Part shown: one piece after another, positions 1-64,000 of the stretch
How positions within the stretch are numbered: the stretch's first letter is position 1
Layout: each line of letters opens with the position of its first letter
Assembly: GCA_025765595.1 (NCBI GenBank)
Contig: JAIVFH010000032.1
Coordinates: forward strand, 1 to 64,000
Length of the DNA stretch: 64,000 nt
Reading direction: 5' to 3'
Source of the DNA: Obelidium mucronatum
Taxonomy: Eukaryota > Chytridiomycota > Chytridiomycetes > Chytridiales > Chytriomycetaceae
Position numbers and translations under genes: made by a program
Notes under the pieces: model-generated
What the model was told of the DNA's origin: nothing
What the model saw: the letters and a program-made list of their open reading frames with translations, nothing else
The model's database searches: none

Positions 1-872
1 CGCGGCATGTGATTCTAGGAACAATTGAAGTCAGTTTGAGTGATTTAGGAGTTGAGAAATGGATTCAGTTTGAGAGACTTTTGGTGGGAGGCAGGAAAGG
101 GAAGCTTTTGTTCCAGCTTCGGTTCGAACATCCTGGAACAGTGGGTCAATCGATGGATGGCATTCATGAAAAGTTGTCTCGGATTGAAACTGTTTCAACT
201 CGTCAAGAGTCGCTGAAAAGAGATGTATCTAATATAAATTCGGCTTCCAAGAAAGTTCTTGAAGGAACGCTAGGTCCTAAACAATTACTGTCGGTCGGAA
301 TGTGTTTGGATCCTGAAGACGAGAACGATTTACCACCAAACAGTAACGAAATCACAACCATCAGCTCTCAAACTCAATCCCAAAAGCAATTATTGCAAGG
401 TGAGACAAATTAAAACGGTGGAGTTAAATTCACACATACTCTCTTAAAATAGGAACTGTGACATTGACTATTGTTGAAGCAAAAGGATTGAAGGCTGTGG
501 ATGCAAACGGATTGGCAGATCCCTACGTTAAAGGTTCGATTTGGGAATTTATTTCACCCTCTCATATATTCCGTTTTCCACTTAGTGTACCAAACTCTGT
601 ATGGAAAAGAATTAATTCTGCTTAAAACAAAATGCGTGAAAAAGTCATTGAATCCAGTGTGGAACGCGCAGATGCAGTTTATTATTCCACCCTCAGTGGT
701 GACATTGGAACTTAAGGACAAGAATCTGTTCTCGGGAAGCAAACCGTTAGGGGAAATTGAATTGGATATGGAATCTTTGTTTAATGCGTCGAATGAATTT
801 GATGCATGGCTTGATGTGGGTTTGGGAGGGACGGGAAGTGTGCATGTGGTTGGAAAGTTTGATTCGAAATAG
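1..872 (+). CDS. C2-domain protein, 3' end (5' truncated by window edge)
   Basis: Three exons are visible: up to 399, 453-533 and 586-872, with GT-AG introns at 400-452 and 534-585 in consistent phases. The last two exons encode a C2 domain: a first strand ending in GLKAVDANGLADPYVKV, the typical calcium/phospholipid-binding loop 1, followed by a KKSLNPVWN motif and a terminal strand with LGEIELDME. The first exon encodes the end of another beta-rich (probably C2) segment and a polar linker. Multi-C2 proteins of the tricalbin/extended-synaptotagmin type bind membranes and tether organelles; this membership is inference because the N-terminus lies outside the window. The reading frame is open to base 1. 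Confidence 0.8.
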
Positions 873-1562
873 AAATTATACACCATTTGTCCGTTTTTTA
901 ATTGATTCTATTCCCTCAACTTGAAAATTAGCAGCAGAGTCAGAGATATTTTACCGAATTATTATTTTGCGGAGTCGAATCAATGTTTACAAAAAATTCT
1001 GGTGCAACTATGCCAAGCACTGTCCCGCCCAAAATTCTCTCTCAAACCCGCACATCGAAAACCATCACACTAGAACCATAATCCGTCATTTACACAAGGA
1101 TTGGCTCTCGAAACGTAAGAAAGCCGTGGTTTCTTAATTTTCCCCTAACCTCACTTTCCCCTTAATTCTACGCATATTTTGCTTTAGTTTCCACCCCAGT
1201 GCTAGTAGCTATGCGCTAATGGTCCAACTCGCGGCTCTCTATAAATGATCTATCGAAATTGAGCTGTCTTTATTTAATCACGGTCGTCGAGTTGCACACG
1301 TCGTTGTAAATCCAGCTATATGTCTCCACGCACAACTTAATAATTATTCTGTTGACCTTCGGATTATATTTCAGTGTATATTCGGGAGTTTTGTGAATCG
1401 CCGTCCGGAACGAATTCTCAAATCCTTTGAGTAAACATTCGTGAAATTCTTGGAATCTTGGTCCTTTTTCCATTCCTTGCATTTTGATAGAGTCGCATTA
1501 GTTTATTTCCTTAATTGAAGTTTATGGTGGCAGAAAATTTAACCACAGAAACGTTTATTCCA

Positions 1563-1882
1563 CGCGTGACTTTTGTCTTGGATTATAAGACTCCGAATTG
1601 CAAAAAAGTGCCTGTACAATTTTGCAAGAAGATTTCAGTCGTTCTATTTCCTGTATATATTCTCTTGTGTTCTGTGTGGCAGGTATCACAGCAAACTGCT
1701 GTTGGCACTTAAACTTCAAACCCCGCTCATAGTATGGACCATCAAATACTCAATTTATCTCGAATCTTGCACCCTTCCGGGGTTTTGCTGCTGTTTATTT
1801 CAAACTCCGCAAATGACCCGAACCGTTTTTGACAGGTTTGTTCTCTAAGTCAAGGACAAATTCCCTTTTGTCCATTATAAAA
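1563..1882 (+). promoter_or_regulatory. Upstream flank of copy A, duplicated upstream of copy B
   Basis: The 873-1562 stretch shows nothing recognisable. From about 1563 to the ATG at 1883 the sequence aligns, with substitutions and small gaps, to the reverse complement of 22783-23100. Shared blocks include AAGATTTCAG/CAGATTTCAG, CTATTTCCTGTATATATTCT, TTGCTGC(T/A)(G/A)TTTATTTCAAACTCC and AATTCCCTTTTGTC followed by TATTATAAAAATG. Conservation runs straight into the start codon with the TATAAAA string only a few bases before ATG, so this is probably the promoter/5' UTR duplicated together with the gene. Confidence 0.7.
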
Positions 1883-3980
1883 ATGAGTTTTGAAAGTGCA
1901 CCTATGCCATCATTAACTGCGCTCTTCGAGGCGAGCATCGCGTTTACTTCTCATATTCTCACATCATCTCGCTCACTTGCTTATTCGCTCATGTTTATGT
2001 ATTTATTCTAACTCCTCTTCTCCTTAAACAGATGTTATTTTTTCTTGCAATGACAGCCGCGCTTCTTCACTTCGGTGTCGTATTTGTCCGGTACCAACTG
2101 GCCCTGGAAGACAAAGTTCTCAAGCTCTCCTTTGAATTGAAGAGTGCCCAGAGTAAGCTCCTCGCCAAAGCCAATACCATCAACTTTTGTTTGTCAAGAG
2201 TCCGAGTCCTTCGAGAAAAGAAGCAGAAGGACAAACAAAACTTTCTGAAGTTGGTTTCCACCCGCCGCAGATTGGGCGAGAAATTGGTGGCTATGACTCG
2301 CAAGTTGATGGTTTTGGCTGGTATGTTAGCAAAGATGGACGGTTTTGTTAATTTTAACATTTTTCATTCTAAGGCAGTGATTTGGGACTGACATTAGCCA
2401 AAATTACAATAAACAGACTGACAAAGTAAGCCCAGCCGGATAGTACTTTGATTGGTGACTAAAAAACCTCACCGCAATTAGAAACGCTTCACAAATGGAT
2501 TCTCGGAACAAAGTTACTGAAGAAGCTCTCATGGTCGCCACAAAGGAAGTCGCAGCATTAAATGAAAATTTACTTGTCGAAATTCAATCTGTGAGTACAA
2601 TTCAGTACTTTGTGCTTGAACGCGACTCAAGTATTTTTCCTTTGTCAGGGGTCCGTATTGAAAAGCAAATTTGTTGACTTCACTGCAAAAAGCCAAGCCG
2701 AAGCGCTTCTTGTCCAAACCAGCCTTCAAAAGAATTCTTCAACCTTGCACTTAAAACTGGACACTCTAAAGATGCGTCTGCGCGGCTACCTAGAATCGTT
2801 GGACCCTTTGGCCTCTGCCCCACTTTTGACGTCACCTGCATTTGCCCTTGCCACTTGTGAACAACTGAAAGAAACTGCATCGCTTCAACAAGTGCTTCCC
2901 TACCCTGACGTCATCTCTCCAGCTGCCTTCGAGGCTATTGAGACCTCCAATGCTTATGTACCATGCCCAGCATTAATGGCCTCCCAACCCATCAAACTGA
3001 ACCTAAATTCAAAGATTTCTTCGCTTCAACAAGAGCTTTCCCAACCCAACGGCATCTCTCCAGCTACGTCTGAGACAACCGATGCCTCCGTTGCTTCTTT
3101 ACCATGCCCTAATTTTGCACCATCGCTGCCCTCTTCTCTGTCTCCAAATGTGCGACAGCTTTCCCGTGAGTTCAGCTGCTTGACAATCTCTCATAAACGC
3201 AGGGTGGCATCCAGGGCTACTCGGTTGGCTGCCAAAACTGCCGCTTCTGATAAGGCTTCAATGATTTCCACTAGCTGTATTCAAATGAATTGTGGGTCTG
3301 TCGCAGGCAGTGATACGGCTTCCTTCCAAGTTCAGCTGCAAACCCTTTCAGGAAAACGCCAGAGTTCGGGGGATATTTCACCTGCCGATGTCCTGGATGA
3401 ACCTCCTGCGCGAAATTTGTTCCGCAAGAGATACACGGAGACGATCATTACGGAAACCGTGAACTCCAACAGCAACATCGCAGCCCCCCCTTCGGTTTGT
3501 TTGAGGAGGAAAATTGCCTATCCGCGCAGTTCAAAGCTCCTTTTGGACGCCAGATCTGGTGTCACACCACTTCCGCTGCAGCCTAATGAAATCTCTGACA
3601 ATGCAACTGAGCCAGACTCTTCCTCAGCTCGTGTTGAACTTATCTACTCTGCCGCCCTTGCTGCCGAAACCGCTCTTGTTGAGTTTTCAGAGCACTTTTC
3701 TCGGACAGGCCATGCATCAGAAATCCATATGCTTGGACTGTCTGGAAATGTTGTTGGCGGAGACCCATTCGCATTTCTTAGCGAATATGGGGTGGTTGCT
3801 TCAGTTTCCACTAACCCCCAATCTTCACTGGAAACTCCTGCCGCTTGGGCACAGTTTGATTCAATGTTTCCGTCACAAGAGCCTCCACTAGGACTCTATG
3901 GTGCGGTTGGTGTCGGAGGTCTTAATGCAAATGAGCAAGAGCAGTACTTCACGATGGAAGAAATCGAAGCCTTACCTTAG
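1883..3980 (+). CDS. Single-pass membrane coiled-coil protein, family copy A (609 aa)
   Basis: Five exons fit in phase: 1883-1930, 2032-2320, 2374-2425, 2482-2590, 2649-3980. The first intron needs a GC-AG boundary (GAG|GCGAGC), which copy B shares. The protein starts MSFESAPMPSL, has one hydrophobic segment at about residues 17-32 (LFFLAMTAALLHFGVVFV), then a basic/heptad-rich coiled coil to about residue 180, then a Ser/Ala/Pro-rich, low-complexity tail of about 400 residues ending in an acidic EEIEALP. I do not recognise a known domain. The paralogue on the minus strand at 21069-22782 has the same exon plan, and a broken third copy lies near 33 kb. A hairpin array starts about 275 bp after the stop. 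Topology and membrane location are inferred. Confidence 0.75.
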
Positions 3981-4254
3981 TGGTAATAGTGATCGATTGT
4001 CGGCCTTTTATTTTCTTCTTTATTTGCCACTCCGAATTCCGAATCAACCATACCTCCCGACCGTGTAACAATCCCTCAAACCAATTCTCCACTGCAAACT
4101 TCTACTTCCACTACTGCCACCGCCAATCCCACCAAAACCCGATACTACTACTGCTGCTGCTGCTATTGGAAACGAGCCCTTTAATACTACTGCTACTGCC
4201 TCTCCTGGAAACAACCCTTAAATTCTTACTACTACTGCCTGCTACCACCCCCAT

Positions 4255-4985
4255 TGCTACTGAAACGAAACCTTCTCCTGCCATATGGATCTCATTAGTC
4301 CGGCAGGAGAAGGGCTCATTGCCACCGCCGCCAAGCCTACTCCCTCACAAAAGTTCCCGCCAGCTCTCAAGCAAGGTCTCTTTAACCCCTTGAAGCTGGC
4401 GCGTTCTTGGACTCCCCGCCGCTACTACTCACTACTGAAAACGAATCCTTCTCCTGCCATATGGATCTCATTAGTCCGGCAGGAGAAGGGTTCATTGCCA
4501 CCGCCGCCTTTCCACCAACACAAAAGTTCCCGCCAGCTCTCAAGCAAGGTCTCTTTAACCCCTTGAAGCTGGCGCGTTCTTGGACTCCCCACCGCTACTA
4601 CACACTACCGCTACTGCTACTGAAAACGAAACCTTCTCCTGCCATATGGATCTCATTAGTCCGGCAGGAGAAGGGCTCATTGCCACCGCCGCCAAGTCTA
4701 CTCCCTCACAAAAGTTCCCGCCAGCTCTCAAGCAAGGTCTCTTTAACCCCTTGAAGCTGGCGCGTTCTTGGACTCCCCGCCGCTACTACTCACTACCGCT
4801 ACTGCTACTGAAAACGAAACCTTCTCCTGCCATATGGATCTCATTAGTCCGGCAGGAGAAGGGCTCATTGCCACCGCCGCCTCTCCACCAACACAAAAGT
4901 TCCCGCCAGCTCTCAAGCAAGGTCTCTTTAACCCCTTGAGGCTGGCGGGTTCTTGGAGTCCCCGCTGCTACTACTGCTACTACTA
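4255..4985 (+). repeat. Hairpin repeat array A (four H1-H2 units)
   Basis: Four near-identical units of about 176-188 bp. Each has hairpin H1 (stem TTCTCCTGCC/GGCAGGAGAA, first at 4273-4311) and hairpin H2 (stem CGCCAGCT/AGCTGGCG, first at 4358-4401). H1 loops carry GGATCTCATTAGTCC and H2 loops carry GGTCTCTTTAACCCC. Further H1 copies start at 4449, 4634 and 4822. Spacers hold CTACTG/CCGCCG triplet runs and the words CACAAAAGTTCCCG and CTTGGACTCC. Overlapping open frames in this block are a by-product of the repeats. Region 3981-4254 upstream is C/T-rich with CTACTGCTGCTG runs and looks like a degenerate start of the array. Confidence 0.9.
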
Positions 4986-5216
4986 CTAAGACTACGGATA
5001 CTGCTATTGCTGCCACGAGAAATTAAGTTTTGATGGAAATTACGCTGAAGCAAAAGAATAGAATAGATTGGAGACTTGTTTGAAATAAATGAACCATAGC
5101 TTAGATAAAATTTTAGTTTGAGATTCTTGCTTTCTATTTAAAGATTTGTTGTGTGCAAGAGCTTTTTTTTCTATGTAGCATCTCATAGCTGGTGTTTTAT
5201 TTCTATAAACAGAATC

Positions 5217-7691
5217 TTAGACACAAGAAAGTCCAGTTGCCGTCTCATTCGCACCAGAAGCCAAATACCAAGCACAGTCCTTATCTTCAAACCCAAATCC
5301 AGGATAACAGTAGTAATCAAACGGAACATTATCCGTATTCGGGTTCAACGCATACCAAGAAGTAAACGAAACCCCCACAACCGCCATAAACGAAACAATC
5401 AATGAAACAATCCCCGCGCTACCATCGAAAGCAGCTCCCATAACATACAAGTACTTTTGGTAAAACTCTCTGTTTTTGAGAAACAGGTATTGCGTGATGA
5501 AGGTCAAAATCAAGGGCACGATAATAACGACTTGGTAGGCGCCTGCGTTACCCGTGGTGAAGATGATGGCAAAGTTGATGTAGTGCCAGTACTTTGACTT
5601 GTAGATGTACTTGTTGGCTAACCAAGGGAGCAATGGGGCGACGGCGCCAATAAGGAAGCACCAGAGAAGGCCTTCGTAGAGGGATCCGATACCAAAGAAT
5701 CTTTGGGGACCAATGGCTCCCCAGATTCCTCCGGCAGAGTAGAAGGTTTGGTGGCCGTTGTATCTCCATTCTGGCTTCTTCAGCAAATCGTTGGTGTTGA
5801 ACATCATGTAGAAGGCAGCGGCAGTGGAAACAATGGCGTTAAGGAAAGTTCCATAAAACTGAGCGAAAACCATGGCGTATGGTGGAATGTGCAAGTATTG
5901 ACCAAGCTTCAAGTCCTGGGTAAGAGTCAAAGCCTGCACCAAAGAGTTGGTACCCCAAGACTTGAAAGCCATAACCGCAACAGTTTGTCCTGGAATCATC
6001 AATCCGATAACGAATTCAGTCAACACGTTCAAGTAGAGGTAGAAACCACTGATTGCTGGAACAACTCCAAATGGCAAGATGAAGATCAAGCAAATGAACA
6101 AGTTGAAAAAGATGGCCCACCATGGCATGTTGAATGGGGTGACTAGAGAAACAAGAATGGCACCAGCAGCGGCAACCGCCAAGAACGCGAGGTACGCCCA
6201 GTCTGGGACTTCTGGGTAGGCTTCCATCATCTTGACGTGTTTGTCCAACCCATCGACTTCGTCTCGGACTTGTCTGAAGGCGTTCATGGATTGACGGTAA
6301 ATGTCCTTTCCATACCAGAGGGCAACGTGGGAAAGAGCGGCAGTGATGGTGGCGAAAGAGGCACCGTAGACCAAAGCAAAGTGGGCAGTCAGGCGAACAG
6401 GAGCAACATCATTGTAAGCAGTCAAGTTAAGGTCGTAGTTGGCACTCTTGTTGTAAAAGTAAGCAGGTCTGACACGGGATCCAGCCTTTTTGGTACCGTT
6501 CGGGTTACCAACAAACAAGTGAGCTGTGTTTGCGTATGGGTTGTGTGTAACTGGATCTTCACTAATGATCTCGTTGTTACCCCAAACTATCAATGAAATG
6601 ATAAAAGTTTTTGTGAGCTTTTATGTAAGAAAACAATGAAGAGCACCATACCGTTATTGGCCCAGAGCAATGGAGTAATCAAGTACTGGAAAAAGGCAGT
6701 TCCACCCAAGAACATGATCATGGCCCAGAATGGCGACGTAAAGACATACGAACCGAGGAAAGTCCAATCAAAAGTCAACCCAAAGACACCCATTCCGTTA
6801 ACAGCCGATCCAGCAACCGCATTGAACTTTGTCAAAACCCCAGATTTACCGTTTCCGCGTCCAGCAATCAAACAGGCAAAAGAAATAGCCTGGAGAACTG
6901 GGGCAAAGTATTGAGGGATCCACATGTACGCAAACATGGCAATGAAAGCAACCCAGAAAAAGCGGTAACGGGTCATGCTGTACTTTTGGACCCCTTCAAA
7001 CTCAGTAAGGTCGGTCTTGTGGAAGGAAGTGAACAAGGCAATTGTAGAAAGAGTGGATGGCCACCACATGGCTGTCGGGCGGACCAAGAAACGGCGAGTC
7101 AAACCAGAGAGACCATAACCAAGGAATTGCGTAACAATAACGAATCCAAGAGCTTGGAAGAAGGAAATATCGGTGTTTCCCATCAAGTCTGGCATCATCT
7201 GGGAAACAACGTTTTCAATACCGTATGGTTGACCTCCACAAGATGCAACAATGTAGATGAGAACGTGCTCTTTCATAGAGAATGGACCTGGGTTGAGGAA
7301 TCCAGATGGGAGGATGGAAGCCATGATGATACCGAGAGGGTAAGTCAAGATGAGTGCCACGTTGGCTCCAACACTGAAGGCGTTGGTACGGAAAGACAAG
7401 GCAGTGTTGGCAAAGGATAGAAGGACAACCTGTTTCGAATAGCCTGATATTAGATCGAACGCCTTCTACAAACAAACTGTTCAAACTTACCCAAAGGGTT
7501 CCAAGAAAGACAGCTCGGAAAGTGAAAGCTGGAGTGCTAGGGTCATCGGATTGAGGCACAATGAAGTCGATTCTCTCCATGACATCTCTAATGTCTTCCA
7601 CTTCAGTGTCTTCTTCGAGGTCTGGGTGGGCCTCGACATAGTCGTGGAGTTGCTTCTCTTTCTCGGCAATGTCCTGCTCAACAGTGGTCAT
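5217..7691 (-). CDS. OPT-family oligopeptide transporter (782 aa)
   Basis: Exons 7491-7691, 6652-7429 and 5217-6586 join in phase at GT-AG introns. The product is the length expected for the OPT family, which moves small peptides or metal chelates across the plasma or vacuolar membrane with protons. The acidic N-terminus (EEDTEVEDIRDVMERI) precedes many hydrophobic segments. Family marks seen: NPGPFSMKEH after the second membrane segment, SFACLIAGRGNG, GLTFDWTFLG, LTQDLKLGQYLHIPP and GQTVAVMAFKSWG. The start at 7691 is the first ATG of an open first exon. The gene is intact, unlike some neighbours, and is transcribed away from the gene at 8408. Confidence 0.95.
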
Positions 7692-8407
7692 GTTTTTTGG
7701 AAGAGCTGAATGAAAGAGAAAAGGATGAACAGTGCAGGGTTCTTATGTCCTTTTTCGTGGTGATGCCAAAGTGGCGTTCTCATTTGAAAGCGAGTCAAGC
7801 CCAACAAACGCCCTCGCAAATTTTCACCAATTTTTCAGCTGGAGGCGTTGCGCAAGCCTTTGAAAACCCACTTGTGCCCATCTGGGTATACTGTCCCTCC
7901 CCTCAGCGAAAGTAGAGCTATGAAAAACAGACAAATCAGTTCAATTTCTGAAGAAGCGGGCAAGAAGATGGGGTTGTTTTTGGTTGATTGGTCGGGCTTT
8001 TTTGTTGGCCACTCATCCAACGAAATTGATTAAAACATTGCAGCTCCACAATTTGCAATTTAGGACGCACGCCACTTGAAAAAAACCGGATCACTGCTTG
8101 GGTTGTGGCGGCCAGGTGGCGGCCCTATCAATCATGCTGTTTTGTAGTGCACCTTCCAACTTTGTGAGCTAAACAAGGATCATCATTGTTTTTGAGATGC
8201 AGTGAGTGATGGATTCTAGTGAGACTATGACGGGATATGAAACAAAACCATGGTCTGTCTCCGTACACGTTTAAAAATAAGAATTTCGAAGTTTGACAAA
8301 AAAACAGATGATTTCCGTCCAGACTTGTCCGAAGTGATTTTCAGCATCGCGCAGAGACGAAGACGCGCCAATCCCATGCTTCATCCATTGTTGACGGCAA
8401 GAAGAAG
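7692..8407. promoter_or_regulatory. Divergent intergenic region between OPT and RA/PH/kinase-like gene
   Basis: About 716 bp separates two genes transcribed in opposite directions, so it must hold both promoters. No convincing TATA box or operator repeat was found. Short open frames here have no family signature and are left out. Confidence 0.5.
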
Positions 8408-11400
8408 ATGGAGCCTGGCGCAAACAGCAACAGCATCAGCAACAACAGCGAGGGCGGCGGCGGCAAGGCGGAGCGGCGGCTGTCGATCCCGGCAGTGTTC
8501 CGCGGGATGGTCGGTGGCGACGCGGAGCCAGCGGCGCCGAGACTCCGGCTGGTCGAGGAGCCGGACGCGCTCGACGACGCCAAGAGCGGGAAGCCGATGG
8601 GGTTCGAGGACGACGACGCCACGTGGGAGCGCTTCCAGAAGAGCGCCGTGGCCGCCGCGAAGCTGCAGCAGAGCTCGAAGCGCAGCGCGTCGATCCACCG
8701 CCCCGCCAGCGACGCCGCGCCCGCGAGCGGCGGCGGCGGCGGCGGCCCGAGCAGCGGCGACTCGTTCTTTTCGCGCGCGAAAAAGTCGGTCGCCGCAAAG
8801 GACGCAAACTGGCTGCCCGTCACGTCCATCTGGACGCAGAAGAAGGGCCTGTCGCGCGAGGAGGTGCAGTTGACCCTGTTTGCAACGGCCGATATTCTGG
8901 CATCGTCAAACTCCCCCACAAGCTTCACGGCCTTCAAACGCCAACAAGCTGCAAACGACGACTCGTCAAACTACAAGGCCCTGCTGATTGCGGACACACC
9001 CACTCCCTTGCGTCTCTTTGAAATTGCCGATCGCGTCGCAAGTGGTGGCTTGATTGATCCCGAACTGGACTTTCCTGTCATTGGATGGTTCTTGAAACTT
9101 GTTGCTGCGTGTCCAAACATGTGTGTGGATGAATCTGAACTAGATGATGCCACGATCAATAACGTTAATGGAGGCGCTCAAAAAGGAAATAATAATAATA
9201 ATAATAACGATGATGTCCAAGCTCCTGGAATGAATAGAATCGTGGGTTCTGGTGCTACCGATCTTTTACACACGAAAATGATTGAAGAGGATGATGTTCT
9301 TGCTTTGACTGTTGCAAAAGTTGAAATGGATTCTGTATCTGCTGCTGTTGCTTCTTTTGGTTTGACTCCAAACAATAATCCAGCCGTTTTGAATGATGCC
9401 TTGAAAGGAAATGTTACAATTTCAGTTGTTCAAGATTTAGTTTCTGCTTCTACTGATGAAGGGTCACTTGCTCGTATGTACTAGTATATCGTTGAATGAT
9501 ACCGCCGAAGGCGGTGGATTTCGTATACCGCCGAAGGCGGTGAATTTCTTTTTTTTTTGTACTATACCCATCTGCAAATACCGCCAAAGGCGGTGGATTT
9601 CTTTTTCGTGTCTTTTTTTTACTATAATTATATGCACACCATCAATCACACGCAATTCAAACCATACCCATGATATTATCAGCAACGATATACAAGTTAC
9701 ACGTCAAAGACGAGTACGGCGGTTTATACGTCATCCCATCAACTCCAACAATGACAATCAACGAAATCAAACAAGAAGCACTACGTCGATATGGAATCAT
9801 TGATTTCATCAATCGCCATGACATTTTCGGCATTGATCAAAACCATCGTAAGTTCCCAATCTCACAAGAAAAAAACACATCCCACAAACAATAATAACAT
9901 GCGAGTTTAAATAGAGGACGTTGTACTTGATTATTTGAACACATCCGTCGGCTCTCTTGCGCGTTTAGCAAATGCACACATGCAGTTCCACCTTCGTCGA
10001 AAGAAGCCCGTCTCTTGGAGTATCCCCGTGTTTGTCCATGAGAAAAACACGTATCGGCAAATTGCTGTAAACGCTTTTACTACTGTCGAACAAGTTGTGG
10101 CGATTATTGTGGCATTGGAAAACATTGATAAATCAGTTTCCGATAATTATGCCATTTACAACCAAAAAGGTTCGTTGAAAATATTTGATGCTTCCTTTGT
10201 CTTATGAAAGGAAATACAGAAAGGATCCTACCTCATTCCACCTTTGATCCATGGGCCAAAACCCAAGAATATGCATTCACGACAATTTCAACACCATTCC
10301 CCAAAGTGGAGGAACAACCACTCCCTGAAATCCGACCGAAACCTCTTGAAGCGCCACAAGAGCCAACCTGTCGTCCTTCGCTGAAATCCAAAACCCTCGA
10401 TACTGACAACACTAGTTCAGGAGCTGCTGCTGTGGGCGGAAATACCACCTCTCGGCAATTGGGATCTGTCGCTGGAGGAAACGAGACGCCACGTGCGCCT
10501 GGTCGATCAACGTTCAAGTCACGTTTGTTTAGTGGATTCAGTGGGCTCAAAAGCAACAAGGATGAATCGAATGCTGACGCTGCAGAGGAAGAAGATGAGA
10601 TCCCGGGATACCAAAGGAGCTCTTCTATCATGGTGATTACCTAAAAAAAATTTTACTTTTTGGAATGCCAACCAGATTTTTATCTTGGGCGATAGCCTCC
10701 AGTCGCTCGACCTGCTTCTGCTAAGTCAACTGTATCTGCTTCTGCGTTGCCAGGTGTATCTGCTGCGGCGGCAGCTGCTGCTGCTGCTGGCGGTGACTTT
10801 TTTGTCACACGTTTCTATTATGGAAACATGGCGTATACTACATTGAGGTTGCAAATGAACGCGACCGCGCATACTGCTGTAGTCTCCATCATGGATAAAC
10901 TCTTGATCAAGGAGTCTGCTGATGAATACAGTATTTTCGTCAACAGAAAATCAGTCGAAGGTGTGATTTCCCTACTCTTTTAAACAGCTACTTGTTTTTT
11001 GTTGTTTTTTTTCTCTATTAATTTCTCTCTGCTTTCGATTTTTTTAACACAAATTCCGTTGTTTCAGGCAAAGTCGAGCTCGAAAAAACCCAAGATTTAT
11101 ATTCAATCCACAAAACCTTGATTGACGGAGAACTATTTCTATTCCAACGAAAAACGAAAATCGAATCCCATTTACGTCCAGACAACTCTGGATCCCCCCA
11201 TCAAACCTTTGCGAACCTCCGCAGCGAAACGCCAAGTGCAGATACAAGCGTAATTCAGCAGGAAGAAAACGCGTCAAATGGCGGTGGCGCGTCAGATAAA
11301 GGCGGAATCCACGGTTTAGGAATCCCCAAGATCATCTGTTTGGATCGAGACGACGACGACGATGACAATGATGGCGGAGCACGCGGGAACCATCGACCTA

Positions 11401-13049
11401 GTTTATCTAAACGGATCAGCAAGAGTGTGGAATTCTTGCAGAGAAAGAATGGGTTACGTAGATGGACACGGAGTGAGGAAGCCAAAGAGTTGTGTCGCAT
11501 TTTGGCTCTGCTTGGGAAAGATAAGGAAATCACGTCAGAGATTTTGAAACCAAAGGTATAATTCTGCCTTAAACATAAGTTAAATTTAAATAACTTAACT
11601 TTTGAAAAACTTGTTTAGAAAATGGGGTATCAAATGGTTCCAAAGGAAGGATGGTTGGTCATTCGCGATGAATACGAAGAATGGGTTGATGTTTGGGTGA
11701 GCGTGAATGGAAACGAGGTTAAACTCTTGTTGAGTTCATTGGACGCGACCACCTACATTATCCCGCTTGCGCAATGCTCGGTGCATATGAGAAATGGACC
11801 TGAAATTGGTAACATGCGTCATACGTTCATGATTTCAGATAGCGGTGGCTCAGCGGGAACCAGCACTAGTCATACGATGGGAGCCAAAAGCTTTAGCGAG
11901 ATGGAGGAGTGGGTTGAACGGATCAAGAGTTTTGTTAAAGGAGCAGGAGGGTCGAATGGAGGGCAAGGAAATTCGGCTTCGGGTGCAGAGCCGCTTCCAG
12001 AAGATATGACACCGTTTCAGGTGTGTCGAGTCTTGGGAGAAGGCGAAAGCAGACAGGTAATGAATGAAGTTTGGGAAGAATGAAAAGCATGGCACTCAAT
12101 TTTTAATATTTAATACTTTTTCTAGGTGCTATTGTGCAAGCAAAAATCCACAAAGCAAGCATATGCAGTCAAGATTGTTCCCAAACGAGCTTCAGGCAGC
12201 GATAAAAGTAACCAGCAGTCGAGCCTTGAAATGGAATACAGAGTTCTCCGAACAGTCAAACACCCTTTCATTGTCAAATTACACGCAGCATTTGAATCAC
12301 CACAGCAAGTGTTTTTGATTACAGATTACGTGGATGGTGGTGAATTATACTTCCAACTTTCGAATTTTGGAAAGTTTCCAGAAGATCGAGCCAGGTTTTA
12401 TGCTGCTGAGATATTGCTTGGGATTGAATGTTTGCATGGACATCGGATTGTGTATCGTGATTTGAAGCTCGAGAATATTTTGTTGAATCGAGATGGGCAC
12501 GTTGTGATTGCAGACTTTTGGTTGAGTCGGATGGAGCCGACAACGGATGCTGGATTGATTGTTGGTCCTCTTGAATATCTTGTGAGTTTTTCATTTCAGT
12601 TGTGTTTTTTGATGTTAAGGCCTTGCTTGACTTTACCATCGAAATAATAAGGCGCCAGAAATCATTTACGGACAAGGATCTTCATACGCATCCGATTGGT
12701 GGGCCTTGGGAATCATTCTCTATGAAATGATGTGCGGAAGCCATCCATTCTACAGCGAAGGACCGATCGCAAATGGAAACAAACATACTCTCTGCGGCAC
12801 TTAAATTCCCCAAACACATGAGTGCAAATGCCAAGTCAATTGTCACGGGGCTATTGGCACGAGATGCAGCGAATCGGCTGGGCACGAACTGGAGGCGAGG
12901 AGATTCTGCGACATGGGTTTTTTGCCAAGATTGATCCCATGAAGCTGGCGAACCGCGAAGTGGAGTCGCCGTACAAGCCGGAGGTGGCGGATGAGAAGGA
13001 CGCGCAGCTGTACGAGGAGGTACACCACGAGACGGCGGAGGATGAATAA
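8408..13049 (+). CDS. Three RA-like domains + PH + AGC-type kinase-like domain, degenerate and frame-broken
   Basis: Nine exons: 8408-9473, 9683-9847, 9915-10169, 10211-10632, 10696-10960, 11068-11555, 11619-12056, 12126-12581, 12652-13049 (about 1,316 aa if two extra bases are discounted). The N-terminus is Gly/Ala-rich. Three ubiquitin-fold Ras-association-like segments lie near residues 357-410, 435-500 and 685-760, an acidic linker follows, then a PH domain (about 890-1000; [13 protein letters not shown]) and an Akt/PKC-like kinase fold (about 1018-1270; AYAVKIV lysine, YRDLKLEN loop, APEII). The Gly loop is GEGESRQV, the DFG triad reads DFW, and the activation-loop Thr is missing (VGPLEYL), so a pseudokinase is likely. 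Two +1 frame breaks occur near 12761 (AGCGAAGGACC, stop at 12802) and near 12884. No AGC hydrophobic motif is seen at the end. Confidence 0.7.
9501..9594. repeat. Three 15-bp intronic palindromes
   Basis: Inside the first intron of the kinase-like gene, ACCGCCGAAGGCGGT occurs at 9501-9515 and 9527-9541, and ACCGCCAAAGGCGGT at 9580-9594. Each is a 6-bp stem with a 3-base loop, followed by GRATTTC and T runs. The same palindrome is in the last intron of the bestrophin gene. Confidence 0.9.
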
Positions 13050-13079
13050 ATCAATAAATAATAATTTCTTCTCGAATCA

Positions 13080-14499
13080 ATGCCCTCGCAGTACACGCCC
13101 GCCAAGCGCCGCCAGCCGCAGAGCGACGGCCGCAAGCTGTCGGCGATCCTGACAGTGACGAAGCCGTCGGTGGTGCCCGTGGTCGCGGGCCCGTCAGTGG
13201 CGCTTGCGCTGTGGGCGATTGTAGTGACACTGGCGTGGCACTGGTCGCCGGCGGGCCAGTGGCTGCGCGCGCTGCCGTCGTCGCAGCTGCTGATTACTCT
13301 GCTCGGAGTGGTGATGGGGTGCGTGTTCTGCCGCTTGAACTTTGCTAGGGACGAGTCTGACTTCTTCGAACTTCGAACTCCAGTCTGCTGCTCGTCTTCA
13401 GGACAAACACCGCCTACGACAGGTTCTACGAGGGCCGCCGCGTGTGGGCGACGGCTCACTCAAACATCAGATCGCTGGCGAGGCTGATCTGGGTCGGCGT
13501 CAAGGCGACCGATCCAGTGCAGGTAACAAAGTCATTTCGCTAAATTGGATTTCATTCATCAAGGCCAAGTCCGACTAAACAACCACAACTACAACCACCC
13601 ACGACTACAGGAAAGTCACAAGCGAGGCGCTATGAACCTTCTGATTGCGTTCGCTGCTGCAACAAAGCATCACATGAGAAGAGAAGATGGATTCTTGTAT
13701 GACGATTTGGGCCCTTATTTGGCACATATTCCTGCGTTTGCTCTCGATTCACAGTCTGTCGATGCAACCAACAATGCTGGAACCTCATCTTCTCCAATCA
13801 ACCAAACTGGAACAAACACTGCCGCCTTGCCAATTGAAATCATTTTCAGACTCCAAAAGTATATCAAGGAATGTAAAGATACAAGTCAAATCGATGCAAA
13901 CATTCAACTCGTCTTGTCTACAAATGCAAATACTTTGGCGGATTGTATCTCGACTTTTGAAAGAATCAGAACTACTCCTATTCCTATTGCCTATGAATTG
14001 CATCTCAAACAAACTCTGATTGTATACCTCTTGTCTCTTCCTTTTCAAATTGTTACTGTTTTGCAATGGTGTGTATTGTTGTTTTTTGGATTCCATTGGG
14101 ATCATACCGCCGAAGGCGGTGTCTTTTTTTTTGTTTATCATTTTTGTTCATCACTTCATTTCTTCTTTCTCTTATGATCCCGCCGGAGGCGGGCGCTACC
14201 GCCGAAGGCAGTGTCTTGTTTTTCGTTCATCACTTTGTTTCTTCTTTTTCTTAATCACGCATGATCCTTCATCACTTCCTTTCTTCTTCCTATTTATCAA
14301 ACTCATTCCTATTCCTTATCACTTATACACAAAAAATAGGTATACTATTCCCGCCACTCTTGTCGCAGCGTTTACAATGTTTGGTATTGAAGCAATTGGT
14401 GGGGAGATTGAGAATCCTTTTGGGTTTGACGCAAATGATCTTCCACAAGATGAATTTGTTGATACTATTCGGGATGAAGTCCAGAGTATGATGGGATAA
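13080..14499 (+). CDS. Bestrophin-family anion channel (331 aa)
   Basis: Four exons: 13080-13318, 13384-13522, 13611-14068, 14340-14499, all in phase. Hallmarks are FRTNTAYDRFYEGRRVW after the second hydrophobic segment and IGGEIENPFGFDANDLP near the C-terminus, both diagnostic of bestrophin/RFP-TM channels, which conduct chloride or bicarbonate and form pentamers. Hydrophobic segments are seen at about residues 33-55 and 63-85 and again before the last exon. ATG at 13080 lies only 31 bp after the stop of the preceding gene. The first exon is GC-rich with mostly G or C third positions, unlike the AT-rich third exon. The last intron carries three short palindromes. Confidence 0.93.
14106..14212. 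repeat. Three intronic palindromes in the bestrophin gene
   Basis: ACCGCCGAAGGCGGT at 14106-14120, CCCGCCGGAGGCGGG at 14179-14193 and ACCGCCGAAGGCAGT at 14198-14212 lie in the 271-bp last intron. The second keeps full pairing with changed end bases (A-T replaced by C-G), a compensatory change. Confidence 0.9.
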
Positions 14500-14816
14500 G
14501 TTTTGATTGGTTTTTTTGGAGGGTGCGTTTTGGTTTTGTATTGCACTATTAATATAAAGACATCACCGCTACGATTTATTCTTTGCGATCTTTTTGCTTC
14601 ACTTCTGTTGGAAGTCGGTCTCCGGGCAACGGATACGACAAGTAATGAGCAACCACAGATAGTGGTGATGTGAATCTGTGCAATAAATAATAATAAACCT
14701 TCCTATAAACTCTCGCTCCACGCACCGCCTCCGGTTCCCGGCTCCATACAATCGCCGCCACCACACAAGGCCAAGTGCCCGAGAGCTCCCCTCCAATAAC
14801 TTCAAATTTTGATTGA

Positions 14817-17800
14817 ATGAGTCACGCAGCGGCAAAGGTGGCCCGATACACGGATGCAAGCGACTTTAAAGTCATTCCCATTATCGACACTGATACATGC
14901 CGCGACTTGAAAGCAAAGGTTCGCATTTGAGTGTTGATGTGAACCTACGCTGACCACTGCACCCACCCACTTTCCTAGATCAAAACGCAGTTTGAACTCA
15001 GCGAATCTTTCACTGTCTTCATTTGCCATCGTACTCCGCAATCATCAAACCGCCAGCTTCTTTCGGATCGTGCTCTTTTGGGGCCAATCGTTTCAGCGTT
15101 TGAAAACCCAGCAGCCACTGTCGCCTTTGACTTTGCAGACTTTGTTGAAATCTTGGTCCGAGGACCTACTGGCTCGCCAAGTATTGGATCGCTGGTTCGC
15201 CTTTCCTCATGTACAATGGCAGAACTTGTTCAGCAAATTGAGGCTGAATTCCCAATCCTCAAGACCAAGCAAAGCGGCTACCAGATTACAGCAGCACGGA
15301 CTGAATTTGATCCAAAGACTTCGGTAGTGAACGATGATCGCGTCATGGAGTTCTGTGTTCAAGGAATGCAGTTCTTTATTGAGTCAACAGAAACAGCGCT
15401 TGCACCAGCATTTGAAAACCCATACGCCAGGGTTGCCAGTGTCGCTATGGAAGAAATTGGACGTGATGCTTTTCTGAGGTTGCTGGGGTGTACTCTTGCC
15501 TTCTGCGAGCCAATCGATATGGAATCTCTGAGTGTTTTTTCTGAATCTACAATGCCGCAAACAATAATGTTTGTTGAGAAGGTGCCATGCCTATGCTTGT
15601 ACTTTTTATTATATTAATCTTATCTCTTGATTTAGATGCGCTCGTTGTTGAACGTGTCGAATGGCACTGTGTCAGTTCTTCACCAAAGTGTCAAAGACTT
15701 CTTTTTGGATTCAGAGCTTTGTCCATCAGATTTTTATGTCGGTTCTCCCAAGGCATTGTCGTCTCTATCTAAGCAATGCATTGGCTACTCTATCCCTATT
15801 TGTTGGAGGCTGTATCAACCCGCGACGCCGTTCAATTATTGGGAAGAGGTCGCGTCTTTGGCAAGAAGCTCCCACTTACACCTGTACAAGTCTATGCAAC
15901 CAAACATTGGAGTAGCCATCTCGATTTTGGGTCGCCACCAACGTCCGACTTTCTTGAATTCTCCCAAAAGTATGGACCCAACTTGTTGGCTGCCGCGATT
16001 CTGTCCAGAAACGAGGGCCTCTTTGTCATGGTTGTGCGAATCAACCCAACCGCTGTTCAAGAACTATTAAAACTCAGTATCTTTAATTCACCTTGTATCT
16101 ATGAGGCCGCGAAAGCGGGTCTGTCGTTAGTCTGTAAAACACTGCTTGAGACTGGGCCTGTAGACGTCAACTGTCGTAGGACGTAGCCTCCAACCGCATG
16201 TCGGAGGATGCAACCGTACGCCGGTATTCGCTGCCTGCCGTGAAAAATCTTTGAAGACAGTTCAAGTTCTTGTATCAGTATGGAGCAGACTGGACGATAA
16301 GGGATGGTCAAGGCAGCCTGCTCCGTTTGCTGTGGCCAGCAATGATATTCGCTTATATTTCAAAGAACTGGAATCAATCAAGAAATATAATGAGCAGAAA
16401 GCAACAATGGTTTGTTTTGGATTGTTCTACGTTTCTCTTACCATGCGACAGATTCCACTCCACCTTGCTATTTCCAACAAAGAAGTTGATAAAGTCAAAT
16501 CATTACATACTGCTGCCTGCTTGCTTGGACAGAGATCCGACAGATGAGTCGACAGCGTTTCATTGGGCGGACACGATTCTACCATCCCGAAATCTTTTCG
16601 TTTTTAATCTCAGTCGGTAGACTCTGAGGAATCAATTCATTTGCCTGATAAAAGCGGTCAAACTCCCCTTCACATCGCATCGCGATATGGCCATGTCGAA
16701 GCAGCTAAAGTACTCATTACCAAAGGAGCTGCCATTGATGCCCAACCAAATCTTAAAACCTCCCCACTTCATTATGCGGCAACATTCGGTCACGTGGATA
16801 TAGCCCAGCTATTACTTGAGAATGGAGCTCTAGTCAACTCTAGAGAAACAGGGAACCAAACTCCCCTACATTCATCGACTGGGTACAAAAATCTGGAGAT
16901 GACTCGATTGCTTATTTCAAAAGGCGCCAATCGTGGATGCACGTGATGATAATGGTCAGACGCCATTTCAGTTTGCCGCTGGTACGGGATCAATTCCAAT
17001 GATGGAGCTTCTTCTTGAACATGATGCGAGCCTCGATTCCATGAATAATAACAACGCGCTTCCTCTATATTTTTGTGCTATGGGTGGACATGTGGATGCT
17101 ATGAAGTTCCTGGTTGAAAGGGGAGCTCCTATTAATGCTGTTACGAAGGATAATGCCACTGCATTCTACATTGCCGCACTTAACAGTCGTTTGGATGCGA
17201 TGAAGTATCTGATGGCAAAAGGGGCGGATATAAATGCTGCTGGGCCGGGCCAAAACTCGCCGTTGTTAATTTGCGCACTAAATGGATTTGTTGATGGGAT
17301 GCTCTTGATTCTCTCTGACCCGACAGCTGTCGCAAGCTGCTCGGGTACCAATAATTTGACTCCTCTGCATTTTTCAGCGCAAAATGGACCGTTGGAGGCT
17401 GTGCAACTTTTGTTGGAGAAAGGGGCCAGATTGGATGCATTGGATGGTCATTTACAAACTCCTCTGCATTTTGCAGTACATACCAGAGACTTGGAGGTGG
17501 TTCAATTCTTGATTTCGAGGGGGGCTGCGGTTAATAGTACACAGCCGCCTGATCAAATTTCGCCCCTGCACGAGGCAGCTTCTGCTGGTCATTTGGAAAT
17601 GGTTGAACTTCTGCTTGCAAACGGAGCATCAGTGAATACCATGTATAAAGTGCAACCACTACATTTAGCCGCAAACTACCCCAAGATTGTGGAGCTTCTT
17701 CTTAGCAGGGGAGCAATTATACCAATGGCGGAAGACGGGCGGACTGCTTGTCATTTTGCTGCGGAGAAGGGAAACGTGGAATCTCTAAAGATATTCCAAG

Positions 17801-18391
17801 AATCATGGTTGGTCGATGACATATGATGCAATTGAATCCAAGAAAACTCCGTTACATTCGGCTGCTGAAAACGGACATGCGGACGCTATTCGCTATATTT
17901 TGGAAAATGGAGGCGATCTTGAATGTAGAGATTCCTCAAAACACACCCCTTTTCTCCTCGCGGCGAGAAATGGCCACGTGTCTGCAATGCAGGCCCTTCT
18001 GGATGCAGGGTCAGATGCATCTGCTTCCAATACTAGCCGTAGAAGCAGTCTCCATCTAGCAGCGGCGGGAGGACATCTTGAAGCAGTAAAGTGGTTAGTT
18101 GAGCGTGGTTTTCCAGTTGACGTATGGGATGACGGGCGAAGAAGCCCACTCTATTTAGCGACGGAAATGGAATGCGAGGAATCGTTTCAGAAGACGATCA
18201 TGATTATGGCAGCAGGCGCGTCGTATAATCCCAAAAAGTGGATTGAAGTAATCGAGTTTCTACTTGAGAATGGGGCATCTGTCACAATGGATCCCCTTTC
18301 GACATCTCTGAATAACTCTCCCTTGGAACTTGCAAACCAATCTTCCAAGAGCGAAGTCATTGAGCTTTTCGAAAAGTTTGCACTTAAGTAA
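14817..18391 (+). pseudogene. Winged-helix/ankyrin-repeat (NACHT-family remnant) gene with many frame breaks
   Basis: Exons 14817-14918 and 14979-15581 are clean; a third begins at 15636. The N-terminus is a ubiquitin/RA-like fold, then a segment like the helical/winged-helix part that follows NACHT in fungal NOD-like proteins (VSVLHQSVKDFFLDSELC), but no P-loop NTPase core is present. From about 16080 to the end the product is ankyrin repeats (for example DKSGQTPLHIASRYGHVEAA, TPLHFSAQNGPLEAVQLLL), roughly 15-18 of them. The frame is broken at least six times between about 15770 and 16640, and again near 16935 (one extra C) and 17815 (one extra A). It is either a decaying gene or a poorly assembled intact gene. 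Such proteins usually act in non-self recognition; that role is inference. Confidence 0.65.
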
Positions 18392-19339
18392 ATTGAAAAG
18401 CAATAAACAGTCCCTTCCGAGTTAGGAGAATATCACTCTTTAAGACAATGTGTGTTAAATTGAGAAAACTTTTATTCTCAATAGCAGTCTTATATCTACG
18501 ACAACTAATTTCCTTTCTCTACAAGCAAAAAACAAAGAACAAAAGAGAATATATCAAATAAAATTTAAGAGGAATTTTCGCTTCAACCCTGTGGATTAAT
18601 ATCAGTTAGTTCAGGAGTTTGGAAGTTAAAAAAAAACAATATTGACTCACTAAAGACCAGACAGAAAAGAATCCACAATTAATTCCAATCAAAAAAAAGA
18701 ACGACTTTCGAACAGAGGGACAGTGACAGAAAACAAAAGGAAAAAATAAACTGGTGACTAAAGGTCAACCAGAAAGTTGCTCAAATTTTGGTTGGCAAGA
18801 GACAGAATGCTGTTGGCTGAAGTAGCAGTTCTAGTGGTAATAAGCTTAGACTTCTCGCCGGAATAGCTGCCAAGAGTCGGTTATGGGGTATTAAGCATTA
18901 TTGGAAGTCCAGGAAATAATGACATCCTATTCGGTAAGACGGCAAGACAAGATTCTGGGGAATTGGCAGTATATAGCAGCAGTATCAATTAGAGTTGTGA
19001 ATCTTAGGCCGTAAATCTGGCACCTTATTTTTTTTGTTTAAGTCAGCATCATCAACGCTTCCTCACTGAAACAAGATGTACTCACAAGATATTCAAGAGG
19101 CCCAACAATTCGTCCAGAATCCACTCGACCAAAAACCAGCAATCACACATCGACATCTCAATTTCGCGAGTATTGAATTCCGTTGATTCCACTCTCCAGC
19201 CGGCTAAAGATGTTATCCCGATGAGCGGTAGACTACTAATGATGATATACAGATGCTCGAAATGTATAGCCGAGGTTATGTTATCGGCCCGATGGTCTCA
19301 CAAGCGGCAGCGACCCTTCCGACAGTAATTGGCTGGACA
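18392..19339. other. Intergenic, no gene seen
   Basis: AT-rich convergent interval between the ankyrin gene and array B. No open frame with coding character, no RNA gene and no clear repeat was recognised apart from AATAAA-like strings after 18400 that may serve 3' end formation. Confidence 0.5.
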
Positions 19340-20800
19340 AATCAGACCCCCTCCTCTCGCCAGGATTAATGAGATCCTATACTGGCGAGAGTCGGTTCGA
19401 CAGTTGGTTTCGGTGGTGGTGGCAGCAGCGATAACAGAAGCAGACCCCTCCTCTCGCCAGGATTAATGAGGTCCTTAATGGCGAGAATCGGTTCGAAAGC
19501 TATGATAGTTGGACCCAAGTAGCTCCACGCCCTCCAGGGGTTAAAGAGACCTGACTGGAGAGCGGAGCACCACTTTTGATGAGCGGTTAGGAGGGTTGGT
19601 GGCGGCAGTAGCGACAGAACTCCCGTCCTCTCGCCAGGATTAATGAGGTCCTTTATGGCGAGAGTCAGTTCGAAAGCTGTGATAGTTGGACCCAAGTAAT
19701 CCCCCGCCCGCCAGGGGTTAAAAGAGACCTGGCTGGAGTGCGGGGACACCACTTTCAATGAAGCTGATTCGAGACTTTCCAGTGGTAGGGGCTGCAATGG
19801 CGACAGAACAGACCCCTCCTCTCGCCAGGATTAATGAGATCCTATATTGGCGAGAGTCGGTTCGACAGTTTGCAGCAGCGATAACAGGAGCAGACCCCTC
19901 CTCCCGCCAGGATTAATGAGGTCCTTAGTGGCGAGAGTCGGTTCGAAAATCGGGAGAGTTGGACCCAAGTAGTCACCCGCCCGCCAGGGGTTAAAGAGAC
20001 CTGACTGGAGAGCGGGGCACCACTTTTGATGAGAGAGTTAAGAGGGTTACCCGGTGGTTGTGGCGGCAGCAGTGACAGACCCCTTCTCTCGCCAGGATTG
20101 ATGAGATCCTTTATGGCGAGAGTCGGTTCGAGCGGAGTGACTGGTGGTGGATGGATCCAGTAGCCGTGGCAGTGAAAGTCCCCGTACTCTCGCCAGGATT
20201 AATGAGGTCCTTGATGGCAAGAGTCGGTTCGAGGATAGGTGGCTCCAGTGGCGGCAGCAGTGACAGAGAGCGACCCCACCTCTCGCCCTTCTCTCGCCAG
20301 GATTAATGAGGTCCTTTAATGGCAAGAGTCGGTTCCAAGGCTGCAATGTTGGACCCAAGTAGTTTCCCGCTCTTCCGGGGTTAAAGAGACCTGACGGAAG
20401 AGCGGGAACACTGCTTTTGATGTGGAGTTCGATGGTTTTTCCCCAATAGTGGCGGCGGCGGCGGCGGCGGCAGAAACAGACCCCTTCTCCCGCCAGGATT
20501 AATGAGGTCCTTTAACGGCGAGAGTCGGTTCCAAGGCTTCAATGTTGGACCCAAGTAGTTTCCCGCTCTTCCGGGGTTAAAGAGACCTGACGGAAGAGCG
20601 GGAACACTGCTTTTGTTGATGGAGTTCGATGGTTTTTCCCCAATAGTGGCGGCGGCGGCGGCGACAGAAACAGACCCCTTCTCTCGCCAGGATTAATGAG
20701 GTCCTTTAATGGCGAGAGTCGGTTCCAAAGAAGTGGCAGTTGGACCCAAGTAAGTCCCCACCATCCAGGGGTTAAAGAGACCTTGCTGGAGTGCGGGAAC
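19340..20800 (-). repeat. Hairpin repeat array B (about ten H1 and six H2 elements)
   Basis: Read on the plus strand, H1 is CTCTCGCC-AGGATTAATGAGGTCCTTTAAT-GGCGAGAG, at about 19354, 19452, 19627, 19817, 19902, 20086, 20187, 20291, 20486 and 20681. H2 elements follow near 19545, 19710, 19985, 20370, 20570 and 20765; two have a perfect 12-bp stem CCCGCTCTTCCG/CGGAAGAGCGGG. Loops are GGATTAATGAGGTCC and GGGTTAAAGAGACC, the reverse complements of the loops in array A. Spacers contain TTGGACCCAAGTA and GGCGGC/CAGCAG triplet runs. It lies directly 3' of gene copy B on the same sense strand. Confidence 0.9.
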
Positions 20801-20880
20801 AGACATGTTGTTGAAGGAGTGTGGCTGATGAGAAAGATGAGCTTTATGCGTGCCAGGCATTTCGCTGATGGAGGCCTTGA

Positions 20881-21045
20881 AGTGGTGTTGTAGTTTCGAC
20901 CCTGACGACTGGTGGGATTCACGGGACCCCTGGAACACCTCCCCATAACTAAGCTGCATTTTTGTAGTTCTTTTCCGGCGATTGGTGAGATTCACGGGAC
21001 CTCTTGGAACAACTCCCCACAACAATAAAAAAAAAGCCCCCATTC
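20881..21045 (-). repeat. Third motif block between array B and gene copy B
   Basis: Two copies of GATTGGTGAGATTCACGGGACC-type sequence (first as GACTGGTGGGATTCACGGGACC) followed by CCTGGAACACC or TCTTGGAACAAC and CTCCCCA. The same two-copy block with only scattered changes recurs at 32660-32800 beside copy C, so it travels with the gene-plus-array unit. Confidence 0.8.
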
Positions 21046-21068
21046 CCCACCCGCGTTTCAACTCTCCT

Positions 21069-22782
21069 TTAAAATGACAGCTCCTGCACATCCCCACCAT
21101 GAGATGAACGAGCGGCCGGGGCGATCCCGCACACGCCCGCGAGAAGATCGAGCATACTCTCCTGCTCGACTGGAACAGGTACCGCGACCGGGACAACGGG
21201 GGCGACTGGCACAGTGGGGGCAACTGGAACACGTCGAGCTGCTGGCAGTTTTGGAGCAACCGACGCTGCAGGAACGTCTGGCGGAAGTGATAACGGTACA
21301 ACCGGTCGAACTCGCCTCACGAATATCTGCCTCTGGGCCTTGACAGGTGCCGTAGCCATTTCCACGTCCTCGTCCATTAAAGCGACAGGCTCTTCCACTG
21401 CCATCGGATCCGAGTCAACAATAGGATTGGACGTGGCAGAGGCCGTGGTTGGCTCCGCGGCTGTAGCAACTTGCTTAGACGGACCACCACCGCCAAGCAA
21501 TTCAGTCAGTGCGAGGACGACGGGATCATTGGCCAAGAGGACAGTCTCCGTTTCACTTCTAGAACTGACTTGGTTCAAAGCCAGAACTGGGACGGTGGTA
21601 TTTCCAATAGCAACTGGTGCCACGACTGCGATTCCTTCGAAGCGGCGAACCAGCTCCTTCACTGGCACTTCCGCAACGGCAACACCAGGTAGTGGGAAAG
21701 TAAACCCTGCAGCCGGTACAAGTGGGATAGGAGCCTGGGCAGCCGCCGTTTCCGAAGAATAACCAGATTGCCATGACAAACTTCTCCAGTTGAATGTTGA
21801 CAGCCGTGACTTTGGCCATGAGTGCAAAAGTCGCGTGCTGACCTTCACACCTTTGCGTGATTACACAGGCTACAAAGTCGTCCAGTTGTTTTTTCACCTG
21901 TTCACCCTGATAAAGTAAAAACATTTAAACTCAGAATCCGTCACAAAAAACAATATGATGCAAACAAAGTCAACTCACATGCCCCAACGCCGCTTCAAGT
22001 CTCTGCGAGAGGTCGGCGATAGTGAAATCTTTAGCGGCGAGCACTTCCGCGGCATTTGCGAACTCGCTGGAAGTTGAAAGTCCAGTTAGTATAAAACCAA
22101 GCGTTTCGGAGAAAGAAACTGGACTGCACGTACTTTGCAAGACGATGCTCGTTTCCAGTTGCCAGCTGAACTTGGCGCTGGAGTGTGCGGCAGTGGTCTG
22201 TATAAATTCGTGACCATCAATAAAACATGAAAGAATAAAACGAAAAACATGTCAAGTACCATTCGACGCTGCCAACTGCATATTTTGCAGTGAGACATTA
22301 TTCGCCAAATCGGAGCGGCTGGCCTCCAAAGACTCCACTTGACGGTGAAGACGGCGCGTTTCATGCTGAGCCGCATGATTGGCGTTTCCCGATGTCCTCA
22401 ATCGGGCGACCTCCGCCTTGAAGTAATCAAGCTGCACCGATAAATCAGTGCACTCTGCCTTCAAGGCAGATTCAGAATCCAGAACCTTACGGAGCTGGAT
22501 GAAGGCAAAGCAAACCGCAAAAGCGGCTGCGAGCATAATAAACACCTGCACAGAGGCAGGGAGAATCTGTATGTCAAATAGAACCAGGCGTTAGAAATAA
22601 AGAAAATAAATAAGAGAGGACGCGAATGATGGAGGATAAGATATGTATAATGCGAATATGTGAGAGAACATGGGTGAATGTGTGTTCGAATGAGTGTGGG
22701 TGCGGGGGTAGCGCCTAAACGCGATACTCGCCTCATTAAGCACAATTACTGACGATGGCATGACTGCGCTTTCGAAATTCAT
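21069..22782 (-). CDS. Single-pass membrane coiled-coil protein, family copy B (frame broken by one base)
   Basis: Exon 1 is 22732-22782 (MNFESAVMPSSVIVLNE), intron 1 (22567-22731) has a GC-AG boundary as in copy A, exon 2 starts 22566 with a hydrophobic segment (VFIMLAAAFAVCFAFIQL) followed by a coiled coil rich in heptads. Small exons near 22200-22135 and 22065-21980 match the pattern of copy A. The last exon (from about 21920) encodes GEQVKKQLDDFVACVITQRC and then loses frame near 21765, where the plus strand reads CCAGATTGCC against CCAGTTGCC in copy C; dropping one base gives a continuous Val/Pro/Ala-rich tail ending at 21069. Function unknown; predicted membrane protein of about 450 residues. 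Confidence 0.65.
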
Positions 22783-23150
22783 TTTTATAATAGACAAAAG
22801 GGAATTTGCCCTGGACTTGGAGAAAACGGACCTGTCAAACTTTCGGGACATTTACCGGAGTTTGAAATAAATAGCAGCAAACCCCCAAAAGGGGTGCAAG
22901 GATCGAGATATGAGTGTTTGATAGTCCAGACTATTAGTGGGGTCCAAAGTTAAAATGCCAACAGCCGTTTGCTGATCCCTGCCACATAGAATATATAAGA
23001 ATATATACAGGAAATAGATCGACTGAAATCTGCATGCAAATTGCACATGAAGTTTGTCGTAATTCTGTATAGATTTCAAGACTTTCAGGAGGAGAGTCAC
23101 ATAATAGGGGCCCCTAGTACCAGGATTCAGAGATGCGTAATTAACCAATA
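22783..23150 (-). promoter_or_regulatory. Upstream flank of copy B, homologous to that of copy A
   Basis: Reverse complement aligns with 1563-1882 up to the start codon, including CTATTTCCTGTATATATTCT, GGTTTGCTGCTATTTATTT and TCTATTATAAAAATG. The block is inverted relative to copy A. Conservation fades beyond about 23100. Confidence 0.7.
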
Positions 23151-23715
23151 TGGCAATTATTAAATTGTCTCTTGAAGCATTCCAGGGGTTTTGGACTTTT
23201 TCGCATATTCCAATTCAGGACTCCAAACAACCGTGATGAAATAATGATAGTCCCGTTTTGAAAGCATAAATATATGGAGCTGATACAATGGGGTATAGTC
23301 GGCACATATCTGGCAGGCAGTGGGTGGAAACTTGAAACAAGTAAAGTTAAGGGGAAAAAGTCAACAATCCATAAAAAAGAAATAAAACCTAAGAGATATC
23401 GCGCTTTTATGACAGATAATTCCTTTGAAAAGACGATTTATGGTTTCTAGCAGGATGGTTTGAGTTGCAGTCGAGTTGAGAGAGAATTTTGGGCGGGTCG
23501 ACGCTTGGACGGTCGCACGAGAATTTTAATAAAAACTAAAAAATAGTTGCAGAACTTGAAGCATGAAGGTCACAGAAATTAACCTGCATGCACTTGAGCC
23601 ATCTGTGTTTTATTAGTTGGTGAAGTTTCTCACTTCTTGGAAAAGTCTGCAAGACAACAATACATTATAAAGTTCTCTTCAACTTTATTAGCTAGCTGCA
23701 AATATGAATGTAAAA
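23151..23715. other. Intergenic, no gene seen
   Basis: About 565 bp between the upstream flank of copy B and the 3' end of the HMG-CoA reductase gene. AT-rich; no coding signature, RNA gene or repeat was recognised. Confidence 0.5.
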
Positions 23716-25304
23716 TCAAAGCTTGGATCTGATAAATAATCCAGAATCTTTCACCGCCTCCTCCTTGGGGCGATTCCGACCCATATTCTCATGGGCCGTT
23801 GCAAACTGCTGACTTGCAATGGCTGCTGAAGTTGAGAGGTCCAAGGCAAGACAATAACCTGCGATGACTTCTGCAAGCTTGCGAGAAGTTGCCTTTTCCA
23901 TAGGCTCCCATCATTTCCAAGCATTCGCGTTGTGTCGGCAAACCTGTTCCTCCGCCAACGGTTCCTGTTTACACGTTGTCAGAAGAAAGCCATCACGATT
24001 AATCCAATAGTACTGATTCATCTTACCAATCACTAAACAGTAGAGCACGATCGATGCTTGAACAGCACCAGTTGGATATTCCAAACATGGTTCAATCCAC
24101 TCAACAGTCGAAATCAGCTGCAGAGCTTTCATACACAGAAGCAATATCCTAAAATTTGATATTTACGCGTAAGATACTTGCAAGTGTAAATCCAGAAATC
24201 ATACCTGTCCACAAGCGGCAAACACTGCAGCAATAACGTTGGCACAGTTCGGAGAGCATCCATGAGTTCCCAAATGAGCATTCGTAGCGGCTTTAGTCAC
24301 CTTGTATCCTTCGACAAGATCTACAGGATTCACTTTCAACGTTGACCAAACAACTTCAGAAGGAAGAACACAACGCGCATAGGCACTGATTCCTCTTCCC
24401 CGTTCAATATTGAGTTGAGAAAGCTTCTTATCACTTGAAATGTTTCCTTCAACCATGAAACGGACAACCTCGATCGTTGGTTCATTCGACAAAGTGGCTG
24501 TTTCATTGTATTTTTCGATTTCAGAGGCAATGAATTGAGTGCATTCCCAGGTACATTTCGTGGTCATATTTTGGCCAGCTGCATCACCAGTTTCGTAGAG
24601 GAAGCAATATGTAAAGCCGTTTCAACAGTCTTGAAGTCGAGCTCAATCAAGTGAGCATGTGACGAAAACTGCGCCACCACTTTTCGGAATGTGGGGACAC
24701 CGATTTTCTGGATGAGAGTCCTTCATCAAATGGACTTGATTCAGGTCCTCCAATACCCAAACTGGGGCGCGGATCATCCTCTGACGGGTTGTTCCAACCT
24801 AAAAAATTTCTTACGTTTCAGCAATGCCGATGAATGTTGAAAATGTTTCAGGGCTTAACTGTTACACCCCCAGATTTATTTAATGCCGAAGCGCCACGAG
24901 TGATGGATGCGACAAGAGCTCCTTCAGTTGTCGCGATTGGGCAGAATATGAATCCCGTTGATTTCTCCCCGTTGAACAGGAGCGGCCCTTGATTGCAAAA
25001 TCAGAACGAATAAATACACAACATTCATTCTTATATTTTTTGTACCTGCAGCAGCGACGGGGATTTTGATCAAGCCGATGGGATTCTCAATGTTGCTTTT
25101 CAAGGACTCCACATTGATATTGTCGTCAGCCCACCAGTTACCAAGCTCTACCAAAGAAGCGCCTGTGAATTCTTGTAACCATTCTCTTCTTTTATCTGCT
25201 GCTTGTTTGGTCCTTTTCCCGCGGAGAGGCATCTTGGGAATGTAGCTTGTGCGACCCTCGGTTGTGAAAGGGGTTTCGGCAATCGCAGCAGATGTAGAGT
25301 TCAT
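23716..25304 (-). CDS. HMG-CoA reductase, soluble form, with several frame breaks
   Basis: HMG-CoA reductase reduces HMG-CoA to mevalonate with NADPH. Family signatures are in order: ENPIGLIKIPVAAAG-PLLFNG (catalytic Glu), GDAAGQNMTTK (catalytic Asp region), GNISSDKK (catalytic Lys), GCSPNCANVIAAVFAACGQD, GTVGGGTGLPTQ (cofactor loop) and AHENMGRNRP (catalytic His). No N-terminal membrane anchor is present, so the enzyme should be soluble, unlike yeast Hmg1/2. Introns interrupt it at about 24990-25045, 24800-24850, 24150-24205 and 23955-24005. At least four one-base shifts are needed (near 24720, 24610, 24110, 23895). Either a pseudogene or an assembly problem. It diverges from a Zn2Cys6 regulator. 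Confidence 0.8.
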
Positions 25305-25697
25305 TCAGTCGTTATTTTTCGATAAGATGTATTTTGGAATTAGGATCCTTTCGTTTTTATATTCGTGTCACTGTCACTGTTTCATACTTGGAAAAAAATC
25401 TTCGTATGCTGTTGAAACGTCAGGTCTCACCCTCATTTTGTTTTATGTTTCTTTCTTACATCACTATCATAATCATACTAATGAAACGCGCATTGCTTGA
25501 AACGAAAACGAAAAATAGTGTGGTGGCAGTGGAGGTGCCACAAGGTTTAGTGTTGAACGGAATAGAACAAAGCATCCATGGTGTCAATTAACAGCTTGCT
25601 TGGCGACAGACTACTTCATGCTTTCTTAACTAGTAGTTGGTTCGGACCAAGAGAGAGAGATAAAATTTCACTGTTCAGGTTCGTTTCTAGAACACTC
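25305..25697. promoter_or_regulatory. Divergent region between HMG-CoA reductase and Zn2Cys6 regulator
   Basis: A 393-bp interval separates the two start codons. No CGG-N-CCG pair typical of Zn2Cys6 binding sites stands out. Short open frames here have no signature. Confidence 0.45.
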
Positions 25698-27374
25698 ATG
25701 AACGTTCAACATCGGCCAGCACCGTGTTTGAGGTAAAACTGCAGACAAGGTCGGAAATGAACCTCATCACACAAATAGATGTCGGCGACAAAAGAAGCGA
25801 TGTGATCAAGTCAAGCCAGCATGCGAGAGGTGTGTGTTGATGGGCAAAGAGCTAGAGTGCCAGTATCCAGTACCAAGAAAAAGAACACCAAGAACCACAA
25901 GAACCAACACCACAACAACAAGTACAATTCCAGAATCCACACGGGTCGGTACTTAGTCATGTCATCACAGCTTTAGAGACACCTCTGGATGACTTTGAAG
26001 ACCGCGACTGGACCGTGCAGGACCCCGACTTGATGGCCTCCCAAGCCGACTGGCTGCTCATGTTTACGTTCCTGACGACGAACGAGCGCTCTGGCCAGCT
26101 GCGGCTCTCTGTCGACGTGCAGCGGTTTCCTGGCAACGTTTTTCACGCAACCGGCGGCGCTGCGCCTAACGTTCTGCGCGTTTCGCGGCGCACTTTGCGT
26201 CGCCGGCCGTCGCAGGAGGGCGTCGCGCTGTCGTACTACGTGCGCGCCAGGAAGGCGGTGCTGCGCGCGCCGCCGACGTACCAGACGGCGCAGGCGTTCT
26301 GCTGGATCTTCGGCTTTTCGTACTGGAAGGGCCAGCCGGCCGTCGGCGCGCCGTTCTTCAAGGCCGCGCTGGCGCTGGCCGCTGCGCTGCGGCTGGCCGT
26401 CGACCCGCACGCCCTGGACTTGTCAGAGAGCGAGAAGGAAGAGCGGCGCCGCCTGTACTGGAACCTGTACTACGCGGTCAAGATTGCCCAGTCGACGTCT
26501 AACGACTTTGACGCTGTCAACCTGTCCGTCGACAAGGTGAATCCGCCGCGTGCAATCACTGAGCCTTATGTGGCACACATTTCCTTTGACTCGTTCCCCT
26601 CAGTTTGCGCCGTCATTGACTTGATTGTCGTGATTCGTCGGCATTACTTTACGGGTCCGGGCACTTTGTCCAATGTTTTAGATAACCCAGGCTGGCAGAG
26701 TGTTGCCCAACGGTTGCGGGAGGTGCATGGCAAGGTAAATCTCCCTCAGTCATCAATGCCGTGATTCCTGCATTTACATCTTTCAACTGCAGGTCCCAGT
26801 ACATTACATTCTGGTGCCCGAATCTGCTGAAATGATCACAGACGCCGACCACTCGCGCTTCATCAATCAACTGTACGCCATCCCACGTCACGAAATCAGG
26901 TTTCTTCTCGGAATGAACCTCAACATACTCTCTTCAATATCACTCCTCCACCGATCCAAACTCTTTCTCAGCGGTTTAAACTCTTGCACCCCAACATCAT
27001 TGGATCCAGACTCCAAAAAAATCATATCCACTGCCATCACCCAAGCACTCCAGTCTGCACACAGAATCGCCTGTCTCATCTCCTTCCTCCTTGAAATGAT
27101 AAGTGACCCCACACAAAAGACGTACTTTGGTTCCACGCTCTTTGAATGGAACACTTTCCTGACAAACCCAATCTTTGAAGCAATCATTGTTTTCTGGTTT
27201 ATTCAATGCCGAATGAATCCGGAATGGTGGGGGTTTGTCGAGAGGGGCAATTGTCCACGCGATGTTGTGAGGCAACGTATTTTGGATATGATTTCGGTTC
27301 TGGAGAATGCGGCGAGTTATCAGAAAGAGTTATTGGCGCCTCATGTCGTTTGTGTTAAAGCAATGTTGGAATGA
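25698..27374 (+). CDS. Zn2Cys6 transcription factor with fungal middle-homology domain (507 aa)
   Basis: Exons 25698-25732, 25779-25921, 25971-26734 and 26793-27374 join in phase. The first intron splits the zinc cluster: PCLRC at the end of exon 1 and RRQKKRC...PACERC...ELEC in exon 2 give CX2CX6CX6CX2CX8C, the binuclear cluster that binds CGG triplets. The rest matches the fungal_trans regulatory region (LALAAALRLAVDPHALDLSESEKEERRRLYW). Start at 25698 is chosen because it supplies the first two cysteines. Exon 3 up to about 26530 is strikingly GC-rich, then composition drops. Divergent placement suggests, without proof, control of the reductase. Confidence 0.88.
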
Positions 27375-27412
27375 GATGGATGGTGTTGCTGGTGAGTTGT
27401 AGATTCTGCACC

Positions 27413-27440
27413 TTTTTTTTTTTTTTTTTTTTTTTTTTTT
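27413..27440 (+). repeat. Poly-T tract
   Basis: Twenty-eight T in a row, then G and eight more T, in the 401-bp gap between the transcription factor and the subtilase gene. The rest of 27375-27775 shows nothing recognisable except an A/T-rich stretch at 27710-27775 just before the next ATG. Confidence 0.95.
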
Positions 27441-27775
27441 GTTTTTTTTGGGTTTTCATCACCCATCAACTCACATATTACTCCAAATCACAAGGGCTCA
27501 CAAGGGCAACAAGAAAACAATAGTGACACAGCAGCTGGAAGCTCGGCATGAAGGTGGTTTCCCTTGGAGGAAACGATGAAATCACTGAACAACAAGAACC
27601 AATGACAAAGGAGCCGTGGTGCTTTTTGGGACTTTTGGGATTGGAAGTGGCAGGCGGAGTTCGATGGCGCGCTTCCAAAGAAGAAGACTGGCGGCTCTTT
27701 TGGCTGCTGAATTAATTAATAATTTAAAATAAAGAATAAATAAATTAAAATAAAGTAAAATAAACTTGACCAAAA

Positions 27776-29429
27776 ATGCTCATCCTTTCTGCTGCTTTGC
27801 TGGCGGCACTTGTTGCCAACGCACAGCTTCTCCTTCCCGACCTGTCACTGTCGCAAGCACTTCGCTCAGAGTACGAAGCAAACGCGCAAATTGCCCCTCT
27901 CTATACCGCGCCACCCGGAAAGAGAATCCTTGGTTCTTACATTGCTGTGCTTGACGATGACTCAGAAGTATCAACTCTAAGCACGGCTTCTCTCTCAGCA
28001 AAAGCAATTGTCGAGGTACGCAAGCATTTAAATCCGGGTGGGTTCTATGCTTAAAACTCAAAAATAACAACAGCCCTTTGGTTTCTCTGACGCCCTCCTC
28101 CGAGCCGCAGCCACCGCTCCACCCTCAGCCACAAAGTTCCCCCGTGGTTTCATCCTCAAGAACATTTCCCGCCGCGATTTGGCCAAAGTACGAGCGATGG
28201 CTGGGTTCAAGTGGATTGAAGAAGACCAACTTGTGTCAACAGCTGTTCCAGTTCCTGGCTTTATCCCAGAGGAAGGCGAGGTTGTGCAAAACAGTCCTCC
28301 TTGGGGTCTTGCGCGAGTGTCGCATGAATTGAAACCTGACTTTGCACGAGGTAAGTTTGTGTGTGTGTATGCGAGGTGTCTTTGATGACGCGACTTGGAT
28401 TTTAAAACGGATGCACGAAAAATTCAGTTGACGACTACGTTTACTTCAAGAACGATGGTTTGGGTGTCGATGTATATGTTGTTGATACTGGAATCAATAT
28501 CAATCATGTGGAGTTTGAAGGCCGTGCTGTGTGGGGACAAACGATTCCCGAAGGAGTAAGCATGCCATTTAATTTTCCTGCACGTACATACAAAAAGCAG
28601 GTTACTCACCTTTTTTTTTCTAGGACAAGGACGAAGACGGAAACGGTCATGGAACTCACGTTGCCGGAACAATCTCGGGAAAGACTTTTGGCGTCGCCAA
28701 AAAGGCAAATGCTATTGCCGTCAAAGTGTTGCGGTCGAATGGATCTGGATCCATGTCGGATGTGTTGAAGGGAATCGAATGGGTTGCACGGGACCATATT
28801 GAAAAGAACCAAAAGGCGGCCGGTGGAGTATCCACGTACAAACGCACTGGAAACAAGAAATCTGTTGCCAACATGTCTCTTGGTGGTGGGAAGTCGGATG
28901 CACTTGACCGCGGTGTTGATGGTGCAGTTTCTGTTGGAGTTCACTTTGCGGTAGCTGCAGGGAATGATAACCAAGATGCATGCAAGTACTCTCCGGCTGC
29001 CTCTAGAAAGGCGATTACAGTTCTTGCTACTACTATTGATGATGACCGTGCGACTTTCTCCAACTGGGGAAAGTGTGTTGACATTGGAGCTCCTGGACAC
29101 TTGATTCTTTCCACTTGGATTGGATCCCCGACTGCCAACAACACCATCTCTGGAACGTCTATGGCGTCTCCACATGTGGCGGGAGTCGTTGCTGCCTATG
29201 TTTCTCGCGTTGACAGTGGTTGGGATACTGCGACGCCAGAGCAGTTGAAACAGAGATTGTTCGACGTCAGTGTCAAGAATGTTATTAAGGTAATGTATTT
29301 GATTGTGCACATTGGAAATGCGCTTATATTCTTGCGATTCAGGGTATGCCAAAGCGCCAGGGAACCAAAAACCGCCTCTTGTACAACAGTGCTCCAGCGC
29401 ATGAACATGAGAGTGGAGAGAGTCTTTGA
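27776..29429 (+). CDS. Cerevisin-type S8 subtilisin-like serine protease (465 aa)
   Basis: Exons 27776-28015, 28074-28350, 28428-28555, 28624-29289, 29343-29429, all in phase. A signal peptide ([15 protein letters not shown]) is followed by an I9-type propeptide (GSYIAVL...; [10 protein letters not shown]) and the S8 catalytic domain. The triad is visible: Asp in VYVVDTGIN, His in [11 protein letters not shown], Ser in [11 protein letters not shown], with the oxyanion Asn in VAAGNDN. This is the proteinase K/cerevisin group, secreted or vacuolar. It ends 87 bp before the GUF1 start codon. Frame intact. Confidence 0.95.
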
Positions 29430-29516
29430 TTAAATTGGCTGATAATACCTGATTCGATATTACCCAAAAATAACTCTGATAATTTATTCATGCTTAATTC
29501 TCTCTTTTTTTTTTTA

Positions 29517-31738
29517 ATGTTGTCAAAATGCAACAAACACCTCAGCAGGATACTGCGACCGCAATGTCGATTGACCTGCAAGCGACTCTCGAGCACAAAT
29601 TTATCAAATGAACTTATTACCGATTTCGCATCATTTACACCCGACAAGATCCGAAACTTCAGCATGTAACGTTGATGTGTGTTTGACTAGTTCGTTGGGT
29701 TAACTCCAAGTGCATCTTTTCAGCATCGCCCACATTGACCATGGCAAAAGTACTCTTGCTGATCGTCTCTTGGAACTCACTGGAACAATCAAGAAAGTAG
29801 AAAAGGGGCAACAAGAAGGCCGAGTCCTAGACAAACTGAAAGTAGAAAAGGAACGAGGAATAACAGTCAAAGCCCAGACCGCATCCATGTTTTACAAAGA
29901 TCCAGAAACTCAAGAGACATATCTCTTGAACCTGATTGACACACCCTGGACACGTGGACTTTAGCTACGAAGTATCCCGATCCCTCAGCGCCTGTCAAGG
30001 AACCTTGCTCCTGATTGACGCAAGTCAAGGAATCCAAGCTCAAACTGTAGCCAACTTTTTCCTTGCCTTCAGCGAGAACCTGGCGGTAGTTCCTGTCTTG
30101 AACAAGGTGGATCTACCAGGCTCAGACCCACAAAAAGTTCTCAAACAAATCGAATCCACTTTCGAACTCGATACCTCTCCAGGCAGTGTTCTTGAAATCA
30201 GTGCCAAGACGGGACTGGGTGTCCCCGCTGTTCTACGGCAGATTGTCGCAGACATCCCGCCGCCCCAGCTTGGCTCCCCTACAGATGAATTCAAGGCGCT
30301 TTTGTTTGATACATGGTATGATGCGTACGTGGGCGTCGTCTGTCTGGTTGCAGTTCACAGTGGGACTTTGAGAACGGGGTCAACGAATCACATCGCATCA
30401 CACGAAACTAACGTATGAAGTAACCCAGCTGGGGATCATGCACCCAGAGCAGACCCCGACGCCGTGTCTTACGGTCGGGCAAGTCGGGTACCTCCATCTG
30501 GGCATGAAAACAACGCGCGACGCACACATTGGAGATACCTTTTACGCTGGGAACTCTGTGAATCCGCCGACACCGTTTCCAGGGTTCAAGCCGGCAAAGT
30601 CGATGGTGTTTGCGGGAGCGTATCCGATGGATGCGAGTGAGTTTCCGAAAATGCAGGAGGCGATTGATCGTTTGACGTTGAATGATGCGAGTGTGGCTGT
30701 GGCGAGAGAGACGTCGAGTGCGCTTGGGCAAGGATTTAGATTGGGGTTTTTGGGGACGTTGCATATGGATGTGTTTCGGCAGCGATTAGAGGAGGAGCAT
30801 GATTCGACGGTTATTAATACGGCGCCGACCGTTAGTTTCCAAGTCGCGTATAAAAACGAAAGTAAAGTAACGGGGCTGGAAGTAGATCGTGCTAGTGGGA
30901 GGAAAATGAAGGTGATTCGGAATCCTGCAGAGTTTCCTGAGCCAGATGAGTTGGCGAATGTTGAAGCGTTTTACGAACCTATGGTTGTGGGGACTTTGAT
31001 TTGTCCTCTGGAGTATGTTGGGTCTTTGATGGAGTTGTGCGGGGTATGTTTGGTTTTCTTCTTTGCTCTGTTGTTTTTCTTTTCTGCATTTACTTATATT
31101 GGAATTTAACTTTTTTAGAGCCATCGTGGAGAGCAACTAGAATATACTTGTATCGACGACTCCCGTGTGCTGTTGAAGGTATATTGCTTTATCTTCGACG
31201 AAACCTCATTCAAACACCATTAATCATAAAAACAGTATAAACTACCAATGTCTGAAATCTTGATTGACTTTTATGACCAATTGAAATCACGAACCCAAGG
31301 ATACGCTACTTTTGACTATGAAGAAGCCGGGTTATCAAGAATCAGACCTTGTCAAAGTAAACCTCCTGCTCAACGGAAAACCCGTCGACGCTCTCGCAAC
31401 AATTGTGCATCGCAATGCAAGTGCGAATGTTGCCAAAGAATGGGTAAAGCGGTTAAAGGCCGTCATGGATCGCCAGCTCGTTGAGATTGTGATTCAAGCT
31501 TCGATTAATGGGAAAGTTGTGAGCAGAGAGACTATTAGCGCGTTGCGGAAAGATGTGACTGCCAAGCTGTATGGAGGAGATATCACGCGGAAAATGAAGT
31601 TGCTAGGATAAACAAAAAGCTGGAAAGAAGAGAATGAAAGCTGTAGCGGGGGGCATCCAATTACCTCAAGAAGCTTTTTTGAGTTTGATTAATGGTGGAA
31701 AGGACAGTGGAGGAGGGAATCCCGTCAGCAAGAAATAA
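29517..31738 (+). CDS. GUF1: Mitochondrial translation GTPase GUF1/LepA (675 aa after discounting four extra bases)
   Basis: Exons 29517-29665, 29724-31043, 31119-31178, 31236-31738. A basic, acid-poor N-terminus (mitochondrial presequence) leads into [22 protein letters not shown] (G1), the [17 protein letters not shown]3 box, NKVDLPGSD (G4) and SAKTGLG (G5). The C-terminus has the LepA-specific [19 protein letters not shown] and [19 protein letters not shown]1 is the elongation factor 4 that back-translocates stalled mitochondrial ribosomes. Four +1 breaks are seen, each in a short run of G or C: near 29947 (ACACCCTGG), 30377 (ACGGGGTC), 31328 (GCCGGGTT) and 31608 (CTAGGAT). Restoring frame extends the gene from the apparent stop at 31611 to 31738, matching the family's C-terminus. 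Confidence 0.9.
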
Positions 31739-32369
31739 AAAAAGGGCGTTGAAACAATTATAATGAACTGCTGAAGTCACTGGAATCAAGCATCCTTCCG
31801 TCCATGGAACAGCCTCCATTCATTCAATCTTGATATTTGAACAGTCCGCCTGGCGAGTCCACCCAGTCTGTGTTTTTGAGCGGCCTTGGCTTGAGTCGCT
31901 TTGACGCAGCTTGACCACACGTCGTCCGAAGCATATAACCGCCGAACGCCGACGCGATTTGACTGTGTGTGCGCATGACGCCGCAGGAAAGAGATTTAAG
32001 TTCCTAAATCATTCTCCTTTTCCAAAAAAAAAATAAGGTTGGTATATGGGTGGCTGCCAAGGGCCGCAACCGCGACATGAAACCCGTTGATTTTGACTTT
32101 CTCAGCCATGAAGCATTTGTAAATGAAAAATTCAGTCAAACTGTGTGGGGATAAGCCTTCACGCATTTTTCTTGCCTCTCTCATTGACTCCCAAGCACTT
32201 TGAAAAAGCCTTGCCATTACTCCAGACAACTCTGGTCGAATCGCATTTTGGAAAAACATATGACGCGTTTATTCCTTCTTGAAATAGTTATGGTAGTACT
32301 ATATTAGCACTGCAGGGTTCAAAAGACCTGCCCATAAAGGTTTCCCGGTGGTGGTGGCCGCAGCAGCAG
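31739..32369. other. Intergenic with one unassigned short frame
   Basis: A minus-strand frame at 31996-32259 (87 codons) has no recognised family or splice context. Nothing else stands out before the decayed hairpin array. Confidence 0.4.
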
Positions 32370-32600
32370 GTCCAATATGGCGAGAATTGGTTTGAAAGTA
32401 GTGCTGATAGTGGCAGAAGCACGATAAGAAGAAAAGACACCTCCTCTCGCCATGATTAATGAGGTCCTATAATGGCGAAAGTCGGTTCGAAATGAATGTT
32501 TGAGTTGTGGTCAAGCAGTAATAGAATATCCAAGTAAGTCCCCACCCTCCAGGGGTTAAAAAACCTGACTAGAGAGCGGAAGCAGACTTTCGTGATGCAT
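32370..32600 (-). repeat. Decayed hairpin array C
   Basis: One H1 (CTCTCGCC-ATGATTAATGAGGTCC-...GGCGAAAG, about 32453-32483) and one H2 (CCCTCCAGGGGTTAAAAAACCTGACTAGAG, about 32545-32578) match array B with mismatches; a partial GGCGAGAA TTGG remnant lies near 32378. The H1 stem has one mispair and the H2 loop has lost GAGA, so the array is degraded together with the adjacent gene fragment. Confidence 0.8.
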
Positions 32601-33330
32601 GATAAAGCTGAACTGTTTGTGTGTACTTTGACTTGCAACACATTTTTCGGCCTCTGGACTTCTATTCTTGCGATTGGTGAGATTCACGGGACCCCTGGAA
32701 CACCTCCCAATAATTAAGGCTTTGCCCATTTTGTAGTTTTTTCCTGGCGATTGGTGAGATTCGTGGGACCTCTTGGAACAACTCCCCACAACAATAAAAG
32801 ACCCAGGAGAAAGTTTCAATGCCGTTATAGCTGAAATTCCTTCAAACTGGGGAACCAGCTCCTTCCCCGGCGCTTCTGCAATGGCAACAGTATGCACTGG
32901 GAAAATAAAACCTGCGGCAAGTAGAAGTGTGGTGGGAACCAAGGCAGACGCCGCTTCCAAAATTTCTCCAACTCCCGGCACTTCCGCAACGGCAACAGCA
33001 GGTAGTGGGAAAATAAACCCTGCAGCCAGTACAAGTGGGACAGGAGCCTGGGCAGACGCCGTCTCCAAAGAATAACCAGTTGCCATGACAAACTTCTCCA
33101 GTTGAATATTGACAGCCGTGACTTTGGCTATGAGCGCGAAAGTCACGTGCTGGCCTTTGCATCGCTGTGTGATCACACAGGCTACAAAGTCGTCCAGTTG
33201 TTTTTTCACCTGTGTACCCTGATAAAGTAAAATGGCATAAGTGCGCTTTCAAAATTCTTTTTTATAATAGACAAAAGGGAATTGCAATAAATCAGTGCGC
33301 TCTGTCTTCAAAGCAGATTCAGCTCTTGTG
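32601..33330 (-). pseudogene. Copy C of the membrane coiled-coil gene, rearranged remnant
   Basis: A minus-strand frame from 33209 down reads KKQLDDFVACVITQRCKGQH, then runs in one frame into a Pro/Ala/Val tail (GYSLETASAQAPVPLV) matching copy B after its frame break. Immediately upstream (33235-33285) sits the 5' flank and exon-1 homology with the start codon changed to AAG, and beyond it (33285-33335) an exon-2 fragment. Exons 2-4 are missing between. The tail shows an internal tandem duplication (LAAGFIFPL repeated) and runs into the third-motif block at 32660-32800. No intact product is expected. Confidence 0.8.
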
Positions 33331-33934
33331 GATGATGTTGATGATGGGGGGCTGAGAAAACAATCAGTTGAATTAATGAACAAACTGAGAAGAATGTCAG
33401 AATGATGCATGGATGGCTTGATTTATCTTTGAAAGCTTTCAGGGGTTTATTGGAAGAGACAAGAACAACAAACAATCCACCTTCTTGTCAAATCCACATA
33501 TTCAATTGTACCACCCTACCAGAGGATTTCTCTTTGGAAGAGGATATAGGAGCACACACTCCCACTTTCTAGGTTTTGCGGATGCCAAAGCTCCCACTGG
33601 GACTCCTCCTCAGAGTGACAGTTCTCACATTACTGAACCAAATGCTTTTATTGGTAGGTTGCAATGGCTTCACTTGTTGAACAGGCTCAAGAAGAAGAAG
33701 TATAACAAAAAAAAGAAATAAACAGCTTCGTCAAAAGAAGAGTTTCCCATTTTGATAACGTGTTGGTGGATATTCTATTTGTTTGTATGTGTAAAAACAA
33801 AAATAAATAACACAGAATTCAATCTTTAATATATTTTACTTGTTTGTTTGCATGTGTCAAACCAAATAAATAACACATAATTTAATGAAGAAAAACAAAG
33901 GGAAAATTACTCCTTAAATACAAATTCCAGGCCC
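33331..33934. other. Intergenic, no gene seen
   Basis: A frame at 33485-33721 ends in a Lys run and has no family signature. A near-repeat of TTGTTTG(T/C)ATGTGT...AAATAAATAACACA occurs at about 33779-33815 and 33842-33878. Confidence 0.4.
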
Positions 33935-33942
33935 AAAAATCT

Positions 33943-34051
33943 CACCTAGTCTTTTTGGCTATTATTATAAATAATGAAAAAAAATTGTTCAACTCACACA
34001 TTGTCCATGCCCCAAAAAAAGAGACGCGTCAAGAGTCAAAAAAAATTGTCA
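33943..34051 (+). repeat. Left terminal inverted repeat of the KDZ element
   Basis: Starts CACCTAGTCTTTTTGGC and continues through TTCAACTCACACATTGTCC and CCCCAAAAAAAGAGACGCGT; pairs with 40437-40542. Confidence 0.95.
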
Positions 34052-34185
34052 AAGTTTGGAGCACAACCCAAACAACAGATGGTAGAATCACCCCAAAACA
34101 ACGCTTAGTGTCCGTATCTATGTCTGATTCCATTCCACATCAGGCAAAAGAAAAGAGGAATCGTAATTCCTGAAACGACCACGGC

Positions 34186-36374
34186 TTGACAGAGCAAGAA
34201 CAGGAAATTTTGACGAACGCCGTTAGTAAACATGGCGTCAGAGTTAAAAAAGCATACCTTCAAGCCAGAGAAAATTACGCACAACAGTTTAGCAAGGAAA
34301 TTGTTGTAATCGATGTGAGTTTGTTTTTATTATTGAATCATCCATCACCCATCTGCCCATCTGCAGCCAAGAATCTAAAGTAATAACAATGATAGGCATA
34401 TATCAAATATGCAACAAAGCAAGCAAAAGTTGTGACAGTGGCCAAGGGATTAAATGTAGAGTTGGGGGCCAAAGAATCAAATGACGCGTCGAGCTCAAGT
34501 CCGCACACTCACACAAACAACACAAATGACTGCATTCCCTCCAACAATGAAGCGAATGCATTTTCTTTAACTGATACCCATAGTTTGTTTGGGGCAGAAA
34601 CGCGAAATTCAGGTTGGTTAATTTGACATGACGTTCACAATAACAACTGAAACTGAGCAGCAACCATACCCCATCAAGACCAACCAGCATATACACAAAC
34701 ATATACTTTAGAAATAGAGGAAAGAGCAGCAACAGCTGCTGGTTTTCGGGAACCGACTGAAGCGCCCGAGTTAGTTGCAGCCAACTCAAGAAACAACATT
34801 AACGCCGGTGTGGCCAGAAACAATGAAGAATCTCTCAATAATCAAGGGAATGATGTCATTATTTGCAGTCGAAGAATTCCCAGAAAATTGAGACAGAGGC
34901 CCTCAGTCTCAGAATACGCTGTTTACCTGATCTGGGCTGGAGCGATTGTAGCAGGTAGAAATCTAATCATTAATGTCGTTATTGGATATATAGAACTTAT
35001 TTATTTGAGTAGAATACAACAAAACGCAGCTGGCTGTGAATCCAAACTTTAGAACTACAAACTTCCTACGATGGGAGCAAGAAAATATAACCAACCAAGT
35101 ATGGAGAAACTTTGTACAATGTCATTCAAAAGGCGGAAACAGAGGAGCATGTTCAATTATGGGAACACTTCAAAAAGGAAAAAGAGAGGATGAACAGTGA
35201 CCGCCATGTCGAAATGACGGCTGCAGAAGTCCTTAAAGACGAAAGGGAGATCAAGGAAGATATTATGGAGCTGCTTCAACTTTTAAGTATGTTCCTATCA
35301 AAATATTTTTAGATAAACTGAACAAAACAAACATAGACAAAAACCATAACATACAACACCTTGGCTGGTTCTACAATACTGTAACAGGACATTCAGCAGA
35401 ATCAACTTGCGGAAACTATGCCAAGGCAGCCAGCGTTGAGATGATGAAGCAACGGGAGACACGAGTGCCACTACTTATTGCATTCGAACAACACAGAATT
35501 CAAAAAAAAGTACAAACCAGAGCCGCAGTCACAGAGAATGACAAAGATTTGTCCTCACAGCGCCTTATGGTCAACAAATTGCTGTTGGACCTTCTGAACG
35601 CGGCCTTGGCAAATATTGGGATCCCAAAAAAAGCCACAAAGTTCCAACTCCAAAAACTGCTTTCCTCTGATGGATACTTTGGGCTGAAAATGGTTGGATT
35701 CCCTGTATCGAAAGAGAATTACAAGAAAATGACACTTCGGGTGAGTCACTTCCCAAAAAGATAAAACACTCACCAATAAAACGCTCCCCAAACCAAAGGA
35801 GTGCGAACTTATTAAAACCCAGAGCCGAAATATTCAGTTTGTTTTGGTTCCAGACAAGATTCACGTCTCTGATGGAGGTGCAAGCGGCGGTAATGCTGGA
35901 GTTGGAAGCAGCAGTAACATTGGATCCGGTGAAGTCATCGGTGGTGACATTCAACTTGAAACATTGTCAGAATCAGATGATTCTGAGTCACAGGAGTCGA
36001 TTGCTGAATTACGTCAGGCCGAAGTTGTTTCTGACGAAGATGCAGTTGCTGAAGTTACTGTTGAAGTAGCAGAGGCAGCCGTTGAAGAATTGATTACTGA
36101 CGAAAGTATTGAAGTTGATAAACTGCCAGCAGTTGAAGTAGCAGTAACTGTTGAAGCGTCTGTTGTGGAAGCGGCAGTCGAAATCGCTCAAGTTGCAACA
36201 GCTGGAACAACTGCAACTGCTGAAGAGGTATTAGCTGCAGTCTCCAACAACCATGAAAAAATTCTCTCACCTGCAGAGAAGAGCACCAAAAAACGTAAAG
36301 CGCCTGAAAGGCCTGAAAGGGTGCAGGTGAAACGGGTTTCAAGAAGACAAGCTGCAAAAGCCACAGTGGAATAG
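34186..36374 (+). CDS. KDZ-element passenger gene of unknown function (SANT-like start, acidic tail)
   Basis: Several exons chain in frame: GLTEQEQEILTNAVSKHGV (from about 34186, resembling a Myb/SANT-type helix), then about 34399-34610, 34670-34953, 35018-35098, 35133-35286, 35337-35740 and 35842-36374. The middle is helical and charged (EEHVQLWEHFKKEKERM); the final exon is a Glu/Val/Ala-rich tail followed by a basic end (KSTKKRKAPERPERVQVKRV), suggesting a nuclear protein. The true first exon is uncertain because in-frame stops precede 34170. Its position between the inverted repeats means it moves with the transposon; a role in target or end binding is only a guess. Confidence 0.5.
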
Positions 36375-36474
36375 CGGGGAGTTGATGTGAATGCGGATGG
36401 CGGCTGGATGGTGATGGGAGATGGGATGGTGGTGTGTTGGTGATAGATGCTTTTTTTTTATTTCATTGAAATAA

Positions 36475-36996
36475 ATGCCTTACTGCCCGCTTAACCGCAC
36501 CTGTCGCTTTCCACTCACTGGACTTGATGCACACCTGCGTGAGCATCATCAAGTGCATTCAAGTCTAATCCAAGCACTTTGCCGATACAGCGCAGCAGAG
36601 GACCACCTTCTGGAAGAATTGACGGGACTTGTCAAACTGGAGCAGATGACCACCGAGGAGCATGCTAAGTGGGTTAACCACATGATTACGAAGAACTTTC
36701 GCGAACTGTGAGATTCCTTTTTTTTTTGCTTTGTTTGTTAAGGTCGTTATTGTAGAGTCGAATATCATAGTACACGTCGCCACATCATGCCATTCTTATG
36801 GTTGAGCCCTTTGAAATTCCGACGTCAAGTACAAGAGACAATGACAACAAAATATCCTCATTCTGTGTATGCGGCAGCAACAGCATATGCTGCGGTGTGG
36901 CTACGCTTGAAGCGGGAGAACACTCACTTACAAGTCAAGCCTGGCTATGACGCGGTCCTAGCAGAAATTGAAGCACAGAACCGTTATTTAAACTAA
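36475..36996 (+). CDS. Small zinc-finger-like passenger protein of the KDZ element (157 aa)
   Basis: Exons 36475-36707 and 36756-36996 join in phase. The N-terminus YCPLNRTC...LDAHLREHH has the spacing of a single C2H2-type finger. The remainder is helical with no recognised family. It starts about 100 bp after the end of the preceding passenger gene, on the same strand, and converges on the transposase. Function unknown; a DNA-binding accessory role is inference. Confidence 0.6.
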
Positions 36997-37323
36997 TTAA
37001 ATGAGACTTTTGGTTTTTTTTAGGAATTTAAATAAATATTTATTTTGGTATTTTTTGTATGGCTTTCTATGGGATTTTTACTAGAGTTTGTACACATATT
37101 CACTGTTGCAGCATCCAAAAACCATTTCCTGCATCTGGCACACATCTCAGTTGTGGCAAATACTTATTCAAACAGCTATTGAAAGTTTTTCTTTTGATTG
37201 GTTCCTTATTGCGTTCATAGCACCATATTGGGTTGACACTGGTTGAAATCAGATATGACATTTTGAAAACCATACAACCAAAAAGAAAAAAAAAAAACTT
37301 TCAATAGAATACTTTTATTTAAG

Positions 37324-40300
37324 TCATTTCTTTTTACGTTTACCACTGGGAACACACTCCTTCACATTCTGATTGCTGAGGAAGGAACGTTGGTCAGACA
37401 GTGCACTTCCAATCTCACCCAAATGATCCTCCCTCACCAAAAATTGATGCTCCAGGTACAAATCACTTGCTTTCATTGCATACACAGCTTCCACCTGAAC
37501 CTTTCGCTGAATAATACGCAACAAGGCAACACGATCCCGTTCCACTCCAACGGCATCCAATAACAAGCTCGCCTTCCCCCAATACGCAGATTTTCTGTGT
37601 TCAAAGAACTCCACTGTGTTTTGCAAGTAGTTCAGATGGTGGTACAAGTCTTCACAATTTCGCCAATAGAGGGTGACAAGGGATTTCACGTCTTTAGTAT
37701 CCAAGCTTGAAAATCCAAAGCCAGTGACTGATTCAAGCTCCAGTTTGACTTCAGCAAATGTGAGAGAAGCACGTTCAGGATCCAATGCTGAAAACATATA
37801 AAAAATAATTAAAATAATTAAAATAAAAAAATTAAAAAAAATTAAAAATAAACCTCTAAGTTCATCAGCCAGTTTGTAGAAAGAAACAAAAGATGAAGAT
37901 AAAGCGGTTTTGAGGCGGGACGCCATTTTTGTTCCTGGTGCAGACCGCAGGTGACGTTGTACCGAAAGAATTGTTCGAGCAACCGCATCCATCTTTTCAC
38001 GAATAGATTCTCGGGAAGACAAGCCAGAAGGAGAGTTGCTTGAAACCAGCCGCTGCCGAAGCTTTGTTGCATCTCGCAAACAGATTTATAGTTAGTAGTA
38101 TCCAGCTCCGAAACATGAACTCCCAATGCTTTCCGTATTTCCTTCAGACCAGCACTAATTATTGCCAATTTTCCGGCAGTCCATGTTGCAAATGATTTTA
38201 TCTTTCCCTGATTGTGGTGCATGACAACCAACACAATATCCATTTCCCGATTCTCTTTTGTTTCCCTTTGTGTTAATCCTACACTTCGTGACAGTACTGA
38301 ATTGAATCGTTCATGTCCTTCCCCTTCAAGTGTCAAACCCAAACCCATAATGATACGTGGACCAAAAAGGCACTGACAATTCTTACCGTGAGCATACACA
38401 TGCATTCCAGGTATGAACAAGAGTATTAACGCTGCCGTTGTGAAGGTGCTCCAGAGACCGTAGTGCATCCAATGTGACAGCAGTTTGCATGCTATGTCAT
38501 AACCAAAAATGACTGCGCGGCCAAATGATAACAGCCATTCCATCACATCATCAGCGTACAACAGCCTTTCCCCTCCTTTTGCGTCTAAACATGAACTAAA
38601 TTTAATTTAATTAAAAACTAATTACAATGGAACAAACCATAGATTCGGTGAACAACACCATGTGCTGCACAGTCCACATGAATGATTCTGTCAATATCTT
38701 TTCCATCTGCTCCATTGATTTCGCTCCCTGCCCTGTGTTGCGATTCACAGCCAAGCTTTGCTGCTTTTGCTTTCGTTGAATTTTGGACATGATCGAACAC
38801 TGATGTCTGTGCGAACCATGCAGTTGCAAAGTCAAACACGCCATGACTGCCGCCTCCACCCTGAGCCACAGACCTTTTATTGGCTGATTCGAATCCATCC
38901 ATTGTCTGTAAATTAGTGGGTTAGAAATAAAAAGTGGGTTAGAAATAAAAAGAGAGTAATTACAAGATAAAAGAAAAAAATACATGTGCAATCGGACCCT
39001 TTGGTTGAACTCCGCCAATACATGCAGGACAAATATCCTTCCCCAAGCTCCATTCCTGATTGCATTCCGCTAACACCAAGCCCAGCTCCCTTTCCATCTC
39101 ATGAGTAAACAGTCCATGTTGTGTTGCATGAAGAACTGTTGCAAACTGACGTACAGCATCCATGTATGGCTGGTATACATTCAACCCCTTGACATTCTGG
39201 AATTCATCTCCCATAAAGACTTCAGCTGAAAGTTGATACGAAACTCCAGCAGAACGCAGTTTGAGTCCAAGAGTAAGCATTTGGAGGGAAAACGCACGTG
39301 CTACATAAGCAATTAGAGACGGAGACAGATACACTAAAAAAACAAAAAACATACTTGGGTTTTGCAAACGAGAGGGGAAAACCCCATGGTCCCTTATCAG
39401 AACTTTGGAAACCTCAACGCAATCCAAATGATTCGCACATGTCAGCAACGTGACTCGCTCCACTCCAGTCAATGAATGGATTCGCAGCATGTGCCCACCA
39501 CCCTTTGCATTTGCACAGCATTGAATGCTTTTCATCCGAGTATTGGAGCCACTTGCATTGACAGGTGCGTTGGTTGTTGTTCGCAATGGCGGAGGCTTGT
39601 CATGTTCATCCAAGACAGAGTGGCATGTGTTATTCCAACAATGTAGCACAGCATGGGGTTGACAGTAGAAGATATGCTCAATGGTGGAGTTTGCCATACA
39701 CGTATGGCACTTGTACATAGCAGCGGAACCGCAAAGACCACTTGAGCAGGTTCGGCCATCCAAGTCACTTGTTTGGAAGCATGCAAGACCTTCCACAAGA
39801 TGGCTTCGGGCATTGCGGAAACTTGAGATAAACCTGCGCCGTCGCTCCGAATGTGAGACACCTGGCTGCTTTGTTGAGTCTGGCAAGGTGGCACCAATCA
39901 GCTGCCGGATTTCAGCATGCATGTCTGAGTCATCGTCATACTCTTCTTCAGAGTCCAGTTCAAGGGGAAACAAGTCTTCGTTGTCAGATGACGTTACGGA
40001 TGCTGTGCAATGTTTTGTTTGGATTGTTAGTAAAGTGCCAAACTCTTTTATACAATAATAAAACACAGACACAGTCTTGGGGAAATCGCTGGTGTTTTGG
40101 GGTGATGGAGGAAGGGAAAAGGAACCAAGCACTTACCCACAAACTCATTGTCATCGAAGTCCATGAACTCCTCAACAGGAGGATAATAAACCGTGGGAGC
40201 GGTAGCGGCCCAAGAAGCCCGTTGATGCTCTTCGTGTGCTTGGGCGAAGCGGGCGTAGTCGGCAGTGCGATCTGGATTCACAGTATTGGGGGCAAAGAGG

Positions 40301-40440
40301 TCCACTGGCTGCCCATTGAAGTCGCGGTGGTTCTCTGGATCCTCTGGTGGTCGGTGTCCACGGCGGCGGCGGTACTTGCGTTCAGGGTGCTGGGTGTTGG
40401 TGGCGGAGGTGTAGTTGGAGGACTTCCTTTTCTTCGGCAT
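37324..40440 (-). CDS. KDZ (Kyakuja-Dileera-Zisupton) transposase (about 910 aa, one frame break)
   Basis: Exons 40137-40440, 39355-40002, 38984-39300, 38638-38905, 37854-38584, 37324-37787. The N-terminus is basic (MPKKRK), followed by an acidic patch and a Cys cluster (SSGLCGSAAMYKCHTC...YCQPHAVLHC) like the CxC modules that accompany KDZ transposases. The catalytic region shows DCAAHGVVHRIY, FGYDIACKL, IPGMHVYAHGKNCQCLFGP and GLGLTLEGEGHERFNSVLSR, the family's conserved blocks. A one-base deletion (short T run near 38066) shifts exon 5; downstream LRDATKLRQRL continues the expected helical end. With that base the protein is complete; as given it is probably inactive. Confidence 0.9.
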
Positions 40441-40542
40441 TTTTTTTGACTCACCACGCGTCTCTTTTTTTGGGGCATGGACAATGCGTGAGTTGAAAAT
40501 TTTTTTTTCATTGTTTATAATAATAGCCAAAAAGACTAGGTG
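40437..40542 (-). repeat. Right terminal inverted repeat of the KDZ element
   Basis: Reverse complement begins CACCTAGTCTTTTTGGC and matches the left end over about 105 bp. The transposase start codon sits at its inner edge. Confidence 0.95.
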
Positions 40543-40550
40543 AAAAATCT

Positions 40551-41060
40551 AATCACAGTGTCAAACCAATCTGAAACGCAAAAATTCAAATGCTAGAAGC
40601 AGCAGTTGGGAACTAGTAGTTGGGAAACCTGGGGGCTAAAAAGCTGCATTAGAGGCACAGTTCAAGAGCACAGACTGGCAGCCTGAACTTTATTTCTGAT
40701 TTTTTTTTGAATTAAGAAAGTTGTTTCATTGTGGGTTGTGGTTGTTGTTGATTTTGCTTTAACATGGCATTTCTGCAGGAAATAATGTTTGGGCTGCCTT
40801 TGACTGCAGGACAGGGAAATAGGGTGGATGAGGGTGGGTTTCTCAAGCAAGCTCTATGGTTTGGAAAAGGGAAGCATCTCCAAAATTGAACACCATCTGG
40901 CTTGTTAAGGCTTGATTGGTGGGATCTCTCAATATATTGATCCCACACAGCTAAGCCTTCCATGAGTACTATACCTACAATTAAAAGCATCTTCATTTTG
41001 TATCTTCAGGGGTTTCAATGCATGGAAACTGTAAATTTATTGGTAAACAAAAAATAACCT
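40551..41060. other. Intergenic, no gene seen
   Basis: Flanks the transposon on the right. Contains a short near-repeat GCAGTTGGGAACTAGTAGTTGGG at about 40602 but no coding or RNA signature. Confidence 0.45.
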
Positions 41061-43287
41061 TCAAGAAAAGTCTGTGTAACCGATTCCCCGTTTGTCCCTC
41101 TTAAAATTCCTAATGGCAAGTGGGTAGGCAAGCCCACAGTCCCGTTGTCCCAGACGCTGGCCAGGCGTCCAACCTGTACTTGTGAAATTTGATACCAAGA
41201 CAGCTCTTGGACCCCAGCTTTCCCAGCCGCATACCGCCAACAGCTGCTTCCAACAGTTGCTGCTTTCCAAAGCTCTCATCCAAGTGACATCCAGGCCAAC
41301 AACTTCGCAGAGACCCCACAGCCCCTCTGCCCCGACAACAAACTTTCTCCAATCACCCTTGGAGATACAATGCCACGGTTTGCTGCGCACCACCAGCATT
41401 TGACGTACAACGTCAATTACAGCCGTGATGCGTGCATCCAAATCCCTACCCCCATAGTACATCTTGAATACCTGGGGGTAGTAGTAGATGCAGAACAAAG
41501 TGCGCAGCTCTTGGTCCACTGGAACATGTGCCATCTTTCTTCTAAGGCAACCGGCCATGTTGATATTTGCCTCTAGAAGCAAATGCTCAACAGCCGGCTG
41601 AAGAAGCACAAGAAGTTCCAGAACTTCGGTAACATGCTGGACTGTCTCTTCAATTATGCATCGGGGGGCTGGTTCACCAAGATCAGCAGCCTGATTTACC
41701 AATAAATCAAGATCATGATGAGAGTGGCCACTTGCTGGTTGAAATGGACAAAACCCAATGTTGAGTCGTGCTGTTCACATGTAACCATGTTTAAATAAAT
41801 TCAGCTTTAACAAAATATTTAACTGTATTTTACCACAGATTTCTTGTCCAGCTGCTGTGGTTGGGGCATTTCTTTCTTCCTCTGATTTAAGTCCTTCTAG
41901 TTTTTCCTCTGATTTGGCTGATCTTGTTCCTTTGAGTTCTTTGACTTCTACTTCTTCAATTTCTTCGACTTCTTTGACTTTGTCTTTCACGTGTTTGACT
42001 ACTTTTTCGTCTTCTTTGACTTCTTTGTTTGGCTGTTCAACAAGTGCACACATGGTATCCTGAAGTAAAAACACATCATATATTATGTACAAATGAAAAA
42101 AATAGTGGAATAGACTTTTTGTTACCTGATCTGAATCCGTTGCACTTTGTTCAAGAATGTAATAGTCATTCATAGGAACAGTCACCATAGCCTCTGATTC
42201 AACCTTTCTGGCTGAAAATTGCATGGTGCTTTCAGTTTCAAAAAAATCAATCCTGTATCTTGGGATAAGATTTTCCTGGCAATAGGTTTCGTTGGTTGCT
42301 GTTACAGCAGTAGCTGGCATTGACTGTTGGTGGTTGTCTTCAAGAGACTTGGTTGATTCAGTAGCCGTAGCAGGAGTTAACATTGGTTCTTGTTCAATAG
42401 TAGCTGGGATGGCATTGCTCAAAGTCAATTGAATGGTTGTGACTTGTCGTGGCAAATCTGGTTGTTCCGGCACTTTGACCGGTTCTAGGTCTTTGAAAAT
42501 TCAAGTCAGATGTCACCGATTCTGATACAAAAACAAAAAAATACACACCATTTTTTTGATTGCAGGGCTGATTGCTGCGGGTACTGAAGGAGAAGAATCT
42601 TTTCGGTGCACTTGAGACAACAGCATTCTTTTTTGAAGCAGGGCACGAGTCTAGGAAAAAGAAAAAAAATCATGATTAGATTTCACAGTACTCGATTAGT
42701 AACTGTTTCTGTTTACCATGTGTATTATTGCTGAGTCGCTGGGCAGGAGCAGTTCCAATGGTAACAGTCAATTCGTCTGAAGGAAAGAAAAAAATGGACG
42801 TCAGTTTTTCGAAAGTCAATATCTGTGTCTCACAATCATTGCCTTGAAGTGGAATACGATCCAGTTTGAAGACACGCTTCCAGATCGATGTTTTCTTGGG
42901 AAAGGATAAAGGAACAGGGTGACTTGGCACGATGGGGAGAATTTCTCGCGCTACTGCTTTTGCGTGAAAGAGCAAAAAAAAAAGGCAAACGGTTAGTTCA
43001 TTATGAGATCAATCAATTTGAATTTTTTTTAAATATACCGTGTTGCACTTTCTCGGCAGAAATACTTGAGATGGGAGCTACTTTGTCTATTTTCGGTCAG
43101 TGTCCAAAATTTTCAAATGCTTTTCAAATAATGCACACCATTACCTTGGTTACGTAGAGCGTGGCTGTTCTGAAATACCCACAACGATTGCTTTCTTGCT
43201 TGCCTTTTTTTTTTTTTAAAAAAAAGTTCTATCTCAAAGTTGACTAAAAGTAGCAAAGAAACCCACTTTTGTCGAGGCGTTTCCCAT
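41061..43287 (-). CDS. Unknown protein with N-myristoylation-type start, Glu/Lys-rich middle and conserved-looking C-terminus
   Basis: A long chain of small exons fits in phase from ATG at 43287: MGNASTK, then NSHALRNQ, APISSISAEKVQH, AVAREILPIVPSHPVPL, YELTVTIGTAPAQRL, a Ser/Lys stretch, DLEPVKVPEQPDLPRQ, an acidic coil (KVKEVEEIEEVEVKELKG) and a last exon to 41061. Most introns are phase 1. MGNAST fits the consensus for N-myristoylation, suggesting membrane attachment. The last exon (about 240 codons) is ordered and rich in W, C and aliphatics (GLWGLCEVVGLDVTWMRAL; GWESWGPRAVL) but matches no family I know. It lies 0.5 kb outside the KDZ element, so it is host or older-element sequence. Confidence 0.6.
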
Positions 43288-44681
43288 TCTTGTTAATAGG
43301 TTTTGCTTCTAAATAAGTATTTTTAAATAAGAGAAAGGGGTTAGAATAATACAAAGAAAAAAGGAGGTGGGGAGATCACAAGACCAAAAGATCTTGATCC
43401 CTGCACTCCCAACAAAGGGCAAAAGCGCGTAGAAGGAATCACAAAAGCGCTCTTCCCAGATATTAATTGCAGTTGTACTCACTGTTATTTGCGTTAAGTG
43501 CAGTAGTATGCAGGTGGGAAATAATGGGGGATTTTGAACGAAAAAAAAAGAGAAGGGAGCCAGACAATCCCACCAGCGGCAATCTTCTTCCAACAGAAAA
43601 AGCACGTGATTGCTTGAGTTGGAAGCTGTTGGAAGGTGATGGAAGGGGGGGCGCGACAAGTTTGGGAAAAAAAAAAGTTGTTGCGAGAAACCTGACTGTG
43701 CACCAAAAGACGCATCTGCCCTCACATCAAAAAACCAGCCACATGAACTTAAAAATAACTCTCAGATTTCAAGTCGAATGAACGCGTTTAGGCGGAGGCT
43801 GTTGACTGAGTTGCCGGGTCCACCTCCACCCCATTCATCTTATTCAACAAAAGAGCATCAGACTGAATTTCCAATCGCGAAGGATCAAATTATTTAAATG
43901 CTTTCATAATTCGCCCATTTTGCTGCTGATGCCGCTCAGGGAGGTGTTTGTTTGTATGATAACAAAAACAACAGTGTTCTAATGTCTTCCACTTGAACTG
44001 CCGCTTTTCTCCAAGAACATAAAAATTCAACAAGGCGATTGACTGTTATCATCTCAGGGTCAAACTATGCGAATAAAAGAAGAGTCTCGGCCTACTACCA
44101 AAAACGCGACCGATTTGAGTGAAATCAAGGCAAGCTTCCAAGGCCAAATATCCAATGAATGGTTTCTGTCCTTTGTTTTTATGCATTGAATTTTGAGTTC
44201 ATGCTCTGCTGGCATGAGAATATTCAGAGTGTCAACGCGGCGATAGTTCGAAATTATTTGCCCTATATACTGTCTGTAAGATCGGGGAGCTAATCCAATG
44301 CGATATCTCTGAATTAATCCGAAGCGACGTATTCGAGACGAGAATGAGTGATGCTGACTGTCTCGTTTTGACTGTACGTTTGTGGACGTGGTCGGAGAAG
44401 TCCAAAATCCCCAGTTTTTTGCAGTGCAGGCATTCACGCGGGATGAACTTGGCAATATGTCTGGAAAGGCGGGACGGGTGATGCTTTAGTCGGCGTTTGG
44501 GTCTTTGAACAAGACAAAAAAAGACAACAGTGCAGCCAACTTGCACCTACCAAGGACAGCTTTTTAAGAGCCTGTTATAGGTCCGATAGAGTTACTTTTC
44601 TTTATCTGCACGAAGTAGGGAAAGACTCTGTTATAGATGGAGTAAATTAAAAAAAAAAGTAGATCAAAAAAAAAATCAATC
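43288..44681. other. Intergenic, only weak frames
   Basis: Two minus-strand frames (43309-43725 and 44232-44546) have no family match and no clear splice or start context. GC content is low; no RNA gene was found. The right end must hold the MSP1 promoter. Confidence 0.4.
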
Positions 44682-46196
44682 ATGTCAAGCAACATCAACG
44701 GCAAAAAGATTGCCCTCGATATTTGCTTGTTTGCATTATCTCAAGTAGCTCTCTTCTACGGTGTCAAGGTGTGTGATGCAGCGATTTAGGCAATCGTTTG
44801 CGTTAAAAAAAAAGTGATTCAAATACACACAACATTCAGTGGGTCCTGGCGAGTCTTGATCCAGTCGGTGAAAGCAGGAAAGGAACGAAAGCGAAATCAG
44901 AAGAGATCTTTAAACGATTGGGTGTGAGTTTGAATAACTTGTTGTTGTTTTTCTTGGTAAGGTTGAGGATGTTTCCTTACAAATAGGCTCTCTCTCCACT
45001 TTTCATAGATTAACGATAAGGACTTGGATCTGAATGAATACGAAAGAGTGATTGCTTCGGAAGTGATTCATCCGGAGGATATTGGAATTTCATTCAAAGG
45101 TTGGGGAAGACTTGTTCTGTGCTTCAACGTTTTTGCTCATAATCACTCGTACTTGTCTTCATTTTTTTTTCCATCAAAAAGACATTGGAGGATTGGATCC
45201 CATTATTTCGTCGTTGAAGGAGACTGTGATTTATCCACTCGTGTACCCTCAGCTGTTTACAAGTGAAGCGTCTGGAGGATTACTTGGCGCACCGAAAGGT
45301 GTATTGTTGTATGGACCCCCAGGTATGAAAAGACACTGGATATGAGCTGATCATCCTTGTTACTGAAAGAAGACGGAAAAAAACAAACAGGAACTGGTAA
45401 AACCATGCTCGCAAAAGCTCTTGCAACAGAATCAAAGGCAACATTTGTGAATCTACCGCTCTCGACCCTCACTGAAAAGTACTTTGGAGAATCGCAAAAA
45501 CTCGTCAAGGCGTTATTCTCGTTTGCGAAAAAAGTGGAGCCGTGCATTGTGTTTATTGACGAAATCGATTCATTCTTGAGAGAACGCAGAAGTGGGGATC
45601 ATGAAGCCACGAGTATGATGAAGGCAGAGTTTATGAGTCAATGGGATGGATTGTCTACTTCGAAGCAATCGAGAGTCTTGATTCTTGGAGCCACGAATCG
45701 GCCCAATGATATTGATAAAGCGATTCTGAGGAGGATGCCGAAACGGTTTGAAGTGGGATTGCCGAATGACGAACAACGCGAAAGAATCTTGCGATTGGTG
45801 AGGAAGTTTGTCGTTGGGATATCTGTTTCAATCTAACTCTGTTCTGGTGGGATCTAGCTCTTGAAAACAGCATCCGTGTCTGCATCATTTTCTTTCCCGA
45901 CGCTTGTGCGCAAAACTGCCGGTTTGAGTGGCAGCGATTTGAAGGAACTCTGCCGGACAGCCGCGATGACACCTGTCCGCGAAGCGATTCGAGGAATCGA
46001 AATGAGCAATGTCAGCAGCACTTCGATCCTGGACTTTTCAGGACCGACGAGCGAGAGTACTGGCGCACCATCGATTGGCGGCAGCGACCTTGTGATCCGG
46101 CCGCTTGAGATGCACGACTTTTTCCCGACCGCTTCTTCTGCCGAAAGCGATGCGAACTCCGACGACGGTGTGTTTGCGGGTGGATCGCTGGACTGA
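44682..46196 (+). CDS. MSP1: MSP1/ATAD1 AAA-ATPase, mitochondrial outer-membrane extractase (382 aa)
   Basis: Exons 44682-44768, 44840-44923, 45009-45099, 45182-45322, 45391-45797, 45858-46196, all in phase. An N-terminal membrane helix ([20 protein letters not shown]) is followed by the AAA domain: [19 protein letters not shown], Walker A GPPGTGKT, Walker [10 protein letters not shown], sensor ATNRPNDID and the arginine-finger region (ILRRMPKRF). Msp1 extracts mislocalised tail-anchored proteins from the outer mitochondrial membrane. Length and topology fit the family. The Ser-rich C-terminal tail is GC-rich, and only 54 bp separate it from NOP2. Confidence 0.95.
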
Positions 46197-46250
46197 CGAA
46201 TAAAGACAACTTTCTTTCTTTTTTTTTCTTTGGACAACTCAAAAACACCA

Positions 46251-48799
46251 ATGGGTAGTCGTGGCCACCAGCAGAAGAAGAAGCAGGGCGACCCGAAGCC
46301 GCTCAGCGACACCGCGGCGGCGCGCATCGCCGAGAAGCGCGGCGTTGTGCTGCCCGCAAAGGCGGCGCCGCCGGCGGCCAGCGGCGCCGCGGACAAGCGC
46401 CGCAAGCGGCCGCGCGCCGAAGTCAGGCGCTTCAAGGCGGCGCAGGCGGCGGCGGCGGGCGGCGGCGACGCGCGGAAGACGCCGCTTCAGGCGAAGAGCG
46501 GCGACAGCGATCTGTGGGACAATGTCGAGTCGGACGACGAGCTCGACTCGAACAACGGCCTGAGCGACGACGAAGTAGAAGAGGAAGAAGAGGAAGAAGT
46601 GCAAGGGAAGAAGAAGAAGAACTTGATGCTTGCGCCAAAGTTTCTCAAAAAGGGCGGGCTGGCACAGTAAGTCTAAAGAGCTATTCTTGCGCTTCTTCTT
46701 TTAATCATTCTGCAGTTCTTCTGAAGTTGACGATGACGAGGAAGAGGAAGAAGAGCTGGAAGGACTGGATGCTCTGGAAAATGACTTTGAAGGGGCCGAT
46801 GATGATGAAGACGATGATGACGACGACGACGAAGAAGAAGATGGCGATGAATTCGACGGAGAAGACGAAGACAACGACGAGGTTGGTGTTCAGTGGAAAG
46901 AATGTTTTGTTTCGAATTACTTACAAGCCAACAAAAGCCAAACGCCCTCATCAACTTGGACTTCAACTCGGACGACGACGACGACGACGAAGATGACGAC
47001 GAAATGGAAATCGAACGCGACGCCCGTGAACAAGATCTCGAAAACGAAGAACTGGAAGAACTCGCTGAAGAAGAACTCAAAACAAACATTGCCCAACGCG
47101 AAAAGTTTGTCTTACCCTCTGGCCAAGAAATCGAAAAGGGTCCCCAATCAGAAGACTTGCAAGTGATCCTCACTCGAATCCAAGAAGTCGTGCGTGTCCT
47201 GGGCAACTTTAAAGAACTGAAAGAAGACGGCCGGTCCCGTAGCGAATACGTTGAACAACTCGTCAAGGACCTCGCAATGTACTACGGATACAATGAATAT
47301 CTCATGGAAAAGCTGTTTCACTTGTTCCCCGTCTCTGAAGCGATCGAATTCTTTGAAGCAAACGAAGTCCAACGTCCCGTCGTGATTCGTACAAACACTC
47401 TCAAAACGCGTCGAAGAGATCTGGCCCAGGCTCTCATCAACCGTGGTGTCAATTTGGAACCTGTGGGCAAATGGTCCAAAGTCGGACTCCAAATCTTTGA
47501 TTCCCCTGTCCCTATCGGTGCGACTCCAGAGTACCTTGCTGGACATTACATGCTTCAAGCCGCCTCTTCCTTCCTCCCCGTTGTTTCTTTGGCTCCCCAG
47601 GAAAATGAACGCGTTCTGGACATGTGTTCTGCACCCGGTGGAAAAACCACGTACATCTCCGCACTCTTGAAAAACACTGGCTGCGTATTCGCCAACGACG
47701 CCAACAAGGACCGTTGCAAAGCCCTCATGGCCAACATCCACCGTCTCGGTGCCAAAAACACTGTCGTTTGCAACTACGACGGAAAAGAGTTCCCCGCACT
47801 GATTGGTGGGTTTGATCGTGTTTTATTGGACGCCCCATGCAGTGGTACCGGAGTTATTTCCAAAGACCCGGCCGTGAAAACCAACAAGAGTGATGATGAT
47901 TTCATTTTCCTGGCCAAAATCCAGAGAGAGTTGATTCTTAGCGCGATTGACAGTGTCGATGCAAACAGTGCGACGGGCGGATATATTGTGTACTCTACTT
48001 GTTCAGTCACTGTGGAGGAGAATGAAGCTGTAGTGGATTACGCGTTGAGAAAAAGACCCAATGTGAAGCTTGTTCCTTCTGGATTAGATTTTGGAAAGGA
48101 AGGGTTTGTGAGGTAAAAGTAGCTAGTTGAATCATCTAAATTCAATTGTGAGGTATTGACAACTCTTTTTTTTTCCCCCACCAAAACAGTTATCGCGGAA
48201 AATCATTCCATCCTACAGTCAACCTGACGAGGCGCTACTATCCACATACCTACAACATGGACGGATTCTATGTAGCAAAGTTCAAGAAGGTTTCAAATAA
48301 AATCCCTGAAGCCCCAAAGCAAACTGAAAAGGATGATGACGATCTTGAAGCGGAAGAAGAAGAACAAGTTGAGCAACCACCAAAAAAGAAGGCCAAGACT
48401 TTCAGCAAATCCGCGGGTGCATCTGAACCAGAAGTGTCTCTGTTGGATGATCAGGAAGACGATGCCGAACTTGTTCGAGGTAAATTTTTTTTTTAAAAAC
48501 CGTGTCTATACTGATTTTTAACGGAAACCCCTTCAAACCATTCATTATAAGCTGCCAAAATCAAGCAACTCAAAAAGAAGGGCTTCAACATCAAAAACAC
48601 CAAGAAACCAGTTTCCGAAAAGGTGGCTGCAGCAATGGAAGCAGGTATCCCGAAACGGAAAGCGAAGCGAATGGAAAAGAAGGAACTGAAAAAGACTGCG
48701 TTAACGTCACTGAAGGAGGCGCCTGCCGCCAAATCCGAGGCTGGAAAGCCAAAGCGGAAAGCATTGGGGGAAACATTGGAAGAGTTGGGTAAAAAGTAA
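46251..48799 (+). CDS. NOP2: NOP2/NSUN1 25S rRNA cytosine-C5 methyltransferase (764 aa)
   Basis: Exons 46251-46666, 46716-46881, 46938-48112, 48190-48479, 48552-48799. A basic, GC-rich N-terminus precedes acidic runs ([14 protein letters not shown]), then the RNA m5C methyltransferase core: [10 protein letters not shown] (SAM binding), [14 protein letters not shown] and VYSTCSVT, giving the two catalytic Cys, and [19 protein letters not shown] at the end of the fold. The C-terminus is Lys-rich, as expected for a nucleolar protein. NOP2 modifies 25S rRNA and is needed for 60S assembly, like RSA4 and SLX9 elsewhere in this window. Frame intact; start is the first ATG after a T run. Confidence 0.95.
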
Positions 48800-49464
48800 A
48801 AGGAAAAAAAAAAAACAATAAATCCAAGATGCGCAAAAAAAAAAACAAACGATGTAGACTCTGTTTGTGAGCCTTTTCTATTTCCTATCTCTCTATTTCT
48901 ACACCCCAGAACGAGAATTCGGTAGAAACTCGATAAAACACTTATTTTATCGGTATGCTGCCTTGATTCTGCAAAAGTTTGGTATAATTCCGTAAAATTC
49001 CGACAGAACGGTCGTTCGGTAGCAATTCTGTTGCATGACGGTTGTACGTTGGAATTCAATCAGAATTTCTGCATCATTTCTGCAGAACTTCCTTCGGAAT
49101 CGGGCAGAACCTATTCAAGCCCGAGACAAGCCTGCCTAATTCCAGATCTGGCATAAAATACGCCTTTACGTGAATTCGAACCGGCAGCCGAATCATTCCT
49201 CTGCAGACGTGTTTATGCCTATGCTATGGATCGATGTTATTCACAGAAAAAGGATACAATATATTCCCTAAACTCAAATATCAACGATAGATTGTTTTAC
49301 TTGGAGTCAAAGACATAAATAATGTGATGGATACTATTTATTGTTATTGGCCAATGCAATTTGAATAATATTCCACATTTCCGGCCACATTCTCCAAAAC
49401 CATTCATTTTGTTTTTTTCAAACTTGAAGAAACAAAAGATCCCAAAAACGATGTCATCCCTCTT
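48800..49464. repeat. Intergenic block with TTCCG/TTCGG-rich degenerate repeats
   Basis: Between about 48905 and 49100 words such as GAATTCGGTAGAA, AATTCCG, TCCGACAGA and GGTCGTTCGGTAG recur; CGATAAAA and TTTTATCG at 48931-48952 form a perfect 8-bp inverted repeat. Related words (TCCGACAGA, GGTCGT, TTCGGT) return at 50915-51080. The remainder to 49464 shows nothing. Confidence 0.55.
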
Positions 49465-50674
49465 TTGACGGAGCTGGTCCTTCCCTTGGGCATGAGAACA
49501 AGTAAGTCCTTGGTGGCTTTGCCAATTGCTGGGGAACTTACCTTGTTTTTCTTGGTTGTCAGCTCCTCTTTTCTTGACCTACTCAATGGCTCGGGTCATG
49601 CGTTTCAACTACAAATCTACAGCAACAGCAGTTGCTGCAGCAACAACTGCAACAGCAACAATCGCGCCAACTGCTGCAGCATCGGCAGCAGCAGCAGGAG
49701 CAGCAGTACCCATCAGAGCGTCTACCGTTCCAACCGTTGCAACCATTCCAACAACCGTTTCAAGCATCACCGTCGCAACCTCAGCACCAACAGATCGCAG
49801 CAAACAGAACGGCCATCATTGCAACCGTTGCAACCACAGTCGCAACCTCACCCGCAGACGCAGCAGCCGCAGCAGCCTCAACAGCTGCAACAGCCGCAAC
49901 AGTCCGCAAGAGGTCCTGGTGGACAAAGCACGTTAGTTTTTTTTCGTTTTTATTGGTTTTCTTCCCCCTGATTGCTGCTTGTAGTGGTGTTCTCTTAACC
50001 AGAGTTTTGCAAGAAATTGGTGTGATGCAAGATACACTTCGCCAGACTCCTGCGCGGCAGCTCTGACTCCACAACCATTGCCAGCACTGGAAGATGGATG
50101 GCTTAATCAAGGCGTTATTTTCTCAACCCATTTGATGGGTACATCGCCTGTTTTCGATACTTTCAGCCTGAGTACTGTGATTGTAGGTAGTTTTTTTTGT
50201 TTGGTTTCGATTTGGTTTATTGATCTTTGTATTTGCTTTGTTTGCACAGGAGAATATGTCACCTGAATGGAAGCCACGATTCAAGAGGATTGCTTTGGGA
50301 ACGGATCTCCACACCACTGTGTTCAAAGTTTGTAGCAAGTCTTACAGTGACTCTAAGGATAATATTGCGAAGAAGGTTCGTACTTCATATTTAAGTTTGT
50401 TGTTTTTCATGGTTCTAACGTTATAATACAGCTCTTTGGGAAGTATGGGAAGGGAGCAAGGATGACAGCCAAACAGAATCTACCATTGAAACGATTTGCG
50501 GAGCATCTTTTCAGCAACTCCAGCCTTGCCGAACTGAACCGCTCTGCATTACTGGTGAGTGCATCTTCGCTTTATTTGGTGCTTTCATCTTCTAAGTGCA
50601 TTGTACACAGAAAAATTCGGCATCTGGAACAGTTCTGAGAAGACCGTTTTGGTTTCTGGACGGAAGCGCACGCT
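49465..50674 (+). CDS. Uncertain gene: Gln/Ala-rich N-terminus, small helical C-terminal exons
   Basis: A CAG/CAA-rich segment (49620-49915) is followed by short spliced exons encoding GVLLTRVLQEIGVMQDTLRQTP, LPALEDGWLNQGVIFSTHL, ENMSPEWKPRFKRIALGTDL, LFGKYGKGARMTAKQNLPL and a last piece ending near 50674. Donor/acceptor pairs are credible (for example 50186-50250 and 50376-50431), but the frame between the first two pieces needs a shift near 50050. The N-terminal start is not determined. No family is recognised. Confidence 0.35.
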
Positions 50675-50922
50675 GAGATCAGTAGAGTCAATGGATTGGA
50701 ACCTGATGCCAAAGCAGAGTACTTCACGCAACTTGTAGCTGAAGATTCGTTGAGGTTCTGTTGAAGCTGATTGTCTCTCTTCCTTTTCTTCCCCATTTCT
50801 TGTGCTGTTCATTCCCCTTAAAATAAATGTATTTTTACAAATGAATTTCACATTACAACTGCTCAAGCCAAACAGGAGATTATTACCACATGTCCATCTC
50901 CTTCATTCTGTCAAATTTCGCT

Positions 50923-50987
50923 CGAATTACGACCGAACTCCGACAGATTTTCAGATAATTTCCAACAGAAAGTTCGGTCGTAATTCG
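50923..50987. repeat. Perfect 17-bp inverted repeat
   Basis: CGAATTACGACCGAACT (50923-50939) and AGTTCGGTCGTAATTCG (50971-50987) are exact reverse complements around a 31-base loop, upstream of SLX9. The surrounding 50880-51080 is dense in related ATTCCG/CGGAATT words; nothing else was seen in 50675-51157 apart from T runs at 51114-51140. Confidence 0.9.
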
Positions 50988-51157
50988 GTGGAGTCAATCC
51001 AAATAAAATTCCGTCCGAACTATTATCGAACTTTCACGGAATTTTTGCGGAATTTCTGCGGCAGTTCTGCTGTAGTTCCGTGGAAGGCTGCTTGGGGTGT
51101 ACTCATTCTTTTTATTTTTTTTTTAATTTTTTTTTTTTTTTTTAAAAATCTCATCAA

Positions 51158-51799
51158 ATGCCTCGAGTTCCAGTTGAGCGTCGCCATCGAACCATCGTCA
51201 CCTCAACAGCAAAACCAACTGGGACCCAAAGATCTGCAGTCGAGCGGACGACTGCGATTCAGAGCTCAGTCACTGGTTCATCGTCAAAGGGAAGCGTACC
51301 ACTGCGTCAAACCGCCGATAGCGGGGAAGGAGAAGAACTTGGAAGCAAAAAAGACAAGAGAGTTCAACGACGAGAAAAGTGGCTAGAAAGTGAGTGTGTG
51401 TTGACCGCTTTTTTTTAGCCCTGAAAACTGTTTCTGACGGTCACAACCCCCAAATCAGAACTAAGTGGCGTATACACATCCCGATCTATTGCCGAGAAAC
51501 GGAAAAAGAAGGTTGCCCTGTTTGGAGTAGCCGCCGATTTGCAAGATATCCAAGGAGCACTTGAACAAACTCTAACAGCTACAGACGACAATATACCAGA
51601 ATTAGTCAATGACGAAGCAGGACAAAGCGGGAAGAAATCTGTTCAAGCTGTGCCACAGAAAAAGAAACCAGTGAGTCAGAAAGCGCGAACCAAGGAAGGA
51701 ATCAATGAGATGTTGCGGTTACAGTCTGTAATGAAACATAAAGCGTTCAAGAGTAATCCGTTGGCGACAATCAAAACGCATTTGAAGAATACTCTTTGA
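51158..51799 (+). CDS. SLX9: SLX9-family ribosome biogenesis protein (190 aa)
   Basis: Exons 51158-51389 and 51459-51799 join in phase. The protein is basic, with RVQRREKWLEK, RSIAEKRKKKVALFGVAADL and a C-terminus MLRLQSVMKHKAFKSNPLAT followed by IKTHLKNTL, the conserved end of the Slx9/FAM207A family (Phe/Lys-X-Asn-Pro-X-Ala-X-Ile-X2-His-Leu). Slx9 accompanies pre-40S particles. Length is close to the yeast protein. Confidence rests mainly on the C-terminal motif. Confidence 0.7.
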
Positions 51800-52071
51800 T
51801 TAATATGCGTCTGGTGTGTGCGTGACGGAATAAACTCATAAAGCCCTATAATGCCCCTGCATGGACTAATGCAACAGAGCCAATATCAACTGTTGAGCAT
51901 TTTAGATTACCAACATCAAATTCAGATTTTCCATAGTTAATTGCATACAAAGTTAAAAAGCTCAACTCTGAGCTCCAATTGCGTTGCCCTCTCATGCCTC
52001 CCCTTCTACTTTGTAACCCATTCAGACAATCGGTCTAGACAGCAGGTTAGAAATTTTCACAGGTTCCTTTG

Positions 52072-53286
52072 ATAGATAAAGGGTTGCATGAAAAAGGTGG
52101 CCAAAAAAAGGTGTAAGAAAATTTCCATCCACCTTTTTCAAACACCTCTTTACTCTTAACAACAAAAAGGTGTACAAAATAAAAATAAGGTGTAAAATTA
52201 TTTCTTTTACTTGTAATTGCATTATCTTCAAGCCAGACCATTCCGCGCATTTACACACAAAACTCTTGCTCTTTGTCACTTTAGCTGATAGCTTAATGCA
52301 GTCAATATGAAAACATGCACTGCAAATACATGGAACCATTGCTCTCCCGTTGTCAATTTCCGATAGATATTTTTTCTGAACGTTTAGATAAACAAGGAAC
52401 CGACGAACAAGGAGCACAGTAGGAATATATGTCGTATACTGGAGCTTCATCAGGTGAAGCGCCATCCAGAAATAATTTGGCTCTATGTTGGTTGTTTTCT
52501 TTGTATTTGACAGTGTAGAACCAAATCCCAAATGCCATAAAGTAAGTTCCATTCGTCGCCAAATGGAAGTTTTTCGAATCTATAGAAGGTGGAGGAGCGC
52601 TGAAGCAGTGGCCGATTCTTATGTGTCAAGCATATAGTTCTGTAGTACTTTTTTGATTTGCTGTGAGGACCCAAGAAAAGATCCTGAAAAACCATTGGAA
52701 TGCACGGGTATATTCCTGTGTGTGTAGATGTTTTTCAGGAGTTCGGCTGAGGTGAAACGCGCCTTACCTGTTATAATCAATCAACGATGATTCAAAACTC
52801 GATTGCTCGGCCATGACAGATGCAGGAACAATTTCCGGTGCGGCGCATTTTCATGTGGAAGGTGAAATACACTGAGTTGGAGTCGTATCAGAAGACAGCT
52901 TCCTTGCGTTTATCGGTCCACTCACAGGCTACTGAGGGGAATCCCACGTCCTGCGGCTGTTGACTTCACAGGTACTAGCATGTTGCATCGAACTTCGAAA
53001 CCGTAGTAGTTTCCTTGGTCGTCGTCCGTGTCTAAGCGATTGTCTGACGCTTCATAGCATACTTCTGGGATAGATTTTTCCTACTAGGGACAAATTGAAA
53101 GCGGGCTGTCACGGCTGTGTGTTATTCGTTTTAAATCGATAAATATCTACGAATGAAGTATTTTTACACCTTATTTTTATTTTGTACACCTTTTTGTTGT
53201 TGGGAGTAAAGAGGTGTTCGAAAAAGGTGGACGGAAATTTTCTTACACCTTTTTTGGCCACCTATTTCTGTTGTCTCATAGATAAA
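52072..53286. mobile_element. 1.2-kb non-autonomous TIR element
   Basis: Inverted repeats of about 115 bp (about 52095-52197 and 53163-53263) start AGGTGGCC and contain AGGTGTAAGAAAATTTCC, CACCTTTTTC, ACACCTCTTTACTC and AAGGTGTACAAAATAAAAA. The flanks carry a possible 9-bp target duplication ATAGATAAA (52072-52080 and 53278-53286). The interior has a minus-strand frame (52022-52552) with a Cys cluster (CICSACFHIDC...VCKC) but no catalytic core. Region 51800-52071 before it holds no gene. Confidence 0.7.
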
Positions 53287-53346
53287 TACTTAGACGGGAT
53301 CAAGTTCATCGCATCAGTCACCTTCAAGAATCAGAAAGGCAGAAAA

Positions 53347-53704
53347 TGCTGGCATAGCCTAATACTCAGGCTGGAGATTCTAATATTGAGTTCGTCGCAT
53401 TTTTTGACGGCAAGAATCAGTAGGGCAGAACACAGGTTCTCACACGTCGCAGAGCCTGGCTGTTCTGCTGCAAGCAGCAACTTCAATGTATACAACTGGA
53501 GGCTCTGTGCATCTCTTGATTCAAGGATCTGTGGGGTTGGAAATCTTGCACATGGAATACCGCTCGTTCCACCAGCAACAAAGACTGGATTTTTTCACAG
53601 GCTGCTGGCATAGCCTAATACTCAGGCTGGAGACTCTAAGATTGAGTTCATTGCATTTGTTGACGGCAAGAATCAGTAGGGCAGAACACAGGTTCTCACA
53701 TGTC
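53347..53704 (+). repeat. Two 102-bp direct repeats
   Basis: 53347-53448 and 53603-53704 match except for a handful of bases; both start TGCTGGCATAGCCTAATACTC and end CACAGGTTCTCACA(C/T)GTC. They lie just beyond the TIR element with 154 bp between them. From 53705 to 53943 nothing is seen. Confidence 0.9.
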
Positions 53705-53943
53705 AGGGAGTGACCTTTGGAACTTTTGGAATTTTATTGTTGATTACACACAATGTTAACTAATAAATTTAACAGTCAAATAGAATAATGAATGTGACTA
53801 GATGATAGTGGGAATAAATAGAGAGATAAATAGTGTCATTAGAGGGAGTAATGAGGGATACGACAGTTTGGAAACTGTCAATAAAAGCCAAAAAAATAAA
53901 TTCTTGATTAGATAGATTGATTTATTGATAATTTGCAAGGGGT

Positions 53944-54381
53944 TTAATGACCCGTTGGAGCTGAAGGATGAGATGCATGATGGACAGCCCACGCTCTCTC
54001 AGGGGCAACCAAGGGATTGAGTTGTGCAAGATATGTGATTGCCCACCTGCAATAAATGTGGGAAGGGGTAAGTATTTGATATCACGCGATTCCTTTGGTT
54101 GATGTTGTGTGCACTCCAGATTTGTCCCTTTATGCAGAACTGGAGGCCAAAAACTCACATCATCCAAGTACATGTAAATGTGAGTGCCACGGCTGTTCGG
54201 TAGATACTGGTTGTATTTCGATGTAAGCAGGATGTGTTAAACCCTTGAAGTTCATCTGCACACGCCCCTCCCGCGCCAGCTGAACTCACAGTTGGTCATC
54301 GCTCTTTGGAATCATTGTGAAGGCGACAGCGCCCAGGCCGCCGTACACGAGAAAGGAAACAAAGATTGTCGCAAGGCCCAT
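53944..54381 (-). CDS. VMA9: V-type ATPase subunit e (80 aa)
   Basis: Exons 54290-54381, 54159-54206 and 53944-54046 join in phase; none is long enough to be found as a simple frame. The product has two membrane helices (LATIFVSFLVYGGLGAVAF; a second one ending WMMWAITYLAQLNPLVAP). The ITYLAQLNPLVAPER end is diagnostic of the small V0 subunit e, needed for vacuolar proton-pump assembly. Length fits the family (70-80 aa). Start at 54381 is the only ATG giving the first helix. Confidence 0.92.
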
Positions 54382-54544
54382 ATTTTTTGAATAATGAAAT
54401 AAAAATAAAACAGAAGAAAGAGACGATAAACTGGAGTAAACAAACTCGAAACTTATTTTTATTAATTTATCACTTTGGAAAGCTCAGTTTCGCGCAGTTT
54501 CGTTGTACAAATAATCCCAATCTCGTTTTAAACCCGTAGAATCA

Positions 54545-55070
54545 TCATGCAGTCACTTCTTCGCCCCGAACAATAGTGATTCCCATCCCTTTTGCTTGAG
54601 ATAATACTCGAGAGCACATTGCTTCGTGAGTGGTATCTTCGCATCCAGGATCCGTCAGTTTGATGGCAGCAATCTCATACACATGTTTGATAGTCAGCTC
54701 TCCAATAGAAGTATGACTGGGCCGACTCGATCCCTTTTCCTGACCAAGCGCCTGCAGCAGCATCCAGCTTGTTGGAGGGGTTTTTGTGATGAATGAGAAC
54801 GATCGATCTGGTTTCACAGTGAGGATAACACGCATTGGAATTCCCTGTGTGTACTGCTTTGTACGGTCGTTGAACTGTTTGCAAAAGTCCATTGTCTTTA
54901 CACCACGCTGACCGAGGGCTGGACCGACGGGGGGAGATGGAGATGCCTTCCCTGTGATGCCTTTCTGTCAGAAACAACTGCTACTATCGTGACATTCATC
55001 AACACAAACCAGCAGGAACCAGAAGTCGCACAGTTGAAGTTGTTGCTGCTTTTGCGCCTTTCGAAGCCAT
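54545..55070 (-). CDS. Mitochondrial ribosomal protein uL11 (155 aa)
   Basis: Exons 55010-55070 and 54545-54951; the acceptor after GGCATCACAG restores the family motif LLVPAGKASPSPPVGPALGQ. The rest follows uL11: GVKTMDFCKQFND, VILTVKPDRSFSF, KTPPTSWMLLQALG and a C-terminal helix with GMGITI. uL11 forms the stalk base contacted by translation GTPases. The bacterial-type PPVGPALGQRGV and the short basic N-terminus point to the mitochondrial protein. An alternative AG 13 bases upstream would give a less conserved insert. Confidence 0.93.
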
Positions 55071-55148
55071 TGATGTAATGTATTTCTTTTTTCTTCTTTT
55101 TTTTACTCTTTAATAAAAGTTCATTCTGTTTTTATTGAGACAATATGT

Positions 55149-55945
55149 TTAGTGAATGACCTTCTTGATGATCTTTGCAAAGCTAGTTCCTTGGTAAACG
55201 GCAGTTTCCTTCTCCTTTGCGGAAACCTGACGCGATCCATCACCGTTGGCGATTGCACCAGCACCCCATGGACCACCACCAAACACTTCGTCAACGCCGT
55301 TAACACTTGGAGCAGCAAATCCAATTGGAACGTAGATGATTCCGTGGTGAGCGTAGTGAGACAGGAAGGAGGTGATTGTTGTTTCTTGTCCTCCGTGTTG
55401 AGTTGCAGTGGATGTGAAGCAGCCACCGTACTTTCCGGCGAGAGCTCCTTGCTGCCAGAGACCTCCGGTAGAGTCCCAGAAGGCCTTCATTTGGGCAGAA
55501 CACATTCCAAAACGCGTACTTATTTGGGGTTTGTGTTTAGACAAAGTTCAACTACACCAACACAACTCATTGCCTTACCCGAATCCGAACAAGAATCCAT
55601 CAGCCTTCTTCAACTCATCTGGCTGTTGTAAGTAACAGATGGGGCTTTAGCTGAACGGATCGGTAGGGATGACAATTAAATGAAAATGATATGAGCTTAC
55701 TGTAATGACTGGGATGTTCTCAAAGGTCTGGGCATGCATCTTGGCAACAACTTCGGCAGGAAGAGTTTCTGGAACACGGAACAGCTTGGCTTCAACGCCT
55801 TCAGCAACCAACCCTTCAATAATAGAGTCGGCCAAAGTCTTGATGTGGCCCCAAGCACTGTGAAGATCGACAGTTAGTTGACCATTAGCGATCGATCAAA
55901 AGCAGCTCACGAGTGGATGACGACGTAAACAACTGGTTTAACCAT
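55149..55945 (-). CDS. WrbA-type NAD(P)H:quinone oxidoreductase (201 aa)
   Basis: Exons 55911-55945, 55701-55857, 55579-55622, 55149-55518 join in phase. It is a flavodoxin-fold protein: VVYVVIHSAWGHIKTLADSI (FMN phosphate loop region), ADGFLFGFGTRFGMCSAQMK, FTSTATQHGGQETT (FMN ring loop) and a C-terminal ...GPWGAGAIANGDGSRQVS. Fungal relatives are Pst2/Ycp4/Rfs1, which reduce quinones in the stress response. In the first loop the usual ST/YS-x-Y-GH motif reads HSAWGH, a small deviation. Length is typical. Confidence 0.93.
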
Positions 55946-56228
55946 TTTTGAGTACTTTTTTTTTCAATGCACGGTTTTTTGTTGGTTAGCCTTTATTTTT
56001 TCAATTCCGTCGATTTGTCACCGGGAAACAATTACGCGTGCATGATTTCATGAGATTTCATGGCACCAACCATCGTTCTCGCGTTAAAGATTGACCATTG
56101 GTGAAAACGGTTCTTTTTTCGAAATACATATTATATTGAGGTTGTTGGTTAAACTTCGGGTCTCGGTGTTTTTTTTTCAAGTGAGCATGATATCATCAAA
56201 AAAAAAACGCTTCGTTTCTGCATGACGC

Positions 56229-56300
56229 TAGCACCGGCAAGTTTCGATCTTGCGACCTTTGAGTTATGAGCCCAACGATCTTCCGCTGATCTACGGTGCT
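56229..56300 (-). tRNA. tRNA-Met (anticodon CAT)
   Basis: Reverse complement folds into a full cloverleaf: acceptor AGCACCG/CGGTGCT, D stem GATC/GATC, anticodon stem TTGGG/CTCAA with loop CTCATAA, variable AGGTC, T stem GCAAG/CTTGC with loop ATCGAAA, discriminator A. No intron, CCA not encoded. The AGC start and non-initiator T loop suggest the elongator form. The rest of 55946-56228 shows no gene. Confidence 0.92.
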
Positions 56301-56344
56301 AGATATCAACGGCAATATTTTGAATTATATAAACTATCAACTGT

Positions 56345-56345
<1 letters not shown>

Positions 56346-56385
<40 letters not shown>
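56346..56385 (+). repeat. 40-base poly-A tract
   Basis: Exactly 40 A as given, 45 bases from the tRNA 5' end (minus strand reads T40 upstream of the tRNA). Length is prone to assembly error. Confidence 0.95.
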
Positions 56386-56387
<2 letters not shown>

Positions 56388-56448
56388 CTCGAATCTAATA
56401 TTTATCTAGGAGTTCTTTTCATTTTTCATCAATACTTTTCAAATAGTT

Positions 56449-57231
56449 TCACTTCTTCCAATCCATTCCCCACGTGGCTCCAACAGCTCCAGCATATGCC
56501 CAATCAGCCGATGGATCTGGGTGTTTTAAATAGCACCCGTTGCTACTGTAAACATAAGCCATACATGGCGGGAATCCTTTATCCGGGTACCCATCCAGAG
56601 TGCAGTAGTATTGGCAAATCTTTTCAGGATATCCCGTGAACGAAACAGTATCAAAGCGACCCGGAAAGTCGGCATTTGGGCGCGCGTATTCAGATTCAGA
56701 TACAACGAGTTTCCCACCAACGTCCGAGTACAAAGGATACTTTACGTAACAAACTCGAGTGTTTTCATTCCACGTGAAGAATTCGGAGTCAAGGTAATCG
56801 GCCTCTCGTCCGCAGTTCTGAGGGGATGATACATTTGGGATGTACCAGCCATCGAAATCCTTCCAATCGTAACCTCTTTGAGTAATGACCTGCAAAATAA
56901 ACGAGAGGAGAAGATAAAAGCTGAGTTGGTAGGGTAGTGAAAGAAAAGCGGGACAACGTACCCATGGATACCAACTGTTTGTAGAACCACCGGATTCGGT
57001 CCAGTTACCATGTCTGACACTAGCAATTGCTGAAGTGGTGGAGGAGGGCAACTCAGGGAAAATATCCGGATCGACTCCTCCTGCCTGAAGCTCGGCAAGG
57101 GTTGGCGCGTCCTTTGGCAATAGAACTTTGGGTTGGGTTCGATTCTTATGAGAAGTACCAGCTGGCATTGCCGCAATTGCGTGCGTGAAGGCCAGCGACA
57201 TGGCAATTGCCAATTGGTGAAGTAAAGTCAT
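56449..57231 (-). CDS. Secreted Cys-containing protein, PAN-like (236 aa)
   Basis: Exons 56962-57231 and 56449-56889 join in phase at GTACGT...TTTGCAG. A signal peptide (LLHQLAIAMSLAFTHAIAA) leads a Thr/Pro-rich stretch, then GRW-like WKDFDGWYIPNVSSPQNC and a Cys pattern ending KICQYYCTLDGYPDKG-PPCMAYVY-NGCYLKH, resembling PAN/apple modules that bind proteins or sugars. Family assignment is tentative; secretion is well supported. It is transcribed away from RPAP1. Confidence 0.7.
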   Translation of the reverse strand: MTLLHQLAIAMSLAFTHAIAAMPAGTSHKNRTQPKVLLPKDAPTLAELQAGGVDPDIFPELPSSTTSAIASVRHGNWTESGGSTNSWYPWVRCPAFLSLPYQLSFYLLLSFILQVITQRGYDWKDFDGWYIPNVSSPQNCGREADYLDSEFFTWNENTRVCYVKYPLYSDVGGKLVVSESEYARPNADFPGRFDTVSFTGYPEKICQYYCTLDGYPDKGFPPCMAYVYSSNGCYLKHPDPSADWAYAGAVGATWGMDWKK

Positions 57232-57852
57232 AGTTTAATAAAAGTTGTATCTTTGATTCTTGCCAGTGTCTGGTTTTTATATTTATTTTTGGGGACAAGC
57301 CTGGCACTGCCTCGTACCGCCGCATGAATGACAAATTACATGAAAATTTCCACTAGCTGCTGCTCTTGCGAGCTTGGAAATCTGATGTGTTATCAAAAGT
57401 GGCTGTATGGCCAAAATCAAAACAAATGGTTGTGTTGCATCTACTTCGCGTGAAATACCTGTTGGATATTCTTTGCAGTATACAGATGCATTCATTTTCT
57501 TATTTAAGTTGACTGCTCCGTATTCTTCAAACGAATTCATGCAGCGAATGTCAGCGCCTAGATATCATCTTTTTAAATTTCAAGCATTATTTTCAGACAA
57601 TAATCTGAAGATTTTTTGCATCACAGCATGCGCGTCTGTCTCCTATGTGCGATTGTATTGTATCAAAGAATCAGGACTCTTCAGGAGATACTTTGCAAGC
57701 CCGCACCGCCACTCGCCTCACAAATTTCAAATATTCTTCAATGGTGATCTATTGCTATCAAATTTGGCTATGCCCTCGCGAGAGCGAATCGCTCGTTCGA
57801 AGGTCCTTGCTGGTTCTTGTGAATAGTTCTTGTTTTCTTTTTCTTGAATCGA
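57232..57852. promoter_or_regulatory. Divergent region between the secreted protein and RPAP1
   Basis: 621 bp between two divergent start codons. No strong repeat or TATA box identified; open frames here are without family signature. Confidence 0.4.
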
Positions 57853-60800
57853 ATGAGTCTCTTTTCGCAACGACGGAACAAGACGCCCAACAGCTGCAGC
57901 CAGCCGCAACCGCGCAGCGAGGCGAATGCCGCGCCGCCGCTTGTGTTGGGCGAAATTGTCGAGCACGAATTGGCGCCGCCTGGCGCCGACTTTGCGGCTT
58001 CGAAAGTGTTTCCCGGCGGCTTTCCGACGGTCGCAAAACAAGCCGACGGCGGCCACGAAGCGGCGCCGCACGGAGCGGCGCACGGCGACTTGCGCGGCGT
58101 CGCCAGCGCCGTCGACCGCGAAAACACGGCGAAGATAAACGCAATGTCGGCGGCCGAAGTCAGCGACGCGCAGGCGCAGATTATGGCCACGTTTTCGCAG
58201 GAAACAATCGACAAGTTCAGGGCGCTGCATGCGCGGAAGATGGAGAAGGAGAAGGCGGCTGCAACTACTGCCACAGAACAAAAGCCAAAAGCGGTTTCAT
58301 TCAAGGAAAATACTGAATTCAATGAGGACGTGGATCAAGGAGCCGCCATCTCGGCTGCGATGCAGTCCTATCATGATGGCATTCAACAGCAGCAGCAGTT
58401 ACGGGATCTTCCACCTTCCTCGGAATCCTCTAAACTCGAGTGGATGACTCCTGTCGCTTTGCCCCATGATGGATTGTCTCAATCTTCAGCCACAGATCTG
58501 CGATTCTCTTTGATTGGTCATGTTATTCCGTTCGGCGTTGATTTACCCGTTTCTCTTGGCTTACATCATCACGGAGATGATCCTGCCAGCGCTGGGTATG
58601 CTTGCTTCTAATTCTTTCAACTAGCGAGATTTTTTTCTGATGATTACCTCGGTGTATAGATACACCGTCAAAGAATTGATTTATCTGGCACGAAGTTCCG
58701 TTTCTTCTCAAAGATCATTGTGTACGCAAACGCTTGTGGCAATTGTTCAGCGCTTCATGGCTTCTGAATACAGCCCTGCAGAGATGAATATCATTGGAGA
58801 ATCAATTCGCGCATATATGGTGCTAATTCATATTCGAGCAGCCATTGATGACTCGAGCGTGACTATTACTAGCATTGGGATTGCTGGTGTCGCGGCAGCC
58901 CTCGGCATCAAGTCACTCAGCACATCATTGAAAACGGTTCAACTTTCAAATCTCTACAGATTCACAAAGAATGGTCACATTGCATTCGAAATGAGCCAAA
59001 GAAACCTCCTCGAAATTGTCTCCAAATGGTCTGGAGTCCTCAAATCTTCATCCACCGCCACTCCAAAGAAGTTTGTTGAAGGAATGTCCAACGAAGATGT
59101 TTCCAGCCTCGTCATTTCTGACATTATACCAAGTCTCGCTGAAACTCATCTCTTTGAACGATTTCAACTACTTCTTGTCACAAAACGACTTAATTGGACG
59201 GATGCTGAACTTGTTTTGCTCATTCTTGTTCGAATGGCCCAGCATTCTATAAAAGTTGCCAACTCCATTGCTTCCACCCCTGGCCTTTTGCAATCAGTTC
59301 GGCAAAATTATCTATCTATCCCATGGCCAAACGTTAATCAATCTAGTCTCAAAATGGTTGTTTTGTCATTGCAATTAATGCAGACTTTATTGCAAGCAAA
59401 TCTGAGAAATCCATCTATTGTTCAGATCTTGGAATCTGCAAATATTGTGATTCGGTTCATTTTGTTAAAACCAAATGGGGTAACCAATGACAGCGGCGAA
59501 TCGGGTGACAAGAATGTTTCGCTACTATATGGAATGGTTCAATCCGAATCATTTCGGTTGTTATCGCTCTTGTTTGAGTATGGATCGACGACACACTTGT
59601 TTTTCGATTTAAGGAACGAGTTTGTGAACACTGGTATTGATTTGTTGCAGCGGGTGAAAAGTGGGGATGATGAGGAGGTGTGGGGCCAGTGTCTTTCTTT
59701 TTGGAAGATGGTTTCTTCAGCGGCCAAGTTGGCCAGGAAAGACGTTGATGGAATCAGTTCAGAAACTATTTCACCTCTCGTTTTAGTTGGAGTAGAGTTT
59801 TTTAATGTCTTGATCGAGGTATGTTCACTTTTCTTTCTCATCCAAAGTGTAATGAGAATTCCTGCAGAAGCAAGAAGGACTCCAAGTGTATGGATCTATT
59901 CTTCTCTCTCTTCTTTTGGATATCTTTAGCGAATTCCTGGGTCTATTGGTTGACAATGGCCCCGCATTCAAGTCTTTCTTGTCGAAGTTGAAGGCACTTG
60001 AAATAAGCTCACAGCCCATTGTTCAAAACGCCCTATTATCTCTCAAATCTAGCAGTAAATTTGAAAAGCAGTCAAGATTTATGTTTGGAGTTGCTATTCC
60101 CGACCCTGACGGTCTTGATTTCGCCATTCAACGAACTATCAATGCAAACTTGGTCGAAGCAGCCCTCGTATTTGATTCTAAATTATCGAAATCTGGCGTT
60201 TCTGTGAGCGATATTGATGCTCTCTGTATCAAGGTTCTGCAAAGCCTCCTGGACTCAAACACAAACAAGTCAGACTGGGCATGGGTATATGCTCGCGGAG
60301 AAAGTGATTTGCGAGCATCTATTCTTCTCAAGCTATCTGAATCAATTAAAACCCCACTCAAGCAAGCGGAACCAAGAGAGAAGGTTATCCTGTCCTCGAT
60401 ATTGACCTTCATTCGCACATGCCTCCCAACCGACAAAGACATTTTTTCTCATATTTTCAAAACTCTACAATACTATCCCGGCGCTTTCTCCCGATCCACT
60501 CCCGCCGCGCTGCAGATCCTCACCGCCGAATTCTCTCTAGACAAAACCAACCCCTCTCCAGACACTAGGACAATCTCCTTCTCCCCAACAAACCTCCCAG
60601 CAAAACCAGACTGGATGTACCTCCCACTCACCACCTACAACCTTTCCGACAACCACCCAGACGACGCTGTCCGCGTTGTTTCCACAACCCTCCAATTCAT
60701 CCAAACCCTCGAAACTCAGTCCCGCGAACCACCACAATACGACGCCTTGAAAATCGCCAACCTCATGAAACTATACCTCCTCCCGCCTTGCTCGACTGGA

Positions 60801-61517
60801 CAGGAGATTTATACGTTGGGTGATATAACTCCTTGTGTTTCAGGGCTTTTGGATACATATAGGGAGACGCTTGAATCCGGGGTTTTGGATTTGGAATCTG
60901 TGTTTGGTAACAGCAGTGACCACAACAGTTCTGTTGGTGGTGGAAGTAGCGGTAACACTCAGTTTTATAAACTGTATCAGGAGTTGGTGGCGCAGTGGTT
61001 GGCGACTTCGTTTGGAGATGTTACCTTCACAAGGCTTGTAGTGCTGCCTTTGCAAATGCGGTATCCATATGACTTCCGGGCGCTGTTTTGGAGTGAGGTG
61101 AATGCAGATGGGGGTGGTGGGTTGAAGTTGTTGATGAATATGAAGGAGCAGGTGATTGCTGGGCGGGATGGGTTGAAGGCGTATTGTGAACCAGTGGAGA
61201 CGAGTGAAATTGTGGTGAATATGTATTTGGAGGCGCTTGTGAAAGGGTTGGTGGTGGTGCGGCCGGATAAGGAATTGAAGGAGTGTGTGTTTAGGGCGAT
61301 TGCTGTGGCGCATGTTGCTGGGTATCTGTTTCGTGATGGTGGAGGAGGAGGAGGAGGAGAGAGGGTTGGTGGGTTTAGGAGGAGTTTGATTGAGACTGTC
61401 AAGAAACTGGATCAAGTTTGTTTGGGCTCGTTTTTGGATGAGTTTTTTGCTGCGGGTGTTGCAGTTTCTTTGGAAGAGGTGGAGAGACGGAGGATGATGT
61501 GGGAATCGTTTGTTTGA
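57853..61517 (+). CDS. RPAP1: RNA polymerase II-associated protein 1 homologue (1,183 aa)
   Basis: Exons 57853-58595, 58660-59818, 59868-61517 join in phase with no break. The N-terminus has VLGEIVEHELAPPG and GGFPTVAKQ, the RPAP1_N pattern; residues 210-275 have LRFSLIGHVIP...LHHHGDDPASAGYTVKELIYL, the RPAP1_C signature. The long remainder is helical, as in the yeast homologue Rba50. The family helps assemble and import RNA polymerase II. The first 350 bp of coding sequence are strongly GC-rich and then shift to AT-rich codon use. An intact 3.5-kb frame shows that parts of this assembly are accurate. Confidence 0.9.
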
Positions 61518-61630
61518 GATGAAACTCTTTAAAAAAAACCAGCTGCATGCGATTAATTGAGATTAATTGTATATTTTAAAAGATTCCATTTATTTTGTTT
61601 TTTGTTTTTGTTTTTTTTTTAGCACAAAAA

Positions 61631-63526
61631 ATGAAGCACTTGCGAGAAGAACCAGTGGCTCCAACGCCGGGTGAACGTTACGTGAAGCCAAAGATTCGAA
61701 AGGAACAGGAAAAGGAGAGCAAGAGATTAGCTCTGGCAGATATTGATCCGGAAAAGAAGGTCGTTGCTCAGTTGAAATCTGACGAAAACGATCAAGTCCT
61801 TGGCCCGTTGCTCAACCTCCCCGTTGGCTCTACAGTAAATCAATTGGCAGAAATCGTGAACCAGCTGCTTGGAAATGTATGGTTATTTTCTAAGCGCACA
61901 AGACTGTTGTTGACATGAATTACAGGAAGATCCCCTTCCATACTCCTTCTTTGTCGATTCCCAAGAACTGTCATCAACAATCCATGAAGATATCATCGTG
62001 AATCAAGGAAAATCTTCAGAAGAAATGATTACAATCTGTTACAGACCGCAAGCTGTATTCAAAGTGCGAACAGTTACACGCTGCTCTAGCAGTCTGAATG
62101 GACATACGGAAGCTGTGCTAGTTGTTTCATTTAGTCCAGATGGAGCCATGCTCGCCACTGGGTCTGGAGATACCACCATTCGAATCTGGGACCTCAACAC
62201 GGAAACGCCGAAACATACTCTGACGGGTATAATATGTTTCTTTGTACAAATTCGGCTCCTCTTAAAAAACGATTCTTGATTAGGGCACACAAATTGGGTT
62301 CAGATTCTTGCTTGGTCGCCTGATGCCAAGTTTCTTACGTCTGGATCTATGGATAAGACAATTCGTATCTGGGACCCCAAAGCTGGAAAAGCGCTTGGAG
62401 ACGGTCTTAAATCACATACTCAATTGATTACTGGAATTGCTTGGGAGCCTTTGCACTTGTAAGCGAGTTACCCCGTCGTTCACTACCGAAAAAAAAAAAA
62501 AAAAAAAACTTAAATTTATTTTCCACCGCCAGAAACAAAAATTGTAATCGCTTTGCAACGTCATCTAAAGACATGTCCATCAAGATTTGGAATGCACAAA
62601 CGCGACAAGTCCTCATGACAATGACTTCACACACTGGGCCCGTGACATGCATCAAATGGGGTGGAACGGGACTTCTCTATTCTGCGTCACGGGATAAATC
62701 CGTGAGAGTCTGGGATGCCAAGGATGGGAAACTCGTTCGCGTCCTTGAAGGACATGGGCATTGGGTCAATAGTCTGGCTGTTAGCAGCGAGTTCTTGGTT
62801 CGGACTGGAGGATGGGATCATACGGGCAAGAAATTTGCGTCAACGGAGGAAGCGCATGAAGCCGCTGTGGAGCGGTATAACAAGAACAAAGGGGAAGGGC
62901 CCGAGCGGTTGGCGTCGTGCTCTGATGATTTTACAATCTATTTATGGAATCCAGAAGTCAGCAAGAAGCCTGTTGCTAGAATGACTGGTGGGTTGGAAGA
63001 AAACTCAGGGCTGCTAGAATGAATGACTAATTTACGAACGCGTTATTTTTATAGGACATATGCAACTCGTTAATCATATCAGTTTCGCTCCGGATGGTCG
63101 TACGTTGGCGAGTGCAAGTTTCGATAAATCTGTCAAATTATGGGATGGACATACTGGAAAGTAAGACCCAAAGAATATCTCTCTCCTTTTCAAAGTTCTG
63201 AATTAATGACTTAAAAATAATTTAATAGATTTATTGAAACTCTTCGAGGCCATGTTGGTGCTGTTTATCAAGTCACCTTTTCTAGTGATTCCCGCCAGAT
63301 TCTCTCGTGTTCCCGAGATTCCACATGCAAAGTATGGGATTTGAAAACCAGGAAACTAAAGATGGACCTTCCAGGCCACGCTGACGAGGTGTTTAGCGTT
63401 GATTGGAGTCCCGGTGGAGACAAAGTGGCGAGTGGAGGAAAGGATCGAGTTGTGAAAATGTGAGTATTCTGTATATTCTTAAGCTATAAGTGTCCCTAAC
63501 ACTCCCATTTCAGCTGGAAGCATTGA
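61631..63526 (+). CDS. RSA4: RSA4/Notchless (NLE1) WD40 ribosome-assembly factor (508 aa)
   Basis: Seven exons: 61631-61876, 61926-62226, 62284-62458, 62533-62987, 63055-63160, 63229-63459, 63514-63526; the last holds only the final codons (IWKH). The NLE domain ([35 protein letters not shown]) is followed by a WD40 propeller with repeats such as [20 protein letters not shown] and [21 protein letters not shown]. Rsa4 is the Mdn1/Rea1 substrate released from pre-60S particles. Length matches the family. It starts 113 bp after RPAP1. Confidence 0.95.
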
Positions 63527-63618
63527 CAGGAAGAGAACGTTGTGTTTCGCTTAGACTCATTAACTTTATAGTGCTGCAATAAACTTGTGTTTTGAACTCA
63601 TCCCTCATTCGTCTTATT

Positions 63619-63888
63619 TTATAAGCCCCCACCAAAAGAACGAAACATCTTGTTCCAACTGCTTGAACCCCTCTGTCTAAGAATTATACGCGAATCAAAT
63701 CGCGAGGCCTGCGATGCGCTTTCAGAATGCCTCGTAGTACTTGGTCCTCCAAATGACCTAAAGAGTTTGTTCCAAACGGGTTTTGATCCATCATTGGTGG
63801 GCCCGGGAGCATACACTGGTAAGTGCTGTGCTGTCTTTGAAGCAGCATAGAAAGATGTGGCATCTGGCATTTGCTGGCTTCGCTCCAT
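63619..63888 (-). CDS. Possible gene end with two FRSFGG motifs
   Basis: An 89-codon frame contains VWNKLFRSFGG and, near its end, SWNKMFRSFGG. The repeated motif suggests real coding sequence, perhaps the last exon of a gene extending beyond the window. No family is recognised and upstream splice sites lie outside view. Confidence 0.35.
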   Translation of the reverse strand: MERSQQMPDATSFYAASKTAQHLPVYAPGPTNDGSKPVWNKLFRSFGGPSTTRHSESASQASRFDSRIILRQRGSSSWNKMFRSFGGGL

Positions 63889-64000
63889 GGATTCGTCGTG
63901 TCAAAGTGCTGATGAGCTCGATGTGATGAAAGACAGAGTGTGATCGATAGTACTCCTTTTTGGCGTGATTAATGTGGAGTTGCCACAGAGCCTGGATTGT

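Follow-up and report, generated by a model that had tools for sequence, protein, structure and literature searches.

Engineered MS2 and boxB arrays consist of tandem hairpins of one loop and offer many binding sites per mRNA, and in zoosporic fungi paired hairpins are found in the double-hairpin elements of Allomyces, which are mitochondrial and dispersed. The arrays described here, from the chytrid fungus Obelidium mucronatum, resemble the former as tandem hairpins of one loop (binding being proposed in our case) and the latter as paired hairpins in a zoosporic fungus, but they are natural rather than artificial, comprise two hairpin types and a leader motif, are nuclear and are tied to one gene family. 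Two 3'-UTR systems also come close: the 16-mer of Trypanosoma brucei VSG mRNAs and CFB2, where one element controls a whole highly variant family (PMC8051951), and the tandem stem-loops in the ICOS and Ox40 3'-UTRs, which act together in regulation by Roquin and NUFIP2 (PMC5775257). The VSG case shares with ours one element common to otherwise divergent genes, its 3'-UTR placement being putative in Obelidium, but the VSG element is a short linear sequence without sequence relation to the hairpin arrays. The Roquin targets likewise carry several 3'-UTR stem-loops, for which joint action would be the parallel in Obelidium, but these are few and have unrelated loops, whereas the Obelidium arrays reach 22 hairpins of two alternating types. 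No account of the gene family or of this layout was found among the papers listed in literature searches.

The window analysed covers positions 1 to 64,000 of contig C32 of O. mucronatum. We propose, with a probability of about 0.58, that its arrays and their relatives elsewhere in the genome are 3'-UTR multivalent docking arrays that co-regulate a diversified family of membrane proteins. The window holds three copies of the gene, A, B and C, each with hairpins downstream, at the positions given in a preliminary description of this locus. Copy A, on the forward strand, is an intact five-exon gene encoding 601 residues according to a spliced model. Exon 1 (1883-1930, MSFESAPMPSLTALFE), which is similar throughout the family, is followed by a GC-AG intron; exon 2 (2032-2320) encodes a hydrophobic segment (Kyte-Doolittle maximum 2.31 at residue 17) and then a likely coil; exon 3 (2398-2425), exon 4 (2482-2590; its 109 nt are also its length in the other spliced members) and exon 5 (2649-3980, to the stop codon) complete the model. 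Array A (4265-4964, from motif and model matches) alternates four motif-1 and four motif-2 hairpins and lacks motif 3, and an AATAAA resembling a poly(A) signal, presumably with that function, lies at 5084-5089 on the same strand, 164 nt downstream of where the last motif-2 core begins.

Copies B and C lie on the reverse strand and have the motif-3 block in common. The gene of copy B (21069-22782) has its reading frame broken in the last exon, and its promoter region (22783-23065) was recognized by blastn against A, whose own promoter region (1595-1882, forward strand, with inverted repeats I1 and I2) is about 80% like that of B. The match of A 1595-1946 to B, which had been noted earlier as a common upstream flank, spans promoter and exon 1 in 359 aligned columns, 79.7% of them alike. 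Downstream of the B gene follow the motif-3 block (20895-21030, cores at 20910-20928 and 20983-21001) and array B (19343-20811), with ten motif-1 and six motif-2 cores at no more than two mismatches. Copy C consists of a gene remnant (32831-33283) with a fuller counterpart on contig C298, a motif-3 block of two copies (32660-32799), a motif-2 hairpin (32523-32594, 55.6 bits with the R2 model) and a motif-1 hairpin (32433-32490, one mismatch in the core, 74.7 bits with the R1 model). Since it comprises a gene fragment, two copies of motif 3 and just two model matches, C is regarded as a remnant rather than an array in the proper sense.

The exact 15-base loop core of motif 1, GGAYCTCATTARTCC, is found at 75 sites in 48.3 Mb, and its reversed pattern at none (0 and 0); the 75 matches make up 12 arrays on eight contigs, the decayed copy C of the window being the 13th. 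All 13 adjoin the gene or a fragment of it and lie downstream in the sense direction, which agrees with the earlier view that gene and array form one unit, duplicating and decaying together. On contig C238 one small piece of the gene is also inverted. The looser 11-mer GGWYCTCWTTA, which had been suggested as a genome-wide probe, proved unspecific, its 153 matches being fewer than the 206 of the reversed control. For a combined motif-1/motif-2 pattern the numbers were 136 matches and 108 in the control, and the 100 matches that were listed all fell within arrays. As far as pattern matching and BLAST reach, the genome yielded nothing that refutes the association, as gene copies without hairpins are truncated and the only stray hairpin sequence is one half-hairpin on C239. 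The two truncated copies (at about 20 kb on C102 and about 51 kb on C26), which are probably alleles, extend at most to residue 335 or so of 771 among the matches listed. In the fetched units 75 motif-1 cores are exact, six have one mismatch and five have two, and the corresponding numbers for motif 2 are 61, two and three, an invariance that is partly built in because the elements were gathered via their core.

The arrays usually follow one order, in which the stop codon is followed after 67-101 nt by as many as three motif-3 copies and then by mostly alternating motif-2 and motif-1 hairpins, up to 22 behind one gene; motif 3 comes first in eight of the nine larger arrays, A being the exception. 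With arrays A and C238 left out for their different spacings, the step from a motif-2 core to the adjacent motif-1 core measures 77-80 nt in 38 of 55 cases, and the step from motif 1 to motif 2 does so in one of 49. Both hairpin types consist of an outer stem, a bulge on the 5' side and a short upper stem, closed by a loop that hardly varies. Arrays expand and contract, near-identical units 191 bp apart being found on C138. In seven of the nine arrays examined, an AATAAA or ATTAAA lies 159-172 nt beyond the point where the last core starts, six of these seven being related sequences; AATAAA at about 160 nt is absent from C138 and from B of the window, and neither hexamer occurs between the stop codon and motif 3 in the five gene copies inspected. 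Some of these signals precede a short frame opening with ATG, so they may instead be part of a following gene.

The conservation of the stems was analysed by pairing, covariation and mismatch type. Pairing cells amount to 96.3% in motif 1 and 84.1% in motif 2, against at most 54.9% and 51.4% in slid versions, although the cells in these counts, as in those of G-U pairs below, are not independent. Covariation is found in motif 2, with a score of 0.211 against 0.150 in shuffles (0 of 500 as high) and at most 0.119 when slid; the measures that count pairs do not reach significance there (9 pairs, 45 of 500 shuffles; pair types, 253 of 500), and one slid version gives 34 double-change cells against the observed 40. 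Other mismatches in motif 2 affect 131 of 935 cells, chiefly in the outer helix. Motif 1 has few double compensatory changes, namely 4 cells and 3 pairs (38 of 500 shuffles as high), and slid versions, with up to 8 cells, show no fewer. Folding z scores are -5.8, -3.9, -2.8 and -6.1 for hairpins of the window and -1.9 and -2.8 for those of C138; motif 3 folds no better than its shuffles (z +1.07), and its G-U count of 51:0 is an effect of constant columns.

It is unlikely, though the best placed of the alternatives, that the hairpins are DNA-level palindromes whose pairing is kept by quasi-palindrome correction, cruciforms or recombination sites with no function in RNA. Template switching can yield compensatory changes without selection, and the growth and shrinkage of the arrays fit such a process, but on the sense strand DNA correction should show no preference for G-U against A-C, and the ratios there in aligned subsets are 46:8 for motif 1 and 111:18 for motif 2. 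Counted per base pair the proportion is 21 to 5 (p=0.0025), or 17 to 2 in core stems (p=0.0007). In A-U-type pairs of the core stems the ratios are 15:2 and 22:0. The spacers have a transition bias of their own (C/T:A/G = 530:306), over which the G-U excess remains in the motif-1 subset (p=0.006 for G-C-type and 2e-5 for A-U-type pairs) and in the motif-2 core subset (p=0.009 and 2e-10). In the complete core-stem set the excess is weaker for motif 1, where it is not significant over spacer bias (42:17, p=0.11 and 0.06), a point on the side of DNA palindromes; for motif 2 it is 60:10 (p=0.08 in G-C-type pairs), with an A-U-type signal of 30:0 that comes mostly from one base pair. That all 13 arrays are oriented alike with respect to the gene, and that the cores are nearly invariant, also speaks against an origin at the DNA level. 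Selection on the sense RNA of the hairpins is favoured because G-U pairs outnumber A-C mismatches, and in motifs 1 and 2 a sense-strand secondary structure is conserved downstream of a stop codon, with the reservations given above, as expected of a 3'-UTR structured cis-regulatory RNA.

Clustered hairpins with long stems, small bulges and one orientation would also be expected of a miRNA or hpRNA cluster with the gene as host transcript, and motif-1 stems are fairly conserved outside array A as well. Such small-RNA precursors are nevertheless improbable here, since the loop is better conserved than the stem, whereas most miRNA precursors are not known to be best conserved in the loop, and no miRNA family of Rfam was matched at gathering score. 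Searched at that threshold with Rfam 15, the whole window gave one tRNA only, and at E up to 5 the array region of C138 and array A of the window gave three weak matches each, all below gathering. An anticodon-like reading of the heptaloops was discarded, no tRNA-like fold being present around them, and a candidate tRNA-like internal promoter (GGTTCGA, antisense strand) is absent from the array A hairpins examined.

The protein family appears confined to Obelidium within the reach of the searches: single-sequence and five-row profile searches, with 8000 candidates scored each, returned five matches apiece, all from this genus and none from outside it, and no Pfam family was found at E<=0.1 in three members (the C132 and C181b models and the last exon of A). 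Arginine-rich motifs classically recognize bulged hairpins, and four very acidic members (net charge -66 to -86) each contain a patch of +7 or +8 within 20 residues, reached by 3, 8, 14 and 28 of 5000 shuffles, so that the family's own protein might bind the hairpins in autogenous control. This is doubtful, as three of the four patches are homologous and count as one common patch, that of copy A is not significant (479 of 5000 shuffles), and the arginine-rich patch may be a nuclear localisation signal. Equally speculative is a self-assembling mRNP, in which the nascent protein, anchored in the membrane by its N-terminus, would bind its own and its paralogues' hairpins through the patch, and the array would tether and concentrate the mRNAs of the family at one membrane site; if true, this would be the natural equivalent of encoding an MS2-tagged message and its coat protein as a pair.

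Paralogues have the promoter and similar arrays in common even where their coding exons are only about 50% alike; the genes C181a and C181b agree 100% across promoter and exon 1 (280 nt) and 50% in exon 2. Positive selection on the coiled-coil exon was suspected, exon 2 being often less alike than promoter and intron 1, but dN is lower than dS in all the whole-gene pairs and segments for which they were computed, and dN/dS is 0.44-0.51 over the whole gene (five pairs with dS below 1). Exchange of ends between old paralogues accounts better for the contrast. Duplicated flanks suggest that the copies arose by segmental as well as tandem duplication, and a pair of contigs resembles alternative haplotypes. 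The locus had been called a functional or mobile unit, of which co-duplication is supported and mobility is not: many copies in both orientations and apparent haplotypes that differ in gene and array content would suit a mobile element, but this is very improbable given that three members match no Pfam domain that would mark a transposition gene, or any other, and that copies lie on duplications with homologous flanks (blastn of units and flanks). A subtelomeric position gained no support, since TTAGGG x3 matches 51 times in the genome and on none of the eight array contigs, which, being fragments, do not disprove it.

In the docking-array reading, gene and array would lie on one transcript, and the arrays would form structured 3'-terminal RNA in the messages of a single lineage-specific family, whose proteins are hydrophobic at the N-terminus, which probably anchors them in a membrane. 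Bulge and loop would be recognized by one or two RNA-binding proteins, which would load many times on a single mRNA and set the stability, localisation or translation of all members together, whatever their coding part; we infer both the binding and the direction of its effect. What emerges looks like a new RNA family, unmatched in Rfam, attached to a new protein family, unmatched in Pfam. If docking is true, as many as 22 hairpins of two types, all conserved in the loop, would make an unusually large natural multivalent RNA platform, which would allow asking how repeat number sets mRNA fate. With its constant ends and variable body, the gene family also illustrates how common control elements can persist while the proteins diverge.

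The exact core of the motif-1 hairpin (GGAYCTCATTARTCC as defined in this analysis) occurs 75 times in the Obelidium mucronatum assembly (48.3 Mb, 694 contigs; Chytridiomycota, Chytriomycetaceae), against 0 for a control; the window covers the initial 64 kb of contig C32 in this assembly. The core is present in 12 arrays, located on C26 (2), C32 (window copies A and B), C102 (2), C132, C138, C181 (2), C238 and C298, while window copy C has a thirteenth array whose motif-1 core carries one mismatch and a lone half-hairpin lies on C239. All 13 arrays are placed 3' of the gene or a gene part, in sense orientation. A full-length gene body precedes nine of them (C32A, C32B, C26a, C26b, C102, C132, C138, C181a and C181b), with interrupted frames in the spliced models of C26a, C26b, C181a and C32B, and gene fragments precede the remaining four (window C, the second C102 array, C238 and C298).

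A DNA search with a 636-bp promoter-to-intron query from C138 matched 12 places (nine over >350 bp), all on array contigs. Isolated pieces of the shared promoter, 61-105 bp long, occur at C181:1506-1566, C138:44878-44938 and C132:69331-69435, ~30 kb from full copies. Gene fragments at ~20 kb of C102 and ~51 kb of C26 match the 5' part only, and no hairpins were found beside them in the 2.9 and 3.7 kb fetched. The annotated protein P0005, from the latter site, joins the first part of the array-linked family to different sequence and may represent a gene model fused across a truncated family copy.

For ~5 kb the flanks at C238 match copy A's at 95-99%, and the neighbouring genes are shared; the C238 gene is broken and partly inverted, and its array has 2+2 hairpins versus 4+4 in copy A. 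C298 carries ~3.5 kb that match the copy C flank at 95.6%, translation-factor gene included, together with a fuller gene fragment. We infer that C238 and C298 are probably alternative haplotypes of the window loci; the assembly seems to hold both haplotypes, between which the gene-array locus differs in structure. C102/C26 and C132/C138/C181 may be alleles too, so that the 13 arrays may represent some five positions. In the comparison made, the sequence immediately flanking B had no second copy. Elsewhere in the window, a NOP2-like frame matches an Obelidium protein with 100% identity (query coverage 96%), a KDZ (Kyakuja-Dileera-Zisupton) transposase fragment lies at 37845-38561 (minus strand; Pfam PF18758, E 3.4e-16), and a tRNA-Met gene at 56227-56301 (minus strand) lies 45 bp from a plus-strand A40 run (region 56227-56385).

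Intact five-exon models were obtained for window A (601 aa), C102 (778), C138 (752), C132 (771) and C181b (809); in a protein search the spliced C138 member was identical over its full length to BDR26DRAFT_940774 of O. mucronatum. These models share a similar exon 1 followed by a strongly hydrophobic stretch (Kyte-Doolittle maxima 2.3-3.0, residues 11-17), then a likely coil, as the preliminary description proposed and a crude heptad count suggests, a long low-complexity region and a C-terminal motif resembling DMTEEDLDDLF, DMTPEEVLALF or YFTMEEIEAL. Three members searched against Pfam gave no match, and two protein searches returned no relatives outside Obelidium. Whole-gene dN/dS was 0.44-0.51 in five pairs with dS <1 (segments, 0.27-0.69), and selection on these genes is purifying, partly relaxed. 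Because C181a and C181b share 280 nt of promoter and exon 1 at 100% identity and reach only 50% in exon 2, and because the annotated C26 protein P0003 combines a C181b-type N-terminal half with a C102-type C-terminal half, the paralogues appear to exchange ends.

Motif 1 folds into an outer stem (8-9 bp) and a short upper stem, with a 4-5 nt bulge on the 5' side between them, topped by a loop of 7-9 nt. In motif 2 (core AGGTCTCTTTAACCC) the outer stem has ~11 bp and is often extended by weaker pairing; the 5' bulge has 3 nt, the upper stem 3 bp, and the loop is CUCUUUA. With up to two mismatches, 86 motif-1, 66 motif-2 and 26 motif-3 (core GGTCCCGTGAATCTCACCA) cores were counted in the fetched units. 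Those of motif 1 were exact in 75 cases, with one mismatch in 6 and two in 5, and those of motif 2 in 61, 2 and 3, respectively; this near-invariance is partly built in, since elements were gathered via the core, and counts drop steeply with mismatch number despite that collection. Models built on whole hairpins gave 96 motif-1 matches (E<=0.1, 11 sources) and 76 motif-2 matches, totals that include double-counted C26 stretches and a few matches that are weak or lie on the opposite strand. Among the arrays other than A, the motif-1 stem too is fairly well conserved, so the contrast between loop and stem is clearest for A versus the rest.

The first motif-3 core begins 84 nt past the stop codon in C102, C138 and C132, 101 nt in C181b and 67 nt in B, with no AATAAA in between in these five; array A lacks motif 3 and its first hairpin lies ~285 nt past the stop. 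AATAAA or ATTAAA occurs 159-172 nt past the start of the last core in seven of nine arrays examined, six being related sequences; the two others are C138, at 385 nt, and window B, with no such site in 900 nt. Excluding A and C238, 38 of the 55 adjacent motif 2-to-motif 1 pairs are 77-80 nt apart, a spacing that suggests the motif 2-motif 1 pair as the module, and the median distance from motif 1 to the next motif 2 is 112 nt (n=49); the corresponding distances in array A are 84-87 and 89-101 nt. A short reading frame beginning with ATG (in several copies MASEKDHRDLKVKSS...) comes just past the arrays on C26, C102, C132 and C181; it is a small gene or a remnant of one, duplicating with the gene-array unit.

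Hairpin pairing is maintained: standard pairs make up 96.3% of the motif-1 cells (n=623) and 84.1% of the motif-2 cells (n=935), and sliding the partner column lowers these shares to 54.9% and 51.4% or less. Covariation proper is moderate. The motif-2 score was 0.211; shuffles gave 0.150 (0/500) and slid versions no more than 0.119. Double-change cells in motif 2 numbered 40, compared with 13.4 for shuffles, but one slid version had 34; neither the 9 motif-2 pairs with double changes (45/500) nor the pair types (253/500) were significant. Motif 1 had 4 such cells in 3 pairs (38/500 shuffles for pairs), with no excess over slid versions; at columns 14-47 and 15-46 both sides changed between array A and the other arrays.

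A stem transition leaves a G-U pair or an A-C mismatch in sense RNA, and the reverse on the other strand. In aligned subsets picked by the analyst for diversity (45 of 86 motif-1 and 40 of 66 motif-2 elements), G-U:A-C was 46:8 for motif 1 and 111:18 for motif 2, the outer motif-2 helix being drawn partly by eye with G-U allowed; other mismatches took 15 and 131 cells. Counted per base pair, G-U was ahead in 21 and A-C in 5 (p=0.0025), or 17 and 2 in core stems only (p=0.0007), all p-values of this strand test, here and below, taking related cells as independent. Spacers are C-rich on the sense strand and differ by C/T:A/G 530:306; against this bias the subsets gave p=0.006 (G-C-type pairs) and 2e-5 (A-U-type) for motif 1, and 0.009 and 2e-10 for the motif-2 core. 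Complete motif-1 core stems were weaker (42:17; p=0.11 and 0.06), and complete motif-2 core stems gave 60:10, with p=0.08 in G-C-type and 8e-14 in A-U-type pairs (30:0, mostly one base pair). The excess of G-U over A-C favours sense RNA without being proof of it.

Near-invariant loops, maintained pairing, preferred spacing, sense orientation and sharing across divergent paralogues agree better with a trans-acting RNA-binding factor than with a DNA element, a source of small RNAs or a mobile element. That the factor is the family's own protein, binding the hairpins through a basic patch, is improbable; the ground for this reading is one significant patch in each of four acidic members, but three of these patches are homologous to one another, and that of copy A fails the same test. 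A trans-acting RNA-binding factor would act on the hairpins with an effect that could be stabilising, localising or repressing.
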